From Streptomyces sp. NBC_01717 (GTDB taxonomy: Bacteria > Actinomycetota > Actinomycetes > Streptomycetales > Streptomycetaceae): DNA of 64,000 nucleotides. A model generated the notes under the pieces. It saw only the letters and a list, made by a program, of their open reading frames with translations. It searched no databases and was not told where the DNA came from. Each line of letters begins with the position of its first letter. The stretch's first letter is position 1. The translations under genes and the position numbers were made by a program. The stretch lies in the NCBI RefSeq assembly GCF_036248255.1, contig NZ_CP109178.1, positions 2,666,001 through 2,730,000 of the forward strand, read 5' to 3'. Below, in pieces: positions 1 through 64,000 of this stretch.

Positions 1-858
1 GACGGCATCCTGAAGCTCCACTCCCACAAGGACGAACAGGGCGCCGTTGATCACAAACGTCGCCATCGGCCAGAACGCCATCGCCTGCCGGCGTGCCTCG
101 GCCCGCACCACGCGCGGGGCGGTCTGAGACATGATCAGTCCGCTCACGACCACCGCGAGGACGCCGGAGGCTTCGATCAGGTCGGCGAGCAGGTACGCGG
201 TGAAGGGTGCCAGGATCATGACGAGGTTTCCCAGCAGGGGGTCGGGCAGGCGTCGGCGCAGGTACGTGTTGACCCACGCGACCACCACGCCGACTGCAGC
301 ACCGCCGCCGTACGCGAGCAGGAACAGCCCGCCGATGTTCGGGATGCTGAGGTGGTCCGCGCCGACCGTGATGCCGACGGCGAGACCGTAGATGACGAGC
401 GCAGTCCCGTCGTTGACCAGGCTCTCGGCGCGCAGCACGGTGACTTGGCGGCGTGGCAGGGCCCGGCCCAGGACGCCGACGGCCGTCGCGTCAGTGGGTG
501 CCACGGCCGCGCCCAGCACCCACGCCGACCCCCACGGCAGCCCCAGGGCGTGCCCGGTGGCCGCCACGGCCCAGGCCGTGAGGATCACGAGCGCGGTGCT
601 CAGCAGCACGATGCCGCGCAGGTTGGTGCGGATCTCCCGCAGGGACGTCGTCAGACTCTCCCAGTACAGCAGGACCGGCAGGAAGAGCAGCAGCACCACC
701 TTCGGCGGCAGCTGCGCCTGCCGCACCGCGGGGACGAACCCCAGCAGCACACCCACGATGAGCAGCAGGACGGGCGGGGCGATGCCGAAGCGCTGCGCCA
801 GGGCGTTGCCCACCAGGACGGCCACGCCCAGGAGCACGACGAGTTCGAGACCGAGCAT
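1..858 (-). CDS. Na+/H+ antiporter (CPA1/NhaP type), C-terminus outside window
   Basis: This is a membrane cation/proton antiporter expected to exchange Na+ (or K+) for H+. The minus-strand frame is open for 286 codons from an ATG at 858 and runs off the window edge. An AGGAGA Shine-Dalgarno site lies just upstream. The protein begins MLGLELVVLLGVAVLVG and is a series of hydrophobic segments. The stretch LGAAVAPTDATAVGVLG carries the CPA1 'PTD' motif, and AESLVNDGTALV is the conserved ND motif thought to bind the cation. Both are typical of NhaP/CPA1 exchangers. About half to two thirds of the usual length is present. It is transcribed away from the other genes here and shows no tie to them. 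The family call is secure; the ion specificity is not. Confidence 0.85.
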   Translation of the reverse strand, partial: MLGLELVVLLGVAVLVGNALAQRFGIAPPVLLLIVGVLLGFVPAVRQAQLPPKVVLLLFLPVLLYWESLTTSLREIRTNLRGIVLLSTALVILTAWAVAATGHALGLPWGSAWVLGAAVAPTDATAVGVLGRALPRRQVTVLRAESLVNDGTALVIYGLAVGITVGADHLSIPNIGGLFLLAYGGGAAVGVVVAWVNTYLRRRLPDPLLGNLVMILAPFTAYLLADLIEASGVLAVVVSGLIMSQTAPRVVRAEARRQAMAFWPMATFVINGALFVLVGVELQDAV

Positions 859-1410
859 GGTTTCTCCTGTGCAGAGGGCTACGACGGACCCGAGGGACGG
901 ATGACACCGTTCATCGCCGCGAACGACGACTGGCTAACGGTTTTACTTCCCCGCGTACGCGCCCGACCTCAACGACCCGTTCCGGATCCACTCGCCTCCA
1001 CGGAGTCCGGGTCGCTTTCGTCGACGTCCGGCGGAATGGTGACGAGCGTCGGTACGTAGCACGCGTCCACATCCCACGTGCCGCCTCGCTTGTGACTTCG
1101 GTATCCGTACGTTCACCGACGCCGGGACCGGCCGCCGCTTCGCCGCTGCGTCTCGGGCCGTGATCGTCAGCGGGCTCATCTCAGGTCTTCACTCGCGGGG
1201 GGGAAAGCGGGGCGGGCACGCCGAGGGCGACCGAGCAGCGCCGTTACGCCACCCACCGCGAACACCACAGCCTGCCCGTCCGACTCCGTCGATGATCGGC
1301 CTGACACGCTCCACAGCCGGAAGGTACCGAGCGGTTGATGCGCCACAGGCCGGGCACAAGCACGGGCAGACAGGACCGTGCACTGACAATGCGGAGGCCG
1401 GGGAGGCCCG
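859..1410. other. Intergenic region, no convincing gene
   Basis: This is 550 bases between the divergent antiporter and the ATP-binding protein. A 78-codon minus-strand frame (943-1179) lacks a good ribosome binding site and has an Arg-rich composition typical of an antisense artefact. I see no RNA gene or mobile element. The promoters of both flanking genes must lie here, but I cannot assign them. Confidence 0.5.
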
Positions 1411-1803
1411 ATGGACACGATGAGCGTCAACGTGGCAACCGCCCGCCCCGCGGCATCCCTCGCCGGGGCACGCGAGAGTGCCCGGGCTTTCCTCGAATGT
1501 CTGGTACAGCCGGCGATCGCAGCCGAGGCTGCCGACACCGTGGTCCTGGTCGTCTCGGAGCTCGTCACCAACGCCCTGCGCCACGGCGGCGGCACCTGCA
1601 CCCTGGACCTGACCGCGCACACCGACAGCATCGAGGTGTCCGTGCGTGACCGCAGCCCGCAGGTCCCGCGCATGCGCACCCCCGACCTGAACGGCGGCAC
1701 CGGGGGTTTCGGTTGGCCCATGGTCAACCGCCTCGCCCGCGCCACCGCGGTGACCCGCCGGACGGCCGGCGGCAAGACCGTAAGCGCCCTTCTCGCCCGG
1801 TAG
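1411..1803 (+). CDS. RsbW-like ATP-binding protein (HATPase_c_2), copy 1
   Basis: This is a small single-domain GHKL ATPase of the anti-sigma-factor/serine-kinase type that is abundant in Streptomyces. Such proteins phosphorylate or sequester regulatory partners. The N-box ELVTNALRHG (about residues 50-59, Asn54) binds Mg-ATP. GGTGGFGWPMVNRLA (about 95-109) is the glycine-rich lid motif. The 130-aa length is normal for the family. The ATG at 1411 follows GGGGAGG at good spacing. No sigma factor or anti-anti-sigma partner is adjacent, so its target is unknown. A close paralogue lies at 40646-41068 with nearly identical N- and G-boxes. Confidence 0.85.
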   Translation: MDTMSVNVATARPAASLAGARESARAFLECLVQPAIAAEAADTVVLVVSELVTNALRHGGGTCTLDLTAHTDSIEVSVRDRSPQVPRMRTPDLNGGTGGFGWPMVNRLARATAVTRRTAGGKTVSALLAR

Positions 1804-1994
1804 CACCAAGGCGCCGCTGCCAACCCGCGACGGGTGACCTCCCCAAGACCTGGCTGCTGCCCCAACGGTCCAGGTGATGTGTCGGCACGATGTGTGCTGG
1901 GGGCGAGCCGTTGCGGCGCCGAGCCCGGCTGCGCACCGCCGGACGCACGAACCTGCTCAGGCCACGCACCGGCTCCGCCCACGACGTGGCGTGG

Positions 1995-2168
1995 TCAGCG
2001 CCTGAAGCTGTCCTTCGACCTCTCCTTGATGTCCCGGGCCTTGCCCCGGGCCTCCAGTGCGGCTCCCTTGGCTGCGGTGGTCTCGTTGCCCACCGCGTGG
2101 GCCACCTTCCTCACGACCTTCCCGACAACCTGCTCCGCCTTGGCCTTGGCCTTCTCCCCGGCACTCAT
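1995..2168 (-). CDS. CsbD-like stress protein
   Basis: This is a 57-aa, highly charged, Ala/Lys-rich protein of the CsbD family, which is made in many bacteria under general stress; its biochemical role is unknown. MSAGEKAKAKAEQVVGK and the repeated A/K/E pattern with KGAALEARGKARDIKE are diagnostic. I chose the internal ATG at 2168 because AAAGGA sits at the right spacing. The upstream ATG at 2192 would add eight residues without support. It is a single gene; its position next to the biosynthetic cluster is probably incidental. Confidence 0.75.
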   Translation of the reverse strand: MSAGEKAKAKAEQVVGKVVRKVAHAVGNETTAAKGAALEARGKARDIKERSKDSFRR

Positions 2169-2681
2169 GTCGGTCCTTTCGTAGGCACTCACTCATCCGC
2201 CTGCCCCTGGCCCGGAGCGGAAACAATGGGCATCGCTGCGCCACACCTCCTCCGACGGCCGTGCTCTCCAGCAGCTCGCCGCAGCGATGCCCACACACTT
2301 CATTGTGTTCCCGGCAGGCAGACGAGCAGCACTGCACCGCGCTTCCACCGCAGGTGGCATCGCCGTCGTCGACGGACTGCGCGAGCGGATCGCCGCGGCC
2401 ATCGAACGCGGCCGTCAAATGCCGATTGTCCCCGCGCCACGTGCCCGATGTGATCTCGCCGATCCCGGCGACCGCCCGGCAGGAGGAGCACACCGGCCCA
2501 GCGACACCCGGTCGCCACAAAATATTCAGAAACGGAACCATGTAAATTTTACGGAATCCTGGAACTGAGACGAAGGTCACACGTCAAATTGGACGAGCCG
2601 TCTCCATTTTCCGACGGTCCGCATGTCAGTCTGGGCTGGCGTTGACCCGCCATTCGACCGCCGTCACGGAGGGAGAATTCC
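2169..2681. other. Upstream region of the cluster regulator, with a low-GC patch
   Basis: This non-coding stretch of about 510 bases separates CsbD from the cluster activator. Overlapping short frames (2193-2402 minus, 2287-2568 plus) have no family resemblance and poor starts. The segment from about 2515 to 2565 is clearly AT-richer than its surroundings, which suits a regulatory or promoter region for the divergently placed regulator. Confidence 0.5.
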
Positions 2682-2744
2682 ATGACTTGCCACCCGCCGT
2701 TACCCGACCCGACGTCCAGGCCTTCACTCGAACCGAAAGCCTGA
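2682..2744 (+). CDS. 20-codon leader ORF with a TTA codon upstream of the LAL regulator
   Basis: A strong Shine-Dalgarno run (GGAGGGAG) precedes an ATG at 2682. The frame encodes MTCHPPLPDPTSRPSLEPKA and stops at 2742-2744, only 6 bases before the regulator ATG. Codon 7 is the rare leucine codon TTA (2700-2702), which in Streptomyces needs the developmental bldA tRNA. A translated leader so close to the regulator start could couple its translation to bldA. This is read from sequence only; a conserved peptide function is not implied. Confidence 0.5.
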   Translation: MTCHPPLPDPTSRPSLEPKA

Positions 2745-2750
2745 GGCACC

Positions 2751-5372
2751 ATGACGGAACGTACTGAATTAATTCAGACTTTCGGCCGGAAAACAGAAAT
2801 AGATCGAATAGCGAAATTACTCGGCGGCGGTTCTGCGGGGTACAGCGGCACTCTCATCGTCCAGGGGCCGCCAGGAACAGGTAAGACCAGGCTGCTGCTG
2901 GAGTCCCAACGGGCCGCCGAGCGACTCGACTTCGCCGTCTCCTCGTTCTTGAACCCCGCTGCCGGTGGACCGGCGGGACGCCATGAGGCCGCGTCCCTCA
3001 TGGCGGTGCTCGACTCCGCCGCAGTGAGCTCCAAGCCCCGGCTGGTCGTGGTGGACAACCTGCACAACGCGCCCGAAGAATTGTCCGAGGCAGTGGCGTC
3101 CCTGGCGCACTACGAGCCCCCAAAAAATTCCCGGACGGCTCCCCTCATTCGGATGATCGGGCTTCGCACTGGATTACAGAACCCATCGATGCGTCGCCTT
3201 TCCAGTGAATTCGCCGGGTGCCATCGAATAGAGCTCGGCAGGCTTTCCGAAGCCACTTCCACGGAACTCGCCGCCGACGTCATGGGCGCTGCTCCCGACC
3301 CGAAGCTCACCGCCATGATCTCCGGCGCTGGAGGAAATCCCCTCCTGATCGTGGAACTTGTCCAGGGGTTACGCGAAGAGGGTTCTGTGGAGATTTCCCA
3401 CGAGCGGGCCCGGCTGTTGGACGAACGCATTCCACGACGGGTGCGCGACCTCGCGCAGCACTGGCTGGACTCGCTCTCGGACAAGGCCCGCCAGCTCGTC
3501 CAGGTGGCCGCGGCGGTCGGCGGGTCCTTCATGGTCGTCGAGGTCGCCTCGATGCTGCGGGAGACCACGGCATCGATGCTTCCCGCGCTGAACGAGACCA
3601 TCGCCTCAGGCTTGCTGATCTGTCCGGGCGAGCAGACGGTTTTCCAGCACGAGCTGGTGCGGCGTTCCATCGCCGACGCGCTGCCCGCCGCGGTCCGGCA
3701 GGCACTGCGGCAGGACGTGAGCGCCCTGCGCAGGCAGCATTGTCTCCAGGTGCCGATGCCGCCGGAGTTCCTGGTCACCGGCGGCCGTCCGGCCGGCACG
3801 CCGGTGCCGGGGTCCACGGACGCGCCCGCCCCGCTGCCTGCGTCGGCCCCCCTGCCGGCGTCGTCCACGGAACCCGGGATCGTCCACCGGCTGCTGCCCG
3901 CCCTGCTGATGGCCCGCAGCACCCGCACCGAACCCCTGCCGTTGGGGCTCGCCGATGAGTTGCGAGCCGGCCTGACCGCCGTACTGCAGGCCCACTACGC
4001 CGACGTGGAGCTCACCGGGACCGCTGACGCACCGCTCGCGGACCGGGCCGACCGGATCACCCGCAACACGGTCTCCCTCTTCGCCGACGGTGTGCAGCGC
4101 GCCACCACCCGTGCGCGGGCGATGCTCGCCGCCCACCAGGGCCGCGACGACGAGGCCGACGCGGTGACGGCCACCGTCGTCATGTCCAACCTGGAATGGG
4201 CCGTGGGGAACCTCGCCGAGGGGCTCAGATGGGGGCAGCGCGCCGTCCAGTGCCTGGGCCCGGCCACCCCGCCGATGTGGTCCCCGTACGTCAGGCTGGC
4301 GCTGGCCACCAAGCTGTCCGACATCGGCCGCTTCGACGAGGCCGAGGGGCTCATCCGCACGGCCCGGACGGAGGCCGAGGCGCTTGGCCAACCGCACACG
4401 GCGACGCCGTCGATCGCCAGGGCCATGCTGCTGCTCCAGTCCAGCCGGCTCCAGGAGGCCCAGGACTCCGCCCGGACCGGGCTGGAGGTCGCGGCGAAGA
4501 CCGGCGGCGGCTGGGTCGTACCGGTCGGGCAGGCGGTGCTGATCCTGGTCGCGCTGCGCCGCGGCGACCTGGCGTCGGCCGCCGACTACGCGTGGCGCTG
4601 CCGGGCCGCTGTCGGCGCCGACAGCACGGTCTTCCCCTCGATCCACTTCGATTGGGGGGAGTGTCTGGTGGCCACCGCGCAGCTCGGCGCGCGGCGCACG
4701 GCGGAACTGCTGACCACCACGTACGCCCATCTCCTCACCTCTCCCCAGCTGTTCGTGGAGGAGGCGGCGGCTGCGGCCTGGTTCGTCAGGCTCGCTCTGG
4801 CGGCGGACGACATGCCGCTCGCGTCGACCGTGGTGACGGCCGCCGAAAGGTTCGCGGCTGCCAACCCCGGGCGCCCCACCCTGGCCGTCGCCGCCCTGCA
4901 TGCCAGGGGGTTGCTGGAGCGGGACTCCGAGGCCCTGCGCCAGGCCGCGCGCGAGCACGTCAGCCCGTGCGCGGGGGCGCTCGCCGAGGAGGACCTGGGG
5001 ATACTGCTGAGCGCGCGGGAGGAGAAGAACGGCGCTCTCGGCGCCGCCGCGCTCCGGTCCGCGCTGCAGCGCTTCGTACAGATCGGTTCGCAGGGCGACA
5101 TCGAGCGTATCCGGGCCTTCATGGAGGAGCACGGGACGCCCGTCACGAACGCTCCCCGCCAGGGCAGGGCCGCCACCGCGGGCTGGGAGGCGCTCACGGA
5201 GACCGAGCGGTCCATCGCCCACCTGGTCAGCGACGGGCTGACCAACCGCCAGGTCGCACGGCGGGTCAGCCTGTCTCCGCACACCGTCAACTACCACCTC
5301 AGGGCGATCTTCCGGAAGCTCGGCATCGACTCACGGGTGGAAGTCGCCCGCCACATCACCCACAGCGCATGA
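2751..5372 (+). CDS. LAL-family LuxR transcriptional activator (cluster regulator)
   Basis: This 873-aa regulator is of the large ATP-binding LuxR (LAL) class common as pathway-specific activators in Streptomyces clusters. Walker A GPPGTGKT is at residues 39-46 and a Walker B-like RLVVVDN at about 97-103. A long TPR-like middle follows. The C-terminal LuxR helix-turn-helix (about 810-868) contains LTETERSIAHLVSDGLTNRQ and HTVNYHLRAIFRKLGI. Four TTA leucine codons are visible (2769, 2817, 3174, 3369), so translation is probably bldA-dependent and developmentally timed. The first ~60 codons are AT-richer than the rest and include a 14-bp palindrome. It is followed at 26 bases by the thioesterase gene and faces the biosynthetic operon, so it is the likely activator. 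The family call is firm; the target is inferred. Confidence 0.9.
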   Translation: MTERTELIQTFGRKTEIDRIAKLLGGGSAGYSGTLIVQGPPGTGKTRLLLESQRAAERLDFAVSSFLNPAAGGPAGRHEAASLMAVLDSAAVSSKPRLVVVDNLHNAPEELSEAVASLAHYEPPKNSRTAPLIRMIGLRTGLQNPSMRRLSSEFAGCHRIELGRLSEATSTELAADVMGAAPDPKLTAMISGAGGNPLLIVELVQGLREEGSVEISHERARLLDERIPRRVRDLAQHWLDSLSDKARQLVQVAAAVGGSFMVVEVASMLRETTASMLPALNETIASGLLICPGEQTVFQHELVRRSIADALPAAVRQALRQDVSALRRQHCLQVPMPPEFLVTGGRPAGTPVPGSTDAPAPLPASAPLPASSTEPGIVHRLLPALLMARSTRTEPLPLGLADELRAGLTAVLQAHYADVELTGTADAPLADRADRITRNTVSLFADGVQRATTRARAMLAAHQGRDDEADAVTATVVMSNLEWAVGNLAEGLRWGQRAVQCLGPATPPMWSPYVRLALATKLSDIGRFDEAEGLIRTARTEAEALGQPHTATPSIARAMLLLQSSRLQEAQDSARTGLEVAAKTGGGWVVPVGQAVLILVALRRGDLASAADYAWRCRAAVGADSTVFPSIHFDWGECLVATAQLGARRTAELLTTTYAHLLTSPQLFVEEAAAAAWFVRLALAADDMPLASTVVTAAERFAAANPGRPTLAVAALHARGLLERDSEALRQAAREHVSPCAGALAEEDLGILLSAREEKNGALGAAALRSALQRFVQIGSQGDIERIRAFMEEHGTPVTNAPRQGRAATAGWEALTETERSIAHLVSDGLTNRQVARRVSLSPHTVNYHLRAIFRKLGIDSRVEVARHITHSA
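2764..2777. promoter_or_regulatory. 14-bp perfect palindrome inside the start of the LAL gene
   Basis: CTGAATTAATTCAG is a perfect inverted repeat covering codons 5-9 of the regulator. It lies in the AT-rich 5' end and overlaps the first TTA codon. It could be an autoregulatory operator or could simply fold the message. No protein is known to bind it from this sequence alone. Confidence 0.3.
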
Positions 5373-5397
5373 AATGCGCACCGCAGAAAGGAAGAAC

Positions 5398-5820
5398 ATG
5401 GCCAAGCCGTTCACGGTCCGGGTCACCGTTCGCGTCTACGAGACCGACGCGCAGGGACACCTCAATGGGAACGTGTACCTCCAGCACGCAGAGCACGCGC
5501 GCTGGGAACTGCTGCGCGCGGCCGGGATCAACCAGGGGGACCTGCTGAAGAAGGGCGTGAGTCCGGTCAACCTGGAGACGACCATCAGGTACCACCGTGA
5601 GGTGGTCGCCGGTGACGAGGTGGACATCAACTGCGTCTTCGTCTTCAGCGAGGGCAAGAGCTTCCGGGTGGAGCAGACCATGACCAGGGCCGACGGCACA
5701 CTCGTGGCGGAGGTCTTCAACGTGGGCGGCATCCTCGACCTGGACGCTCGCAGGCTCGTCTCCGATCCCCGGGAGTGCTTCCGCTCGGTGGCGGCCAATC
5801 CGGCAGTGGCCGGGCTCTGA
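5398..5820 (+). CDS. Hotdog-fold acyl thioesterase (4-hydroxybenzoyl-CoA thioesterase family)
   Basis: This 140-aa hotdog enzyme is expected to hydrolyse an acyl- or aroyl-CoA/ACP thioester. The stretch YETDAQGHLNGNVYLQHAEH holds the conserved Asp followed by GH-x-NN-like residues of the 4HBT active site. ATG at 5398 is preferred because GAAAGGAAG lies just upstream. A start at 5374 would overlap the regulator stop without a good site. It is cotranscribed with the LAL gene and could release a finished chain from one of the two ACPs or remove stalled starters. The hotdog fold also serves dehydratases, but the DxxGH arrangement points to a thioesterase. Confidence 0.8.
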   Translation: MAKPFTVRVTVRVYETDAQGHLNGNVYLQHAEHARWELLRAAGINQGDLLKKGVSPVNLETTIRYHREVVAGDEVDINCVFVFSEGKSFRVEQTMTRADGTLVAEVFNVGGILDLDARRLVSDPRECFRSVAANPAVAGL

Positions 5821-5840
5821 CCGCGCTGCCGCCCCGGGCG

Positions 5841-5880
5841 GCGCCGGTCTCCTCGCTTCTCCTCGCGGGGGGACCGGCGC
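5841..5880. terminator. Bidirectional hairpin terminator
   Basis: GCGCCGGTC (5841-5849) pairs with GACCGGCGC (5872-5880) between the convergent thioesterase and FAD monooxygenase genes. The position suits termination from both sides. There is no U-tract, as is common in Streptomyces. Confidence 0.55.
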
Positions 5881-5886
5881 GTCGCG

Positions 5887-7068
5887 TCACACCCCGACGC
5901 GTTCCCTCAGTTCCGGTGTCATCAGCTCGTTGGAGGGCAGCACTCCGGAGATGGTGGAGAAGAACCGCGCGGTCATCTGCGAGTCGTCCACGATGGCGCG
6001 CATCAGCGGCAGCCGACGGCCCGGCCGCAACTCGGCCGCGGCCAGGGTGTCCCGGTATCCGTCCATGACCAGGTCGTCCCGCCGCTCGCCGTACCGGCGC
6101 AGCGACTTGTCCAGCCTGGGCTCATCCCGCAGCCCGTCGCCGACGGACTCGACGAGTGCGGTCGCCTGCCGGAAGGCGTCGGTGATGCCCTTGCCGGTGA
6201 GCGAGTCCTTGTGGTGGCCCGCGTCCCCCACCAGCGCCCAGCCGGGGCCGGCGGCCTGGCGGAAGAAGTTGCGCTGGTCCCCGGTGCCGAAGAGCCGGTC
6301 CTCCTGCGTCGCGCCTGCCATCCGGTCGGCCAGTACGGGTGTGATCGCGAAGATGTTCTCCAGGTAGGCGGTACGGGCGTCCGCGCGCACCCGGTCGTAG
6401 TCCGCCATCGGGAAGTAGGTGCCGACCAGGGTCAGGCCGTCGTTGGTGGGGACGAATCCGGCCCACTTGCGGGTGCTCTCGTACACCTCGAAGCCGGTGT
6501 CGATTCCCGACCAGAACGAGTAGTACGCGCAGGTCAGGATGGGATCCTCCAACTCGGTTCGGGCACCGGCGAGTTCGGCGACCTTGGAGCGCATCCCGTC
6601 CGCACCCACCACGAGACGGGCCCGCTCCTCGAACTGCCGCCGGCCCGAGCGGTAGCGGACGCCGACCACCCGGTCTTCCTCGAACACCAGCTCGTCGACT
6701 GTGGACTGTTCGCGGAACTCCGCGCCGGACGCGACCGCCTCGTCGGTGAGGATGCGGTCCAGCAGGTAGCGGCGCGGGGCGTACGCGGCTGTGACGCCGT
6801 CGGCGGGCCACGAACAGCCTTCGAGCACCACGTCCTTGACCTGGTGGCGGGCGTGGTCGAGCGGCGGGCAACCGGTGGCGGCGACCGTGTCGAGCACGCC
6901 CCAGCGGTTCAGGTGGGCGACGCCTGGCTGATGGATGTAGAGGGTCGAGAGGGTGTCGCGGGGGTGGCGGATGCGGTCCAGCAGCAGCACGCGGTATCCG
7001 GCGCGGGCGAAGAGCATCGCTGTCGGGGAACCGGCGGCCCGCGCTCCCACCACTATGACGTCGTACAC
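5887..7068 (-). CDS. FAD-dependent monooxygenase (group A, PHBH-like)
   Basis: This is a 393-aa flavoprotein with a GTG start. VIVVGARAAGSPTAMLFARA is the N-terminal Rossmann dinucleotide-binding turn (a GxGxxG variant). VVGADGMRSKVAELAG is the DG motif. GWALVGDAGHHKDSLTGKGI is the GD motif that contacts the FAD ribityl chain and marks the p-hydroxybenzoate hydroxylase / geranylgeranyl-reductase superfamily. It is the last gene of the biosynthetic operon and most likely hydroxylates or otherwise oxidises the aromatic unit or the polyketide tail. No halogenase WxWxIP signature is visible. The superfamily is clear; the substrate is inferred from context only. Confidence 0.8.
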   Translation of the reverse strand: MYDVIVVGARAAGSPTAMLFARAGYRVLLLDRIRHPRDTLSTLYIHQPGVAHLNRWGVLDTVAATGCPPLDHARHQVKDVVLEGCSWPADGVTAAYAPRRYLLDRILTDEAVASGAEFREQSTVDELVFEEDRVVGVRYRSGRRQFEERARLVVGADGMRSKVAELAGARTELEDPILTCAYYSFWSGIDTGFEVYESTRKWAGFVPTNDGLTLVGTYFPMADYDRVRADARTAYLENIFAITPVLADRMAGATQEDRLFGTGDQRNFFRQAAGPGWALVGDAGHHKDSLTGKGITDAFRQATALVESVGDGLRDEPRLDKSLRRYGERRDDLVMDGYRDTLAAAELRPGRRLPLMRAIVDDSQMTARFFSTISGVLPSNELMTPELRERVGV

Positions 7069-7095
7069 GGGGCGACCGTGCCTTTCCTGGGATCG

Positions 7096-7161
7096 GAGGT
7101 CCGGGGGCTGAGTCCGGGGGCTGAGGTCCGGGGGACGGCTGAGGTCCGGGGCGGGACGGCT
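7096..7161. repeat. Imperfect tandem repeat (four GAGGTCCGGGGG units)
   Basis: Four degenerate copies of a 13-21 bp unit beginning GAGGTCCGGGG and ending GGCT lie head to tail in the gap between two operon genes. The second unit lacks one G and the last two carry inserts. It looks like a slippage minisatellite; no coding role is seen. Confidence 0.6.
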
Positions 7162-7177
7162 GCGTCGCGGGACGCAG
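7160..7177. terminator. Short hairpin downstream of the luciferase-like gene
   Basis: CTGCGTC and GACGCAG are separated by four bases in the 163-base gap between operon genes. It may attenuate read-through into the FAD gene or stabilise the processed message. No U-tract follows. Confidence 0.3.
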
Positions 7178-7231
7178 CGCGCGGTGCCCGGGCGGGTACG
7201 GGCGCCGGGTGACGTCCGGGGGTAGGGACGG

Positions 7232-8290
7232 TCAACCCACGCCCGCCTTCTTCAGCGCGTCGGCGAGTGCGCGCAGGGTCCGCAGGCCGTCCTCCGCGTC
7301 GACGGGGAAGATCATTGCGGAGAGCGTGGTGACTCCCGCCCCCGCGTGCTCCCGCAGGGTGTCGGCGATGCGCTCGACGGGGCCCAGCAGACAGGTCCGT
7401 TCCAGGAACTGCTGGGGGATCGCCGCGGCTGCCTCACGCGGGCGGCCGTCCAGGTACAGCTCCTGGACGCGCTGTGCGGCGTCCGGATAGCCCATGCGGG
7501 CGGCGAGACGGTTGTAGAAGTTCTCCTTGCGGGAGCCCATGCCGCCCAGGTAGTGCGCGGTGTACACGCGGACGCGGTCGGCACAGTCCGCGACGTCGTC
7601 GCCGACGACCGCGGGCATCGAGGAGACGACGTCGAACCCTGTCAGGTCCCGGCCCGTCCTCGCCCGCCCGGCCCGCAACAGCGGCAGGTGCTCGGCGACG
7701 GTCTCGGGCTGGAAGAACACGGACAGCCAGCCGTCGGCGATCTCCCCGGCCAGCTCCACGTTGCGCGGCCCGACCGCCGCCAGGTAGACCGGCACGTCCT
7801 TGCGGCGCGGCCGGGTGCCGAGGCGCAGCGGCTTGCCCGGTCCGTCGGGCAACGGGAGCCGGTAGTGCGCGCCGTCGTAGACGACGTCCTCTCTGCGCAG
7901 TGCCATGCGGACGATGTCCAGGTACTCGCGGGTGCGCGCCAGCGGCCTGTCGAAGCGCGCGCCGTGCCAGCCCTCGGCGACCTGAGGCCCCGAGACGCCC
8001 AGGCCGAGCCGGAAGCGGCCCTCGGAGAGGATGTCGAGGGTGGTGGCGGTCATCGCGGTCATCGCGGGGCTGCGGGCCGGGATCTGCATCGCGGCCGTGC
8101 CGAGTTCGATGCGGCTGGTCTGCGCGGCGAGGTAGCCGAGCAGGGACACCGCGTCCGAACTGAAGGCCTCGGCGGTCCAGGCCACCGCGTAGTCGAGCCG
8201 CTCCGCCTCCTGTACGTACCTAGCGGAGGTCCTCGGGTCGGCGCCCGCGCCGAGGTTGCCGAGGTAGCGCAGGTTCAGTCCGAGTCTCAT
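7232..8290 (-). CDS. Luciferase-like (LLM) flavin/F420-dependent oxidoreductase
   Basis: This 352-aa TIM-barrel oxidoreductase belongs to the bacterial luciferase superfamily. MRLGLNLRYLGN starts strand 1. LGTAAMQIPARSPAMTAMTA and LGLGVSGPQVAEGWHG are family hallmarks, and VPVYLAAVGPRNVELAGEIA matches the loop seen in F420-dependent members. The start at 8290 is fixed by an ATGA overlap with the upstream alpha/beta hydrolase gene. A longer in-frame extension to 8404 lies wholly inside that gene and is not needed. In this operon it probably performs a late redox step such as hydroxylation or saturation. F420 versus FMNH2 use cannot be decided by eye, though the motifs lean to F420. Confidence 0.8.
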   Translation of the reverse strand: MRLGLNLRYLGNLGAGADPRTSARYVQEAERLDYAVAWTAEAFSSDAVSLLGYLAAQTSRIELGTAAMQIPARSPAMTAMTATTLDILSEGRFRLGLGVSGPQVAEGWHGARFDRPLARTREYLDIVRMALRREDVVYDGAHYRLPLPDGPGKPLRLGTRPRRKDVPVYLAAVGPRNVELAGEIADGWLSVFFQPETVAEHLPLLRAGRARTGRDLTGFDVVSSMPAVVGDDVADCADRVRVYTAHYLGGMGSRKENFYNRLAARMGYPDAAQRVQELYLDGRPREAAAAIPQQFLERTCLLGPVERIADTLREHAGAGVTTLSAMIFPVDAEDGLRTLRALADALKKAGVG

Positions 8291-9240
8291 CGGTGCACCG
8301 TCCTGTTCGGATCGACGACCGCCTCCGGGTCGTTCCCGGTCCGGGCGCAGGCACGGTCCAGGAATTCCAGGACGGTCGAGGTGTAACGCTCCTTGTCGGC
8401 CCACAGGCCGCGCAGGTGGCGGGCGTCGGGGAGCACGAGGGTCCGGGCGTGCGGGTAGCGGCGGGCAAGCCGCAGAATCTCGTCGGCGGGCACCACGGCG
8501 TCCGCACCGCCGCCGATGAACAGCATCGGGGTGGTGGCGTATCCGGGCGCGGCCGGGGCGGGCGGCCAGTCGGCGCCGCCGATGGTGAGGTGGTTGAACA
8601 GCTCGAAGGACCGCTCGGCGACCGCCCCGGCCCTTCCGCCGCGGGTCCGCTCCGGCAGCGGGAGCAGACCCTCGCGCAGCAGGTTGGGAGAGATCGCCGG
8701 GGGGTCGCAGGCGGGCCCGCTGTCGCAGACCACCGCGTCGACGACCGGGTGCAGCTTCTGCAGCGCGCGCAGCATCGCGAACGAGGAGAGCGAGAAGCCG
8801 TACAGGACGAGCCGTGCGCCGGCGTGCTCCGGCAGGGTGGTCACGTACCGGGCAGCGGCGACGGTGTCCTGCCCGAACTTCCGCCCGAAGCCGGCGAATC
8901 CGCGGTCCTGGAAGCTGTCGCCGTGGTTGCGGTAGTCGAACAGCAGCACCGTGTGTCCGGCCCTGTGCAGATAGCGGGCGTAGGGCAGGCTGCGGGACTT
9001 GTCCAGGCCGAGCCCGTGGCCGAGCAGCACCACGCGGTCCGTACGCTCGCCCCGGCAGAGCCAGCCGGCGAGCGTTCGGCCGCCCCTGCCCGCGGGGATG
9101 GTCACCTCCTGCGCCCTGAGCCCGAACTGCTCGGGTCGGCGGCGGCGTTCGGGCCTGGGCGGATGGAACGCGGTGTACGCGGTGCGCATTGCGTCGAGCG
9201 GCGCCGTGAGCAGCGCGGCCGGCCGGTTGCTCATGTCCAT
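8287..9240 (-). CDS. Alpha/beta hydrolase
   Basis: This 317-aa alpha/beta-hydrolase-fold protein has LLGHGLGLDKSRS as its oxyanion-hole strand and LYGFSLSSF as its nucleophile elbow (Ser150; a G-x-S-x-S variant of GxSxG). The putative acid is in GGGADAVVPADE and the catalytic His in DARHLRGLW. It overlaps the downstream oxidoreductase gene by 4 bases, so it is translationally coupled. It could be a second editing or release thioesterase, a cyclase, or an esterase acting on the product. It has no signal peptide. The fold is secure; the reaction is unknown. Confidence 0.75.
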   Translation of the reverse strand: MDMSNRPAALLTAPLDAMRTAYTAFHPPRPERRRRPEQFGLRAQEVTIPAGRGGRTLAGWLCRGERTDRVVLLGHGLGLDKSRSLPYARYLHRAGHTVLLFDYRNHGDSFQDRGFAGFGRKFGQDTVAAARYVTTLPEHAGARLVLYGFSLSSFAMLRALQKLHPVVDAVVCDSGPACDPPAISPNLLREGLLPLPERTRGGRAGAVAERSFELFNHLTIGGADWPPAPAAPGYATTPMLFIGGGADAVVPADEILRLARRYPHARTLVLPDARHLRGLWADKERYTSTVLEFLDRACARTGNDPEAVVDPNRTVHR

Positions 9241-9349
9241 TTCCCGGATCCTGGCCTCCGGCTCCCCGGTCCGTGCGTCCGGTTCCCCGCCACGGGCGTC
9301 CGGCGGGCGTCGTCGCGACGCGTGCGGCGGTTCGTACCGATGATGCCGC

Positions 9350-10096
9350 TCACACCACCAGACCTCCGTCGATGCCGAGCACCTGGCCGCTGATGTACGC
9401 GGCCCGCGGCGACACCAGGAAGGAGACCAGGTCGGCGACCTCGTCGGCCGCCCCGAAGCGGCCCAGTGGGACCTTGCCCAGGATCTGCTTCTTGACGGCG
9501 TCGGACATGTCGGCCGTCATGTCGGTCTCGATGAGGCCGGGCGCGACGGAGTTGACGCGGATGCCGTACTTGCCGACCTCTCTGGCGAGGGAGCGGGAGA
9601 AGCCGATGATGCCGGCCTTGGACGCCGCGTAGTTGCTCTGGGTCGCGTTGCCGTGCACGCCCGCCACGGACGACATGGTCACGATGGTGCCGGTGCGCCG
9701 CTTCATGAAGGAGAAGACCGAGGCACGGCAGATGGTGTAAGTGCCGTCGAGGTTGGTGGAGATGACGTCGCGCCACTGGTCGTCGTCCATCAGGACGAGC
9801 GGGTTGTCGCGCACGATGCCCGCGCTGGTGACCACGGCGTCCAGCGGGCCGAGATCCTCCTCGGTCCGGTTGACGAACTCGCGAGCCGCGGCCGGGTCCG
9901 CGACGTCCAGCGACTGGGTGAGGACCCGCGCGCCGAGCGCTGTGGCCTCCTTGGCGACCTGCTCGGCCGCGCCGGTGTCGGAGCGGTAGCAGAGCGCCAC
10001 GTCGAAGCCGTCGCGGGCGAGCCGGGTGACCACGGCCCGTCCTATCCCGCGGGAGCCGCCGGTGACGAGGGCGACCGGTCGTGCGCCATCTGACAT
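9350..10096 (-). CDS. 3-ketoacyl-ACP reductase (FabG-like SDR)
   Basis: This 248-aa classical short-chain dehydrogenase has the NADPH motif TGGSRGIG (residues 12-19), NAG-equivalent TSAGI, and catalytic Ser143, Tyr156 and Lys160 in YAASK. The ending SGQVLGIDGGLVV is typical of FabG. It is the only obvious ketoreductase in the cluster and should reduce the beta-keto group of the ACP-bound chain after each condensation by one or more KS pairs. It lies about 110 bases upstream of the hydrolase gene in the same operon. The call as a FabG-type reductase is firm; use by this PKS is inferred from position. Confidence 0.9.
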   Translation of the reverse strand: MSDGARPVALVTGGSRGIGRAVVTRLARDGFDVALCYRSDTGAAEQVAKEATALGARVLTQSLDVADPAAAREFVNRTEEDLGPLDAVVTSAGIVRDNPLVLMDDDQWRDVISTNLDGTYTICRASVFSFMKRRTGTIVTMSSVAGVHGNATQSNYAASKAGIIGFSRSLAREVGKYGIRVNSVAPGLIETDMTADMSDAVKKQILGKVPLGRFGAADEVADLVSFLVSPRAAYISGQVLGIDGGLVV

Positions 10097-10274
10097 GTTG
10101 CTGCCTTTCGGTGGGCTTGCGGGTCGGTCTTTCGGGGGCGTTGCTTCGGAGCGGCGTCAAGCACAGTTGTCCGGGCCGGTAGGTGGCACGGACCGGATGC
10201 GCGGGGCCCTGCGACGGGCGCGGGGCCCCGCGAACACCGGTCGTACGGCGCCTGCTTGAGCATCCGTACGACGA

Positions 10275-10529
10275 CTACTTGAGCTTCGAGTCGACCAGCG
10301 CGCGCACCTGGAGCAGGTTGGAGACCTGTTTGAAGTCGGACTCGGCGACCTTGATGCCGTACTTCTTCTCCAGGTTGACGACGATCTCCAAGGCCATGAG
10401 CGAGTCGACCTGGAGGTCGTCGACGAAGTGCGCCTCGTCGGTGACCTCTTCGACGGGGAGCTCCAGTGCGTCGGCGACGAGCGAGCGCAGTTCCTCGGTG
10501 TCGACGGCGACGGCGGTGTTCTCGGACAT
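10275..10529 (-). CDS. Acyl carrier protein 1
   Basis: This 84-aa carrier protein carries the phosphopantetheine attachment motif DSL with Ser43 (VDSLMALE), preceded by DDLQ and followed by an acidic helix II, as in type II fatty acid and polyketide ACPs. It sits between the enoyl-reductase-like and ketoreductase genes, which suggests it carries the growing, reducible chain. A second ACP gene lies near the operon start (19543-19800), so the pathway may separate starter and extension carriers. Gaps of 64 and 178 bases flank it, so it may have its own translation or processing signals. Confidence 0.92.
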   Translation of the reverse strand: MSENTAVAVDTEELRSLVADALELPVEEVTDEAHFVDDLQVDSLMALEIVVNLEKKYGIKVAESDFKQVSNLLQVRALVDSKLK

Positions 10530-10593
10530 GTGGTGACTTCCTTCCGTACGGATCTACTGGGCGTTGCGAGTGGCGTGCGGTGGTGAAGGGGGG

Positions 10594-11400
10594 TCAGGCG
10601 GTGAGGATTTCGCCGCCGTCGATGCCGATGACGTTGCCGGTGAGCCACGACGAGTCGGACATCGACAGCAGGACGATCGCCTCGGCGACGTCCTCGGGCT
10701 CGGTGAGCCGCTTGTGCGGGTTGCGGGCCCGGCACACCTCGGCATACGCGGCGCTGTGCGGGATCTTCTCCAGGGCCGGCGTGAGCGTGGTGCCCGCACG
10801 CAGGGCGTTGGCCGCGATGCCGCGTGGCGCCAATTCGGCTGCCAGCTGGCGCAGATGGGCCTCCAGGGCCGCCTTGGCGGCGGAGACGGGACCGTAGCTG
10901 TCCAGGACCTGGGTGCTGCCCGCGCTGGTCATTCCGTAGATCTTCGCGCCGCGTCGGAGCAGGCCTGCGGCGAGCAGGTCCTGGGTCCAGTAGACGAGGC
11001 TGTTGGCCATGACGTCGAGGGTCATCGCCAACTGCCGGGAGTTGACCGTCTCCTGGTCCTGCGGCCTCTCCTGCGAGGGCACGAACGGCAGCAGCGTGCC
11101 GAACGCCAGCGAGTGCAGCAGGATGCGGACGCCCTTGTCGCCGGCGAGTTCGACGGCCTGGCCGACCACCTCCCTGCGGGTGCTCGCGCTCGCCGCGTTG
11201 AGGTTGAAGAAGTGCGCGGACACTCCGGTGTCCCGGAGTTCGTCGGCGAACTTGGCGGCGGCCTCCGCACCGTCGGCGGTGTCGAAGTGCACACCGATGA
11301 CGTTGCCGCCGCGTTCGGCGAGCGCCCTGGCGACGGCCCGGCCGAAACCGCTGGAGACGCCCAGGACGAGGGACCAGGACCCCTGGATTTCTGTGATCAT
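10594..11400 (-). CDS. Enoyl-ACP reductase-like SDR (FabI/FabL type)
   Basis: This is a 268-aa divergent SDR. The cofactor turn is GVSSGFG (14-20). The active site carries Tyr169 and Lys176 spaced as Y-x6-K (YGPVSAAK), which is the FabI/FabL spacing and not the Y-x3-K of ketoreductases. The NSLVYWTQDLL region is also ER-like. It should reduce a 2-enoyl thioester to the saturated acyl form. The ATG at 11400 overlaps the TAA of the upstream KS-like gene (TAATG), so the start is well defined. The presence of an ER means at least part of the chain is likely fully reduced, although no dehydratase gene is visible. Confidence 0.75.
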   Translation of the reverse strand: MITEIQGSWSLVLGVSSGFGRAVARALAERGGNVIGVHFDTADGAEAAAKFADELRDTGVSAHFFNLNAASASTRREVVGQAVELAGDKGVRILLHSLAFGTLLPFVPSQERPQDQETVNSRQLAMTLDVMANSLVYWTQDLLAAGLLRRGAKIYGMTSAGSTQVLDSYGPVSAAKAALEAHLRQLAAELAPRGIAANALRAGTTLTPALEKIPHSAAYAEVCRARNPHKRLTEPEDVAEAIVLLSMSDSSWLTGNVIGIDGGEILTA

Positions 11401-12383
11401 TATCGGCTCCCGTTCTGCTGGGGGTGGATGAGGGGGACGTGCGCGGAGGCGTCCAGCCGGGCGAACGCCACGTTGCCCTCCGCCGCGGCCGTCACGACGA
11501 TCCTGCTGTGGCCGTCCCGGGCGGCGAGTGCGGCCGCGAGGTGGCGCAGCGGGGTGAGTGCTCCGGCGCCGGCCGGTGAGACCGTGAGGTCCGCACACCG
11601 GTGGCCGAGCCAGGCCTTGACGGCCTCGCCGACGGGCGAGTCGTCGACGACCGCGTCGACCCGTAAGGGCCTGTCCGCGTCGTCGGTCAGGGCGCGCCAG
11701 GCGTTCTCCAGCGCGCGGCAGGAACGGGTGCCCGGCTCCAGGAAGGCGTCGCGCACCCGCACGGTGCCGTACGAGGACGCCGGGGGCGGACCGCCTGCGC
11801 GGGCGCAGACCAGCGCGACGGCTCCGGTGTCACTGCCGTCGGCGCCCGGTTCGCCGACGGGCAGCGATTCCTCGGTCGCTCCGACGACGAGCACGTCGGC
11901 CCGGTCGGCGGCGAGTGCCCTGGCACCGGCGCCGAGCGCGTCCAGGGCGGCCGTGCGCGGCGAGTTGACGGTGAGCGTGAAGCCGTTGACCTGATGCTCC
12001 GTGGCCAACCGGGACGCGAACAGGCTCATCGCGAAGTACGGCGCGGTCAGCGGGGCGATGGCGTCCGCGCCTTGACCGATGATCGTGCGGTCCTGCTCGT
12101 CCAGCAGGGCCATGCCCGCGTTGTCCGTGCCCACGACGACGCCACGGCGTTCGGCGGGGACGGCGGACAGTGCTCCGTCCGCGTCCGCCAGAGCGTTCCC
12201 GGTGGCGGCAAGCAGGTACTGGCAGGCCGAGGGCAGCCGCTTGTAGCCGCGGCCCGGCAGCGCGGCGGCCACGTCGAGCCAGCCGGGGCCAGGGGTGTCG
12301 GTGACGGCCGGGGACAGGGCCTCGGTGGGCTTGTCGGTGCCGGGCAGGCAGACGCCCACCCCGAGCACGTCGAGAGCGCTCAT
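11400..12383 (-). CDS. KS-like chain-length-factor subunit 3
   Basis: This is a 327-aa thiolase-fold protein related to ketosynthases but shorter. The active-site Cys is replaced: the segment TVNSPRTAALDAL aligns with the NACAASG nucleophile loop and has Pro142 where Cys should be. The HGTGT and GHT histidine motifs are not recognisable. It is translationally coupled to the active KS upstream (ATGA overlap), the arrangement of KS-alpha/KS-beta heterodimers in type II PKSs. It should therefore shape the chain-length cavity of KS 3. The loss of catalytic residues is seen directly; the pairing is inferred from gene order. Confidence 0.75.
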   Translation of the reverse strand: MSALDVLGVGVCLPGTDKPTEALSPAVTDTPGPGWLDVAAALPGRGYKRLPSACQYLLAATGNALADADGALSAVPAERRGVVVGTDNAGMALLDEQDRTIIGQGADAIAPLTAPYFAMSLFASRLATEHQVNGFTLTVNSPRTAALDALGAGARALAADRADVLVVGATEESLPVGEPGADGSDTGAVALVCARAGGPPPASSYGTVRVRDAFLEPGTRSCRALENAWRALTDDADRPLRVDAVVDDSPVGEAVKAWLGHRCADLTVSPAGAGALTPLRHLAAALAARDGHSRIVVTAAAEGNVAFARLDASAHVPLIHPQQNGSR

Positions 12384-13699
12384 GCGGCGGCTCCCCGCGT
12401 GCCCGTGTCCTGGTGTACGGGATCGTGACGCGGGGTGGCCGCCCGCCCCGCCGTGCCCTGGTGTTCGCGCTCGGATCCGGCTCCTGGCACACCCGACAGG
12501 ACGAGCGAGACGTTGTTGCCGCCGAAAGCGTAGGCGTTGACCAGTACGGCGGACGCGGTGAGCGGCACCGGCCGGTCCTGCGGCAACCACACCGCGCACC
12601 GCGGGTCCTGCGCGGTGACGGGCGCGTTGGCCGGGACGCGCCCGTGGTGCAGCATCAGCGCCGCTGTCAGCACGCCGAACGCGCCGGCGACTCCCGCCGT
12701 GTGCCCGATCATGGCCTTGAGGCTGAACAGGGGGAGCTCGTCGCAGAGTTCGCCGAACACCTCGCGCAGCGCCTCGCTCTCCACGACGTCGTTGAGCGGG
12801 GTGCCCGTGCCGTGCGGCACCACGCCCCCGACGTCGTCGGGCCGCAGACCCGCGTCGGCCAGGGCCCGGCGCATGCCGCGCACGGCCTGGGTGCCGCCGG
12901 GGTCGGGGGCGGTGGGGTGGTGGGCGTCGCAGCTGAACGCGGCGGCGGACAGTTCCGCGTACACCGTCGCCCCACGGGCCTCGGCGTGCTCGGCCGACTC
13001 CAGCACCAGCATCGCCGCGCCGTCGCCGAAGAGGGTGCCCTGCCGGTCGGTGTCGAAGGGCCGGCAGGCGACCGGGTCGGCCGCGCCGATGCGGTTGAAG
13101 ACGCCCATGCCCACACGGGTCGGGCCCTCCGCACCGCCGGTGAGGACCATGTCCGTCTCCCCGGCCCGGATCATGTCCGCAGCGATCGCCGCCGCGTAGC
13201 CGCTGGCCGCACAGGCGTTGCCGACGCTGGTGCTGCCGCCCGTGGCACCGATCGCGGCCGAGACCGCGGCGGAGGTCACCGTCATCGGGGACCACTTGCC
13301 GACGGCCCGGCGGATCGGTGCGCCGTGCTCGGCCGCCCGCCGGGCCTCGTGCCGGCCGGCGTTGCCCATCTCCACGCCCAGTACGACGGAGAGCCGTTCG
13401 CACTGCGCGTCGTCCAGCCCGGCGTCCGCCACCGCTTCGTGGGCGGCGGCGATCGCCATGCGGGGTCCCGCGGCGAGCTCCACGTGGGCGTGCCGCTCGG
13501 GCCCGTCGGGTACGTCGGCCGCGGGCACCAGGTACATCAGCCGGTTGGCCATACGGGCGTCCGGGTCGGTCACGGGCCGGGGTGCGCCCCCTCCTGAGGT
13601 CAGACCCTGCCAGAAGGCGGGCACGCCCGAGCCCAGACAGGAGATCGCCCCGAGGCCGGTGACGACCACCCGGCGGCCGGTTGCTCCTTGGGCGCTCAC
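12380..13699 (-). CDS. Beta-ketoacyl-ACP synthase 3 (KS-alpha)
   Basis: This is a full-length 439-aa ketosynthase with the intact triad Cys163 (NACAASG), His296 (PHGTGT) and His333 (IGHTAG). The GTG start overlaps the preceding stop (GTGA). It should perform decarboxylative Claisen condensation with malonyl-ACP. The C-terminal ~30 residues beyond the core are Arg/Pro/His-rich and probably disordered. It forms the third KS/KS-like pair with the next gene. KS 1, KS 2 and KS 3 differ clearly in sequence, so this is not recent duplication. Confidence 0.9.
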   Translation of the reverse strand: MSAQGATGRRVVVTGLGAISCLGSGVPAFWQGLTSGGGAPRPVTDPDARMANRLMYLVPAADVPDGPERHAHVELAAGPRMAIAAAHEAVADAGLDDAQCERLSVVLGVEMGNAGRHEARRAAEHGAPIRRAVGKWSPMTVTSAAVSAAIGATGGSTSVGNACAASGYAAAIAADMIRAGETDMVLTGGAEGPTRVGMGVFNRIGAADPVACRPFDTDRQGTLFGDGAAMLVLESAEHAEARGATVYAELSAAAFSCDAHHPTAPDPGGTQAVRGMRRALADAGLRPDDVGGVVPHGTGTPLNDVVESEALREVFGELCDELPLFSLKAMIGHTAGVAGAFGVLTAALMLHHGRVPANAPVTAQDPRCAVWLPQDRPVPLTASAVLVNAYAFGGNNVSLVLSGVPGAGSEREHQGTAGRAATPRHDPVHQDTGTRGAAA

Positions 13700-14667
13700 G
13701 CCGCCTCACCGGCTCCGGTCAGCACCAGTGCGGCAGCCGCGTCGTCCGTCTCTCCCCCGCCGCTGGTGGCCAGTACGGGGCCGGGGCCGCCCGCGGCGAG
13801 GTGGGCGACGCCCGCCGCGGCCTGGACGACGCCGAGCGCTCCCGAGCAGTGGCCGAGCCGTGTGGTGAGGTCCACCGCGGAGGCCGCTCCGGCGTCCTCG
13901 GCCGAGCCGAGCCACAGTCCCGCGGCGGGCGCGCCCTCGTGCAGCGCCTGGGCGAGGGCCGTCGCGGAGTCGGCGGCCCGCACGGTGCGGGACAGCATGG
14001 CCAGGGGGCGGGCGCCGCGTTCGGCGACCCGCTCGGCGGACTCCAGGACCAGCGCCGCCGCCCCGTCGAGCACGCCGCGGCCCGAGCCGTCCTCCAGCAG
14101 CCTGGCGGCGGGCTCGGTGTGCGGCTCGACCCCGATGACGACGACCGTCTCGGCCCTGCGCACGGCGAGCAGGTTGCGCGCCCAGTACAGCGCGTCGGCC
14201 CCGCTCGTCGCCCCGTTGCACACGGTGAGGTTGGGCCCGCGCATCCCGTACCGGATGGCGATCCAGCCCGCGATCACATTGGACGAGGTGTGCGGCAGGC
14301 CGAGCGGGCTCAGTCCGGTGACCGTGTGTTCGGTGATGGTCTCGACGAAGTCGCAGACGCTGTCGAGGTTGCCGAGGTTGGAGGAGATCACCACGGCCGT
14401 GGTGTCGCCGGGTCCGGTGTACGTCTCACCGTCGTCGGACAGCAGGCCTGCCTGGCGCAGTGCGGGGCCGACGGCGCGCAGAGCGAGGCGCGAGGCACGG
14501 TCCTTGTGCCGCATCGCCCTGCCCTTGAGGCCGGTGGCCGGGTCGAATCCCCCGTCGGGGGCGTCCGGGCAGAGAAGGTCGGCGGCTTCCGTCAGGCCGG
14601 GGATGGCGATGCCCACTCCGGTGATCACGACGGCTTTCGCCGCACCCGCTTCGTGGCGCGCGGTCAC
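13696..14667 (-). CDS. KS-like chain-length-factor subunit 2
   Basis: This is a 323-aa KS-fold protein that starts with GTG inside the stop of KS 2 (GTGA overlap). The nucleophile loop reads TVCNGATSGADAL. By alignment on the TSG/ASG residues, Gly152 replaces the catalytic Cys, although a Cys lies two residues earlier. A GHCSG stretch remains from the second His motif, while HGTGT is lost. It is expected to pair with the KS encoded just upstream. Whether Cys150 is reactive is a point worth checking. Confidence 0.72.
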   Translation of the reverse strand: MTARHEAGAAKAVVITGVGIAIPGLTEAADLLCPDAPDGGFDPATGLKGRAMRHKDRASRLALRAVGPALRQAGLLSDDGETYTGPGDTTAVVISSNLGNLDSVCDFVETITEHTVTGLSPLGLPHTSSNVIAGWIAIRYGMRGPNLTVCNGATSGADALYWARNLLAVRRAETVVVIGVEPHTEPAARLLEDGSGRGVLDGAAALVLESAERVAERGARPLAMLSRTVRAADSATALAQALHEGAPAAGLWLGSAEDAGAASAVDLTTRLGHCSGALGVVQAAAGVAHLAAGGPGPVLATSGGGETDDAAAALVLTGAGEAA

Positions 14668-15806
14668 GGGCGGTCCCCCTTCTCCAGGACGGCCACGGCG
14701 TTGATGCCGCCGAAGCCGAACGCGTTGATCTGTGCGGTGGACAGTCGGGCGGTGGCGGCCCTGTCGCGGACCAGGCGCAGTCCGGCCGCCTCTTCGATCG
14801 GGTCGGTCAGGCCCAGTACGGGCGGGACGACGCCGTGCCGCAGGGCGAAGGCCGCGGTGATCAGGCTGAGCAGTCCGGAGCCGCCCAGAGTGTGTCCGGT
14901 CATGGACTTGACGGCGGTGAGCAGGGGGCCGACGCCGGCGCCTTCGAAGACGCCGGACACCGCGGTCGCCTCGGCCGAGTCGTTGAGCTGGGTGCCGCTG
15001 CCGTGCAGCATCACCAGGTCGATCTCGTCGGCCTTGAGCCCGGCCCTCCGGTGCGCGTCCCTGATGGCCCAGGAAATGGTCGTCGGGTCGGGGGCGGTGG
15101 GGTGTGCGGCGTCGCAGTTCATGCTGACGCCGCGGACGACGGCGTGAACTCCCCTGCGGGCGGCCCCCGTTCGCTGGACGACGACGGCGACCGAGCCCTC
15201 GCCCATCAGCATGCCCGCGCGGGCCCGGTCGAACGGCCGCAGTGCGCGCGGCGTCTCGTTCTGTACACGGTCGAGCGTCCCGAAGGCGCTCTCCGTGATC
15301 GAGTCGGTGCCCGCCACCACCACGGTGTCGGCCAGTCCGAGCTCGATCATGTCGGTGGCCATGCCCAGCGTGTACAGCGTGGCGGCGCAGGCGTTGGCGA
15401 ACGTGTAGCTCCGCGCCGTGCCGAACCGGTCCCGCAGCGCACTGCCGAAATGCAGGTCCCGCACGGTCAGCGGTGCGCCGTCGCGCCACCACAGCTCGGC
15501 CGAGCGCTGTTCCCGCAGCGTCGTCCCGACGAGGACCGGGATGTCGTCGACCGCGGTGTCCAGACCGGCGTCGGTGAGGGCCTGTTCGACCGCGGTCTCC
15601 AGCCACCGGGTGGCGCGCAGCGGGCGGTCGACGCCGTCCGGGCCGCGGTCGTCGATCTCGTACGCCTGCTTCGCCCGGTACTTGTCCCCGTCGAAGGAGT
15701 GCAGGTCGGTGAGGCCGCTGCGGCCCGCGCACAGCGCGTCGTAGACGGCGCGCGGGTTGTCGCCGATGCTCGCCACGGCCCCGAGGCCCGTGATGTCCCA
15801 GCTCAT
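14664..15806 (-). CDS. Beta-ketoacyl-ACP synthase 2 (KS-alpha)
   Basis: This is a 380-aa ketosynthase with Cys140 (FANACAATLY), His268 (LHGSGTQLND) and His305 (MTGHTLGGS), so all three catalytic residues are present. It is somewhat shorter than typical FabF (about 410 aa). The start is fixed by an ATGA overlap with the ligase gene. Its adjacency to the aryl-acid ligase upstream suggests that this pair may accept the activated starter, but any of the three KS could do so. Confidence 0.88.
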   Translation of the reverse strand: MSWDITGLGAVASIGDNPRAVYDALCAGRSGLTDLHSFDGDKYRAKQAYEIDDRGPDGVDRPLRATRWLETAVEQALTDAGLDTAVDDIPVLVGTTLREQRSAELWWRDGAPLTVRDLHFGSALRDRFGTARSYTFANACAATLYTLGMATDMIELGLADTVVVAGTDSITESAFGTLDRVQNETPRALRPFDRARAGMLMGEGSVAVVVQRTGAARRGVHAVVRGVSMNCDAAHPTAPDPTTISWAIRDAHRRAGLKADEIDLVMLHGSGTQLNDSAEATAVSGVFEGAGVGPLLTAVKSMTGHTLGGSGLLSLITAAFALRHGVVPPVLGLTDPIEEAAGLRLVRDRAATARLSTAQINAFGFGGINAVAVLEKGDRP

Positions 15807-17347
15807 CGGTCGACCACTGCTTCCCGGCCCGCCGACTCCCGCAACCGGTTGCGGGCCAGCTTTCCCGTGGACGTGGTGGGCAGTACGTCGATCACCTCGA
15901 CCCTTGCCGGGCGTTTGAAGGCCGCCAGGCGGGTGCGGAGAAGGGCGAGGATCGCCTTGCGGACGACGCTGGGGTCGGCGCCCGGCACGGGGACGGCGTA
16001 GGCCACCGCCTGGTCGAGTCCGTTCTCGTCGCTCACGGCCACGACCGCGCACTCCGCCACCTCGTCGGCCTCGCGCACGACCGCCTCGATCTCGCCGGGA
16101 GCCACCTTGTAGCCGCCCATGTTCAGCAGGTCGTCGGCGCGGCACAGGTACCAGAGCTCGCCCGCGTCGTCGCGGCGGACGATGTCGCCGGTGTACACGC
16201 CCCCGTCGGCGAAGGTGCGGCGGGTGGCCTCGGTCCGGTTGAGGTAGCCGAGCGCCACGGACGGCCCGGCCACGTGCAGCCTGCCCTCCGTTCCTTCCGG
16301 GACCGGTCCGCCGTCCTCACCCCGGACGGTCGCGGTGGTGCCCGGGACCGGGAGACCTGTGGCCCCCGCGGTGATGGCCGCGGGCGGGGTGGCGACGACG
16401 AAGTGCAGGGCCTCGGTGGCGCCCAGGCCGTTGACGAGCGGCACGCCGAACGTCTCGCGCACCCGTTCGGCCAGCGCGGCCGGGCAGTGTTCGCCCGCGG
16501 TGGCGGCCAGCCGCAGCGAGGCGGTCGCCTCGGTGCCGTGGCCGGCGGCCAGGGCGAGCAGGGCGACGTACATCCTGGGTACGGAGAACAGCACGGTCGG
16601 CCGGTGGCGGTGCAGCGCGCTGTGGACCGCGTGCGCGTCGACACCGCCGCGCAGCACCACGGTGCGGGCGCCGGCGGCGAGCGGCAGGATGACGGAGTTC
16701 CCGAAGCCGTACCCGAAGGACACCTTGGCGGTGGAGAGCACCACGTCGTCGGGGCCGAGCCCGAGCAGTGAGCCGACCGAAGCGGCGACGGCCTCGATGC
16801 CGGTGGCGGCGTGCAGCACGCCCTTGGGCGATCCGGTGCTGCCCGAGGTGTACTGGATCAGAGCGGGCTGCCCGGCGGCCCAGTCGGCCTCCTCGGCCGC
16901 CGCTTCGGGGGCGTACGCCTGAGACTCGATGTCGCTCCTGAAGATCGTGCGGACCTCGTCACCCGTGGTGTGCGGCAGCCGGTCGATGTCCGCGCCCAGC
17001 TCCCGCCGGGCGGCGTTCGGTACGTCGAAGTGCGCGAACCCGGCCTCGCTGTCGGCGGCCATGAAGCGCAGTTCGGGGTCGGACAGCGCAGGGCTGACCG
17101 GCACGGGCACACAGCCGTGCCACCACAGGCCCAGGATCGCAGCGGTGGTCGCCACCGAGTCGTCGGCCACCACCAGAGCCCGGGTGCCCGCGGGCACCCC
17201 GCGCTCGCGCAGGGCCCCCGCGTAGCCGGCCATGGCGTCGTGGAGCTGCGCGTAGGTCACCTCGCCGACGTCGGGGTCCACATGGCTGACGCGGTCCCCC
17301 GCGCCTGCCGACACGTGCTTGCCCACCAGTAGTTCCACCAGTTTCAT
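15803..17347 (-). CDS. Acyl/aryl-CoA ligase (benzoate-CoA ligase-like)
   Basis: This 514-aa ANL-superfamily adenylating enzyme has the P-loop YTSGSTGSPKG (about 166-176), ATP-binding NGLGATEALHFVVA, the YTGDIVRRDDAGELWYLCR hinge region, and the C-terminal catalytic lysine in STGKLARN (Lys496). The overall pattern LSTAKVSFGYGFGNSVILPL with MGGYKVAPGEIEAVV is that of benzoate-CoA ligases. It should activate an aromatic acid, probably an aminobenzoate made by the chorismate enzymes of the cluster, onto CoA or directly onto an ACP. It is coupled by ATGA overlaps to genes on both sides. The aryl preference is inferred from family resemblance and context. Confidence 0.85.
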   Translation of the reverse strand: MKLVELLVGKHVSAGAGDRVSHVDPDVGEVTYAQLHDAMAGYAGALRERGVPAGTRALVVADDSVATTAAILGLWWHGCVPVPVSPALSDPELRFMAADSEAGFAHFDVPNAARRELGADIDRLPHTTGDEVRTIFRSDIESQAYAPEAAAEEADWAAGQPALIQYTSGSTGSPKGVLHAATGIEAVAASVGSLLGLGPDDVVLSTAKVSFGYGFGNSVILPLAAGARTVVLRGGVDAHAVHSALHRHRPTVLFSVPRMYVALLALAAGHGTEATASLRLAATAGEHCPAALAERVRETFGVPLVNGLGATEALHFVVATPPAAITAGATGLPVPGTTATVRGEDGGPVPEGTEGRLHVAGPSVALGYLNRTEATRRTFADGGVYTGDIVRRDDAGELWYLCRADDLLNMGGYKVAPGEIEAVVREADEVAECAVVAVSDENGLDQAVAYAVPVPGADPSVVRKAILALLRTRLAAFKRPARVEVIDVLPTTSTGKLARNRLRESAGREAVVDR

Positions 17348-18312
17348 CGCGGACCTTTCCTTCGGGACGTCACTTCCACGGCGACGGCGTTGCCGCTGCC
17401 GAGAGCCAGCGCGAGGACGCGCGGGCCCGGTTGTTCCAGAGGGCCGGGGGCGGCCGTCAGGGCGACCGCGGTGACCATCGCGGCGACGCCCCCGGCGGCC
17501 CCCAGGTCGCCCAACCGCTCCTCGACCCGCAGCAGCGGCGCGGCACACAGCAGGGCCAGGGCGCCCGCGGCGCGGGTGTCTGTCGCGGGCGCGGACAGGA
17601 CCAGGTGGTCCGGCGGCCCGTCCAGTCGTTCCAGGCAGGAGCGGACGAAGGCGTCGATGCCGTTTCGGGCCGTACGGGCCCTGAGGACCGGCCCGACAGT
17701 CGCTCCCCCGCCGTACGGGGCGTGCCGCTGGAGCACCGCACACAGCGCGCCCTCCGCCGGGTCGCCGCCGGGGCAGGACCGCCACGTGGACGTGTCCGCC
17801 GAGCCTCCGACCACGACGCGCTCGCACCGGCCCCGGGTCAGCATCCGTACGGCTTCGGTGACGGCGTGGGCGCCCGCGTCCTGCTCCCCGGTCACGTTCA
17901 GGTACGGCCCGTCGAGGCCGAAGCGCACGGACACCGCCGTCACGGGCGCGGTGAACGCGGAGTGCGCGGTGCGCCGTGGGGAGACCCGTCCTGGCCCGAA
18001 CTCCGGGATGTCGGCGCAGGTCTGCGCGTAGGCGGCCAGGCCCGCGGTGGACGAGGCCCACACGGTGGCGGTGCTGCCGCCCGCTCCCGGCGCCCCGGGT
18101 GTGCGGGTGGACGCGGCTGCTATGGCGTCGGTGGCGGCGGCGAGCGCGTGCTCGTGCTCCGGTGCCTCGTGCGCGAAGCGACGGAGGGCGGACGGGACGA
18201 GCAGACCGGACAGTCCCGCCGCTCCCGGGAGTCGGACGCCGAGCCCGCCTACAGCCACCACGGTCTGCCGCGCGGGGGCGCGCAGGACGGTACGTACGGT
18301 CTCAGACTTCAT
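17344..18312 (-). CDS. KS-like chain-length-factor subunit 1 (Gln in active site)
   Basis: This 322-aa KS-fold protein has the nucleophile loop NVTGEQDAGAHAV with Gln144 in place of Cys. A Cys-to-Gln change is the classic mark of chain-length factors and KSQ domains, which can decarboxylate malonyl-ACP. HGTGT is absent. Its start lies 11 bases inside the end of KS 1, so the two are tightly coupled. It is the only one of the three KS-like partners with the canonical Gln, so this pair most resembles an ordinary minimal type II PKS heterodimer. Confidence 0.78.
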   Translation of the reverse strand: MKSETVRTVLRAPARQTVVAVGGLGVRLPGAAGLSGLLVPSALRRFAHEAPEHEHALAAATDAIAAASTRTPGAPGAGGSTATVWASSTAGLAAYAQTCADIPEFGPGRVSPRRTAHSAFTAPVTAVSVRFGLDGPYLNVTGEQDAGAHAVTEAVRMLTRGRCERVVVGGSADTSTWRSCPGGDPAEGALCAVLQRHAPYGGGATVGPVLRARTARNGIDAFVRSCLERLDGPPDHLVLSAPATDTRAAGALALLCAAPLLRVEERLGDLGAAGGVAAMVTAVALTAAPGPLEQPGPRVLALALGSGNAVAVEVTSRRKGPR

Positions 18313-19543
18313 CGTCGCCCCCGGCCGCGCCGAGCAGGAGCGCGGACACCCCGCCGCCCAGCCCGAAGGCGAGGCTGAGCACGGTGGCTACCGCGGCCTC
18401 GCGACCCCGCGGCGGCACCAGGTCCAGGCCGGCGCAGGCCGGGTCGGGCCGGCGGAGGGTGGCGTTGCCCGGAAGGTGTCCTGCGGCCATCGCGAGCACC
18501 GCCACCACCGCTTCGAGCACTCCAGCCGCGCCCTGGGTGTGGCCGAGCATGCCCTTGAGCGAGGACACGGCGGGCCTGCGCCGCCCGGGTCCGCCGAGGG
18601 CGGAGACGATCGCCCGCGCCTCGACGCCGTCGCTCGCGAGGGTGCCGGTGCCGTGCGCGCACACCCAGTCGATCTCCTCGGGTGCACGGCCCGCGTCCCG
18701 CAGACAGGTGCCGATCGCCTCGACGAGGGCGTCACCGGTCGGCCGCGGCCGGGTGAGGTGGTACGCGTCGGCTGCAGCACCGTGCGCCAGGAGGACGGCC
18801 AGCGGCAGGCCGCCGCGTGCGGCGCAGTGCTCGGCGCTCTCCAGGATCAGGACGGCGGCGCCCTCGGCGGGCTGCATGCCGAGCCGGTCGCCGTCGAAGG
18901 GGCGGGCGACGTCGGGGGCGAGCGCCCGCAGCGAGGTGAACATGGCGAACACCTCCTGGGAGAGCTCCTCGGCCCCACCGCAGATCGCGACGTCCACCTC
19001 TCCCTCGGAGATCGCGGCGGCTCCGCATGCCACGGCGTCGCCGCCGACGGAGCAACCGGAGGCCAGCAGCACCATGGGCCCGTCAACGGGTACGACCTCG
19101 GGCACCAGGTCGAGCAGCCGTCCCGGCTCGGCCCAGTCGGTGCCCTCGGCCGTCAGTCCGGCGGAGGTGATGCCGTGGTCCAGGACCGGCCTGGTGCCCA
19201 TGACCGTCCCCGCGAAGACGCCGGTACGGGCGCGGTCCCCGGTGCGGGTGAGCCCCGCGCCATGTGCCGCTTCCGCCGCGGCGGCGGCCAGGCAGCGTGC
19301 GGCGAGCGAGCGGTGCGGCGGCACGAGGGAGTCGAGCCGGGACAGCGTGGACCGGGGGATTTCCCCGGCGCGGTGCGAGGGATGGCGGGAGGTGTCGAAG
19401 CGGGTGACGGGTCCCGTCGTCACCCGGCCCCCGCGAACGGCGTCCCACAGCGCCCGGTGACCGAGTCCGGCCGGCGACACCGCGCCGACCCCCGTCACCA
19501 CGATGCCGGCGCGCCCGGGGGGGCACTCGACGGCAGTCGCCAT
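18302..19543 (-). CDS. Beta-ketoacyl-ACP synthase 1 (KS-alpha)
   Basis: This 413-aa ketosynthase has Cys164 (LASGCSVGGDAV), His297 (CAHGTGT) and His335 (LGHTQGAAG), a complete triad. The ATG overlaps the ACP 2 stop by one base (TGATG), which gives an ACP-KS-CLF order like a minimal PKS. GCS in place of the more common ACA/ACS context around the Cys sets it apart from KS 2 and KS 3. It probably starts or carries out chain extension with malonyl units. Confidence 0.9.
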   Translation of the reverse strand: MATAVECPPGRAGIVVTGVGAVSPAGLGHRALWDAVRGGRVTTGPVTRFDTSRHPSHRAGEIPRSTLSRLDSLVPPHRSLAARCLAAAAAEAAHGAGLTRTGDRARTGVFAGTVMGTRPVLDHGITSAGLTAEGTDWAEPGRLLDLVPEVVPVDGPMVLLASGCSVGGDAVACGAAAISEGEVDVAICGGAEELSQEVFAMFTSLRALAPDVARPFDGDRLGMQPAEGAAVLILESAEHCAARGGLPLAVLLAHGAAADAYHLTRPRPTGDALVEAIGTCLRDAGRAPEEIDWVCAHGTGTLASDGVEARAIVSALGGPGRRRPAVSSLKGMLGHTQGAAGVLEAVVAVLAMAAGHLPGNATLRRPDPACAGLDLVPPRGREAAVATVLSLAFGLGGGVSALLLGAAGGDDEV

Positions 19544-19800
19544 CAGACCACCTTTCCCTTGTCGCGCAGCAGTGCCAGCACGGCCGACGCCGACTTCATT
19601 TCGGCCGCCTCGTCGGGACTGACCGAGATCGCGAATTCCCGCTCCACCCGCACGGCGATTTCGACCTTCTCCAGGGAATCAGCCGCCAGGTCGTCGTAGA
19701 AACTCGCGTCCGGTTCCACGCTTTCGATGTCGATCTCCAGGATTTCCGCGACGATGCCACGCACACGGTCGAGAGCGGCAATGCTCTGCACATCGGACAT
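19543..19800 (-). CDS. Acyl carrier protein 2
   Basis: This 85-aa ACP has Ser42 in the ADSLEKVE phosphopantetheine motif and an acidic helix before it. The start at 19800 has GAGGG upstream; a longer frame to 19836 runs over the ribosome binding site. It is the second gene of the operon, 16 bases after the DAHP synthase gene and coupled to KS 1. With ACP 1 it gives two distinct carriers for three KS pairs. Confidence 0.9.
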   Translation of the reverse strand: MSDVQSIAALDRVRGIVAEILEIDIESVEPDASFYDDLAADSLEKVEIAVRVEREFAISVSPDEAAEMKSASAVLALLRDKGKVV

Positions 19801-19816
19801 TGACCGTCCCTCAATT

Positions 19817-21019
19817 CTAGTTCGCAACGGCGGCAATTGCTTGTTCCGCGTTCAGTCGGGGATCGCACAGCGTGGTGGAGCGGCCGTCGCAGCTGGTGAG
19901 TTCCGACGTGTCGGCGACGCATTCGGAAACCTTGTCGGGGGTGGTCTCCAGGTGAAGTCCACCCGGAAACACGCCGATTTCGCGCAGGGCCGCCTGAAAT
20001 TCGCAGATCTCCTGGGTGACGGAGCTCAGCAGCCGCGTCTTGCGGCCGTTGGTGGCTCGTACGGTGTTGCCGTGCATCGGGTCGCACAGCCAGACCACCG
20101 GGTGCCCTGCCTCTCGCACCCGGGCAGCCAGTGCGGGCAGACGGCGGGCCGCCTCTCCGGCTCCCATCCGAGAGATGAGCGTCAGCCGCCCCGGCCTGCG
20201 CGCCGGGTCCAGGAGCGCGCACAGCCGCAGGAGTTCCTCCTCCGTCATGCTGGGACCGACCTTGCAGGCGACCGGATTGGAGACCGCGGCCAGCATGCGG
20301 ACATGCGAGCCGTCGAGCTGGCGGGTGCGGTCGCCGATCCACGGCCAGTGGGTGGACGTCAGCAGCATGTCGCCCTCGGAGCCGCGGCGCAGTTGCGGCA
20401 GCTCGTAGTCCATGACCAGTGCCTCGTGGCTGGTCCACACCGGCACCCTGGTGATCTCCTGCTGCTTGCGCAGGTAGGTCATGGCGGTGGTCGCGGCCTC
20501 GTGACAGGCGAGCATGCGCAGCGGATCGGGCCTGCGGTCCTCCTCGGTCTCCTTCGGGCCGTTGACCAGATGCCCGCGGAAGACCGGAAGTTCCACGCCG
20601 TCGACGACCTCGGTCGGGCCGGACCGGGGCTTGGCGAACTGGCCGGCGAAGCGGCCCACCCGCAGCACAGGCAGTCCGGAACCGATCTGCATCACTCCGG
20701 CAAGAGCGTCCAGCAGACCGGTCTTCCTGCCCAGGTGGGCGGGCGTGCACTCGGCCGGGTCCTCGGCGCAGTCGCCCGCCTGGACGACCTGCCGGCGGCC
20801 GGCCGCGACGTCGGCCAGGGCCGAGCGCAGCGCGTGGATCTCGTCGGCGTCCACAAGTTCCGGCAGGCAGGCGAGGTCCCTCCTGATGCCGGTGACGAGC
20901 CAGTCGTCGGTCCAGGCGGGCTGCTGACGGGACGGCAGCAGCCGCCAGGACCGCATCTCGTCCTCGGTGAGTGCGGAATGGGATTCGGTGAGTCCGGCCC
21001 AGTTGATGGCGACGTTCAT
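19817..21019 (-). CDS. Class II (plant-type) DAHP synthase
   Basis: This 400-aa 3-deoxy-D-arabino-heptulosonate-7-phosphate synthase catalyses the first step of the shikimate pathway, from PEP and erythrose-4-phosphate. QAGDCAE (80-86, Cys84 as metal ligand), THWPWIGDRTRQLDGSHV, VSNPVACKVGPSM, WLCDPMHGNT and GGLHLETTP are class II hallmarks. It lacks the long N-terminal extension of the mycobacterial feedback-regulated enzyme, as is usual for cluster-borne copies. As the first gene of the operon it should raise chorismate supply for the aromatic building block. No strong Shine-Dalgarno is visible at the ATG. Confidence 0.93.
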   Translation of the reverse strand: MNVAINWAGLTESHSALTEDEMRSWRLLPSRQQPAWTDDWLVTGIRRDLACLPELVDADEIHALRSALADVAAGRRQVVQAGDCAEDPAECTPAHLGRKTGLLDALAGVMQIGSGLPVLRVGRFAGQFAKPRSGPTEVVDGVELPVFRGHLVNGPKETEEDRRPDPLRMLACHEAATTAMTYLRKQQEITRVPVWTSHEALVMDYELPQLRRGSEGDMLLTSTHWPWIGDRTRQLDGSHVRMLAAVSNPVACKVGPSMTEEELLRLCALLDPARRPGRLTLISRMGAGEAARRLPALAARVREAGHPVVWLCDPMHGNTVRATNGRKTRLLSSVTQEICEFQAALREIGVFPGGLHLETTPDKVSECVADTSELTSCDGRSTTLCDPRLNAEQAIAAVAN

Positions 21020-21399
21020 AAAGGTTCGATCCCCGTATCCCCTGTCGGCTTCCTTGGAATAGGCGCAAGCGTGAATCGCGAATGTCCGGCTGGTTACTGC
21101 CGGATGACGGCGAAACCGGCCGAGCGCTACGGCCGAATTTCCGGCGAGAACGGCCGAGTTCGGCGCAGCCAGCCGATTTCGACTGTAGCCGTGCGGAAGC
21201 CCCTGAGGACTACCCATGTGAGTAGCCGGGAGCGGTTGACAACCTACTCGTCGACCGCAGACCGCGGCGCATGTGAGTAGTGGCCCGCACACCCGCCCGA
21301 CTGTCAGGCTGATCGAAACGCAGGAGAAGCCAGGGAAAGAAAAGCAGGACAAGAGGTGGCAGTCATGACCTGTACCGTGCGAGTTTCTGGGGAGTTCTC
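21020..21399. promoter_or_regulatory. Divergent promoter region of the biosynthetic cluster with repeated CATGTGAGTAG
   Basis: This 380-base non-coding region drives the 15-gene operon leftward and the ADIC-synthase/exporter pair rightward. CATGTGAGTAG occurs twice as a direct repeat (21215-21225 and 21270-21280). The core GAGTAG also occurs inverted as CTACTC at 21244-21249, giving three half-sites. A -35-like TTGACA lies at 21236-21241 between them. This is the best candidate binding region for the LAL activator. The repeats are seen directly; the regulator assignment is inference. Confidence 0.55.
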
Positions 21400-23331
21400 G
21401 TGAGTGAGACGAATACGGCACGTCTGCATGCCCTGTTGAGTCCCGGTGCACCGCCGTTCGCCCTGCTCCACCGACCGCATTCCGCGGGCCACGACGACGT
21501 CGAGCTCCTGCTCGGTGACGTCACAGAGGTTCCGGGGCTGGGCGACCTGCCGCTGCCCTCGGGCCCGCCGTCGCACAGCGCCGACGGCCGCCACGACCTG
21601 GTGGTGCTGGTTCCGTACCGTCAGATAGCGGAGCGCGGTTACGCGCACCAGGACGACGGCACTCCGCTGCTCGCCATGACGGTGGTCGAGCAGACCAGGC
21701 TGAGCGTCGAGGAGACGCTCGCCACCGTCCCCGACCGGCCCTTCGAGCTGGCCGACGCCGGCTTCGACACCGACGACGCCGAGTACGAGACGATCGTCCG
21801 CAAGATCATGGGCGAGGAGATCGGGCGCGGCGAGGGCGCGAACTTCGTGATCAAGCGCTCCTTCGTCGCCACGGTCCAGGGACCTCCCACCGAGGCCGCG
21901 TTGACGGTGTTCCGTCGCCTGCTGGCCGGTGAGGCCGGTGCGTACTGGACCTTCCTCGTGCACACGGGGACGCGCACTCTGGTGGGCGCCACCCCCGAGC
22001 GGCACGTCGCACTGAACGACGGCACCGTCACCATGACCCCGATCAGCGGCACCTACCGCTACCCCGCCGACGGCCCCACCGTCCCCGAGACGCTCCGCTT
22101 CCTCGCGGACCCCAAGGAGACCGACGAGCTGTACATGGTCGTCGACGAAGAGCTGAAGATGATGGCGCGCATCTGCGAACCCGGGGTCCGGACGGAGGGA
22201 CCGTACCTGCGGGAGATGACGCGGCTGGCCCACACCGAGTACCACCTCAGCGGGCGCACCACGCTGGAGGTGGGCGAGATCCTGCGCGAGACGATGTTCG
22301 TGCCCACCGTCACGGGCAGCCCGCTGGAGAACGCCTGCCGGGTCATCAACCGGTACGAGACCGACGGCCGCGCCTACTACAGCGGGGTGCTCGCCGTGAT
22401 CGGCCGGGACGAGGTCGGCACCAGGCGGATGGACTCCGCGGTACTCATCCGCTGCGCCGACATCGACGCGCGCTCCCGGCTACGGATCGGCGTGGGCGCG
22501 ACACTGGTGCGCCACTCCGACCCCGGCTCCGAGGTCGCCGAGACCCGTGCCAAGGCGGCGGCGGTGCTCCAGGCCCTGCACGGCGGCGTCCAGAAGGGAT
22601 CGGCCGAAGGCCCCGCGCTCGCCGCGGACCCCGGAGTCCTCAGTTCCCTGGCGGACCGCAACCGGACCCTCGCCCGGTTCTGGCTGGACCCGTTCGACAA
22701 GGAGGCGCACCGCGGCCACCGGGAGGTGCTGGCCGGCCGGCGGGTCCTGCTGATCGACGGCGAGGACACCTTCACCGCGATGCTCGCCCACCAACTCCTC
22801 GCCCTGGGCCTGCGCGTCACCGTCCGGCGCTTCGACGACTCGTACGAAACGGCCGACGACGACCTCGTGATCGTGGGCCCCGGCCCCGGCGACCCGCGCG
22901 AGCAGAACCACCCGAAGATCGCCGCCCTGCGCCGCACCGTCCGCGAACTGCTGGCCGCGCGGCGGCCGTTGCTGGCGGTCTGCCTCGGACACCAGGTGCT
23001 CTGCGCGGAACTCGGGCTCGACCTGATCCGCAAGAACCCGCCCAACCAGGGGGTCCAGCGGCGGATCGACCTGTTCGGCCGCCCGGCCAGGCTCGGCTTC
23101 TACAACACCTACGCGGCCCTCTCCCCCGCCGACCGCTTCAGCGCCCCTCAGGTCCCCGAGGGCATCGATGTCAGCCGGGACCCGGACAGCGGCGAGGTCC
23201 ACGCGCTGCGCGGCGAACGGCTGCGCTCGACACAGTTCCACCCGGAGTCGCTCCTGTCCGAGGACGGACTGCGCATCCTCGCCGACGACCTGTCGGCGCT
23301 GCTGCCCGCCCCTGTCCGCGCGACGGGCTGA
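21400..23331 (+). CDS. Fused chorismate-utilising amidotransferase (PhzE/ADIC-synthase-like)
   Basis: This 643-aa enzyme fuses an N-terminal chorismate-binding domain (about 1-400) to a C-terminal class I glutamine amidotransferase (about 440-643). The amidotransferase triad is visible: Cys528 in LAVCLGHQ, then His614 and Glu616 in FHPES. The N-domain stretches IGRGEGANFVIKRSF and GSPLENACRVINRYE resemble PhzE, which makes 2-amino-2-deoxyisochorismate, more than primary TrpE. It could instead make anthranilate directly. No isochorismatase-like PhzD gene is present, so the phenazine route is unlikely. The GTG start follows GGGGAG. It should supply the nitrogen-bearing aromatic acid of the pathway. 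Confidence 0.85.
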   Translation: MSETNTARLHALLSPGAPPFALLHRPHSAGHDDVELLLGDVTEVPGLGDLPLPSGPPSHSADGRHDLVVLVPYRQIAERGYAHQDDGTPLLAMTVVEQTRLSVEETLATVPDRPFELADAGFDTDDAEYETIVRKIMGEEIGRGEGANFVIKRSFVATVQGPPTEAALTVFRRLLAGEAGAYWTFLVHTGTRTLVGATPERHVALNDGTVTMTPISGTYRYPADGPTVPETLRFLADPKETDELYMVVDEELKMMARICEPGVRTEGPYLREMTRLAHTEYHLSGRTTLEVGEILRETMFVPTVTGSPLENACRVINRYETDGRAYYSGVLAVIGRDEVGTRRMDSAVLIRCADIDARSRLRIGVGATLVRHSDPGSEVAETRAKAAAVLQALHGGVQKGSAEGPALAADPGVLSSLADRNRTLARFWLDPFDKEAHRGHREVLAGRRVLLIDGEDTFTAMLAHQLLALGLRVTVRRFDDSYETADDDLVIVGPGPGDPREQNHPKIAALRRTVRELLAARRPLLAVCLGHQVLCAELGLDLIRKNPPNQGVQRRIDLFGRPARLGFYNTYAALSPADRFSAPQVPEGIDVSRDPDSGEVHALRGERLRSTQFHPESLLSEDGLRILADDLSALLPAPVRATG

Positions 23332-23585
23332 CCGGAGAACGGGTCGATGCCCGGCACGACTCCCGTCCCCCGCCGCGATCCCGGCGCGCGGGCGGCCGCG
23401 TGCCACGGCCCTCGTCTCCGCCACGGATCCACCGCGCGGGCGGACGCATTCCACGCCGCCGTGGTGGGCGCCCGGCACCGGTCCCGTCCCGCCGCTCCCC
23501 CGCCACGCGCCGCTGCCCCGGCGCGTTCCGCGAAGGGGTCCCGCCCTCCAGTTCACGTCGCAGACCTCACCCGAAAGCGCACTTG

Positions 23586-25124
23586 ATGTCACTCACCCAC
23601 AGGCGCCCGGCCACGGCGGAGTCCGGTGGACGCGGTCTCGTCCTCGCGCTGGGCCTCTCGGCCATGATCGTGTCGATGATGCAGACCCTGGTCGTCCCGA
23701 TCCTGACCGTGGTCCAGAAGGACCTGTCGCTGTCCTCCTCGAGTACGAGCTGGCTGGCCACCTCGACGCTGCTGTCCGCCGCCGTGTTCACCCCGCTGCT
23801 CGGCCGCCTGGGCGACATGCGCGGGAAGCGACCCGTACTCCTGTGCGTGCTGGGAGTGACCGTCGTCGGGTCCGCGCTGGCAGCCACCACCAGCTCGCTG
23901 CCACTGCTGCTCGTCGCCCGCGCGATGCAGGGAGCTTCGACGGCGATCTTCCCGCTCGCGCTGTCGGTACTGCGCGACGAACTGCCCGCGCGGCGGCTGC
24001 CGGGGGCGATGGGGCTGGTCAGCGGGACCCTGGCGTTCGGCAGCGGTCTCGCCCTGGTCGGCGCGGGGCTGCTCACCCAGGGCCCGCACCCGGACTACCA
24101 CCGGGTGTTCTGGCTGGCGACCGTACTGTCCCTGATCGCGCTGGCCACCGTGGCGATCGCCGTCCCGCCGTCGCCCTCCTCCACCGGCGGCCGTACGGAC
24201 TGGCTGGGAGCGACGACACTCGCCGGCGCGCTGGTCCTGCTCCTGCTGCCCATCTCTCAGGGCGGTACATGGGGTTGGACCTCGGCGCGCTGCCTGGGGC
24301 TGCTGGGGGGCGCGGCGGTACTGACCGCCGTGTGGGCGGTCGTCGAACGCCGGGTGCGCCAACCTCTGGTGGACATGCGCATGTTCGCCCTGCGGCCGGT
24401 GGTCTTCACCAACCTCGCCGGGGTGCTGCTGGGGTTCGGCATGTTCACCCAGTTCATCGGCATCTCGTACTTGGTGCAGACGCCCCACCGGATCGCGGGG
24501 TACGGCTTCTCGGCGTCGGTGCTCGATGCCGCTGTGGTCTATCTGCTGCCCGGCACCGTCGCGTCGTTGATCGCCGCACAGTTCGGCGGTGTGCTGGTCC
24601 GGCGGATCGGCGCCCGCGTCACCCTGGCCGCCGGGGCCGGGTCGGGTGTCCTGGGCTTCGGCTGGCTGGCCGTCAGCCACGGCAGTCCCGGGGGTGTCGT
24701 GGCGGCGGGGCTGCTCACCGGCATCGCGGTCAGCTTCGGCTTCGCCACGCTGCCCGCGTTCATCGTGGCGGGCGTTCCCGTCCATCAGAGCGGCATCGCG
24801 AACGGCATCAACTCGATCGCCCGGTCCCTGGGCAGTTCGCTGGGCAGCGCCGTGATCACCGCGCTGCTGAGCGCCCGCCTGCTGACCGGTCTTCCCCCCG
24901 GTACGCCCGCGGTGCCCGCCGAGGGCCAGTACACGCTCTCCTTCGCCCTCGGCGCCACCGCCTTCGCACTGGTCGCCCTCATCGCTCTCACCGGCCTGCG
25001 GATCGAGGCCGTCCCGCACCACAAGGTCGTAGGGCCCGCAGGCCCGGGCGCCCAGGCTCCCGAAGGGATCCGTCCGACGCCGGGTCCCCGGCACCGGGCC
25101 CGGCGCAATTCGGGACAGCGATAG
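23586..25124 (+). CDS. MFS drug exporter (DHA2 / 14-TM type)
   Basis: This 512-aa integral membrane protein has about 14 hydrophobic segments. The loop motif LGRLGDMRGKRPVLL between TM2 and TM3 is MFS motif A. The remaining architecture (VGAGLLTQG, TDWLGATTLAGALVLLLLP) fits the EmrB/QacA family of proton-coupled exporters. It lies 254 bases after the ADIC-synthase gene in the same direction and is the last gene of the cluster, so it is probably for export and self-resistance. Translation from 23586 is preferred; the much longer frame upstream is Arg/Pro-rich and not credible. Confidence 0.9.
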   Translation: MSLTHRRPATAESGGRGLVLALGLSAMIVSMMQTLVVPILTVVQKDLSLSSSSTSWLATSTLLSAAVFTPLLGRLGDMRGKRPVLLCVLGVTVVGSALAATTSSLPLLLVARAMQGASTAIFPLALSVLRDELPARRLPGAMGLVSGTLAFGSGLALVGAGLLTQGPHPDYHRVFWLATVLSLIALATVAIAVPPSPSSTGGRTDWLGATTLAGALVLLLLPISQGGTWGWTSARCLGLLGGAAVLTAVWAVVERRVRQPLVDMRMFALRPVVFTNLAGVLLGFGMFTQFIGISYLVQTPHRIAGYGFSASVLDAAVVYLLPGTVASLIAAQFGGVLVRRIGARVTLAAGAGSGVLGFGWLAVSHGSPGGVVAAGLLTGIAVSFGFATLPAFIVAGVPVHQSGIANGINSIARSLGSSLGSAVITALLSARLLTGLPPGTPAVPAEGQYTLSFALGATAFALVALIALTGLRIEAVPHHKVVGPAGPGAQAPEGIRPTPGPRHRARRNSGQR

Positions 25125-25708
25125 CTGGGGCGCGGACGTCGGCGCGCTCCGGGCGACCTGCTCAGGCGCGCCTCAGAAACTCCTTGATGAATCCGCCCTC
25201 GGCAAGAGGGCCGCGAAGCCCCGCCCTCCGCTTCACGCTCCGGGCAGCAGGACGACCCCGTCCTCGTCCGCGTGCAGCACGGTTCTTCGAGGCCCGCCCC
25301 GTCCGCACGCGCGCCGACCGCGAGGAACGTCAGCTGCCCTCGTACGACCACCGGATGCCGGGCGCCCTGATCGGTCACCGTGATCCTGCTGACGCAATGA
25401 CACGAGCCGTCTCCATCAGATCAACGCGCATCCGAGGAGGCCGGCCCGTACCGGGCGTGGCTGACAGTCCGGAGCGGCCGGCTTCCTGGGTCATTCGAGC
25501 ACGGGCCTGGAGCATGGGCCGCCGCCTACGCAGTGCGCCTCGCACTCCCAGGCAGGCCTCATACTCGACCCCCGCCGCCGGCGGTGGTGGATCACTTGAT
25601 TGTTCACAGACAGCTTCCTCAAAAATCACTCGCTTCTCGGCACGGCGTGGCCAACGGCGCGTCAACTGTGCGACGACCTTGACATTTCGTACAGAAGGAA
25701 GTCACCAA
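25125..25708. other. Cluster boundary region with gene debris
   Basis: This stretch of about 580 bases between the exporter and the secreted phosphodiesterase contains no intact gene. The only recognisable trace is a possible RraA-like fragment on the minus strand (listed separately). The last ~150 bases are AT-richer and probably hold the promoter of the next gene. Confidence 0.5.
25230..25380 (-). pseudogene. Possible RraA-like C-terminal fragment
   Basis: On the minus strand one frame reads HPVVVRGQLTFLAVGARADG. After a one-base shift the adjacent sequence reads VLHADEDGVVLLPGA, which resembles the 'HADxDGVVVVP' C-terminal motif of RraA/HMG-aldolase-like proteins. Start and N-terminal domain are missing. 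It is probably decayed debris at the cluster border. Chance resemblance is possible. Confidence 0.3.
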
Positions 25709-28700
25709 GTGCCGCTCCCCCATGACCTCGCCCTCCCGCGGCCGCGTTCCGCCGCACGGCGCGGCGCTGTCGTCCTGGCCCTGGCCACCGCCCTCAGCAT
25801 CGGCGCCGGGATGATGACGACCGCCCAGGCGCTCGCCCCCGAGCACCTGATGCCGGTGACCACCGGTACGCCCAAGCCCGGTGCCCCCGTCCAGGGCCTG
25901 ATCCCCAGCGCCCCCGGTCAGTCCATCATCACCCGTGAGACCCGCACGCCGATCGCACCGGGGCTCAACCTGACCCACTTCGACCGCTTCGAGACCGACG
26001 GCTGGGTGCGCGGGCAGGTGCTCGTCGCGAACCTCGCCGAGAAGCGGCTGAAGGTGGACTACATCTCCTCCGGGACGGTCACCGGCAAGTCCCGCGTGAC
26101 CGAGCAGGCCGAGCACACGGGGGCGATCGCCGCGATCAACGGCGACTACTTCGACATGAACGACACCGAGGCCCCGATCGGCGCGGCGGTGTCACGCGAG
26201 GACGGCCTCATCAACTCGCCCACCGAGGGGCGAAATCAGGCCGTCGCCATCGGCGCGGACGGACTCGGCAGGCTCGCCCAGGTGTTCCTGCAGGGCGAGG
26301 TCACGATCGGCGGCGGTCAGCCCCTGAGACTCTCCGGTGTCAACTCTCCCACTCTGGCCTCTGACGGCATCGGCCTGTTCACCGACCAGTGGGGCGCATC
26401 GCCGCGCACCAAGCCGGTCAGCGGCGCCGACCGGATCACCGAGGTCTGGCTGCGGGACGGCAAGGTCACCGAGGTGCACACCTCCGTCAGCAGCAAGCAG
26501 GTACCGGCGGGCACCAGCGTGCTGCTCGGCCGGGAGGCCGGCGCCGACGCGCTGGCCGGTCTCATACCGGGCGACACCGTCGACGTCGCGTACCGTCCAC
26601 GCGCCGACTTCGGCGACGTGGCGGTCGCGGTCGGCGGCGGCCAGGTCCTGGTCGAGGACGGCGTGGTGAAGCACTACACCGACGGCGACACCGTCACCGC
26701 CACCTCACGGACCGGCGTGGGCTTTTCCGCCGACGGCCGCACGATGTATCTGGTCGCGATCGACGGCAAACAGACCGACAGCCGTGGCATGGACCTCAAC
26801 GAACTCGGCGCCTTCATGAAGGGCCTCGGCGCCGTGAACGCCCTCAACATGGACGGCGGCGGCTCGACCACCATGGCCGCCCGGCTGCCCGGCGAGAGCC
26901 GGACCGGCCTCATCAGCAGCCCCTCGGACGGCTCGGAGCGGGAGGTCGCCAACGGGCTCGGCCTCTTCGCCGCCCCCGGGTCCGGCACCCTGCACGGATT
27001 CCGCGTCCTGCCCACGCTGACCGCCGACGGCTCCAACAAGATCTTCCCCGGACTTCGCCGCACCGTGCGCGCCCGCGCCCACGACGAGACGTACGCGCCG
27101 GTGCCCGCTGGGCGCGTGCACTGGCGCGAGGAACACCGAGGTGACGGCAGCGTCTCGGTCGACGCGGGCAACGACGGCACGGCCGTGGTCACCGGCCGGC
27201 GCTCCGGCATAACCCGGATAACGGCCTCGGGCGGTCACCGGGCGGAGGGCACAACCGAGCTGACCGTGCTCGCACCCGCCGTGCGGATCGCGCCGAGCAG
27301 CGGGCTGGTGGCACTCGACGCCGCCGGGGACACCGCCCGCCTCACCGTCACCGGCTACGACGCCCTCGGTGACTCCGCCCCCATCGAGGCGTCCGACATC
27401 AAGGTCACCGGTGGCGACGGCGTGGTCGCCCTGGACAGCGCGACGGACGGGACGTTCACCGTACGCGGCCTGACCGACGGCGCCTCCACGACGCTGCACC
27501 TCACCGTCGGGAAGATGACCACCGACGTGGCCGTCACCGTCGGTCTCTCCGAGAAGACCTTCGCGGACCTGTCGGACGCGGCCTCCTGGACCTCGGCGAA
27601 CGACCGCGCCCCCGGCGGATCGGTCACCCCGGCCGAAGGTCATGACGGCGCGCCCGGCGTGAAGCTGACGTACGACTTCACCCGGTCCACGGCCACTCGC
27701 GGCCAGTACGCCGTGCCGCCGCAGCAGATCCAGCTGCCCGGCCAGCCGCAGGCCGTCACCATGTGGATCAACGGCGACGGCAACGGCGCGTGGCCGCGGC
27801 TGCAGTACCGCACCGCCGCCGGTGTCACCGCCAACCTCGACGGCCCGCTCATCAACTGGACCGGATGGCGGAAGGTCGACTTCCCGGTGCCCGTCGGCAC
27901 CCCCTACCCACTGACCTTCCAGCGGGTGCGGCTGCTGGAGACCAGTGCGACCCGCTCCTACACCGGCCAGGTCACCGTCAGCGACCTGAAGGTCAAGGTC
28001 GCCCCTGACGTGGAGCTGCCCGTCCAGCCGAAGGTCGCCGACCCGGTGGTCGTCACCAACGGCACCGTCGACGACCGCCCGCTGCGTGTGGCGGTCATGT
28101 CCGACGCCCAGTTCGTCGCACGTGACCCGGAGAGCCCGCTGGTGCAGGCCGCCCGCCGGACGCTGGCCGAGATCGCGGACGCCAAACCCGATCTGCTGGT
28201 CATCAACGGCGACCTCGTCGACGAGGGTTCGACGGCCGACTTCACGCTGGCCCGCAAACTCCTGGACGAGTTCGACGCCCGCACCGGGGGGAAGATCCCC
28301 TGGCACTACGTTCCCGGCAACCACGAGGTGATGGGCCCCGGCACCACGGTCAACTTCAAGGCCGAGTTCGGGGACACCACGTCCGTCTTCGACGCCGAGG
28401 GCACCCGCTTCATCACCCTGGACTCCTCCAGCGGCACCCTGCGTGGCGGCGGCTTCGCCCAGCTCCAGATGCTGCACGACCAGCTCGCCGCGGCGGAAAC
28501 GGATCGTTCCGTCAGCGGTGTCGTGGTGTTCGAGCACCACCCCACCGAGGACCCGCTGCCGGACAAGGCCAGCCAGCTGGGCGACCGCAAGGAGGCCGCA
28601 CTCGTCGAGCAGTGGCTCGCCGATTTCCGGGCCAAGGGTCACAAATCCGCCGCGTTCGTCTCCGGCCACGTCGGCGCCTTCTCCGCCACGTCGATGGACG

Positions 28701-29179
28701 GCGTCCCGTACCTGGTCAACGGGAACTCCGGCAAGAATCCGGCCAGCACGCCCGACAACGGCGGCTTCACCGGCTGGACGATGCTGGGCATCGACCCGCG
28801 GAACGGCCGGATCGACGACCCGTTCGACGTCCCCACGCGCGAGTCCGAGACCTGGCTGCGTGGAGAGGTGCACGTGCGCACCGACGCGGTGGACCTCAGC
28901 GCGCCGGAAACCCTCAAGGCCGGCGACCGGTCCCGCGCGTCGGCGACGGTCACCCAGGACGGCGATCGCACCGTCCCGGTGGCCTGGCCGGTCAGCGCCA
29001 CATGGGCCGGCACCCGGGTGGAGGTGACCGGGACCGGGTACGACCACCGCGGCGGCGCCGCCGTCGTCTCCTACGACCCGGCTTCCGGAACGCTCACCGC
29101 ACTGCGTTCAGGCACCGCGGTCCTGCGCGTGACCGTCAACGGCAGGACGACGGAGCGGACCATCACGGTCGGGCGCTGA
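25709..29179 (+). CDS. Secreted phosphodiester glycosidase / calcineurin-like phosphoesterase fusion
   Basis: This 1156-aa exported protein begins at a GTG behind GAAGGA. A signal peptide with basic N-region and AVVLALATALSIGAG core precedes an Ala-x-Ala-type cleavage region. Residues about 80-430 form a NAGPA-type phosphodiester glycosidase domain (AAINGDYFDMN, ALNMDGGGSTTM). Big-type Ig-like and galactose-binding-like beta segments follow. Residues about 795-1030 form a calcineurin-like metallophosphatase with NGDLVDEG, PGNHEVMGPG, FEHHP and SGHVGAF. Both catalytic halves act on phosphodiesters or phosphomonoesters, so it probably scavenges phosphate from cell-wall polymers or other extracellular phosphodiesters. 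It is not obviously part of the biosynthetic cluster. Confidence 0.85.
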   Translation: MPLPHDLALPRPRSAARRGAVVLALATALSIGAGMMTTAQALAPEHLMPVTTGTPKPGAPVQGLIPSAPGQSIITRETRTPIAPGLNLTHFDRFETDGWVRGQVLVANLAEKRLKVDYISSGTVTGKSRVTEQAEHTGAIAAINGDYFDMNDTEAPIGAAVSREDGLINSPTEGRNQAVAIGADGLGRLAQVFLQGEVTIGGGQPLRLSGVNSPTLASDGIGLFTDQWGASPRTKPVSGADRITEVWLRDGKVTEVHTSVSSKQVPAGTSVLLGREAGADALAGLIPGDTVDVAYRPRADFGDVAVAVGGGQVLVEDGVVKHYTDGDTVTATSRTGVGFSADGRTMYLVAIDGKQTDSRGMDLNELGAFMKGLGAVNALNMDGGGSTTMAARLPGESRTGLISSPSDGSEREVANGLGLFAAPGSGTLHGFRVLPTLTADGSNKIFPGLRRTVRARAHDETYAPVPAGRVHWREEHRGDGSVSVDAGNDGTAVVTGRRSGITRITASGGHRAEGTTELTVLAPAVRIAPSSGLVALDAAGDTARLTVTGYDALGDSAPIEASDIKVTGGDGVVALDSATDGTFTVRGLTDGASTTLHLTVGKMTTDVAVTVGLSEKTFADLSDAASWTSANDRAPGGSVTPAEGHDGAPGVKLTYDFTRSTATRGQYAVPPQQIQLPGQPQAVTMWINGDGNGAWPRLQYRTAAGVTANLDGPLINWTGWRKVDFPVPVGTPYPLTFQRVRLLETSATRSYTGQVTVSDLKVKVAPDVELPVQPKVADPVVVTNGTVDDRPLRVAVMSDAQFVARDPESPLVQAARRTLAEIADAKPDLLVINGDLVDEGSTADFTLARKLLDEFDARTGGKIPWHYVPGNHEVMGPGTTVNFKAEFGDTTSVFDAEGTRFITLDSSSGTLRGGGFAQLQMLHDQLAAAETDRSVSGVVVFEHHPTEDPLPDKASQLGDRKEAALVEQWLADFRAKGHKSAAFVSGHVGAFSATSMDGVPYLVNGNSGKNPASTPDNGGFTGWTMLGIDPRNGRIDDPFDVPTRESETWLRGEVHVRTDAVDLSAPETLKAGDRSRASATVTQDGDRTVPVAWPVSATWAGTRVEVTGTGYDHRGGAAVVSYDPASGTLTALRSGTAVLRVTVNGRTTERTITVGR

Positions 29180-29186
29180 CCCCCTA

Positions 29187-29231
29187 CCTGACCCCGGGTG
29201 CGCCGCCTCCGGCGAGGCACCTGGGGTCAGG
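29187..29231. terminator. Long hairpin terminator
   Basis: CCTGACCCC (29187-29195) and its following GGGTGC pair with GGCACC and GGGGTCAGG up to 29231, directly after the stop of the secreted phosphoesterase gene. The stem is long and GC-rich with a small interior mismatch. Confidence 0.75.
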
Positions 29232-29283
29232 AACCTGACGCCTCATCAGGACGATGATCCAAGCGCGCACACAAAACCGCAGG

Positions 29284-29354
29284 TCAGGCGCCCTTCTCAG
29301 CAGGCTCCAGGATCGCCACGCACCCCACATGATGCGTCATCGAAATCATGTCGC
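29284..29354 (-). pseudogene. 3'-end fragment of a TrmA/RlmD-type RNA methyltransferase (scar 1)
   Basis: On the minus strand this reads MTHHVGCVAILEPAEKGA followed by a stop at 29284-29286, with DMIS before it. That is the characteristic C-terminus (F/I-P-MTHHVECVA) of TrmA/RlmD uracil-5 RNA methyltransferases, with Glu changed to Gly. Only the last ~23 codons are present. Two more copies in the same orientation lie at 31282 and 63944. This looks like an attachment-site scar, not a gene. Confidence 0.7.
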
Positions 29355-29698
29355 TGGAATTGGAGACGGGAGAAAGCACAGGTCAGGCGAGGTTTTGCTG
29401 CCTCGGGGGCGGCCAGTGAGGCAGCCGGAGCGCCGAACGAGCGTCACGGCCCGGCACGCTCCTCGGCGGCGACTGACCGTGCCGTACGGCAGCCCGTCGT
29501 CGGCGCGGACATCAGTGAACTGAACGCAGGTGAGCGGCGGTTCCGCTCCAGCCACGCCGCAACGACCGGAGACCTCGGGCTCCCGGCCGGCACAAGACGG
29601 AGTCTCCGCTGGAGCGCCGAAGTCGCCCACCAGTCTGTTGACGGCCTGCCCGAAACCGGATCAGCGGCCCCGGTAGTCGCTGGCTGGTCCCAGTGTCG
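29355..29698. other. Non-coding stretch beside scar 1
   Basis: About 340 bases with no credible gene. Just after the methyltransferase fragment lies AAAGCACAGGTCAGGCGAGG, and scar 2 is followed by a similar AAAAGACCAGGTCAGAGC, so the shared sequence extends past the coding scar. No integrase gene is present. Confidence 0.4.
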
Positions 29699-29720
29699 CG
29701 TCAATGATGGTATTTTCTGC
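29699..29720 (+). promoter_or_regulatory. Promoter-like motif shared by two neighbouring genes (copy 1)
   Basis: CGTCAATGATGGTATTTTCTGC lies 41-62 bases upstream of the membrane-protein start at 29761. A very similar CGTCAA-N6-GGTATTCTGTGC precedes the metallophosphoesterase gene at 30292. The shared GGTATTnT element could be a -10 region. Confidence 0.4.
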
Positions 29721-29760
29721 CGCCGATTGACCTTGCCCACGACATCTCAGGGGGACCCCG

Positions 29761-30150
29761 ATGACCACTCCGCCGCCCGGCCAGAACCCGTACAGACACC
29801 CCGCCGCCCCGGCCCCCGCCCGCCGCTGGAGCGTCAAGCGCGTCCTCAAGGGAGTCGTCAGCGTCGTCGTGGTCGGTGTCGTCGTATACGGCGGCTACAC
29901 GACCTGGTTCGGGGGCGCCGCGACCGCCAACGCGGGTGATTGCCTGCACGCCGGCAACGCGGCGGCCACCGCGGTGATATCCGTCGGCGATCCCGAGTTC
30001 GAGATCGTGGACTGCGGCACACCCGAAGCCCAGTTCAAGGTCGCCAGCCGCGCCTCCGGCACGGACGGAACCTGCGACGACCAGTACCAGCGCTACACCC
30101 AGGGCGGCGCGGGCCGGGACTTCACCCTCTGCCTCGAACCCCTCAAGTGA
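29761..30150 (+). CDS. Small membrane-anchored protein (LppU-like)
   Basis: This 129-aa protein has a short Pro-rich cytoplasmic start (MTTPPPGQNPYRHP), one membrane segment (VLKGVVSVVVVGVVVYGGY) and an external domain with four Cys residues that could form two disulfides (DCLHAG, VDCGTPEAQ, GTCDDQ, TLCLEP). The layout matches the LppU/SCO3897-like family of actinobacterial membrane proteins, whose function is unknown. It has its own promoter-like motif and a strong terminator behind it, so it is probably monocistronic. Confidence 0.7.
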   Translation: MTTPPPGQNPYRHPAAPAPARRWSVKRVLKGVVSVVVVGVVVYGGYTTWFGGAATANAGDCLHAGNAAATAVISVGDPEFEIVDCGTPEAQFKVASRASGTDGTCDDQYQRYTQGGAGRDFTLCLEPLK

Positions 30151-30172
30151 GCCCTCACACAACGGGGTGAGG

Positions 30173-30201
30173 TTCCTGGCGCCGGCCGCCGGCGCCAGGA
30201 A
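30173..30201. terminator. Strong hairpin terminator
   Basis: TTCCTGGCGCCGG and CCGGCGCCAGGAA form a perfect 13-bp stem with a 3-base loop, 23 bases after the stop of the membrane-protein gene. Confidence 0.8.
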
Positions 30202-30264
30202 CTTCACGGCACCGCGCCGCGCGTCGTCAGGTGCCGCAAGGTCGCCGTGGCAGTAGTGACGCTC

Positions 30265-30287
30265 CGTCAAAGCGACGGTATTCTGTG
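30265..30287 (+). promoter_or_regulatory. Promoter-like motif shared by two neighbouring genes (copy 2)
   Basis: CCGTCAAAGCGACGGTATTC followed by TGT lies only a few bases before the metallophosphoesterase ATG at 30292. It matches the element at 29699-29720. The short distance suggests a very short leader or leaderless message. Confidence 0.4.
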
Positions 30288-30291
30288 CGGG

Positions 30292-31176
30292 ATGCGGATC
30301 CTTCACATATCCGACATCCACATCGGCCCCTCCGAGGCGTCCAACTCCCGCGGCATCAACGCCAGGGAGTCACTGCGCCGGATGCTCACCGACCTGGAGA
30401 CCGTCCCGGACGTCGACGTCGTCGTCGTCAGCGGGGACGTCGCCGACGACGGCTCCGTGGAGGCGTACACGGCGGCGCGCCGCATGGTGCGGGGGTTCGC
30501 CCTCCGCAAACGGGCCGCCGTGGTCTTCTGCACCGGCAACCACGACGAGCGCGGGGCTTTCGCCAAGGTGCTGGGCAGCGGACACCTCGGCGCCGACGGG
30601 AGCGACCTGGCCGCGACGGTGGTCGACTCCCCCGAGGGCGAGCGTGGCGCGGCGAGCGTCATCGGCGGCCGCCGCTTCATCACGCTCGACTCACTCGTCC
30701 CCGGCAAGGTGTACGGCCGGATCGGCGCGCGCCAACTCGACTGGCTGCGCGCGGTACTGGCCGTGCCCGCGCCCCACGGGTCCGTGGTGGTCCTCCACCA
30801 CCCGCCGGTTGCCCTCGGCGTCGAGGTCCAGAAAGCCCTGGGGCTGCAGAACGGCTCCGATCTGGCGGACGCCGTACGCGGCACCGATGTACGGCTCGTC
30901 CTCTCCGGCCACTTCCACCTGCAGCTCTTCGGCCACCTGGCGTCGGTCCCGGTGTGGGTGACCCCCGGGGTCCTCAGCCGCGTCGACCTCACCGGACCGC
31001 CGGGGACCGAGCGGGCCGTTCGCGGGGCCTCGGCGACCCTCGTCGACCTCGACGGTCCCCACGCCCCGCTGTTCCACGTGCTCCACGCACGTGACCCGCG
31101 GGCGGGCGAGACGGTGTACGAACTCGACCGCGAACAGCTCCGCTCGGTCATCGACCGGCTGGGCCCCGGCGCCTGA
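30292..31176 (+). CDS. Cytoplasmic calcineurin-like metallophosphoesterase
   Basis: This 294-aa metallophosphoesterase has the complete motif set: DIHIG (DxH), SGDVADDG (GDxxD), TGNHDERG (GNHD), LHHPP and SGHFHLQLFGH (GHxH). These residues bind the two metals. Proteins of this shape often hydrolyse cyclic nucleotides (CpdA-like) or other phosphodiesters. It has no signal peptide. The ATG at 30292 lacks a clear Shine-Dalgarno and is close to the promoter-like motif. Its substrate is unknown. Confidence 0.88.
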   Translation: MRILHISDIHIGPSEASNSRGINARESLRRMLTDLETVPDVDVVVVSGDVADDGSVEAYTAARRMVRGFALRKRAAVVFCTGNHDERGAFAKVLGSGHLGADGSDLAATVVDSPEGERGAASVIGGRRFITLDSLVPGKVYGRIGARQLDWLRAVLAVPAPHGSVVVLHHPPVALGVEVQKALGLQNGSDLADAVRGTDVRLVLSGHFHLQLFGHLASVPVWVTPGVLSRVDLTGPPGTERAVRGASATLVDLDGPHAPLFHVLHARDPRAGETVYELDREQLRSVIDRLGPGA

Positions 31177-31281
31177 TCAGGGGCCAGGAGCCGGTGCGCC
31201 AGCTCACCGTCGGCACGGTCCTGAAGCCCGGACGTACCCTGACCGTGTGCCGACGACCAATACGCGCCACAAAACCGCAGG

Positions 31282-31350
31282 TCAGGCGCCCTTCTCAGCA
31301 GGCTCAAGGATCGCCACGCACTCCACGTGGTGCGTCATCGGAAAGATGTC
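31282..31350 (-). pseudogene. 3'-end fragment of a TrmA/RlmD-type RNA methyltransferase (scar 2)
   Basis: The minus strand reads DIFPMTHHVECVAILEPAE plus KGA and a stop at 31282-31284, an exact family C-terminus. Nothing upstream of DIFP belongs to the gene. It is nearly identical to scar 1 (29284) and to the true gene end at 63944, all in the same orientation. It therefore looks like an attR/attL-type remnant. The conjugation relic starts within 300 bases of it. Confidence 0.75.
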
Positions 31351-31559
31351 AGCCTGAACACGTCACAGAAAAGACCAGGTCAGAGCCTCCTTCTAGGCTC
31401 ATCGTGCTCTGTGCGGGTACCCAGAGCGTCAAACGAGCGTCAAGACGCTACCGACTCAGGGAGGGGCCCGGGATAGGGACGAAGGCCCCGGTGTGGGCCA
31501 AGCTCCACCGCTTGGCCTACGACGAACCCGGCCCCGGGGCGAGTTGGACTGCTCCCACT

Positions 31560-31959
31560 GTGCGAACTGGGGACAGGAATCGGCTTCTGGGCGCCGGGAA
31601 CCGGGGACCGGGACTCGACGTCGCCGGGGACCGCGGACCAGCCGTCGAACCGAGGACCGACACCACCACCGCTGGGGACCAGGGGCCGGGGACCGTACAC
31701 ACCAGGGACCGGGGATCCGCCAGCGAGGATCGGGAGCGTGAGGCGAAGGAGCAACGTGCCGTGGAGGAGCTGGTGGCGAAGGTTCGTCCGCACGTGCCCG
31801 CGCTGCTGAAGCGGGACGGCAACGAGGCCGTCACCCGAGTCCAACTGCATGAGATCATCCGCCGCGAAGGACTCGTGGGCGGCCGAAACGACGGCTGGGA
31901 CTCGTCCTGTGTCGCAGCTGCGCAGCACGCCCACGACCACGAGCAGGAGCAATACGTGA
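31560..31959 (+). pseudogene. Frameshifted C-terminal part of a SpdB/DUF2637-like conjugation protein
   Basis: After a low-complexity Gly/Asp/Arg/Thr linker the frame reads ELVAKVRPHVPALLKRDGNE and QLHEIIRREGLVGGRND, which I associate with the cytoplasmic C-terminal domain of DUF2637/Spd-type spread proteins of Streptomyces plasmids and integrative elements. After GGRND the frame is lost. Two single-base deletions would restore RLGLVL and then QLRSTPTTTSRSNT ending at 31957-31959. The N-terminal membrane part is missing. The family link is from memory of such elements; the frameshift is seen in the sequence. Confidence 0.5.
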
Positions 31960-32447
31960 GGACCTGCCGCCGCTTCGTCCGGATTCGCGACGAGTTCGAG
32001 CGCGAGATCGCCGCGCTGAACAGCCGCGCACACAGCCATGCCGACGAAGTGTCGGCGGAAATCAGCGCCGCCCACGCGCGAAACGCCCGACAGCAGATGG
32101 CCAAAGCGCTCGCCAAAGCACGTCAGCCGTTGCCCCGCGTGCGGCTGACTCGCCCCCGAAACCCGCAGCTCATCCCCTCATTCAGCACTCTGGTGGCCCG
32201 GCGGCATACCGGGCCACCAGCCCCTCACCTACGAAGGAGAACACCGCGCCGCAGTCCACCAGCGCCCGCCTTCGGAGAACACCTCGTCCGGGCATTCCTG
32301 CACACTTTCGTGCAGTTCGGGCTGATGACGCTCTGCGCATCAGTCAACTACACACGACCTTCCCCTCGTAGCGTAGACACCTTGACTGCAGGGGAAGTTG
32401 GGAGTCATGGCGGAGAAGAGGCCGAAGTTCCACGTGGAGTTCCGTGA
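31956..32447 (+). CDS. Hypothetical protein from the conjugative-element relic, 3' end overwritten
   Basis: A GTG at 31956 overlaps the restored stop of the Spd-like relic (GTGA), the usual coupling in such operons. It begins VRTCRRFVRIRDEFEREIAA and continues as a charged helical stretch (EISAAHARNARQQMAKALAK). After about residue 85 the composition changes to Arg/Pro-rich and the frame runs into the IS3 remnant, so the true C-terminus is probably lost. I do not recognise the family. Confidence 0.35.
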   Translation: MRTCRRFVRIRDEFEREIAALNSRAHSHADEVSAEISAAHARNARQQMAKALAKARQPLPRVRLTRPRNPQLIPSFSTLVARRHTGPPAPHLRRRTPRRSPPAPAFGEHLVRAFLHTFVQFGLMTLCASVNYTRPSPRSVDTLTAGEVGSHGGEEAEVPRGVP

Positions 32448-32574
32448 GGGGGCCGTGCGGATTGTTGCGCTGGTCCGGTTGCGCCGATTGGACGCGGAGA
32501 AGAGCAAGCGGATCAGGGAGCTGGAGATGGAGCGTGATGTCCTCAAACGCTGCATGGTTCTGTGGGTGAAGTAG
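32407..32574 (+). pseudogene. IS3 OrfA remnant (internally deleted)
   Basis: This 55-codon frame starts MAEKRPKFHVEFREGAVRIV, the beginning of an IS3 OrfA helix-turn-helix, and ends RELEMERDVLKRCMVLWVK, its leucine-zipper end. The middle ~40 residues, including most of the HTH, are deleted. Confidence 0.7.
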
Positions 32575-32591
32575 CTGAGGGGGAACCGGCA

Positions 32592-32937
32592 TTGCTCGTC
32601 AGGGTGATCAGCGACTAGAGGACCGAGTACGGCATCCCGCACACCGTCGCCTGCCGCGCGTTGGGCCTGTCGGAGGCATGGTTCTACAAGTGGCGCCGGG
32701 GTCCGGCCGAGCCGACGAAACGCGAGGTCAGGAGGGCGCGATGGGAGGAGAGGATCATGCACTTCTTTCGTGAGTCGGGCGACACGTATGGCTCGCCGCG
32801 GATCACGCTGGACCTGTGGGCCGAGGGCTGGCAGGTGTCGATGAACACCGTCGCCGAGATCATGGCCGACCTGGGCTCGCAGGGCCGTAAGCCGCCGCGT
32901 CGGCGTCGCTCACTGACCCGGCAGGGCAAGAGCCGCT
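32592..32937 (+). pseudogene. IS3 OrfB remnant (HTH_21 part only)
   Basis: The frame reads RTEYGIPHTVACRALGLSEA, WFYKWRRG and DTYGSPRITLDLWAEGWQVS, the N-terminal domain of IS3 OrfB. A TAG stop interrupts it just before RTEYG. The match ends at SLTRQGK; the integrase core that should follow is missing. Confidence 0.7.
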
Positions 32938-33078
32938 CCACCCACTCGCCGGGCTTGCCGTGCGAGAGGAAGCACCCACCGTACGGCTCGAAGGTGCCCT
33001 GCACGCGCTCGATGTACTCCAGAACTCGGCGTGCACCGGGAGCGTGGGACGCAGAACGGCTATGCCGTAGGCGATCAT
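32936..33078 (-). pseudogene. DUF1330-like gene fragment cut by the IS3 remnant
   Basis: On the minus strand MIAYGIAVLRPTLPVHAE is followed, after a frameshift, by VLEYIERVQGTFEPYGG and LSHGKPGEWVE. This resembles the N-terminal half of DUF1330 proteins (ferredoxin-like fold, function unknown). It stops abruptly where the IS3 sequence begins, so the insertion or a later deletion removed the rest. Confidence 0.45.
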
Positions 33079-33169
33079 CGGCGAGCCCTCCTCGAGATCT
33101 TGTGGATATGGGCGATCCTGCCGGAGCCCGGGGAGGGCGTCGATTACCCGCTTGGTAAAGCCGCGAAAC

Positions 33170-34222
33170 TCAGATCGTCGCCGTGTCGATCACGAAGCGG
33201 TAGCGCACGTCCGAGGCGAGGACACGCTCGTACGCCTCGTTGATCCGGCTCGCCTCGATCAGCTCGATCTCGGCACCGAGGTCGTGCTCCGCGCAGAAGT
33301 CGAGCATCTCCTGGGTCTCGGCGATGCCGCCGATCATCGAACCGGCGAGGGTCTTGTTGCCGCCGATCAAGGAGAACAGGTTCAGGGCGACGGGCTCCTC
33401 GGGGGCGCCTACGTTCACCAGGGCGCCGCCCGTCTTCAGCAGGCTCAGGTACGCGCCGAAGTCCAGGGGCGCCGACACTGTGGAGAGGATGATGTCGAAG
33501 GTACCGGCCAGGTTCTCGAAGGTGGCGGGGTCGCTGGTGGCGTAGTAGTGGTCGGCGCCCAGCTTCAGGCCGTCGTCCTTCTTGCGCAGCGACTGGGAGA
33601 GGACCGTGACCTCGGCGCCGAGGGCGTGCGCGATCTTGACGGCCATGTGGCCGAGGCCGCCCAGGCCGACCACGGCGACCTTCTTGCCGGGGGCCGCGCC
33701 CCAGTGCTTGAGCGGGGAGTACGTGGTGATGCCGGCGCAGAGCAGTGGCGCGGCCACGTCCAGGGACAGCCCGTCCGGTATGCGGACGGTGAAGTTCTCG
33801 TCGACGACGACCTTCTGTGAGTAGCCGCCGTAGGTGGGCTCGCCGTCGCGGCCGATGGCGTTGTACGTGCCGACGTTCCCGCGCATGCAGTGCTGCTCCT
33901 GCCCGGCCTTGCAGTTCTCGCACTCGCGGCAGGAGTCGACCATGCAGCCGACGCCGACCCTGTCTCCGACCTTGAACTTCGTCACGCCGGAGCCGACCTC
34001 GCCGACGACGCCGGCGATCTCGTGGCCGGGCACCATCGGGAAGATGGCCTCGCCCCAGCCCTCGCGGGCCTGGTGAATGTCGGAGTGGCAGATGCCGGCG
34101 AACTTGATGTCGATCAGGACGTCGAACTCGCCGACTGTGCGGCGCTCGATGGTGGTGCGCTCCAACGGGGCCTTGGCGCTGGGGGCGGCATATGCAGCAA
34201 CAGTCGTGGTCATGCTCTCCAC
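33170..34222 (-). CDS. Zinc-dependent alcohol dehydrogenase (YahK/CAD-like)
   Basis: This 350-aa medium-chain dehydrogenase has the catalytic zinc set GICHSDIH (Cys, His) with GHEIAGVV (His-Glu), the structural-zinc cluster [20 protein letters not shown] (four Cys) and the Rossmann turn [11 protein letters not shown]. The pattern fits NADPH-dependent aldehyde reductases of the YahK/cinnamyl alcohol dehydrogenase group, which reduce a wide range of aldehydes. A GTG at 34222 lies closest to GAGGAGG; ATG at 34213 is the alternative. It is divergent from an XRE regulator, which probably controls it. Confidence 0.92.
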
Positions 34223-34331
34223 AGTGCCTCCTCACAGCCGGTTCACCCAGGTCACCGCTGTGCGTACATCCAGTGGTCCTGCTACTGACGGGGTCAGGCT
34301 CCTGGTCGTAGGACCGGGAATACTTGGTGTC

Positions 34332-35255
34332 ATGGACGAGACCCCCGCCACGGACGACGGACAGGCAGCCCTCCCCGACGGCCTCGACCGCCGGGCCGAG
34401 CTCAGCGAATTCCTGCGCACCCGGCGGGCCCGGCTCAAGCCGGACGACGTGGGAATCCCCGCGCACGGGCGGCACAGGCGGGTGCCGGGGCTGCGGCGCG
34501 AGGAGCTGGCACAGCTGGCCGGGGTCTCGGTGGCCTACTACACACGGCTGGAGCAGGGCAACGGGCGCAATGTGTCGGCGGAGGTGCTCGACTCGATCGC
34601 GCGGGCCCTGCGCCTGACCGACGCCGAGCATGCGCATCTCACCCACCTCGCCAAGCCGAAGCAGCAGCGCAGCAAGTACCGGGCACCCAAGCGGCAGCAG
34701 GTGCGGGTGGCCCTGCAGCAGCTGCTCGAGTCGATGGAGGGCGTGCCCGCGTACATCGGCGGAGCACGCTCGCAGATCCTCGCCTGGAACCCAATGGCGG
34801 CGGCGCTGTTCGGCGACTGGGGCAAGCTGCCGCCCGGCGAACGCAACTGGGCGCGGCTGACCTTCCTCTCCCCCGAATACCGCGAACTGTTCCTGGACTG
34901 GGACTCCAAGGCGTCCGACATCGTCAGCTATCTGCGACAGTACGCGGGCCAGCACCCGCAGGACCCCGACCTGTCAGCACTCGTAGGTGAGCTCTCCGTC
35001 AAGAGCGAGGAATTCAGGCGGCTGTGGGCCACGCACGACGTAAAGGAGAAAGGCCACGGCGTGAAGCGGATGCGGCATCCACTGGTCGGCGACCTCACCC
35101 TTGCCTACGAGACAATGCACCTCCCGGACGACAACGAACAGTTCCTGTGCGTGTACCACGCCGAGCCCGGCTCCACGTCAGCGGAAGCCCTGCGCCTCCT
35201 CGCGAGCTGGGGCACGAACACAGTCCAGACAAACAGCCACACACCACACCCCTGA
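34332..35255 (+). CDS. XRE-family regulator with MmyB-like ligand-binding domain
   Basis: This is a 307-aa regulator. The N-terminal HTH includes RVPGLRREELAQLAGVS and YYTRLEQGNGRNVS. The C-terminal MmyB-type (MLTR_LBD) domain is shown by PAYIGGARSQILAWNPMAAA and the closing HLPDDNEQFLCVYHAEPGS. Such proteins often bind hydrophobic ligands and regulate an adjacent divergent oxidoreductase gene, as here with the alcohol dehydrogenase about 110 bases away. The ATG at 34332 is the natural start of the domain. Confidence 0.9.
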   Translation: MDETPATDDGQAALPDGLDRRAELSEFLRTRRARLKPDDVGIPAHGRHRRVPGLRREELAQLAGVSVAYYTRLEQGNGRNVSAEVLDSIARALRLTDAEHAHLTHLAKPKQQRSKYRAPKRQQVRVALQQLLESMEGVPAYIGGARSQILAWNPMAAALFGDWGKLPPGERNWARLTFLSPEYRELFLDWDSKASDIVSYLRQYAGQHPQDPDLSALVGELSVKSEEFRRLWATHDVKEKGHGVKRMRHPLVGDLTLAYETMHLPDDNEQFLCVYHAEPGSTSAEALRLLASWGTNTVQTNSHTPHP

Positions 35256-35475
35256 ACCCCCGCGGAAACGACACCGTGTGTGCCGAGGGCGACGGTCATC
35301 GTGGTGTGGTGACGCAGGCCGGAGCGGTGCTGCTGGGGTTGCGTCCTTGGAAGTGGTGTACGGGTTCGACCCGATCCGGGGGTTTGTTTCGGCTTCAGAG
35401 ATGACGCCCGCATAGATGAACGGCCACCGGCTGATCCTTCAAGACGACCAAGTCTTTGAAGGAGAGATCAGCACG

Positions 35476-36188
35476 ATGACCGCACCTGACAGTGTGCCCC
35501 TGCACGCCCTCACGGAGGACAATCTCGCCGCGGCGAGTCCGGATCTGTTGCGCGCGATGGTCAAGACGTTCGCCGATGCGTTGATGTCTGCGGAGGCCGA
35601 CGCCCTCTGCGGCGCCGAATACGGGCAGGTCAGCGACGAACGCGTCAACCACCGCAACGGCTACCGCCCGCGCGAGTGGGACACCCGGGCCGGCACCGTC
35701 GAACTCGCCATCCCCAAGCTGAGGCAGGGCAGTTACTTCCCGCACTGGCTCCTCGAACGCCGCCGCCGGGCAGAGCAGGCCCTGATCTCGGTGGTCGCCA
35801 CCGCCTACCTGCTCGGCGTCTCCACCCGCCGGGTCGAGAAACTCGCAGAGTCCCTCGGAGTGACCCAGCTATCGAAGTCCCAGGTCTCGGCGATGGCCAA
35901 GCACCTCGATGAACACGTCGCCGCCTTCCGCAACCGGCCACTGGACGCCGGCCCGTACGCGTTCGTCCGGGTCGACGCCCTGCCCCAGAAGGTCCGCGAG
36001 GGCGGCCGGATCATCAACGTCCACGCGCTGATCGCGGTCGGTGTCAACGCCGACGGGCACCGCGAGATCCTCGGCATCGACGTCGCCACCGTCGAGGACG
36101 GCGCCGGCTGGCTCGCCTTCCTGCGCTCGCTCATCACCCGCGGCCTGGCCGGCGTCCAGCTCGTCATCTCCGACGCGCACACCCCGAC
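35476..36188 (+). pseudogene. IS256 transposase, N-terminal half
   Basis: Starts MTAPDSVPLHALTEDN behind GGAGAG. It contains EYGQVSDERVNHRNGYRPRE, the catalytic-domain start YAFVRVDALPQKVREGG (first Asp) and the second region LVISDAH. Reading then continues only as antisense sequence, ending as SVRRRISLFRRSCGLF. In intact relatives SDAH continues directly into GLVNAIG. Confidence 0.8.
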
Positions 36189-36536
36189 GACGTCGGTGCG
36201 GCGGCGGATTTCCTTGTTCAGGCGTTCTTGTGGGTTGTTCGGCCAGATCTGCCGCCAGACCTCGCGCGGGAAGGCGGTGAACGCCAGCAGGTCCGACCGG
36301 GCGGCGTTCAAGTGGTCGGCGGCTTTAGGGAACTTGGCCTCCAGGGCGTCCATCAGGTGTGTCATCTGGGCGTGGACTGCGTCAGTGTCCGGCTGTTCGA
36401 AGACCGTCCGCATCAGGGTCGCGACCCACGGCTGAGCGGACTTGGGGACCTGGCAGAGCAAATTCCGGGCGTAGTGGGTGCGGCATCTCTGCCACGAGGC
36501 GCCCGGCAGGACGGCGCCGATCGCATTCACCAGCCC
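36186..36536 (-). pseudogene. IS256 transposase, inverted middle/C-terminal segment
   Basis: The minus strand reads GLVNAIGAVLPGASWQRCRT, HYARNLL, PKSAQPWVATLMRTVFEQPD and WRQIWPNNPQERLNKEIRRR, ending TDVVG. This is exactly the stretch missing from the plus-strand half. The boundary coincides with SDAH/GLVNAI, so a segment of about 350 bases appears to have flipped. Confidence 0.75.
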
Positions 36537-36613
36537 GGTGGCCGCCCAGCCCGTCGCGGCCCAGCGCGTGGCAACGTGGGTGACGAGCGACGCGAGCCGG
36601 AACGCTGTCGCGG

Positions 36614-37267
36614 TCAGTAGGTGGCCAGGGAGATGGCGACGTAGTGCGCGGTGAAGGCGGCCACGGTCAGCGCGTGGAACACCTCGTGGAAGCCGAACCA
36701 GCGGGGCGAGGGGTCGGGTCGCTGGAGGGCATAGACGACCGCGCCCGCGCTGTAGAGGAGACCGCCGGCCACGATCAGGGCGAGTACGGCCGCTCCGCCG
36801 GTGTGCAAGAAGTCGGGCAGGTAGCTCACCGGTGCCCACCCCAGGGCCAGGTAGCACGGGGTGTACAGCCAGCGCGGAGCTGCGACCCACAGGACCCGGA
36901 ACGCGATGCCGGCCAATGCGCCCGCCCACACGATCCACAGCAGCACGGACCGCTGTTCCGGCGGGAGGAGGAGCACGGCCAGGGGGGTGCAGGTGCCGGC
37001 GATGATCAGGAAGATGTTGGCATGGTCGAGACGTCGCAGAAGAGCCTCGCCCAGCGGCCCCCAGGTGCCGCGGTGGTAGATGGCGCTCGTTGCGAACAAC
37101 AGCCAGGCGGTGACCGAGTACACGGCGCAGGCCACGGCCGCCTGCGGGGTACGAGCCAGGCAGATGAGCACGATGCCTGCGATCAGTGCGGCGGGGACCA
37201 TTCCGGCATGCAGCCAGCCACGCAACCTCGGCTTGATCGGTTCGGCCAGGTCTGCCACCCGCTCCAC
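36614..37267 (-). CDS. Hemolysin III / TrhA-family membrane protein
   Basis: This seven-TM PAQR-type protein (about 217 aa from the preferred start) has KPRLRGWLHAG, the conserved SAIYHRGTW, RRLDHANIFLIIAGTCTPLA and the C-terminal GFHEVFHALTVAAFTAHYV, whose Ser/His/Asp residues form the metal site of TrhA/hemolysin III proteins. The role is membrane-lipid homeostasis in better-studied relatives. A longer frame reaches 37444, but the family length favours a GTG near 37267; the exact start is uncertain. Its 3' end abuts the broken IS256 element. Confidence 0.85.
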   Translation of the reverse strand: MERVADLAEPIKPRLRGWLHAGMVPAALIAGIVLICLARTPQAAVACAVYSVTAWLLFATSAIYHRGTWGPLGEALLRRLDHANIFLIIAGTCTPLAVLLLPPEQRSVLLWIVWAGALAGIAFRVLWVAAPRWLYTPCYLALGWAPVSYLPDFLHTGGAAVLALIVAGGLLYSAGAVVYALQRPDPSPRWFGFHEVFHALTVAAFTAHYVAISLATY

Positions 37268-37677
37268 CAGAGCGGCAACCGAGTAAGCGTTCCCCCCTGC
37301 ATAGTCACCTTGTGATCCGCAGGGCAGCCCGTCTTCACGGCATTCTCCACGCACTGAGGCGACGTGAATGTATTCGGCTTCAGCAGCGTCGCGAGACACA
37401 GCCTCTCGTCCCCCCTCGGACTCCTGGGCATCACCGGCAATCATGCGGTCATGCTAGGAGACCTCACCCAGACAGCATTCTGGGAGGTCGGTCTCGAACC
37501 CCAGGCCCACATCGCCGGGCATGGGCTGCTTCGCCGCCGCGTGAACCCCAGCCCCGTTGATCCTGCCGCCAATTGAGTCTGCCGAAGCCGAGTAGATCGG
37601 CTGGTCATGGCAACGATCAGGGCTCCCGAACGGCTCCCGAACGGGCATCTCCGCTCGCTTACGCACAAGGATCGCCG

Positions 37678-38238
37678 ATGCTTCCTGAGGTCCGCCCCCA
37701 CGTATCCAGCACCCTCGCAGACCAGTTGGAACACCAATTGGGCCTGGCCCCGCATCTCGAAGCCAGCCACCTCAAGGTGGAGGGCGTCGCCGGCATCGCA
37801 GTCGTCGCAGCTGCCCACTCCGACGGCTATGCGGCCACCGGCCATCTTCTCGGCCTGCTGGCCGCGCTACCTGCCCCCACCACGGCAGGAGAACGGTTCT
37901 GGTCGGACCTGTGGACGTCCTCGGGCACCGCGTACCTGCTACCCGTCAACATCAAGGCTCTGGTGCTGCGTTCCCTGGCAGGAGAGGGAACCGCCCTGGC
38001 CCGACAGATCCTCTCGGCTGTCGATGAGATGACCCCGCCCCAGCGCATCGCAGCCGGGGAGGTGATCGGTCAAGCCCTTGTCGAGTCCGACCATTTTCCC
38101 GACCTCAAGACACAGGTCATCGGAGAACTGTGGCTCCGAGATCTCGAGCTCACCGCCTGGCGCGTCCTGCATGCGGACCGCAGATGGGACGATCCGGCTG
38201 GACGGAAAGCTTTCGTCGACGCCTGGACGAGCGTCTGA
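37678..38238 (+). CDS. Hypothetical protein
   Basis: This 186-aa soluble protein starts at an ATG behind AAGGA. It begins MLPEVRPHVSSTLADQLEHQ and is mostly alpha-helical and Ala/Leu-rich, with YLLPVNIKALVLRSLAGEG in the middle and a C-terminal Trp-rich part. I do not recognise a family. Codon use and the ribosome binding site support a real gene. A tandem repeat of GGCTCCCGAAC lies just upstream of the start. Confidence 0.55.
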   Translation: MLPEVRPHVSSTLADQLEHQLGLAPHLEASHLKVEGVAGIAVVAAAHSDGYAATGHLLGLLAALPAPTTAGERFWSDLWTSSGTAYLLPVNIKALVLRSLAGEGTALARQILSAVDEMTPPQRIAAGEVIGQALVESDHFPDLKTQVIGELWLRDLELTAWRVLHADRRWDDPAGRKAFVDAWTSV

Positions 38239-38362
38239 ACGTCTGCTCCTCCAAGCTGCACGACAGCCGTGCAGGGCATGCGGCGCCCGAGCCCGACGAC
38301 GCTTGAAGCGACTGAGGTCAGGAAGTTCCGGGCCGAGGTCGCACCGGCCCCGCGCCTCAACC

Positions 38363-38400
38363 GATCAGGGCCGCACAGCAATGGCTGCGCGGCCCTGATC
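38363..38400. terminator. Bidirectional hairpin terminator
   Basis: GATCAGGGCCGC (38363-38374) pairs perfectly with GCGGCCCTGATC (38389-38400) between the convergent hypothetical gene and cold-shock gene. Confidence 0.8.
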
Positions 38401-38511
38401 CTGTGCACGCCCGGCGCGAGAGCAGGCGCCTTCGTCCGGGTGAGCGGCACGGCCCACACGGGCGGCGGTCACCGGACGCGTGTGTGTGACCCCTCGTGCA
38501 AGGTCGAGAGG

Positions 38512-38715
38512 TCAGGCCGGGTTGATGTTCTCGGCCTGCGGGCCCTTCTGGCCCTGGGTGACGTCGAACGTCACGGCCTGGCCCTCCTGGAGCTCACGGA
38601 AGCCCGAGGAGTTGATCGCGGAGTAGTGCGCGAAGACATCCGGGCCGCCGCCGTCCTGCGCGATGAAACCGAAGCCCTTCTCCGCGTTGAACCACTTCAC
38701 AGTTCCCGTTGCCAT
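38512..38715 (-). CDS. Cold-shock protein (CspA family), copy A
   Basis: This 67-aa OB-fold single-stranded nucleic-acid-binding protein and RNA chaperone has RNP1 KGFGFI and RNP2 DVFAHY, with [10 protein letters not shown] at the start and GPQAENI near the end. It is full length. It belongs to a module with the downstream-positioned MerR gene and a long leader; a degraded counterpart lies at 44911-45106. A separate intact cold-shock gene is at 44235-44438. Confidence 0.95.
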
Positions 38716-38928
38716 GTCTTATGCCTTCCAGTCGATGAACGCCTCCCACTCCATGTGGAAGGCAGAGGTGATCGCCCTGGTTCCTGCGGCACAGCACAGC
38801 AAAGCGCCCACACCAAAGGCGTGGGCAAGGGAGAATTCCGAACCACGACAGCTGACGCAGACGCTACACGCCCACACACCGCGTCACCATAGGAAACGAT
38901 CACGCCTCACACCGAGATCGTGCGTGCG

Positions 38929-38952
38929 GTGCCCGCCGACGCTGACGGGCAC
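38929..38952. terminator. Hairpin after MerR copy A
   Basis: GTGCCCG and CGGGCAC flank a 10-base loop immediately downstream of the MerR stop codon (minus strand). Confidence 0.5.
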
Positions 38953-38959
38953 GCTCATC

Positions 38960-39298
38960 TCATGCAGCTGCCGTTGGGTTTGGTGATTCGGCGGTGCGGC
39001 GGTGTTCGGCGTTGATGCGCTGGGCTTCTTCGAGCTGGTCTTCGAGGATGACGATGCGGCAGGCGGCCTCGATGGGGGTGCCCTGGTCGACGAGTTCCCG
39101 GGCGCGTGCGGCGATGCGCAGCTGGTAGCGGGAGTAGCGGCGGTGGCCGCCCGCGGATCGGAGCGGGGTGATGAGGCGGGCTTCGCCGATGGCGCGGAGG
39201 AAGCTCTGGGTGGTGCCGAGCATTTCGGCGGCCCGGCCCATGGTGTAGGCGGGGTAGTCGTCGTCGTCGAGACGGCCGTACGAGTCGTCTGCTGTCAT
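38960..39298 (-). CDS. MerR-family small regulator, copy A
   Basis: This 112-aa regulator has a MerR-type winged HTH: YTMGRAAEMLGTTQSFLRAI (recognition region), ITPLRSAGGHRRYSRYQLR (wing) and a short coiled-coil (IVILEDQLEEAQRINAEHRR) for dimerisation. There is no effector-binding domain. GAGAGG precedes the ATG at 39298. A stem-loop lies 26 bases before the start codon. The paralogue at 45327 differs only at the C-terminus and at a few internal positions. Confidence 0.9.
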   Translation of the reverse strand: MTADDSYGRLDDDDYPAYTMGRAAEMLGTTQSFLRAIGEARLITPLRSAGGHRRYSRYQLRIAARARELVDQGTPIEAACRIVILEDQLEEAQRINAEHRRTAESPNPTAAA

Positions 39299-39323
39299 TG
39301 CACCTCTCTGTGGAACGTGTGGA

Positions 39324-39356
39324 GGGGCCCTGGTGCCGTACTGGCACCAGGGCCCC
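39324..39356 (-). promoter_or_regulatory. Conserved stem-loop in the leader of MerR copy A
   Basis: GGGGCCCTGGTGCC and GGCACCAGGGCCCC form a perfect 14-bp stem with a 5-base loop, 26 bases upstream of the MerR start. In copy B the stem is conserved with a compensatory T-A to G-C change. It may be an attenuator, a stabilising 5' structure or the terminator of an upstream transcript. Confidence 0.55.
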
Positions 39357-39996
39357 GAAGGAACTGCTACACCATCTGCCGGCCCTGATACTGCGCCGGC
39401 CCTCTGTTTCCGCGGACCCGACCGGAATGCTGTCGGGGGTGCGGGGATCGCGGTTGCTTGACCGGAGACCACCTCACTATCGATGTCCTGCGGTACCCGG
39501 GTCCAAGACTTCCGCCCGGGCGATCCTGATGGTGCCTGGCTCCTCCGTTCTTCCCTCTGGGATCAATCACTTACCAAGCGGGGTACTGCGTACTGCTGGT
39601 GATGCGAACTACCCAGTGGCCTGCGACAGCGCCACTCTTCGGCAGCCAGCCCCGTCGCCCGTCCTGCATCTGCTTTGGCTTAGAACCCCACTGCCGAACC
39701 TCCCGGTGCGCGCGTCCGCAGCCGACGCCTTCACCGAGGAACCAATGACAACCACGCTGCTGGTACTAGGAACTGCACTTACACAACTGCTACTGCACTA
39801 CTGCTCACGGCGGCCCCTGATCACTGCGGGCCACCCGGTCCGGCCGTCAGCCCCGTCACCAACAGCCCTGGCTTCGGAACTCCACCACCGCACCGTCCTG
39901 CGCACTGCAACTGCGTGTACTACTGCCCGGCAGTTCGTCTCTGCCGGGCCTTGCTGATCTCGGCTACGAGAGAAACCATAGCCACACCACCACCCA
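39357..39996. other. Long conserved non-coding leader with ACTGC repeats, copy A
   Basis: This region of about 640 bases is strongly similar to 45723-46370 but carries indels that break every reading frame, so it is probably not coding. The pentamer ACTGC, often as TACTGC, recurs many times, especially at 39585-39600, 39750-39810 and 39900-39930. It could hold several promoters, a structured RNA or an array of binding sites. Confidence 0.5.
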
Positions 39997-40137
39997 ATGT
40001 CTACTCCAGCGGGCATAGATTTCCGCGCACTCGAAGATGAGGTAATCCGCGTCGACCGGTCTATGGATGGTTCAAGCGGCTCCGAAGCTCAGTCCGGCGC
40101 CCGGAGTGACGCACAGCCGCGCAGCACGTCGGGCTGA
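39997..40137 (+). pseudogene. Truncated ORF at the end of module copy A
   Basis: ATG at 39997 starts MSTPAGIDFRALEDEVIRVD and stops after 46 codons. The first ~12 codons match the start at 46371 (MSTPADIDFRTL), then both copies diverge. The original gene's body is gone here. Confidence 0.45.
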
Positions 40138-40645
40138 GCGTGACGTCGCCGACTGCGCCGCGGCTACCGTCGGCGGGCACCGGCCAACACTGGGCAGTGA
40201 CTGACACACCGACCGGGGACGGACGTTTCCGGCCGTATCACCCCACAGGTCTGCCGTTGACGGGCGTGGCACAAGGACCTGCGCCGCCCTCGACGATCCC
40301 GGCCCGATGATCGAGCAGCTCGTGGAAGCGTGCGTGCAGGCGCCGCGATCCGCAGCCTGGCGCTCCTGCTGCCGCGTCAGTGCCTTGTCGAGGATCTGTT
40401 TACTCGTCCCGCGGTCACTCTCGTGCTCGCCCGGCCGGTGGCATCGCCGGGGATGGGCCGCCTGCTCGAATCGGCGCGAGCCCACGACTCGGGCAGGCCG
40501 TGGGCCGGCATCGTGACACGGGCGCACGGCAGCGTGCGGCCACGCGTCGACTGTGGTCCTCAGTCCCCTTCGGCAAGCACTGTGGCTCTGCCGGGTTGGC
40601 GGGTGGAGGGGCGGGGCACAAGGGTCGGGTAAGCGAAGGCCGGGC
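40138..40645. other. Intergenic region, no gene recognised
   Basis: About 500 bases before the second ATP-binding protein gene. Overlapping open frames exist on both strands, but none shows a family motif or a good start. It may be remnants of deleted genes. Confidence 0.45.
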
Positions 40646-41068
40646 ATGGACGATCCACAGACCAGGGTGACCCTGATGAACATGATGACCGTCAATGCCA
40701 CAACCGCCCGTTCCACGGGAGCCGTTGCCGACGCGCGTGACGCGGCTCGGGCCTTCCTCGAAGGCTTGCGGCAGCCGGCCGTGGCCCCTGACGCCGCGGA
40801 CTCCGTGGTCCTGGTCGTGTCCGAGCTCGTCACCAACGCCCTGCGCCACGGCGGGGGCACCTGCACATTGGAACTGACTGCGCACCCCGACACCATCGAG
40901 GTGGCCGTCCACGACCCCAGCCGGCATGCGCCGCGCATGCGCACCCCTGACCTGAACGGCGGCACCGGGGGCTTCGGCTGGCCCATGGTCAACCGACTCG
41001 CCCGCGCCACCGCGGTCACCCGCCGGGCCTCCGGCGGCAAAACCGTGAGCGCGCATCTTGCCTGGTAG
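40646..41068 (+). CDS. RsbW-like ATP-binding protein (HATPase_c_2), copy 2
   Basis: This 140-aa GHKL ATPase has the N-box SELVTNALRHGGGTCT and lid GGTGGFGWPMVNRLARAT identical to the paralogue at 1411-1803. The rest differs moderately and the N-terminus has ten extra residues. The ATG at 40646 follows GAAGG. It is a serine-kinase/anti-sigma-type protein with unknown partner. Two near-identical catalytic cores about 39 kb apart suggest duplication. Confidence 0.85.
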   Translation: MDDPQTRVTLMNMMTVNATTARSTGAVADARDAARAFLEGLRQPAVAPDAADSVVLVVSELVTNALRHGGGTCTLELTAHPDTIEVAVHDPSRHAPRMRTPDLNGGTGGFGWPMVNRLARATAVTRRASGGKTVSAHLAW

Positions 41069-41114
41069 CGCCACCGGTCAAGCAGCCGGATGGCCGGTGA
41101 ATATAATCTGCCTC

Positions 41115-41474
41115 ATGTCGAAGCCTGACGAGCTGCTCTTTGACGTCGCTGCCCTGGTGGAGTCCGGGCAGAGCAATCAGATGTCCCTGACCGTAGTCAC
41201 CGGTGGTGCTGTCATCACCGGTCGGCTGGCTCCCGAAGCCGTGTGGAGGCTGAGGGTGTCGGAGGTGCTGACGGACTCCGACCGCCTGGGAGAGTTCTCC
41301 TCCATCTTCGACGCCCCCACGAAGAAGGACGGGCCGCCCACGCATCTGCACTTCCATGTCGCCCGGATCCTGCAGGGCACGGTGGGCATCCCGGAGACGG
41401 GCGGGATGTACCGGGTCGCGATCGAGGACGTCAGCGCCTGGACCGTGGGCGACTTCAGCTATTCCGACCACTGA
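41115..41474 (+). CDS. Small conserved protein, possibly GvpU-like gas-vesicle accessory
   Basis: This 119-aa soluble protein has LTVVTGGAVITGRLAPEAVW and THLHFHVARILQGTVGIPE. The pattern resembles GvpU-type gas-vesicle accessory proteins, but no other gvp gene is nearby. It is 46 bases after the ATP-binding gene in the same direction and may be cotranscribed. The assignment is tentative. Confidence 0.4.
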   Translation: MSKPDELLFDVAALVESGQSNQMSLTVVTGGAVITGRLAPEAVWRLRVSEVLTDSDRLGEFSSIFDAPTKKDGPPTHLHFHVARILQGTVGIPETGGMYRVAIEDVSAWTVGDFSYSDH

Positions 41475-41577
41475 GCAAACCAGTGCGGCGGGAACCCGTC
41501 GCACGCAGTGTGGGCCCGACCGGCGCGCCGGTCGGGCCCACTGCCGTTCAGGTGTCGACTCGTGCCTGTTCCGTCGG

Positions 41578-41886
41578 TCAGACGGATACGGGAGTGCCGA
41601 GCATCGCGGAAGCTCGCTGGAGCGAGCTGAGGATGCGCACGGGTGCGGCCTCGGGGAGGGTGCGGCAGGTGAAGCCGAGCTGAGTCATGGCCCGGAGTAC
41701 CTCGGCGGCGCTGAAGTCACGGCGGTCCTGGCGGGTGACGACCTGGCCGACCTGCTTGACGGGGTAGCGGCGGCGGCCGATGGTCACGGATTCGCCGGTG
41801 CCCGGTTCGGGCTTGATGCCCTTCATCGATTCCAGCACGCCGCTCTTGGTGAGCTCGAAGGGGAAGCGGGCGATGACGCAGCGCAT
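41578..41886 (-). CDS. SCO5918-family protein
   Basis: This 102-aa protein starts MRCVIARFPFELTKSGVLES and contains VTIGRRRYPVKQVGQVVTRQ and DFSAAEVLRAMTQLGF. It matches what I recall of the Streptomyces SCO5918 family, which sits beside a DEAD-box helicase and a cold-shock gene in S. coelicolor, the same neighbourhood as here. Its function is unknown, but a role in cold adaptation or RNA metabolism is plausible. It is the distal gene of the csp-helicase-CBS group. Confidence 0.7.
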   Translation of the reverse strand: MRCVIARFPFELTKSGVLESMKGIKPEPGTGESVTIGRRRYPVKQVGQVVTRQDRRDFSAAEVLRAMTQLGFTCRTLPEAAPVRILSSLQRASAMLGTPVSV

Positions 41887-41936
41887 GTGGCCTCACAGGG
41901 AGAAGGGGGAAAACGGTCCGACCAGGGTGAGGCGCT

Positions 41937-42341
41937 TCAGCGAGAGAGGGCGAGGATGCCCAGGGCGCTGCCTTGCTCCTCGACCACCGGCAGGGCACCG
42001 AGCCGGAGGCAGTGCATCGCGTGCTCGGCTTCGGCCGCAGTGGTCACGGGTGAGGTGAACGCGCCGTGGTCGCCGAGGATGTCGCGCAGGCGGACACGGT
42101 CCGTGTAAGCGGAGCTGTCACAAACGGCAGCCAGTTCGGTCTGGGTGACCAGGCCGGTGCGCAGGCCGTCCTGGTCGCAGACGACCAGTCGACCCGTGCG
42201 GGCGGCGGCCATGACGGACAGCGCCACCTCGACGCTCATGTCGTCACAGACCTGCGGTCCGGCCGCGTCCATGGTGTCGGCCACCGTCCTGTGCACGGGA
42301 GTGGCGCCCGCCGGGCGGGCTTGCATCTGAACCAGCGTCAA
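41937..42341 (-). CDS. CBS-domain protein, TTG start
   Basis: This 134-aa protein consists of two CBS motifs: TVADTMDAAGPQVCDDMSVE with GRLVVCDQDGLRTGLVTQTE, and RLRDILGDHGAFTSPVTT with LGALPVVEEQGSALGILAL. CBS pairs bind adenine nucleotides. A perfect AGGAGG lies seven bases before a TTG at 42341, a better start than the internal ATG at 42326. It sits between the helicase and the SCO5918-like gene and is probably cotranscribed with them. Confidence 0.8.
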   Translation of the reverse strand: MTLVQMQARPAGATPVHRTVADTMDAAGPQVCDDMSVEVALSVMAAARTGRLVVCDQDGLRTGLVTQTELAAVCDSSAYTDRVRLRDILGDHGAFTSPVTTAAEAEHAMHCLRLGALPVVEEQGSALGILALSR

Positions 42342-42387
42342 AATGTGCCTCCTGCAGAAGTGGGTCAGTTCCCTGATCACGAACGTT

Positions 42388-43908
42388 CTAGGCCGCCGCG
42401 TCGAAGGAGGACTGCCGTACGGTCACGCGCCGGGCCGCCGAAGCGGGGCTGCGTCGGCCTCGGGAGGCCGCGCTGCGGCTGCGCGGACGCCGCTCGGCCA
42501 CCGGCGCGGTGATCGTCACGGGAATGCCGGAGGGGGGCTGGGCGCCGGTAATACGGCTGAGTGCCTCTTCCCCGGAGCGGACCTGGGTGGTCCGGGGCAC
42601 GATGCCGGCGGCTGCCATGAGGCGGGTCATGTCGCGGCGCTGGTTGGGGGTGACCAGGGTGACGACGCTGCCGGACTCGCCGGCCCGCGCGGTGCGGCCG
42701 CCGCGGTGCAGGTAGTCCTTGTGGTCGGTCGGCGGGTCGACGTTGACGACGAGGTCGAGGTTGTCGACGTGGATACCGCGCGCCGCGACGTTCGTCGCGA
42801 CGAGCACGGTGACGTGCCCGGTCTTGAACTGGGACAGGGTCCGGGTCCGCTGCGGCTGCGACTTCCCGCCGTGCAGCGCGGCGGCCCGCACCCCGCTGTT
42901 CAGCAGGTCCTGCGTCAGCCGGTCGACGGCGTGCTTGGTGTCCAGGAACATGATCACCCGGCCTTCGCGCGCCGCGATCTCCGTCGTCGTCCGGTGCTTG
43001 TCGGCGCCGTGGACGTGCAGGACGTGGTGCTCCATCGTGGTGACCGCGCCTGCGGACGGGTCGACGGAGTGGACCACCGGGTCGGTGAGGTAGCGGCGGA
43101 CCAGGAGGTCGACGTTGCGGTCGAGGGTGGCGGAGAACAACATGCGCTGGCCCTCGGGGCGGACCTGGTCCAGGAGTGCGGTGACCTGGGGCATGAAGCC
43201 CATGTCGGCCATCTGGTCGGCCTCGTCGAGGACGGTGATCGCGACCTGGTTCAGCCGGCAGTCACCCCGGTCGATGAGGTCCTTCAGGCGGCCCGGCGTC
43301 GCGACGACGACTTCGGCGCCACCGCGCAGTGCGTTGACCTGCCTGCCGATCGGCATTCCGCCGACGACGGTGGCCAGGCGCAGCCTCACCGAGCGGGCGT
43401 AGGGGGTGAGGGCGTCGGTCACCTGTTGTGCCAGCTCACGCGTCGGTACGAGGATCAGGGCCAGCGGCTGGCAGGGCTCGGCGCGCTGTCCGGCGGTGCG
43501 GGCCAGCAGGGCCAGGCCGAAGGCGAGGGTCTTGCCTGAGCCGGTGCGCCCGCGACCGAGGACGTCGCGGCCCGCGAGGGTGTTGGGCAGGGTCGCGCCC
43601 TGGATCGGGAACGGGATGCGCATGCCTTGTGCGATGAGCGAGGCCAGCAGCCGCTCGGGCATGTCGAGGTCGGCGAACGCCTCGACGGCGGGCAGCGCTG
43701 GGGTGATCGTCTCGGGCAGGGCGAACTCGCCCTGGGCCGCCGCGGGCCGCCGACCCTGGCCGCCCATGCGGCTCGGCCCTCCGGAACGGCGCGGGGCGGG
43801 CGAGCCGAAGCGGCTGCCCCGGGGCGAACCGGCGCCGGAGCCAACAGCGGGACCGCCGGTCCGGCTGCGGGTGCGGGAGGAGCGGTTGTTCGTACGTGAG
43901 GGGTTCAT
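42388..43908 (-). CDS. DEAD-box ATP-dependent RNA helicase
   Basis: This 506-aa helicase has the full motif set: Q-motif (GMRIPFPIQ), motif I (GRGRTGSGKT), Ia (PTRELAQQ), Ib (TPGRL), II (DEAD in VLDEADQMADMG), III (FSATL), IV (IMFLDTKHAVD), V (ATNVAARGIHVDNLD) and VI (HRGGRTARAG). The first ~60 and last ~60 residues are Arg/Gly/Ser-rich, as in RNA-binding tails. Together with the upstream cold-shock gene it suggests a cold-induced RNA-unwinding unit. Confidence 0.95.
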   Translation of the reverse strand: MNPSRTNNRSSRTRSRTGGPAVGSGAGSPRGSRFGSPAPRRSGGPSRMGGQGRRPAAAQGEFALPETITPALPAVEAFADLDMPERLLASLIAQGMRIPFPIQGATLPNTLAGRDVLGRGRTGSGKTLAFGLALLARTAGQRAEPCQPLALILVPTRELAQQVTDALTPYARSVRLRLATVVGGMPIGRQVNALRGGAEVVVATPGRLKDLIDRGDCRLNQVAITVLDEADQMADMGFMPQVTALLDQVRPEGQRMLFSATLDRNVDLLVRRYLTDPVVHSVDPSAGAVTTMEHHVLHVHGADKHRTTTEIAAREGRVIMFLDTKHAVDRLTQDLLNSGVRAAALHGGKSQPQRTRTLSQFKTGHVTVLVATNVAARGIHVDNLDLVVNVDPPTDHKDYLHRGGRTARAGESGSVVTLVTPNQRRDMTRLMAAAGIVPRTTQVRSGEEALSRITGAQPPSGIPVTITAPVAERRPRSRSAASRGRRSPASAARRVTVRQSSFDAAA

Positions 43909-44169
43909 TCAGAACCTTCCTTGATACGGCACGTATCAAGGAATTCTCGCAGCAGAGGAACAGCGCGGGGAATCACAAGAACGGGCCGAACGAAATGCGA
44001 AAGCAGATCTGGCCTGCGGTGACTCCGGCACAAATGCAGGCAATGAAGCGGGTAACGTCATGCGGACGTTAAATCCCGGACGGCTACGGGCGCATCTTTA
44101 AAGAGGCCCGCGTTCTTGGAAAAAGGTCCGTAGGTGTCGTTGCGGCACAGGGGAAGCCCCAGGGAATGA
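43909..44169. other. Spacer between cold-shock gene and helicase
   Basis: This AT-richer spacer contains no gene. A direct/inverted GATACGGCACGTATCAAGG element sits just before the helicase start (43922-43940): TTGATAC and GTATCAA form an inverted repeat that could be an operator or a leader hairpin. Confidence 0.45.
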
Positions 44170-44220
44170 CCGTAGGTGGGGCCCGGCCCGCACCCCGAGG
44201 GATGCGGGCCCCAGCTACGG
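44170..44220. terminator. Hairpin downstream of cold-shock gene
   Basis: CCGTAG...CTACGG and the inner GGGGCCCG...CGGGCCCC form a long stem directly after the cold-shock stop codon (minus strand). Confidence 0.75.
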
Positions 44221-44234
44221 AGTGCGCGTCAGCG

Positions 44235-44438
44235 TCAGGCGGGAACGATGTTCTCGGCCGTCGGGCCCTTCTGGCCCGGCGCGATGTCGAAGGTGACCTT
44301 CTGACCTTCGAGCAGCTCACGGAAGCCCTCAGCCGCGATGTTCGAGAAGTGGGCGAACACGTCAGCGCCGCCACCGTCCTGCTCGATGAAGCCGAAACCC
44401 TTGGCCGCGTTGAACCACTTCACTGTGCCAGACGCCAT
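44235..44438 (-). CDS. Cold-shock protein (CspA family), second gene
   Basis: This 67-aa OB-fold protein has RNP1 KGFGFI and RNP2 DVFAHF; it starts [13 protein letters not shown]. It is full length. It is followed by a terminator and then the helicase gene in the same orientation. It differs enough from the copy at 38512 to be an older paralogue. A leader of up to ~250 bases precedes it. Confidence 0.95.
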
Positions 44439-44910
44439 GTCATATCTCCTTGTGGGGCAGTACGCCGAGACCCGCAATCCACGGATACCGGGTCGCCGCG
44501 ATGATGCCCCGCCCGGAAAATGACCGGAAATACAAAACGCTTCCCGCGGCCGAAAAGCCCGGCGGAAGCGTTGAAGTTTTTGGGAACCACGACTGCAACT
44601 AGGAGCGACAGTAGCATGCGGTAGTGACCTGTGTACGGTTAATAATTCCGCTCTGTTCGTTGCAGCAAACACACTGTCCGCGCGGCGCATAAAACTCTCG
44701 TCTCGCGGTCATAGATATTGGCCCACCCAAAATGCAGCTTTCCAGAAAGGGCGGTCGCTGTTTACGGCTCGGAAGGCACAATTATTGCGGGTGGCACCGC
44801 CCTGCAACATCACCCCCATCAGCCCGTACGCCGGTCCCGACGCAGATCAGCGCCGCGCAGCGCTCTCACCAGTGCCCCAGATCCCACCACCGTCGACTGA
44901 GACTGAAGGG
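44439..44910. other. AT-richer upstream region of the cold-shock gene
   Basis: About 470 bases without a credible gene. Base composition is clearly lower in GC than the surroundings, particularly 44560-44780. Cold-shock genes typically have long structured 5' UTRs and this region could serve as one. I could not define a promoter. Confidence 0.45.
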
Positions 44911-45106
44911 GGCGATGTCTCGGCCCGGGGCCTCTTCTGGCCCTGGGTGACGTCGAACGTCACGGCCTGGCCTTCCTGGAACTCACGTAAGCCCGCGGGC
45001 TGATCGCCCTACGGTGGGCGAACACGTCCGAGCCGCCGCTGTCCGGGCGATGAAGCCGCAGCCCCTCTGCGCGTTAAACCACTTCACAGTTCCCGCGGCC
45101 CTTGCC
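44911..45106 (-). pseudogene. Degraded cold-shock gene, module copy B
   Basis: The minus strand begins [19 protein letters not shown], a CspA start with RNP1 damaged (KGFGFI to RGCGFI), then loses frame. Downstream DNA still matches the end of the intact gene at 38512 ([11 protein letters not shown] region). Several indels prevent a product. Confidence 0.75.
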
Positions 45107-45326
45107 TCACGCCCTCCTGTCGATGAATGCGTCCTACGACATGCGGCAGACGAAGGCGGCCACCCTGGCCCCTCCGCCACAGCAGAACGCCCACGACGAA
45201 GGTGTGAGCGAAGGGAACTTCCTGTCAAGGCAGTTGGCACAGAAGCCACGCGTCCGCACGGCCTGTCACAACATGACGCGCCACACTCCCGACAGGCGTG
45301 TGCGGTACCGGCGGACACGCACCACC

Positions 45327-45665
45327 TCAGCCCTCGGTCGTCGGGTTCTCAGATTCGGCGGCGTGGCGGTATTTGGCGTTGATGCGCTGGGCTTCTTCGA
45401 GCTGGTCTTCCAGGATCACGATGCGACAGGCGGCCTCGATGGGGGTGCCCTGGTCGACGAGCTCCCGGGCGCGGGCAGCGATGCGCAGCTGGTAACGGGA
45501 GTAGCGGCGATGGCCGCCCTCGGAACGCAGCGGGGTGATGAGGCGGGCTTCACCGATGGCGCGGAGGAAGCTCTGGGTGGTGCCGAGCATTTCGGCGGCC
45601 CGGCCCATGGTGTAGGCGGGGTAGTCGTCGTCGTCGAGACGGCCGAACGAGTCGTCTGCTGTCAT
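45327..45665 (-). CDS. MerR-family small regulator, copy B
   Basis: This 112-aa paralogue of the protein at 38960 has the same winged HTH (YTMGRAAEMLGTTQSFLRAI) and coiled coil (IVILEDQLEEAQRINAKYRH). Differences are Y7F, A49E and a changed last ten residues. GAGAGG precedes the ATG. Its survival while the adjacent cold-shock gene decayed suggests that the regulator and leader are the selected part of the module. Confidence 0.9.
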   Translation of the reverse strand: MTADDSFGRLDDDDYPAYTMGRAAEMLGTTQSFLRAIGEARLITPLRSEGGHRRYSRYQLRIAARARELVDQGTPIEAACRIVILEDQLEEAQRINAKYRHAAESENPTTEG

Positions 45666-45690
45666 TGCACCTCTCTGTCGAACGCGTGGA

Positions 45691-45722
45691 GGGGCCCGGA
45701 TGCCGTATGGCACCCGGGCCCC
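45691..45722 (-). promoter_or_regulatory. Conserved stem-loop in the leader of MerR copy B
   Basis: GGGGCCCGGATGCC pairs with GGCACCCGGGCCCC with one A/C mismatch. Relative to copy A, a T-A pair has become G-C on both arms, a compensatory change that supports a selected RNA or DNA hairpin. Confidence 0.55.
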
Positions 45723-46370
45723 GAAGGAATTGCTACACCATCTGCCGACCCTGATACTGCGTCGGCCTTCTGTGTCCGCTGACCCGACCTGAAAGTTGTC
45801 GGGAGTGCGGGGATCGCGGTTGCTTGACCGGAGACCACCTCACTATCGATGTCCTGCGGTACCCGGGCTCAAGACTTCCACCCGGGCGATCCTGATGGCG
45901 CTCGACTCCTCCGTTTCTTCCCTCTGGGATCAATCACTTACCTACCGCTGGTACTGCTCTCCTGCGTACTGCTCTGTGGCCTGTGACAGCGCCACTCTTC
46001 GGCAGCCAGCCCCGTCGCCCGTCCTGCGTCTGCTCTGGCTTAGAACCCCACTGCCGAACCTCCCGGTGCGCGCGTCCGCAGCCGACGCCTTCACCGAGGT
46101 GCTGCTCACTGACTTCACTGCCGGGTACTGCGAACTGCGCTTACGGGTACTGCGTGAACTGGTACTGCTCACGGCGGCCCCTGATCACTGCGGGCCACCC
46201 GGTCCGATCGTCAGTCCCGTCGCCGTCCTGCAACAACCCTGGCTTCGAAACTCCACCACCGCACCGTCCTGCAAACTGCAACTGCGTGTACTGCCGCCCG
46301 GCAGTTCGTGTCTGCCAGGCCCCGCGGTCTCTCTGGGCTACGAGAGAAACCATAACCACACCACCACCCA
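45723..46370. other. Long conserved non-coding leader with ACTGC repeats, copy B
   Basis: This matches 39357-39996. ACTGC/TACTGC recurs in clusters near 45950-45970, 46115-46170 and 46265-46300. The most conserved blocks lie at both ends: the 45800-45870 block, and the last ~45 bases before the ATG (CTACGAGAGAAACCATA). Confidence 0.5.
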
Positions 46371-46910
46371 ATGTCTACTCCAGCCGACATAGATTTTCGT
46401 ACGCTAGTCAGAGAGATAGTCGACCTCGACCTCTTCGGCGTCTATCTGCTGGCAACCGGCGTCTTCGAGCTGGCCGGCGCCTTCGGCACCCACGTGCCCC
46501 GGCATCTTCGGGTGATGCATTTCCTCACAGGCTCGCTCTCCATCCTGCTGGGGTTGATCTGCTTCCGAGGCGCCCTGGAGTCGATCCTGCTGCTCGCCCT
46601 GTGGATCGGCTTCAGCTGGCTGCTGCGCGGCACCATGGAGACGGCCGCGGCTGCCTCCGCCCAGGACATGCCGGCCCGAGGCTGGCATGTGGCTTTCGGG
46701 ATCATCAGCGCTCTGGCGGGCATCGTGCTGATCGTCTCGCCGTTCGCCTCGATCGCGGCACTCACCCTGGTAGTGGGCATCATGGCCATAGTCCTGGGCC
46801 TGACCGAGGTGGTCCGCGCCGTCATGATGCGCGTCAAAATGGGCCGTCTTGCTCCGGCCCCCGCCGCCCAGCGGCGCCCCCTGTTCCACCGTCCGCACAC
46901 CCAGCACTGA
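46371..46910 (+). CDS. HdeD-like membrane protein, apparently N-terminally chimeric
   Basis: This 179-aa protein has about four hydrophobic segments (VYLLATGVFELAGAF, LTGSLSILLGLICF, ILLLALWIGFSWLLRG, VAFGIISALAGIVLI and a following one). The GTMETAAA and GWHVAFGIISALAGI pattern is that of HdeD/DUF308 proteins. The family normally has two more N-terminal segments. The first ~14 residues (MSTPADIDFRTLVREI) belong to the duplicated module, so this looks like a fusion of module start codons to a truncated hdeD. Whether it is functional is unclear. Confidence 0.6.
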   Translation: MSTPADIDFRTLVREIVDLDLFGVYLLATGVFELAGAFGTHVPRHLRVMHFLTGSLSILLGLICFRGALESILLLALWIGFSWLLRGTMETAAAASAQDMPARGWHVAFGIISALAGIVLIVSPFASIAALTLVVGIMAIVLGLTEVVRAVMMRVKMGRLAPAPAAQRRPLFHRPHTQH

Positions 46911-47017
46911 TCACCGGAGCCGGATCGGCCGGCCACCGGCGAACAGCGAAAAGCCGCACGGCCGCCCGGCGAGTCGGGCAATCTGTGGACCTGCCCGGTA
47001 CAGCACGACGTTCGGCC

Positions 47018-48166
47018 ATGATCTTCGAGGCTCGCGCGCTCCCGCATTGCCCGTTCTGTCTGGAACCTGCTGCGCGACTCGTCGCCAGCCAGGGCCGCGC
47101 CTGGACGGTGAAGCCGTCACCCTGCCGGCTCCCGTGCGGTGCCGGATCAGTTCCGGGACGCTACGGGTACGGCTGCGCGCTACCGACCGCCCTATGGCCC
47201 GAGTGGACCTTGCGGCTTTCCCCAAGTCACCCCAGCGGCAAACCCGTTGCTCAACGCATCGATGAACTCCTCACCGTCGCCTGCCTGTTGGCTGGCAACA
47301 CCACCTCGATCCGCGCCGCGGTCCACCTGACCGGCACCACCGTCAGTAGCCACAACGTGTCCACGTTCCTCGCCGGCCTCACCCGCCACCAGGACGGCGC
47401 CGATGTCCTGCACACATTGATCCTGCTCGCCGACCACCTCGATGTGCACGGCGCCCCGATCGACTATGCACGTCGTCGTGCGCTGTTCGCCGCGCGCTCC
47501 CCCTTCATCGACGTGCAGACCTGGCTGGATCTGCAGCGGCGGCTGCGATCCAACCCCAGCCTCGACGCCGTACACGCACAACGCTGGCTATTCCACACCC
47601 TGACCGGATCACCCGCGCACCTCGCCCACCCGGACATCGCGCCCGCCACCCCCGTTCAACGCCAGCAATACCAGCGCTTTCGCTGGCGGATCCTGCCCCC
47701 CGAGGCCAAACTGCTCCACCGCACCGCACAGAACCTCCTCGAGGAGCACACCATCGACGAGCCCGTCCAATGGGCACCGCGGCTCCCCGCCCGCGCACTG
47801 CACGACCTCGTGCTCCCCGGGCCCGACACGGACAGCATCAGCGTCGCCCAGCTCCACCAGGCCGTTCCCGGCGGCGACTTCTCCATCGCCCAGCTCGCGC
47901 ACACCTTGAACACCACCACCGCCCACGTCACCTACCTGCTGTCGAAGCACCCCGTCGACTGGAGCCCACCACGGTTTCGGCGCACCCAGCACACCGCCAC
48001 CCGCGTCGGGCAGTGGCGCATCTGGTACGAACACGACCGCCTATCGCTGCAAGCCATCGCCGATCGAGAGGAGGCCAGCCTCGCCACCGTCCGCCTCGCA
48101 CTGCTGAAGAACGGCACCGAGCTCCGCCCTGCCGGGTCTCAGCAGGGCCGCCAGCGAAGGAGGTGA
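47018..48166 (+). CDS. HTH protein of probable mobile-element origin, TniQ-like, 5' truncated
   Basis: This 382-aa protein starts MIFEARALPHCPFCLEPAAR with a possible zinc knuckle (CPFC), then LPTALWPEWTLRLSP and LLTVACLLAGNTTSIRAAVH. Two C-terminal helix-turn-helix-like regions follow (DFSIAQLAHTLNTTTAHVTY; LSLQAIADREEASLATVRLA). The zinc knuckle followed by LPxxLWPxW is reminiscent of TniQ transposition helpers. The N-terminus seems shortened and no partner transposase is nearby. I cannot confirm the family by eye. Confidence 0.45.
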   Translation: MIFEARALPHCPFCLEPAARLVASQGRAWTVKPSPCRLPCGAGSVPGRYGYGCALPTALWPEWTLRLSPSHPSGKPVAQRIDELLTVACLLAGNTTSIRAAVHLTGTTVSSHNVSTFLAGLTRHQDGADVLHTLILLADHLDVHGAPIDYARRRALFAARSPFIDVQTWLDLQRRLRSNPSLDAVHAQRWLFHTLTGSPAHLAHPDIAPATPVQRQQYQRFRWRILPPEAKLLHRTAQNLLEEHTIDEPVQWAPRLPARALHDLVLPGPDTDSISVAQLHQAVPGGDFSIAQLAHTLNTTTAHVTYLLSKHPVDWSPPRFRRTQHTATRVGQWRIWYEHDRLSLQAIADREEASLATVRLALLKNGTELRPAGSQQGRQRRR

Positions 48167-48284
48167 GCTTTCCGGGAGCGGAGACAAGTGGGCCCTTCCG
48201 CGGGGCGTCGCCGAGGGCCGATCTCGCCAATTCGGGAAGGGGTTCCGAACCCACTCACAGCGGATTGTCCTTCCAGCGCGCAGA

Positions 48285-48315
48285 GGCTCCGCCCCGCTAC
48301 TCGGGGGGTGGAGCC
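48285..48315. terminator. Bidirectional hairpin terminator
   Basis: GGCTCCGCCCCG and CGGGGGGTGGAGCC form a stem between the convergent TniQ-like and levanase genes. Confidence 0.7.
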
Positions 48316-48350
48316 TCGCGGGCATTGCCGTAGGTCGGCCGGGTCCGTGG

Positions 48351-51300
48351 TTACAGCTGCTTCACGTACGTGTCCTGGTAGGCCGCCCTCCCTCCGAACA
48401 CGTTGAGGCCGATGTGTCCGCTCGTGTACGTCGTGTCCGTCACGTCGATGATCCGCTCGCCGTTGAGGAACACCTGGATGCGGTCGCCCTCGGTGAGGAT
48501 GCGGACGGGGTAGGTCGTGCCGCGGCGGAGCAGGGCCGGGACGCGGGCGAGGGCGGCGCCGTCGTCGAAGAAGCCGTTGGCCTTGGCGACCAGGCGGATC
48601 ACGCGTAGGTCGGGGTCGATGTTGAGGCAGTAGGCATCGGTGCCGTCGGAGGAGGCGCGCCAGAGGAGGGAGAGGGCGCCGCCCGTGTCCGGGTCGGGGC
48701 CGCCGAGCCGGACCAGGGTGGTGAGGTCCAAGTCCGTCGCCGTGTGGGACGAGATCGCGTTGGAGTCCTTGTCGAAGCTTCCGGCGCGGCCCGCGCTGTC
48801 CGTCGACCAGCGGCCCGCGGGGGTGATCGTCAAGTTGCCGAGGTCCGAGCGGAATTCACCGCCGGTCGGGGCGGCCACCAGCGGCTTCACCCGATCCACC
48901 AGGCGGAAGGTGCTGTCCAGCCTGTGCACCTTGAGCGACTCGATGTGTGCGGTGCCGCCCTTGGCATAGAAGGCCATGCCGTCGGCGTCCGGGCCGGGGA
49001 AGATCAGGCTGGTCACGGCGGCCTGTCCGTCCCCGCCGAATGCCTCGACCGAGGACGAGTCAACGTACACGCGCAGGGTCACGCGGCCGTCGGTCGTCTT
49101 CATCGGCGCGACCGTGCGGCCCGTGAAGTACTGCGTGAAGTCACTCAGGCCCGATGCCGAGCGGTCCACGAACAGCTCCTGCGCCTCCGCGTGGTAACCG
49201 ACCGTCGTGTGCTGGTCGCCGTCGGTCCGGAGCCGGAAGCCGACCTCCGTGGCAGTGCCAAGGGTGATCTCGGCCTCGATCTCGTAGGCGATACCCGTGA
49301 CACGTGTGAGCGGATTCGCCGAGTCGGGGCCGACGGAGAGGTTCTTGCGGGTCGTGGCAGAGGAGCGCAGGGCGGTCAGCTCGCGGACCGGGCGCTGCAC
49401 CAGGCGTACGCCGTCGGCGGTGTTCGTGAGTGTCAGTTCGCGGGGGGTGCTCAGCTGGCCGTTCCAGCCGCCGGTCGGGGCGCTGAAGGGGTAGTCCCAG
49501 TTGCTCATCCAGCCGAGCCAGACGCGGCGGTCGTCGGGCAGGCCGTAGAAGGACATGGCGGCGTAGTAGTCACGGCCGGAGTCGGCGCGCAGGACCGTGC
49601 CGGCCTTCTGGTCGGGAGTGAAACCGGTGCCGTTCCAGTCACCCGTGAAGTACTGGGCGGCCGAGCCGTTCGTGGCGCGTACGGCACCGGTGCTCAGGGT
49701 GAGGACCCACTTCACCTTGTCCTTGTCGCCGTCGACCGGCAGCGGGAAGAAGTCGGGGCACTCCCAGACGCCGGGCGTGGCCCAGTCGCCGTAGCCGAAG
49801 GAGCTGACCTGGGTCCAGGTGAGGAGGTCGGTGGAGGTGAAGAAGCGGATGTGGTCGCCGCCGGAGACGACCATCAGCCACTGGTCGTGAACCTCGTCGC
49901 GGATGACCTTCGGGTCGCGGAAGGTCCAGCCGGCGTCGGGGCCGCCCGGGTTCTGCACGGCCGGGGTCGAGCCGCCGTGCAGCTGCCAGGAGCGGCCGTT
50001 GTCCTTGCTGTACGCGATGCGCACGCTGGCGTTCCCGCCCGGCTTGTCCGGGTGGTAGCTCGTGTAATAGGCGATCAGGCCCGAGCCGCCGTCGAAGAGA
50101 CCGGAGGTGTCGTCGGCGTCCACGACCGCGCAGCCGGTCCAGCAGTGGCCATAGGCGTTCCAGGGCAGGGTGATCGGCAGGGGCTGCCAGTGGACGAGGT
50201 CGGTGCTGACCGCGTGCGCCCAGCGGCCCTCGTCCTGGTGGAAGAGGTGGTACTCGCCGTCGTAGTGCAGCAGGCCGCAGGGGTCGCTGGTGGAGCCGGT
50301 GAGCTGGGAGTAGTGGTACGTGGGGCGGTACGGCTTGGTGAAGTAGTCGGCGGTGCTGTGGACCTCGACGTTCTGGAAGTACGACGTCCCGTGCGCGGCG
50401 GCGGTGCCGAAGGTGGCGCCCTTGGTGCGGGACACGCGGGTCTTGAGCGCCCGTACGCCGTCCACGTACACCTCGATGGTTCTGCCCGTCGCGCGGGCCT
50501 CGACGCGGTACGTGCTTCCGGCCGTGATGCGCCGGACCGGGCCGGAGGCGGAGGCGAGGCGGGCGCTGGAGGAGCGGTCCAGCAGGACGACGGCGTTGCG
50601 GCCGGCTTCCAGGCGGGCTTCGTAGCCGCCGGAGCCGTTCGCGGACGCGCGCAGGACGAGGCCGGCCGAGGAGGAGCGGTCGCCGGGGGTGATGTCGGCT
50701 CTCGCCACCAGGTCGCCGTCGGTGGAGGGGGCCGTGCGCAGGCCGTTCTCGCCGCGGATGCCGCGCAGGTCGGGGGTCCAGGTGCCGGAGCGGGCCGTCC
50801 AGCCCTGGAGGCCGGTGGCGAGGTCGGCGGCGGCGATGTTCTCGAAGGACACCTCGCCGGCCGATGCCGAGACGGCGAGTCGGCCCTTGGTGTGGGTGGA
50901 GTCCTGGGCGGTGATGACGGGGCTGTAGCCGTCGGGAGAGAAGAAGTTGGTCTGCCAGTGCACGCGCAGTTCGTCGTGTTCGGCTTCGATGCGCAGGCGG
51001 TAGACCGTGTCGGCCTTGATGGTGGTCGCGTAGGTGCCGAGGGTGACGTTGCCGTCGATGCGGTAGAGCCTCAGCCTGCCCTGGTCCGTGTCGACTTGGA
51101 CGCCGTATCCGTGCGTGGCCGTGGCGTCGGTGCGCACCAGCAGTGAGGCGATGGCGGAGGCGTCGTGCAGGAGCAGGTCGGCCTGGAGCGCGGTGTCGTA
51201 CGTCTGGGTCGTGGTGATGGCGCGGGCGGTGGCTCCCTGGGTTGGGGCCGCGCGCCAGCCCAGCAGACTCGCCGTCCAAGTGCCGCCGCTCGTGGTCCAG

Positions 51301-51923
51301 CCGGTGAGGTTGGTGGTGACTGAGGAGAGGGAGGGCGGGCCGAAGGTGACCTTGCCGCCCTGGGCGAGCAGGCCCACCGAGCCGGTGTCGTGGCGGTGGT
51401 CCTCGGTGTGGAGGAGCCGCTTGCCGTCGACATGTACCGTCAGCTCGGGTCCGTCGACTGCCACTTCGAGGTCATGGGGTCTTGCGGCCGCCGCTCCTGG
51501 AAGCGGAGCGGTGGCGAGTGTGTCGCCGCCGGCCAGGTCGTAGAGCCGTATGCGGGAGCGGCCGGGGTCGAGGGCGATCGCGTATCCAGTCGAGCCGTCG
51601 AGGGCGGCCCGGAACACCAACGCGCCTACGGAGGAAGAGGATTGGGGCGTTATGCGGGCCGCGTACGTGCCCTTGGCCGCGAGTTGCTGCTCGGACAGGG
51701 CGAGGGCGGGCCCGCGACGGCCGGCTGTCGCCTTCTGGCCGCCGTCGGAGGTGCGGGTCCAGGTGCCGGTGACGGGGATGGGGTCGGGAATCGGGGTGGC
51801 GGCGGGGGTCGCTCCGGCGGCGCTCGGGGCGGCGGCCTGTGCTGCGGGGAGGATGCCTCCGAGAGGCAGCAGGGTGGCGGCGGTTCCTCCGGCGAGCAGG
51901 AGGGTACGGCGGGACACGCTCAT
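48351..51923 (-). CDS. Tat-exported multidomain GH32 fructanase
   Basis: This 1190-aa secreted glycoside hydrolase starts MSVSRRTLLLAGGTAATLLP, a twin-arginine-type signal (SRRTLL). Residues about 45-590 hold three LamG/concanavalin-like beta-sandwich modules that probably bind polysaccharide. The GH32 five-blade propeller begins near 600: nucleophile Asp in TSDPCGLLHYDGEYHLFHQ, stabilising Asp in TFRDPKV, acid/base Glu in WECPDFFPL. The usual NDPNG is changed to SDPCG. A C-terminal GH32 beta-sandwich and a further LamG-like module follow. It should cut levan or inulin outside the cell. A good AGGAG precedes the ATG. It is the last gene of the fructan operon. Confidence 0.9.
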   Translation of the reverse strand: MSVSRRTLLLAGGTAATLLPLGGILPAAQAAAPSAAGATPAATPIPDPIPVTGTWTRTSDGGQKATAGRRGPALALSEQQLAAKGTYAARITPQSSSSVGALVFRAALDGSTGYAIALDPGRSRIRLYDLAGGDTLATAPLPGAAAARPHDLEVAVDGPELTVHVDGKRLLHTEDHRHDTGSVGLLAQGGKVTFGPPSLSSVTTNLTGWTTSGGTWTASLLGWRAAPTQGATARAITTTQTYDTALQADLLLHDASAIASLLVRTDATATHGYGVQVDTDQGRLRLYRIDGNVTLGTYATTIKADTVYRLRIEAEHDELRVHWQTNFFSPDGYSPVITAQDSTHTKGRLAVSASAGEVSFENIAAADLATGLQGWTARSGTWTPDLRGIRGENGLRTAPSTDGDLVARADITPGDRSSSAGLVLRASANGSGGYEARLEAGRNAVVLLDRSSSARLASASGPVRRITAGSTYRVEARATGRTIEVYVDGVRALKTRVSRTKGATFGTAAAHGTSYFQNVEVHSTADYFTKPYRPTYHYSQLTGSTSDPCGLLHYDGEYHLFHQDEGRWAHAVSTDLVHWQPLPITLPWNAYGHCWTGCAVVDADDTSGLFDGGSGLIAYYTSYHPDKPGGNASVRIAYSKDNGRSWQLHGGSTPAVQNPGGPDAGWTFRDPKVIRDEVHDQWLMVVSGGDHIRFFTSTDLLTWTQVSSFGYGDWATPGVWECPDFFPLPVDGDKDKVKWVLTLSTGAVRATNGSAAQYFTGDWNGTGFTPDQKAGTVLRADSGRDYYAAMSFYGLPDDRRVWLGWMSNWDYPFSAPTGGWNGQLSTPRELTLTNTADGVRLVQRPVRELTALRSSATTRKNLSVGPDSANPLTRVTGIAYEIEAEITLGTATEVGFRLRTDGDQHTTVGYHAEAQELFVDRSASGLSDFTQYFTGRTVAPMKTTDGRVTLRVYVDSSSVEAFGGDGQAAVTSLIFPGPDADGMAFYAKGGTAHIESLKVHRLDSTFRLVDRVKPLVAAPTGGEFRSDLGNLTITPAGRWSTDSAGRAGSFDKDSNAISSHTATDLDLTTLVRLGGPDPDTGGALSLLWRASSDGTDAYCLNIDPDLRVIRLVAKANGFFDDGAALARVPALLRRGTTYPVRILTEGDRIQVFLNGERIIDVTDTTYTSGHIGLNVFGGRAAYQDTYVKQL

Positions 51924-52005
51924 GGCGGCTCCTGAGGGAGAACAGGGAGGGGGCCACGGCCCGGGGGGACGTCCACCCCGCGGGCCGTGGTCGTGTGTAA
52001 GACGG

Positions 52006-53517
52006 TCACGGCCACAGCGGCCGGGGTCCGTCGGTGAAGGCCGACGCCATTTGCCAGGCGTCGAACCGCTCCAGGGCCACGTCGCCGTCGGCACCGATCC
52101 CGACGCCGACGGCCTCGTCCGGGCGGGTGGGGTAAACGCGGGCGGTCAGGGCACGCCCGTTGGCGAAGATCTCCAGTGCGGAGTGGTCGACGAGGACGCG
52201 CAGGTCGACCCGCCCGTCGGTGCCCAACGGCAGGTCGCCGTACCTGGGTTCGGTGTCTACGGTCGGGTCGAGGCTGCTGTTCTCGCGGTGCAGTCGGAGC
52301 GTGCCCGCTCCGTCGTGGGCCCTGCTCACCTCCACGACCGTGCGTTCCGCGCCGTCCGGTGTCTCTCGGACCACGAGCCGGGCGGTCGCTCCGGTGCCCA
52401 GGCGCAGGGTCGTCTCGATGTCCAGCTGCTCCCCGCGCACGGCGGGCAGCCGGCTGTACGGGTCGTCCAGCCGGCCTGGAGCCACCTCTACGCGTTCCCG
52501 CCGCAGCACGGTCAGTTCAGGTGCGGGGGCCTGGTGCAGGCTGCCGTCCGTGTCGAGCGTGTCGACCCTCGGCAGGGACATCACGCCGCACCAGCCGGCC
52601 TGTGCGTTCGCCTCGTCGGTCCGGCCTTCCTGGAGCCAGCCGAACATGATGCGTCGGCCGTGCTCGTCGCGGGTGGACTGGGGGGCGTAGAAGTAGCGTC
52701 CGCCGTAGTCGAGGCGGTGGAGGGCGGTGGGGGTGAAGGTGTCGCCCTGGTAGCTGCCGGTCCAGTACAGGGGGTGGTGGGTGGTGCCCTCATCCCAGGC
52801 GGAAAAGACCAGGACGTCGGCGCCGTCGATGCCGAAGAGGTCGACGCACTCCCACATCGTGCCGGTCCAGTCGAGCTCGCCCTGGTTCTGCGAGGCGTCG
52901 CCGGTCAGCAGGGGGCCGACGTAGCGCCAGCTGCGCAGGTCGTCGGATTCGTACAGGAAGGCCGTTCCGCCGACGCCCCGGATGCCCGAGCCCACCAGCT
53001 GGCGCCACACCTGGCCCTCCCGCCAGACGCAGTGGTCGCGGAAGGCCGTGATGTCGACGCCCTCGGGCGGGGTGGTGATGACCGGGTTGGCCTGGTCTTT
53101 GGTCCAGTACCGCAGGTCGGCCGATCCCCTGGCCACGCAGGGGAGTTCGTGGGCTCCGTGCCTGCCCGAGTAGACGAGCGTCGGCACTCCCCCGTCGTCC
53201 ACCAGGACACCGGACCAACAGCCATCGCGGTCCGGGCCGTCCGAGCCTGGCACCAGGGCGACTGGCTCATCGGCCCAGTGCACGAGGTCGGTACTGGTGG
53301 CGTGGCCCCAGTGGATGCGGTGGTGGGCGGCGGCGAGCGGGTTGTACTGGTAGAAGAGGTGGTAGACGCCGTTCCAGTGGCTCAGCCCGTTGGGGTCGTT
53401 GAGCCAGCCGCCGGGCGAGGTGAAGTGGAAGCGGGGGCGGTGGGGGTCGCGCAGGGCGCGTTCGGCCAGCCCCTCGGCGACGGGAGTGCCGGACGGCAGG
53501 GTGAGGTCGTGGGTCAT
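52006..53517 (-). CDS. Intracellular GH32 beta-fructosidase
   Basis: This 503-aa enzyme has no signal peptide. Catalytic motifs are GGWLNDPNGLSHWNG (nucleophile Asp), FRDHCVWR (RDP-equivalent) and MWECVDLFGI (acid/base Glu), followed by a C-terminal beta-sandwich (LVDHSALEIFANGRALTARV). It should release fructose from imported fructo-oligosaccharides or sucrose. It overlaps the second ATPase gene by 4 bases (ATGA), so it belongs to the transporter operon. Confidence 0.95.
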   Translation of the reverse strand: MTHDLTLPSGTPVAEGLAERALRDPHRPRFHFTSPGGWLNDPNGLSHWNGVYHLFYQYNPLAAAHHRIHWGHATSTDLVHWADEPVALVPGSDGPDRDGCWSGVLVDDGGVPTLVYSGRHGAHELPCVARGSADLRYWTKDQANPVITTPPEGVDITAFRDHCVWREGQVWRQLVGSGIRGVGGTAFLYESDDLRSWRYVGPLLTGDASQNQGELDWTGTMWECVDLFGIDGADVLVFSAWDEGTTHHPLYWTGSYQGDTFTPTALHRLDYGGRYFYAPQSTRDEHGRRIMFGWLQEGRTDEANAQAGWCGVMSLPRVDTLDTDGSLHQAPAPELTVLRRERVEVAPGRLDDPYSRLPAVRGEQLDIETTLRLGTGATARLVVRETPDGAERTVVEVSRAHDGAGTLRLHRENSSLDPTVDTEPRYGDLPLGTDGRVDLRVLVDHSALEIFANGRALTARVYPTRPDEAVGVGIGADGDVALERFDAWQMASAFTDGPRPLWP

Positions 53518-54566
53518 GCGGCGGTGGTCTCTGCTTTCTCGGTGTCTTCGGTGGCCTCGCAGTCCGGCCGGTCGGTGGCCTTCAGGACGCGGCGGGCGAT
53601 GTCGGAGGCGGGTGCGCGCAGATGGCAGCGCACCCAGTGGGGCTGTCCGTCGTCTTCGCCGACGATGTGGCGGACAGGCTCGGTGCGGCTGCACGCGCCG
53701 TCGTCGCCGTAGGGGCAGGACGTGGGGTTGAGGATCTCCTCGCGCAGCCGGGCGCGTTCGACCGGGTCGTAGCTGCCGGCCCGCTCGGGGTCGGGCACGG
53801 CCGACAGCAGGAGGCGGGTGTAGGGGTGGGCGGGGGCGTCCATGACGGCCAGTGCGTCTCCGCCCTCGACGAGTTCGCCGGCGAACATGACCATCGTGGT
53901 GTCCGCGAGGTAGCGGGCGGAGCCCAGGTCGTGGGTGATGTAGAGCATGGCGATGTTCCGCTCGTCGCGCAGGCGCCGCATCAGGTTGAGCACGCCGACG
54001 CGCACGGAGACGTCCAGCATCGACGTCGGTTCGTCGGCCAGGATCAGGCGCGGCTCCACTGCCAGCGCACGGGCGATGGAGACGCGCTGACGCTGGCCGC
54101 CGGAGAGTTCGTGCGGGTAGGACTGGAGCATGTCCTCTGTCAGGCCGACCGTTGCCATCAGCTCGCACAGCGCCTCGCGGGTGGCGGGGCGGCCGTGCAC
54201 GACGAGGGCCCGGGTGAGGAAGTGCTCGATGCGGTGGACCGGGTTGAGCGAGCCGAAGGGGTCCTGGAACACCATCTGGACCTTGCGGCGGTACGCCCGT
54301 GACACCCGGCGCCGCTCGGTGCGCAGGACGTCCTCGCCGTCGAGCAGCACCTGTCCGGCCGAGGGCTGTTCGAGGCGGGCGAGGCAGCGGGCGATGGTGG
54401 ACTTGCCGCTGCCGGACTCGCCGACCAGGGCGGTGATCCGGCCGGCCGGGAGATCGAAGGAGACGTCGTTGACGGCACGGACGCGGCGCCGGGAGAAGAC
54501 GGTGCCGACCTGGAAGTCCTTGGTCAGGCCGCGTACGGAGAGCAGGGGTTCGGTCGGTTCGGTCAT
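53514..54566 (-). CDS. Opp/Dpp-type ABC transporter ATPase (OppF-like)
   Basis: This 350-aa ATPase has Walker A GESGSGKST, Q-loop FQDPFGSLNP, signature LSGGQRQR and Walker B LILADEPTSMLD. The C-terminal Cys-containing oligopeptide-transporter domain (SCPYGDDGACS...HWVRCHL) can hold an iron-sulfur or zinc site as in Opp/Dpp ATPases. It pairs with the next ATPase. ATGA overlaps couple it to both neighbours. In this locus it should power uptake of fructo-oligosaccharides, not peptides. Confidence 0.92.
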   Translation of the reverse strand: MTEPTEPLLSVRGLTKDFQVGTVFSRRRVRAVNDVSFDLPAGRITALVGESGSGKSTIARCLARLEQPSAGQVLLDGEDVLRTERRRVSRAYRRKVQMVFQDPFGSLNPVHRIEHFLTRALVVHGRPATREALCELMATVGLTEDMLQSYPHELSGGQRQRVSIARALAVEPRLILADEPTSMLDVSVRVGVLNLMRRLRDERNIAMLYITHDLGSARYLADTTMVMFAGELVEGGDALAVMDAPAHPYTRLLLSAVPDPERAGSYDPVERARLREEILNPTSCPYGDDGACSRTEPVRHIVGEDDGQPHWVRCHLRAPASDIARRVLKATDRPDCEATEDTEKAETTAA

Positions 54567-55528
54567 CGGGAGGCTCCTTCCGGACTGGGGGCCACACTGC
54601 GGGCCACCCAGCGGCCGGGCGCGACCTCGCGCAGGTCGGGGATGGTCATGGAGCAGTCCGAGCGGTCCTCGGGACAGCGGACGTGGAAGCCACAGCTGTC
54701 GGCGGTGCGCGGGGCGTCGAACAGGCCGGTGAGTTCGCGGCGCGGGCCGGTAAGCGGCGGGAAGGCGTTCATCAGCGCCTCGGTGTACGGGTGGAGGGGC
54801 CCCGCGAACAGGTCCTTGGCGACGGCGAGTTCCACGATCCGTCCGCCGTACATCACGCCCATGCGGTCCGACAGCTCGACCATCAGGGACATGTCGTGAG
54901 TGATGAAGAGGATGGAGAAGCCCAGCTCCCGCTGGAGGTCGCGGATCTGCGCCATGATCTCCTGCTGCACGACCACGTCGAGCGCGGTCGTCGGCTCGTC
55001 CATGATCAGCAGCCGGGGGCGGAGCGCGACGGCCATGGCGATGACCACGCGCTGGCGCATACCGCCGGACAGCTGGTGCGGGTACGCCTTCAGCCGCCCC
55101 GGGTCGATGCCCACCAGCTCCAGGAGCTCTCCCGCCCGCTCCCGCGCGACCCGCTTCTTCAGCTTCTCGTGGGTGGTGAAGATGTCGACGATCTGCTCGC
55201 CGATGGTCAGAACGGGGTTGAGGGAGTTCATCGCCGACTGGAAGACCATCGCGATCTCCCGCCATCGGAAGGCGCGCAGCTCACGTGCGTCCAGGGCGAG
55301 GACGTCCCGCCCCTGGAAGCGGATGCTGCCCGCGGTGATCTCCGCCGGGGGCTTCAGCAGCCGCATGACCGCGTTGGCGATGGTCGACTTGCCGCAGCCG
55401 GACTCTCCGGCGAGGCCGAAGATCTCTCCGGCGCCGATGGAGAAGGAGACGTCGTCGGCGCCGACCACGGTGCGTCCGTCGCCGCGGTATTCGACGCGCA
55501 GGCCGCTCAGTTCAAGTACGGGTTCCAT
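54563..55528 (-). CDS. Opp/Dpp-type ABC transporter ATPase (OppD-like)
   Basis: This 321-aa ATPase has Walker A GESGCGKST, FQSAMNSLNP, signature LSGGMRQR and Walker B LLIMDEPTTALD. The C-terminal Opp domain has DSCGFHVRCPEDRSDCS. It forms the heterodimeric motor with the downstream ATPase. It is four bases from the permease gene upstream. Confidence 0.92.
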   Translation of the reverse strand: MEPVLELSGLRVEYRGDGRTVVGADDVSFSIGAGEIFGLAGESGCGKSTIANAVMRLLKPPAEITAGSIRFQGRDVLALDARELRAFRWREIAMVFQSAMNSLNPVLTIGEQIVDIFTTHEKLKKRVARERAGELLELVGIDPGRLKAYPHQLSGGMRQRVVIAMAVALRPRLLIMDEPTTALDVVVQQEIMAQIRDLQRELGFSILFITHDMSLMVELSDRMGVMYGGRIVELAVAKDLFAGPLHPYTEALMNAFPPLTGPRRELTGLFDAPRTADSCGFHVRCPEDRSDCSMTIPDLREVAPGRWVARSVAPSPEGASR

Positions 55529-55531
55529 GGC

Positions 55532-56452
55532 TCAGCCCCTCCTCTCGCGGCGGGCACGGCGGTTGCGCAGCCTCGGGTTGGTGATCTCGTCGACCGCATA
55601 GTTGACCAGCGCGAGCGCGAACGCGACGAGCGCGATGCACAGTCCGGAGGGGACGAAGGCCCACCAGGCGCCGGTCATCAACGCGCCGTCGTTGCTGGCC
55701 CAGTACAGGTTGGTACCCCAGCTGACGACGCTGCTGTCGCCGAGGCCGAGGAATTCCAGGCCGGCCTGGGCGCCGATGCCGAAGATCACGCAGCCGAGCA
55801 GCGTGGTCATCACCACGGACGCCATGTTGGGCAGGATCTCGCGGAACATGATCCGCAGCGGGCGCTCCCCGGTGACGACCGCGGCGGCCACGAAGTCCTT
55901 GCCCCGGATCGACTTGGCCTGCGCGCGCAGGACCCGGGCCGAGCCCGCCCAGCCGGTGACGACGAGGACCAGGATCACGGTGGAGGTCCCGGGCGGCAGG
56001 AACGCGGCCAGGATGATGAGCAGCGGCAGTCCGGGCAGCAGCAGGAAGATGTTGGTGACCAGGGTCAGCGCGTCGTCCACAATGCGGCCGAAGTAGGCGG
56101 CCGCGAGGCCGACGACGATGGCGACCGCGGTCGCCACCAGCCCCACGGTGAACCCGACGAAGAGCGAGCTGCGCGCGCCCCACAGGGTGAGGGCGAGCAC
56201 GTCCTGTCCCTTGGCGGTCGTACCGAGCCAGTGTGCGGCCGAAGGGACCTGGCTGCCCGTGGAGTTGATGAGCGACGGTTCACCCGGGACGAGGACGGGA
56301 GCGAGCAGAGCCAGGAGAGCGAAGAGAGCGAGCAGCATCAGCCCGGTCATCGCCTTCTTGCTGTCGGTGAGCTGGCGTAGCAGTCCGCGCCGGCGGGAAG
56401 GGCGCGCGGGGACTGTCGGCGTGGTGGCCGTTGCGATTTCGATGGCGGTCAT
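55532..56452 (-). CDS. ABC transporter permease (DppC-like)
   Basis: This 306-aa integral membrane permease has a short cytoplasmic N-terminus (RPSRRRGLLRQL), about six hydrophobic segments and the EAA-type loop FVAAAVVTGERPLRIMFREI with LPN. The pattern HWLGTTAKGQDVLALTLWGA is the DppC/OppC periplasmic region. It partners with the DppB-like permease 14 bases upstream. Confidence 0.92.
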   Translation of the reverse strand: MTAIEIATATTPTVPARPSRRRGLLRQLTDSKKAMTGLMLLALFALLALLAPVLVPGEPSLINSTGSQVPSAAHWLGTTAKGQDVLALTLWGARSSLFVGFTVGLVATAVAIVVGLAAAYFGRIVDDALTLVTNIFLLLPGLPLLIILAAFLPPGTSTVILVLVVTGWAGSARVLRAQAKSIRGKDFVAAAVVTGERPLRIMFREILPNMASVVMTTLLGCVIFGIGAQAGLEFLGLGDSSVVSWGTNLYWASNDGALMTGAWWAFVPSGLCIALVAFALALVNYAVDEITNPRLRNRRARRERRG

Positions 56453-56466
56453 GTCGGCAGCCCCCT

Positions 56467-57444
56467 TCAGCGGACGCGGACGCGCGGGTCGAGGCGGACG
56501 TAGACGAGGTCGACGAGGAAGTTCGCAATCAGTACCGCCGCCGTGATCGTCAGGAAGATGCCCTGCATCAGCGGGTAGTCCAGGCCCTGGACAGCCATCA
56601 GCAGCTGATAGCCGATGCCGGGGTAGGCGAACACGACCTCGGTGAGCAGGGCGCCGCCGACGACGAAGCCGAGTGCCATGCCGAAGTTGGTAACGGAGGG
56701 GAGCAGGGCGTTGCGGGCGGCGTAACGGAACATGATCCGCGAGGGGCTGAGCCCCTTGGCCTCGGCCATGGTGATGTAGTCCTCGGCCGTCGTGGCGATC
56801 ATGGTGTTGCGCATGCCGAGCATCCAGCCGCCGATGGAGACCAGCACGATGGTCAATGCGGGCAGCACCAGGTGGGTGGCGACGTTGGAGAGGAATTCGC
56901 CGTTGAAGCCGGGGGTCAGTCCGACGTCGTAGGCGTGCCGCAGCGGGAACCAGCCCAGGCTCACCCCGAACAGGTACAGCGCGCCCATCGCCAGCCAGAA
57001 ATAGGGGAACGAGCCGACAAAGATCAGCAGGGGCGGGAAGGCGGAGTCGAGGACGCCGCCGCGTCGCCAGGCGGCGACGATGCCGAGCAGGTTGCCGAGC
57101 ACGGCGGCGATGACGAGCGCGACGCCACCGAGCAGCAGGGTCCAGCCGATCTGCGAGCCGATCACCTCGGAAACCGGGGTGGGGAAGCGGGTGATGGAGA
57201 TGCCGAGGTCGCCGGTGAAGACGCTCTTGACGTAAGAGACGTACTGCTCCCAGAGGGGGCGGTCGTCCAAGCCGAAAAGTTTCCGCAACTGGGCTATCTG
57301 GTTGGGCTGCATCGTGCCCTGGGCCTGCGCGAACATCCGGGAGACCGGGTCGCCCGGCATGAAGCGCGGGAGAACGAAGTTCAGGGTGATGGAGGCCCAG
57401 AAGGCGAGCAGATAGAACCCCAGGTTGCGCAGGATCAGACGCAC
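56467..57444 (-). CDS. ABC transporter permease (DppB-like)
   Basis: This 325-aa permease begins MRLILRNLGFYLLAFWASIT, with NFVLPRFMPGDPVSRM typical of DppB. The EAA loop is EDYITMAEAKGLSPSRIMFR followed by AARNALLP. It forms the channel with the DppC-like subunit. It starts about 95 bases after the binding-protein gene; GC-rich dyad symmetry in that gap could allow higher expression of the binding protein. Confidence 0.92.
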   Translation of the reverse strand: MRLILRNLGFYLLAFWASITLNFVLPRFMPGDPVSRMFAQAQGTMQPNQIAQLRKLFGLDDRPLWEQYVSYVKSVFTGDLGISITRFPTPVSEVIGSQIGWTLLLGGVALVIAAVLGNLLGIVAAWRRGGVLDSAFPPLLIFVGSFPYFWLAMGALYLFGVSLGWFPLRHAYDVGLTPGFNGEFLSNVATHLVLPALTIVLVSIGGWMLGMRNTMIATTAEDYITMAEAKGLSPSRIMFRYAARNALLPSVTNFGMALGFVVGGALLTEVVFAYPGIGYQLLMAVQGLDYPLMQGIFLTITAAVLIANFLVDLVYVRLDPRVRVR

Positions 57445-57539
57445 GGGTCGTGCTCCCTGTCAGTGGGGGGTGAACGTGTGGCTCGGTGCGCGGGGGCGGC
57501 CTTCCGGGGAGGAGAGCGGCCGCCGGTCCGCGGGCGGCG

Positions 57540-59219
57540 TCAGCCCTTGACGGGCTTCAGCGAGGTGAGCACGAGGATCGTGCTGCCGTTGCGGTTGCCG
57601 AGGGTGGCGTACGGGTTCTTCTCGGTGGGCCAGCCGGTGAAGCGGGCGTCCGTGTACGCGCCCCACTCGGGGCCGGTGAACAGCGGGACGACGGGCGCGT
57701 CCTTGTTGTACAGCGCCTGCAGACCGTTCATCTGCTCGCGCTGCGCACTCTCGTCCGTGGCGGCGGCGAAGGCGTCGATGAGCTTGTCGGCCTTCTTGTC
57801 GCCGAAGCGGTGGTAGTTTTCCGTGGCCTGCTTGCCGACCGGCTGCACCATCTTGGTCGACATCACGCCGCGGAAGTACTCGTACGGCGTGGCGCCGTTG
57901 TTGCTCCACACGATGCCGGTGTCGAAGGTGCCGGTGTTGTACGAGGACGAGACCGCCGACCAGTCGGGCGTCTTCACGATGGCGGTGATGCCGACCTTCG
58001 CGAGGTTCTGCTTGATGATGTTGGCGACCGATATCCAGTCGGAGGAGGCGGAGCCGACGGAGATGTCGAGGGTGAAGTTCTTGCCGTTCTTCAGCTTGCG
58101 CTTGCCGCCGCTCTCCTTGTAGCCGGCCGCATCCAGGGCCTTGGCCGCCGCGTCGGTGTCGTACTTCGTCCAGGTGCAGGAGGCGGCCAGCGACGTGTCA
58201 CGCCACTTGTCGTACGTGCGGGCCAGGCCCGTGCAGTCGGCGGGTTCGGCGTAGCCGTTCATCGCGACCTTGGTGATCTGGTCGCGGTCTACCGCCATGC
58301 TGAGCGCCTTGCGCACGGCCGGGTCGTCGAAGGGGGCCTTGGTGGTGTTCAGCTGCCAGTTGATCATGGCGCCGGTGGCCGGGAACCAGTAGTGGTTGTG
58401 CTTCTTGTCCTTGGCGACGAAGGACTTCTCGATGTCCGGGATGAACGACTGCGTCCAGTCCACCTCGCCGTTGGTGAAGGCGATGTTGGCGCTGTCGTTG
58501 CCGGAGAAGGCGAGCATCTGGATGCCGGTGATCTGCTGCTTCGCCGGCTGCCAGTAGTCGGGGTTCTTGCGCAGCTCGTACGACTGGCTCTGGAACTTCT
58601 CGATCTTGGTGTAAGGGCCGGTGCCGACCGGGTTCGGGTTGGTGAACTTCGCCGGGTCCTTCACCTTGGACCAGATGTGCTTCGGCAGGATGTAGTGGCC
58701 GCTGATCTCGAAGAAGGCGGTCGAGAACGCCTTGTTGAAGGAGAACTTCACCGTGTGGGCGTCGACCGCGGTGACCTTGTCCAGGTAGTCGAAGCCGCCC
58801 AGCACCTTCTTCTGGAGCTCGAAGGTGTAGACGACGTCGTCGGCGGTGAGAGCCTGGCCGTCCGACCACTTGACGCCGTCGCGCAACGTGAAGGTGAGGG
58901 ACTTGCCATCCTTGGCCTGCTCCCACTTGGTGGCCAGCCACGGCGTGTCCTTGGCATCCGCCATGCTGTGCACCGCCAGCGGCTCGTAGACCGCCTGCAG
59001 GGTCATAGGGGCGGCCTGCGGGGAGAGCGGGTTGAAGTTGCGCGTGAACGTCGCCAGATCCTCGCGCGGGATGGTGAGCAGCTGGTTGCCGGAGGTGTCA
59101 CCGCCGGCAGTGCCCGAGCCACCCGTACAGGCGGACAGGACCAGGGCTGCGGCGGCGGTCGCGGTGACCGCTCTCAGGACGGCTCGGGGCCGCCGTGAAG
59201 GTATGCGGGAAGGTGCCAT
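57540..59219 (-). CDS. Extracellular solute-binding lipoprotein (SBP_bac_5)
   Basis: This 559-aa lipoprotein has the lipobox LVLSACTGG after a basic, hydrophobic signal peptide. The fold is family 5 (peptide/nickel type): EPLAVHSMADAKDTPWLATK, KSLTFTLRDGVKWSDGQALT, ADDVVYTF and the C-terminal VVPLFTGPEWGAY. It captures the substrate for the downstream Opp-like importer. In a locus with two GH32 enzymes and a fructokinase, the ligand is more likely a fructo-oligosaccharide than a peptide. Confidence 0.9.
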   Translation of the reverse strand: MAPSRIPSRRPRAVLRAVTATAAAALVLSACTGGSGTAGGDTSGNQLLTIPREDLATFTRNFNPLSPQAAPMTLQAVYEPLAVHSMADAKDTPWLATKWEQAKDGKSLTFTLRDGVKWSDGQALTADDVVYTFELQKKVLGGFDYLDKVTAVDAHTVKFSFNKAFSTAFFEISGHYILPKHIWSKVKDPAKFTNPNPVGTGPYTKIEKFQSQSYELRKNPDYWQPAKQQITGIQMLAFSGNDSANIAFTNGEVDWTQSFIPDIEKSFVAKDKKHNHYWFPATGAMINWQLNTTKAPFDDPAVRKALSMAVDRDQITKVAMNGYAEPADCTGLARTYDKWRDTSLAASCTWTKYDTDAAAKALDAAGYKESGGKRKLKNGKNFTLDISVGSASSDWISVANIIKQNLAKVGITAIVKTPDWSAVSSSYNTGTFDTGIVWSNNGATPYEYFRGVMSTKMVQPVGKQATENYHRFGDKKADKLIDAFAAATDESAQREQMNGLQALYNKDAPVVPLFTGPEWGAYTDARFTGWPTEKNPYATLGNRNGSTILVLTSLKPVKG

Positions 59220-59294
59220 AATGGAGACTCTTTTCCTCTCTTCAACACACAGGGCGAAGACTGGGATGGGATTCCTCGGCGGGCTGATTAGCGG

Positions 59295-60317
59295 TCAGAC
59301 CGACGAGCGTTCGAGCAGCGGGCAGTCGATCGTCACCCGGTGGGTGTCGAGCGGCTGCCCGGCTGCGAGAGCGGCGAGCATGTCAATGCCCTTGGTGCCC
59401 ATGGCCTCGAAGGGCAGGGCGAGCGTCGTCAGCTTCGGCCGCAGATAGGCGGCGATGAGTTCCTGGTTGTCGAACCCCACCACGGCCACGTCGTGCGGGA
59501 TGCGCAGTCCACGTTCCTTGATCGCGTCGTACGCGCCCATCGCCATCCGGTCGTTTCCGCAGAACAGCGCGGTCGGCCGGTCGCCGGCCGGGCGGTCCAG
59601 CAGTTCGCAGGCGGCGGTATAGGCGCTGTCGGCGGTCGCCCAGCCGGGGACGACGAGGGAGGTGTCGGGGGTGATCCCGGCCTCGCGCAGGGCACGTTCG
59701 TACCCTTCGCGCCTGCCGATGGCGGCCGGGATCGCCGGGTCGAGGTTGATGAACCCGATGCGGGTGTGACCGGCATCCAGGAGCCGGCGGGTCGCCTTGT
59801 ATCCGCCCGACACCTCGTCGGGCAAGATGCACGGCAGCTCACCGTCCGCGTCGTAGCAGTTGACGAGCACCGTCGGCACCTCCCGGGCGGCCTTGGGCAG
59901 CGTGACGGCGCGGTGCCAGGTCGTGGCGTACAGCAGCCCTTCCACCCGGTGCTCCAGCATCTGGTCGAGCGCGGCGGCCTCCTGGGCGGGATCGCCCTCG
60001 CTCGCGGCGATCAGCAGGAACCTCCGGTCACCCCAGGCGCGGCTCTGCGCGCCCGTGATCACCTCCCCCGCGAACGGGCCGGTCACGATCTCGGTGATCA
60101 GCCCGAACCACCCGCTGCGGTTCGCGGCCAGCGCCCGCGCCCCGGCGTTGGGCCGGTAGCCGAGCTCGTCGATCGCCTCCAGGATCCGCCGACGGGTCTC
60201 GTCAGGGATGGAGGCACCGGGCTTGTCGTTCAGGACGAAGGAGACCGTGGTCCGCGAGACACCCGCATGGCGGGCCACATCGCTCATGGTCACGCGATGC
60301 GTCCTGTTCGTGGCCAC
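59295..60317 (-). CDS. LacI-family transcriptional repressor
   Basis: This 340-aa repressor has the N-terminal HTH VTMSDVARHAGVSRTTVSFV and hinge GYRPNAGARALAANRSG, followed by a periplasmic-binding-protein-like effector domain (CGNDRMAMGAYDAIKERGLR, VAVVGFDNQ). It lies 75 bases upstream of the binding-protein gene in the same direction and is divergent from the fructokinase. It probably represses both units until a fructose-containing inducer is bound. Confidence 0.93.
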   Translation of the reverse strand: MATNRTHRVTMSDVARHAGVSRTTVSFVLNDKPGASIPDETRRRILEAIDELGYRPNAGARALAANRSGWFGLITEIVTGPFAGEVITGAQSRAWGDRRFLLIAASEGDPAQEAAALDQMLEHRVEGLLYATTWHRAVTLPKAAREVPTVLVNCYDADGELPCILPDEVSGGYKATRRLLDAGHTRIGFINLDPAIPAAIGRREGYERALREAGITPDTSLVVPGWATADSAYTAACELLDRPAGDRPTALFCGNDRMAMGAYDAIKERGLRIPHDVAVVGFDNQELIAAYLRPKLTTLALPFEAMGTKGIDMLAALAAGQPLDTHRVTIDCPLLERSSV

Positions 60318-60374
60318 TTCCAGTCCCTTTCGGCTAGCCGGAGACGAGACACCGCCTCCAGTTTCGCGCTTTAA

Positions 60375-60386
60375 TAACGCGTGTTA
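60375..60386. promoter_or_regulatory. Near-palindromic LacI-type operator
   Basis: TAACGCGTGTTA is a 12-bp near palindrome centred on CG (two mismatched positions in one pair class), inside the 196-base divergent region between lacI and the fructokinase. It has the central CG expected of LacI-family operators. This is the only such site I see in the locus. Confidence 0.6.
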
Positions 60387-60513
60387 CTTCCTTGTGGCAG
60401 GGAAGTTACGTCCGTCTTGAGCGGCATGTCAATACCTGCGCAATGGGCTGCATCAGGCCACCGTCCCGGTGCCCTTCGCCACCCGCGCTTCCTGAGAGAG
60501 GCAGACAGTCACC

Positions 60514-61503
60514 ATGGCCCGACCCCAGGCCCCCGTCAGTGTCACCGTCCTCGGCGAGTGCGTCGCCGACGCCTTCACCGACCCCGCCCGGTCCAGCTCC
60601 GATGAACTCGCACTGCGGGCCCTGCCCGGTGGCGGCCCCGCCAACACCGCCGTCGCTCTCGCCCGGCTCGGCACCCCCACCCGCTTCCTCGGCCGGTTCT
60701 CCCACGACGTCTTCGGCACCCTCTTCCGTGCCCGCCTCAGCGCCTCCGGCGTCGATCTGACCGGCAGCGTGACCGCTCCCGAGCCCAGCACCCTCGCCGT
60801 CGCCGACCTCGACGACTCCGGCCAGGCCACCTACACCTTCTACGCCGACAGCGCCGCCGACTGGCAGTGGACCACCGACGAACTCGCCGCCACCCAGCAG
60901 GACGACGCGGCCTGCCTGCACACGGGCTCCCTGGCACTCATACGCCAACCCGGCGGCACCCGCATCGAGGACCACCTCGCCCAGGCACGCGAGCACGTCA
61001 CCGTGTCCATCGACCCCAACGTCCGCCCCCTGCTCGTACCCCCCGCCGCCTACCGCGAACGGCTCCCCCACTGGTGCGCCCTCGCCGACATCCTTCGCCT
61101 CAGCGAGGACGACCTCGCGCTGCTCCTGCCCGGTGCTGGCGCCGAGGAGGCGTGCGACACCTGGCACGCCGCCGGCGCGCGCCTCGTCGTCATCACCTTG
61201 GGCGGACGGGGCGCCCTCGCCTCCCTCGACGGTCTCCGCGTCACCGTCGCGGCCCCGGCCATCGACGTCGTCGACACCGTCGGCGCCGGGGACTCCTTCA
61301 CCGCGGGCCTGCTCCACCGGCTCGCCGCCCTCGGCCACCTCGGCGGCCGACTCGACGCACTGAGCCTCGAAGACCTGACCGACGCCTGCTCCTTCGCCAC
61401 TCGCGTCGCCGCCCTGACCTGCTCAGTCCCCGGCGCGAACCCGCCTCTGGCGGATGCAGTGGGGCTGAAAGCCGGGGTGGATGGGCTCCTGCCCCATGCC
61501 TGA
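60514..61503 (+). CDS. PfkB-family fructokinase
   Basis: This 329-aa sugar kinase has the PfkB N-motif GGGPANTAVALARLG and C-terminal signature DTVGAGDSFTAG, which holds the catalytic Asp. Next to GH32 enzymes and a fructan importer it most likely phosphorylates fructose from hydrolysed oligosaccharides. It starts at 60514 with GAGAGAGG upstream. Confidence 0.92.
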   Translation: MARPQAPVSVTVLGECVADAFTDPARSSSDELALRALPGGGPANTAVALARLGTPTRFLGRFSHDVFGTLFRARLSASGVDLTGSVTAPEPSTLAVADLDDSGQATYTFYADSAADWQWTTDELAATQQDDAACLHTGSLALIRQPGGTRIEDHLAQAREHVTVSIDPNVRPLLVPPAAYRERLPHWCALADILRLSEDDLALLLPGAGAEEACDTWHAAGARLVVITLGGRGALASLDGLRVTVAAPAIDVVDTVGAGDSFTAGLLHRLAALGHLGGRLDALSLEDLTDACSFATRVAALTCSVPGANPPLADAVGLKAGVDGLLPHA

Positions 61504-61513
61504 ACGCGGCACG

Positions 61514-61545
61514 CCCGTTCCCGCAGCCATGACTGCGGGAACGGG
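61514..61545. terminator. Strong hairpin terminator
   Basis: CCCGTTCCCGCAG and CTGCGGGAACGGG form a perfect 13-bp stem with a 6-base loop, 10 bases after the fructokinase stop. Confidence 0.85.
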
Positions 61546-62081
61546 GGCGCCGAATCCAAACTCCCGGCACCCCGTACGCGCTGTTGCCGCGGCGTCGCCG
61601 GTGTTGCGAGGCCGGAGCGCCGGGGAGCCGAGCGGTGCTTGAGATCAGGCGCGGCTATCGGCGAGGTCGGCGAGGAGCGCGGTGATGACGGGGCCCACAG
61701 CGGCCATGGCGACCGAGCCGGAGGCGAGCAACCACTGGACCGGGAAAGGACTTACGTCGCCCATCTGCCCGGACATGCCATGCGGATCGCCGTCCTCTGC
61801 CCAGGCTAGGAAAGCGCCACCATCCTGAGACAAAAGCACCCGTCCGCCGCGTGAGACGGTCCGGAGAACAACTGGTCAGCGCGATGCTCTCTGCCGCAAG
61901 TCGCGAGAACCTACATCAACGAACCCAGTCGTCGTCTCAAGGAAGCGAGGCGACTGGCCTCCCGTCTCATTCAACACAGTCGCCCCAGGTCGGGGTCTGC
62001 TCGACTCGCTTTCCAGTCAACGGCCACTGGGTGTGGCGAAAGCCCTGTTGGGCGTGCGCGGTGTGGGACAGGATCAGACTC
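61546..62081. other. Region without a convincing gene
   Basis: About 530 bases. A 64-codon minus-strand frame (61645-61839) ends in a hydrophobic stretch (WLLASGSVAMAAVGPVITALL) and could be a tiny membrane protein, but its start is unsupported. Nothing else is recognised. Confidence 0.4.
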
Positions 62082-62627
62082 ATGGATCCTGCTGTGACGG
62101 CTGCTCTCATTACCGCCCCTGTAGCTATCACCGCGGCTGGTGCTGCCTTCGCTGCCGGGCTAGTGCAGGGGCGGGGGGCTCAACGAGGGCCGGTAGACGC
62201 AGTGCGCCGACAGCATCAGCGCGACGCCTATGCGAGTCTTCTGGCCGCATTGCATGTCTACGAGCGTGAGGCTGAGGTTGGGGCTTGCGAAAAGTTGGCT
62301 CGGGCCGAGTTACAGGCAGCTGGGGTGAGTTACACCCCGGAGGACCTAAACAGGCGCACGCTGGAGTTGGTAGCGGATGTCCCGATCAAAGAGGTTCTGG
62401 CGCGTGCCGCTGTCGTCGAACTAGAGGGGCCCGAACCCGTTTCCGACGCCGGCACCGAGGCAATGGTGGCCGTTTGTGATGTCCACTACAGCGCGGCCGC
62501 GACGAGAACAGGTATCGATGCCGCCATGCGCAACGTCCTGTCTGAGCACGACAAGGTCTATCCGGCTCTCAAGAAGTTCACTGAGGCAGCGAGCGCGGAG
62601 CTCAATGGCGTTGTCGCCGCGCATTGA
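62082..62627 (+). CDS. Conserved hypothetical protein with N-terminal membrane segment
   Basis: This 181-aa protein starts MDPAVTAALITAPVAITAAG, a single membrane anchor, followed by a charged helical cytoplasmic domain with QHQRDAYASLLAALHVYERE and a C-terminal helical part. The arrangement is familiar from uncharacterised Streptomyces proteins. AGGA lies upstream of the ATG. It is near the right end of the island and its role is unknown. Confidence 0.6.
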   Translation: MDPAVTAALITAPVAITAAGAAFAAGLVQGRGAQRGPVDAVRRQHQRDAYASLLAALHVYEREAEVGACEKLARAELQAAGVSYTPEDLNRRTLELVADVPIKEVLARAAVVELEGPEPVSDAGTEAMVAVCDVHYSAAATRTGIDAAMRNVLSEHDKVYPALKKFTEAASAELNGVVAAH

Positions 62628-62866
62628 GCGGATCGTCTTCTCTGTGTCCGCGGTCTGCTGGCGGGCGGAGGGCCCGGCCTCCTTGCCCAGGCCAGTGTGT
62701 CAGTCGCCTCACTTCCTTGAGACGACGACTGGGTTCGTTGCCACCGGACAACTGCTGTCCCTCGTCATTCAAGCGAGGCGTTTGACAGCGAACCCAGTCG
62801 CGTCCGCCTCACTGTCGCCGCCCTGTCATTCGGCTGCACGCAGCTCCCCCTTGTCAGTGAGCATTT
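62628..62866. other. Short spacer, no gene recognised
   Basis: Spacer between the hypothetical gene and the IS5 remnant. It probably contains the IS5 3' end and debris. Confidence 0.4.
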
Positions 62867-63650
62867 TCAGCGTTGCCTCGCCAGGGTGAGGACGGTCTTG
62901 GCGACTGACGTCATGCGGTTGGGGCTGATCCGGGGTCCTCGGAAGATCCGCCAGGACTTCAGCAGTGCCATGCCCTGTTCGACGGGTGCCCAGGAGGAGG
63001 CCAGCGCCCGGTGGGTCGTCTGCTGTGGGGGTCAACTGCCCGCCGGGCGGCCGTCTGCGCCCGGTGGTTACCCAGGGGCTGGCGCCCTGGTAGGCGCGGT
63101 CGGCCAGAACGGCCACGCCCTGGCGTTCGCAGATCCGGATGATCCTGTGGTGCGGGCCGCGGTCAGGTCATGGCACCGGCCTGGCAAGGCCGGCGAGATC
63201 CACAGCACCCGCACAGCCGGGTCGGTCACGACCTGCACGTTCACGCCGTGGCGACGGTGCTTGTGCGAGTAGTCGGCCCGGCCGTCGCCCACCCGGTCGC
63301 ACTCGGCGAGCGTCCCGTCGAGCAGTGCGTACTCCGGTGCGTGCTCGCGCAGGACCTTGAGCAGGCCGGGCGCCCGCGCGGCCAGGAGATCGATCACCGC
63401 GGCCGTGTAGGCGTGGGCGGTGCCGACCGAGATGCCGAACCCGGCCGCTATCTGGGCCAGGGTGTCGTGCTTGCGCAGGTACAAAAGACCGACAAGCGCG
63501 CGTTGGGCGGCAAAAGCTTGCAGCGGCGGTCACCCTCGCGGGTGACGATGAGCATGGTGACCCACTCGACCAGCGCATGAGGCAGGTCGAGTGCGGCAGG
63601 ATAGGGGACCAACGAGGCACCTGCGCTGGTGAGTTGAGACTTCGAACACC
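62867..63650 (-). pseudogene. Frameshifted IS5-family transposase
   Basis: Pieces in order on the minus strand are [115 protein letters not shown] and the end NRMTS with VLTLARQR. Together they make a DDE_Tnp_4-type IS5 transposase (about 260 aa). At least three frameshifts separate them. The DGTL, LPGRCHD and ADRAYQG motifs hold the DDE residues. It is inactive. Confidence 0.8.
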
Positions 63651-63943
63651 TCCCTCAACGGCACGGGTGCCTCGTGCCGTTGCCCCCTCGCCGCCGTCAC
63701 CCCATCGGTGACCACGCTGAAAACGCTCATTCGCTCGTGGCCGTAATCCCGGGGCGTGGCGTGGCGTGCAACTCGGCGAGGATCGTGATCGACGTACGGA
63801 CCATCCCGATGGCCAGGGGCGGGGTCAGCACGGCATGGGTGGAACTCGCAGGTCAGACCGCCTCCGCAGCTACGCCGACCGCGCCACCCGTTGCTTGCCC
63901 GGAAACAGGTCGGGCAAGCCGACAACATGCGAAGAACCGCAGG
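63651..63943. other. Spacer between IS5 remnant and methyltransferase end
   Basis: About 290 bases of mixed sequence with no gene. It corresponds to the junction of the putative island with the host methyltransferase gene. GTTGCTTGCCCGGAAACAGG and GGGCAAGC near 63890-63915 form a small dyad. Confidence 0.4.
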
Positions 63944-64000
63944 TCAGAGGCCCTTCTGAGCCGGCTCAAGAATCGCCACACACTCCACGTGCGAGGTCAT
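63944..64000 (-). CDS. TrmA/RlmD-type RNA (uracil-5) methyltransferase, C-terminal end only
   Basis: The minus strand reads MTSHVECVAILEPAQKGL then a stop at 63944-63946; the rest of the gene lies beyond the window. The MTxHVECVA ending is typical of the SAM-dependent RNA uracil methyltransferase family. Two scars of the same 3' end occur at 29284 and 31282. This copy could be the intact gene or a third scar; the next sequence outside the window will tell. Confidence 0.65.
   Translation of the reverse strand: MTSHVECVAILEPAQKGL

Follow-up and report, generated by a model that had tools for sequence, protein, structure and literature searches.

What compound might a Streptomyces locus make that combines an aminobenzoate-type supply with three KS/CLF pairs of a type II polyketide synthase? 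The window, which is the whole stretch of DNA that was analyzed, comprises 64,000 nucleotides of Streptomyces sp. NBC_01717 (contig NZ_CP109178.1, positions 2,666,001 to 2,730,000). Open frames and profile matches delimited a cluster of 19 intact genes at positions 2751-25124. A homologous block was found in another genome of the same genus (G298), with all 19 genes from the LAL regulator to the MFS exporter, no internal stops, protein identities of 92-99%, and dN/dS values of 0.075-0.439. The flanks in G298 are unrelated; the 39.5 kb viewed there include 13 further gene calls, and not one matched the window. Since the block spans LAL to MFS with nothing else matching, the coordinates 2751-25124, proposed for a single locus in a preliminary description, are right, and the region is one discrete conserved cluster. 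S. coacervatus retains a collinear set of 18 genes out of the 19, again between unrelated flanks; the MFS gene was not found in the stretches examined (approximately 13 kb beyond the PhzE gene). All parts named previously (DAHP synthase, amidotransferase, ligase, two ACPs, three KS/KS-like pairs, reductases, thioesterase, exporter, and LAL) are encoded by intact frames. To these we add an overlooked alpha/beta hydrolase (8287-9240, minus strand; PF12146 and PF00561), a candidate for release or cyclization.

The supply genes consist of a class II, PhzC/type II-beta-like DAHP synthase (19817-21019, minus strand) and a fused chorismate-binding/amidotransferase protein (21400-23331, plus strand). 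The DAHP synthase matched PDB chain 6bmc with 388 bits, versus 265 to 304 bits for the other six PDB matches. The amidotransferase, described earlier simply as acting on chorismate, is of the PhzE type: it scored 619 bits against PhzE (PDB 3r74) and 54 bits against the best anthranilate synthase. Together with 166 bits against the TrpEG model (cutoff of 739), these scores rule out a TrpEG-type anthranilate synthase. The motif rule that separates PABA synthases is PIKGT versus PISGT; the protein carries PISGT and not PIKGT, which rules out an aminodeoxychorismate (PABA) synthase. Judged by these matches, the supply pair appears to be phenazine type, without PhzD, a refinement of the aminobenzoate supply that had been recognized before. 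The likeness to phenazine biosynthesis is limited to the PhzC-like and PhzE-like enzymes, whereas the PhzD, PhzA/B, PhzF, and PhzG families had no match among the 19 cluster proteins. The genome encodes another PhzE-like protein (52% identical; 558 bits versus PhzE) beside its other class II DAHP synthase (37% identical). These identities rule out that the cluster pair is a recent copy; both pairs are divergently arranged. As the second PhzE-like protein also scores highly, PhzE likeness alone cannot separate ADIC from anthranilate production.

Related supply genes occur in locus L067, to whose DAHP synthase and PhzE-like protein the cluster enzymes are each 57% identical. This locus carries PhzC, PhzE (adjoining an isochorismatase gene), isochorismatase, and SDR genes, a content that ties the PhzE-type supply to the ligase/KS2 type discussed below. 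Although 13 isochorismatase-family matches occur in the genome of NBC_01717 outside the cluster, the best of them is only 31% identical to the L067 isochorismatase. PhzD activity in trans is therefore unlikely, and no close PhzD was found in the whole genome. PF01959, which we take to be the family of one of the two 3,4-AHBA synthases, is absent from the source genome, G298, and S. coacervatus; of seven genomes searched, only G004 was positive. The aldolase partner of the 3,4-AHBA synthase had no match among the 19 cluster proteins. A 3,4-AHBA starter is ruled out by the absence of PF01959, the one of the two synthase families that was searched genome-wide. Because the genome contains neither a close PhzD nor a PF01959 gene, the likeliest starter is predicted to be of the anthranilate type. 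Phenazine-type supply genes have apparently been reused for feeding a polyketide.

The three KS/CLF pairs are all encoded on the minus strand: CLF1 (11400-12383; weak PF00109 match) and KS1 (12380-13699, start possibly at 13669), CLF2 (13696-14667) and KS2 (14664-15806), and CLF3 (17344-18312) and KS3 (18302-19543). In the alignment columns, the catalytic Cys-His-His residues are present in all three KSs, and the Cys is replaced by Arg, Ala, and Gln in CLF1, CLF2, and CLF3 (KS-beta), respectively. In the KS tree, KS1 formed a clade with KSs of L026, L068, L073, L074, L075, and L076 (100/99), and KS2 grouped with those of L026, L066, and L067 (100/99). KS3 grouped only with eight Micromonosporaceae KSs (100/100; 38-row tree). 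This tree was limited to called genes of 330 to 480 aa and hence lacks the KS3 of S. coacervatus and a 782-aa call of L075. The CLF tree (230 to 460 aa, leaving out CLF3 of L026, L031, L032, and L034, and with ACP2 still included in the L067 row) agreed with the KS tree; CLF2 grouped with its L026, L066, and L067 counterparts (99/99), and the placement of CLF1 matched that of KS1. The pairs are thus three separate lineages, a feature that the earlier count of three KS/KS-like pairs, itself correct, had missed.

Among the loci examined, each lineage recurs in a setting of its own. KS1/CLF1 is found again in type II loci of the reducing kind, the closest counterparts of KS2/CLF2 lie in two small clusters (L066 and L067), and KS3/CLF3 reappears in a Micromonosporaceae cassette of four genes, ACP-KS3-CLF3-[ligase-thioesterase]. 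Weak CLF3 matches were obtained in 82 of 198 other genomes (best E value of 1.4e-11, with 11 candidates scored per genome); the AF2 model of CLF3 was moderate, with a mean pLDDT of 68. All three KSs scored better against Iga11 than against the act-type KS 1tqy, although for KS3 the margin was small (195 versus 179 bits). None of them falls in the Iga11 clade of the tree, and none has the counterpart of Asp113 in the alignment column (0 of 3). For this count, clades were taken from the tree and not from BLAST labels; L075_12 and L076_07 carry a KS2 label from BLAST, but the tree places both in the Iga11 clade. An Iga11-type polyene PKS is ruled out on these two grounds. The ishigamide-type systems (Iga11-Iga12) do resemble the cluster in their discrete KS/CLF, ACP, and FabG-like KR, and KS1- and KS2-lineage enzymes adjoin Iga11-clade KSs in several loci, but the cluster lacks an Iga11-clade KS, Asp113, and a dehydratase gene.

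No described cluster with the full gene set was found in the literature searched, only parallels; curated cluster collections and S. coacervatus chemistry were outside the scope of this search. The preliminary description had likewise recognized no pathway, although working parallels have been described. On the best reading, the cluster would work in the manner of the Ava/Cma system, with its 3,4-AHBA starter, and of the aurachin system, which starts from anthranilate. In the Ava/Cma system (avenalumic/p-coumaric acid; an actinomycete highly reducing type II PKS), an acyl-ACP ligase loads 3,4-AHBA on one of two ACPs, followed by KS/CLF extension, reduction, and dehydration by a borrowed fatty acid synthase dehydratase, according to the portion of PMC10777205 available to us. 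The likeness, by family and not by alignment, lies in the acyl-ACP ligase, two ACPs, and KS/CLF; an aminobenzoate starter (predicted here); a FabG-type reductase (Ava); and a published gene table that, in the same portion of PMC10777205, shows no dehydratase. It differs in its 3,4-AHBA synthase, diazotase, and nitrite genes and its one KS/CLF pair, whereas the present cluster has three pairs, the PhzC/PhzE supply, a FabI-like SDR, and FAD and F420 enzymes. Diazotase and nitrite (ANS) genes were not found in the cluster, whose sole AMP-ligase-family gene is benzoate-ligase-like.

Other systems agree less well. The cispentacin KS-CYF AmcF-AmcG (PMC10698177) shares a KS with a small partner and a ligase-loaded ACP and carries out a single C2 extension on 2-oxoglutarate. 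Here, however, the KSs (182 to 211 bits against AmcF, NCBIfam cutoff of 325) and CLF2 and CLF3 (26.5 and 21.3 bits against AmcG, cutoff of 80) fall below the cutoffs, and CLF1 had no match. Diazaquinomycin (daq) clusters offer an aminated aromatic core, beta-ketoacyl units, and a similar size (19 and 23.5 kb, in the excerpt of PMC8706298). Passages of the literature list two arylamine N-acyltransferases (PMC11213898) and a 3-dehydroquinate-synthase-II gene (PMC12224297) for daq; neither family occurs among the 19 proteins and PF01959 is absent genome-wide, which excludes a daq cluster. An aromatic polycyclic (actinorhodin-type) PKS is excluded as well, there being no cyclase/aromatase family match in the 19 proteins.

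We consider it probable that this self-contained locus makes a small type II polyketide that is primed with an aminobenzoyl unit and partly reduced. What the DNA provides is the gene families, the intactness of the active sites, the cluster unit, the pair lineages, and the sharing of one frame by ACP1 and ligase in two relatives; the product and each of the catalytic steps are inferred from these. Shikimate pathway precursors would be converted to ADIC by the PhzC-like and PhzE-like enzymes and, as there is no PhzD nearby, probably on to anthranilate. The aryl acid would be activated by the benzoate-CoA-ligase-like enzyme (BCL) and loaded onto ACP1, with ACP2 carrying malonyl. The chain would be extended by KS3/CLF3, KS2/CLF2, and KS1/CLF1, perhaps one step per pair, and FabG would reduce the keto groups. 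Dehydration could be provided by the fatty acid synthase dehydratase or occur spontaneously at the benzylic position beside the amino group, the FabI-like SDR may saturate one position, and the hotdog thioesterase or the alpha/beta hydrolase would release the chain. On this reading, several Streptomyces would share an aminoaryl compound that is likely to be new; the Micromonosporaceae have a compact relative of four genes. The aminobenzoyl-primed, partly reduced polyketide proposed earlier is supported as far as the aminobenzoate-type supply, the aryl-acid ligase beside ACP and KS/CLF, and the reductases are concerned; anthranilate as the starter, chain growth, and the extent of reduction are predictions.

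A more specific and more speculative version, which we hold only tentatively, is a non-iterative "type II assembly line." Each pair would have been recruited for a single programmed extension step, the starter being an ortho-aminobenzoyl unit supplied by PhzC/PhzE without PhzD, and the result a short aminoaryl skeleton not described before. Type II systems are mostly viewed as one KS/CLF pair used repeatedly. With three ancestries in one operon and no Iga11-clade pair, the sequential use of discrete KS/CLF pairs becomes directly testable. The idea of one use per pair is weakly based, because aryl polyene KSs without an Asp113 counterpart nevertheless produce polyenes (available section of PMC8358021) and a single Ava KS/CLF pair makes two extensions (PMC10777205, as far as available).

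The lineages could instead serve two chains that are joined later, as in manumycin-type biosynthesis, one aryl primed (KS3 or KS2 with BCL) and one acyl primed and reduced (KS1 with SDR). This is consistent with the two ACP types and with the grouping of KS1/CLF1 and SDR on their own in L068 and L075, neither of which has a BCL match in its 20-kb stretch. We nonetheless regard it as unlikely, as no family match in the cluster points to a separate KSIII, an acyltransferase, or an amide-forming enzyme that would start or join the second chain. Decidedly improbable, too, is an aurachin-like quinolone, in which KS3/CLF3 on its own would add two malonyl units to anthraniloyl-ACP1, with ring closure to a 2-alkyl-4-quinolone whose alkyl part would be built or elongated by the KS1 and KS2 pairs, FabG, and SDR. 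The Micromonosporaceae cassette corresponds to the functional set SauB/C/D/E/K that a review gives for aurachin SS, and the aurachin systems (AuaB-E, SauB-E/K) share by family the ligase, ACP, KS/CLF, the thioesterase of the Streptomyces version, and an anthranilate-type starter (predicted here), in the accessible part of PMC10295502. Against this, the 19 proteins include no prenyltransferase, N-hydroxylase, P450, or Rieske family match, the cluster has extra KS/CLF pairs and reductases, and in L066 and L067 a ligase of the same type is found together with KS2 and FabG but no KS3.

The favored aminobenzoyl-primed reading depends on the ligase (15803-17347, minus strand), the probable starter loader, which accompanies KS/CLF in three settings. 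In the Micromonosporaceae, a BCL-type ligase occurs with ACP1, KS3, and CLF3 in all eight loci; in L066 and L067 it is found with ACP1, KS2, CLF2, ACP2, and FabG; the third is the present cluster. As ACP1 and the ligase form one open frame in both L066 and L067, ACP1 (19543-19800, minus strand; PF00550), a probable starter carrier, is marked as the carrier of the ligase. ACP2 (10275-10529, minus strand; PF00550), probably the malonyl (extender) carrier, is distinct in type from ACP1 in L026 and L066; the ACP1 of L067 was read separately from its shared frame, outside this comparison. In L067, ACP2 lies behind CLF2 in one open frame. Counting against our reading, the ligase appears closer to benzoate-CoA ligases, its nearest PDB chains (250 bits), than to the anthranilate-CoA ligase 4wv3 (202 bits) and remains under its family cutoff (TIGR02262, 321 bits; cutoff of 375). 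In the ligase tree, with sequences cut to 620 aa, long-branch AMP-ligases leave the deep forks unsure. L066 combines the ligase and the KS2 module with no PhzC/PhzE match within its 20 kb; the ligase type is thus not tied to such a supply. A starter other than aminobenzoate, with PhzC/PhzE feeding another nitrogen-bearing unit and BCL loading benzoate or a similar acid, would fit these last observations but seems quite improbable, given that the cluster encodes neither another ligase nor an NRPS domain to use a different aryl acid and that in L067 this type of ligase goes together with a PhzC/PhzE/isochorismatase supply.

For the aminobenzoyl-primed chain, the substrates assigned to the two reductases are guesses. 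FabG (9350-10096, minus strand; PF13561), a FabG-like ketoreductase, scored 297.9 bits against TIGR01830 (cutoff of 297.75) and has a YX3K motif. The FabI/FabL-like SDR (10594-11400, minus strand), a possible enoyl reductase that adjoins KS1/CLF1 also in L068 and L075, has a YX6K motif; both motifs were read by eye. FabL was its best NCBIfam match (121 bits, far under the cutoff of 328), and 3oic was its best PDB match (89 bits). A further point not recognized before is that no dehydratase gene (FabA/FabZ type) matched among the 19 cluster proteins; the relative L068 carries two FabA-like genes. Release may involve the 4HBT hotdog thioesterase (5398-5820, plus strand; PF13279, 72 bits), 78% identical to its S. 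coacervatus counterpart.

Two enzymes, previously called oxygenases, would tailor the product. The FAD-dependent oxidoreductase (5887-7068, minus strand; 393 aa, PF01494) is indeed monooxygenase-like; its nearest PDB chains are flavin halogenases (61 to 64 bits), and relatives (41-48%) occur in L068 and L075. The luciferase-like protein (7232-8290, minus strand) need not be an oxygenase, since it scored above the cutoff of an F420-dependent oxidoreductase subfamily (TIGR03559, 377.8 bits; cutoff of 335). With the ATG at 8290 taken as the start, it has 352 aa; its longest frame starts at 8404, and the S. coacervatus call is 353 aa. The MFS protein (23586-25124, plus strand; PF07690, 95% identical in G298) would export the product. 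The LAL/LuxR-type regulator (2751-5372, plus strand; 873 aa, GerE and AAA_16 Pfam matches) would activate the cluster. Its gene contains four TTA codons here, one in G298, and none in S. coacervatus; bldA control via these codons was considered and rejected because they are not kept in the relatives, whereas the LAL itself is kept in both.

The window (positions 2666001 to 2730000) lies on contig 1 of a 10.2-Mb genome (three contigs, completeness 100) and has a G+C content of 0.70. Gene calling from codon usage yielded a dense block; for the regulator, which begins at 2751, the list of open frames supplied the complete reading frame. The map order of the 19 genes (2751 to 25124) is as follows: LAL regulator, 4HBT hotdog thioesterase, FAD monooxygenase-like protein, F420/luciferase-like oxidoreductase, alpha/beta hydrolase, FabG, carrier ACP2, FabI/FabL-like reductase (SDR), CLF1, KS1, CLF2, KS2, benzoate-CoA-ligase-like acyl ligase (BCL), CLF3, KS3, carrier ACP1, class II DAHP synthase, PhzE-like amidotransferase, and MFS exporter. 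When 20 proteins were scanned against Pfam and NCBIfam, the hits covered every gene class from which the preliminary description had drawn an aminobenzoate supply joined to a type II PKS with several KSs. In the alignment, Cys, His, His, and Lys are retained in all three KSs, and the Cys column of their partners holds Arg (CLF1), Ala (CLF2), or Gln (CLF3). At the start of the LAL gene, a stretch of 230 codons (2751 to 3440) has a GC3 of 0.69, against 0.93 in the remainder, and contains all four of the gene's TTA codons; relatives have one or none. The adjoining gene at 25709 to 29179 is outside the cluster and encodes a 1156-aa fusion of phosphodiester glycosidase (NAGPA) and metallophosphatase domains.

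Among 294 other genomes in a sample of the genus, with six candidates scored per genome, a single one had a KS3 match at E < 1e-90. This genome, G298, carries all 19 genes at 91.7 to 98.8% identity, with order and relative orientation kept, and none of the 13 other genes called there matched the window or the 6 kb preceding it. The dN/dS values between the two copies ranged from 0.075 (FabG) to 0.439 (alpha/beta hydrolase), and stops were absent. In Streptomyces coacervatus (L026, with L052 and L053 as extensions), 18 of the 19 genes are collinear at about 51 to 85% identity, between flanks unrelated to those of the window on both sides; the exporter was not found within the stretches fetched. 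A CLF3 search (8000 candidates scored) gave 17 matches, eight of them at at least 69% identity (one across 60% of the length only), and five of these eight bear Streptomyces names. CLF3 is 96% identical to a protein of Streptomyces sp. NPDC058545, and when 198 other genomes were sampled from the genus, no close CLF3 emerged. Since close KS3 and CLF3 relatives are few in the genus samples and the gene block is kept in G298 and S. coacervatus, the cluster is rare but maintained; it is a real, bounded orphan.

The three KSs belong to different lineages. In the KS tree (38 rows), KS3 groups with eight Micromonosporaceae KSs (100/100), KS2 with those of L026, L066, and L067 (100/99) as part of a larger clade of 12 rows, and KS1 with those of L026, L068, L073, L074, L075, and L076 (100/99). 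The CLF tree (32 rows) displays the same three groups, and each pair therefore travelled together. The ishigamide KS Iga11 belongs to a separate, fourth clade (9 rows, 100/99) with no window member. KS2-clade enzymes adjoin Iga11-clade KSs in L068 to L072 and L076; they stand without such a neighbour in the window and in the regions viewed of L066, L067, L073, L074, and S. coacervatus. Asp113, reported to promote ketoacyl chain release in Iga11 (PMC8358021), occurs in 8 of the 9 Iga11-clade rows, Iga11 included; none of the 28 rows making up the KS1, KS2, and KS3 clades, window KSs among them, has it. Its absence should not be over-read, because the same paper notes that aryl polyene KSs also lack such a residue (PMC8358021). 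KS1 and KS2 score higher against PDB 9s5h and Iga11 than against the actinorhodin KS; for KS3, the three scores are almost level (195, 195, and 179 bits, respectively).

The nearest PDB entries to BCL are benzoate-CoA ligases (2v7b, 250 bits), followed by anthranilate ligase 4wv3 (202 bits). Ligases of this type adjoin KS/CLF genes in three settings. In all eight Micromonosporaceae loci (L027 to L034), the ligase occurs with ACP1, KS3, and CLF3, and all six ligases scanned, out of the eight, end in a PF00975 thioesterase domain. This four-gene cassette, ACP-KS-CLF-[ligase fused to thioesterase] (e.g., L027:8337-13086; Phytohabitans, Micromonospora, Plantactinospora), has surroundings that vary between genera and would seem to make up an entire minimal aryl-ketide synthase. 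In L066 and L067, the ligase is accompanied by ACP1, KS2, CLF2, ACP2, and FabG, and the window cluster unites the partners of both settings (KS3/CLF3, KS2/CLF2, ACP1, ACP2, and FabG). In L067, the ligase shares a single 597-aa open frame with an ACP1-like domain (TSLEKVE), and CLF2 likewise shares one with ACP2; in L066, ACP1 continues without a stop via a Pro/Ala-rich stretch into the ligase. These two apparent fusions mark ACP1 as the carrier loaded by the ligase. ACP1 and ACP2 are distinct types among the relatives aligned. By analogy with Ava/Cma, the 3,4-AHBA-primed reducing type II PKS in which one ACP bears aminobenzoate and the other malonyl (PMC10777205), we infer that the two carriers would be divided in the same way. 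L066:4992-13110 (genome G005) holds the ACP1-ligase frame, KS2, CLF2, ACP2, FabG, and a divergent AMP-ligase/4HBT pair, with no PhzC/PhzE match found in 20 kb.

The cluster amidotransferase scored 619 bits against PDB 3r74, which we take to be PhzE, and at most 54 bits against anthranilate synthases. For the DAHP synthase, the nearest entry was 6bmc (388 bits), presumably of the P. aeruginosa PhzC type, against 265 to 304 bits for six longer class II enzymes; this places it in the short kind, which lacks aromatic feedback. Elsewhere, the genome encodes a second PhzE-like protein (L005, G000:C1:6742602-6746378; 558 bits to 3r74, a strong match), whose gene is arranged head to head with that of a further class II DAHP synthase; both pairs are divergent in layout. 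The cluster PhzE-like protein is 52% identical to this second copy and 57% to that of L067. The small cluster at L067:2018-14799 (genome G023) comprises adjoining PhzE, isochorismatase, SDR, and PhzC genes, together with FabG, the CLF2-ACP2 frame, KS2, and the ACP1-ligase frame, with a divergent AMP-ligase and 4HBT. Judging by their families, the first four enzymes would yield 3-hydroxyanthranilate, and the product is probably a short polyketide primed with it. Isochorismatase is absent from the window cluster; all 13 family matches of the genome lie outside the window, the best with 31% identity to the L067 enzyme. PF01959, one of the two 3,4-AHBA synthase families, was present in one of seven genomes searched and was not found in the window's own genome, G298, or S. 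coacervatus. Because the cluster has no isochorismatase, the genome no close one, and PF01959 is missing, anthranilate is the likeliest starter; it may arise through an intrinsic lyase activity or from ADIC that has been released.

In the proposed mechanism, the PhzC-like and PhzE-like enzymes would convert chorismate to anthranilate, BCL would load it on ACP1, and the three KS/CLF pairs would extend the chain with malonyl-ACP2. FabG would reduce the keto groups, dehydration would occur in trans, and the SDR would perform one reduction; release may proceed via the hotdog thioesterase or the alpha/beta hydrolase, and the FAD and F420 enzymes may tailor the product. As a guess, the working order is KS3, KS2, KS1, given the gene order and that the loader adjoins relatives of KS3 and KS2 but not of KS1. 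In L073 (2225 to 14819), genes for a formyltransferase-adenylation-carrier protein and for a type I KS that bears a carrier domain precede a KS2/CLF2 pair, a KS1/CLF1 pair, and an ACP. L074 (5936 to 17719) resembles it, its adenylation protein being placed by the ligase tree only; no Iga11-clade KS was found in the stretches seen of either. This layout fits, without proving, serial use of KS/CLF pairs, and the two loci may represent another orphan hybrid employing two such pairs.

No FabA/FabZ-type match was found in the cluster, although FabG and the FabI/FabL-like SDR are present; L068 has two FabA-like genes besides KS1/CLF1 and an SDR. The missing gene is no obstacle, since the Cma dehydratase is proposed to derive from fatty acid synthase (PMC10777205). 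Alternatively, and hypothetically, we propose that the benzylic beta-hydroxyl could depart spontaneously with the help of an amino group positioned ortho to the carbinol carbon.

No described cluster with this gene set was found in the open-licence papers searched. Of the systems described there, the closest are Ava/Cma (PMC10777205) and aurachin (PMC10295502), whose first steps the cluster probably shares; aurachin tailoring genes are absent from it. In the parts covered of a 2025 type II PKS review, PqsD and aurachin are the only contexts in which anthranilate appears (PMC12664062). The key genes of diazaquinomycin clusters differ from those of the window cluster. All KSs and CLFs scored well below the curated NCBIfam cut-offs for the families of AmcF and AmcG, the cispentacin KS and its partner, which perform a single extension (PMC10698177). 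Membership in the Ava/Cma, Iga11, cispentacin, aromatic, phenazine, or diazaquinomycin kinds was ruled out by the features tested. The cluster is a variant among aminobenzoate-primed type II PKSs, with a gene set not in the literature searched.

Elsewhere in the window, the stretch from 48351 to 61503 encodes two GH32 hydrolases, an oligopeptide-type ABC transporter ATPase, a family 5 binding protein, and a PfkB kinase, a slightly unusual pairing of sugar hydrolase with peptide-type transporter.
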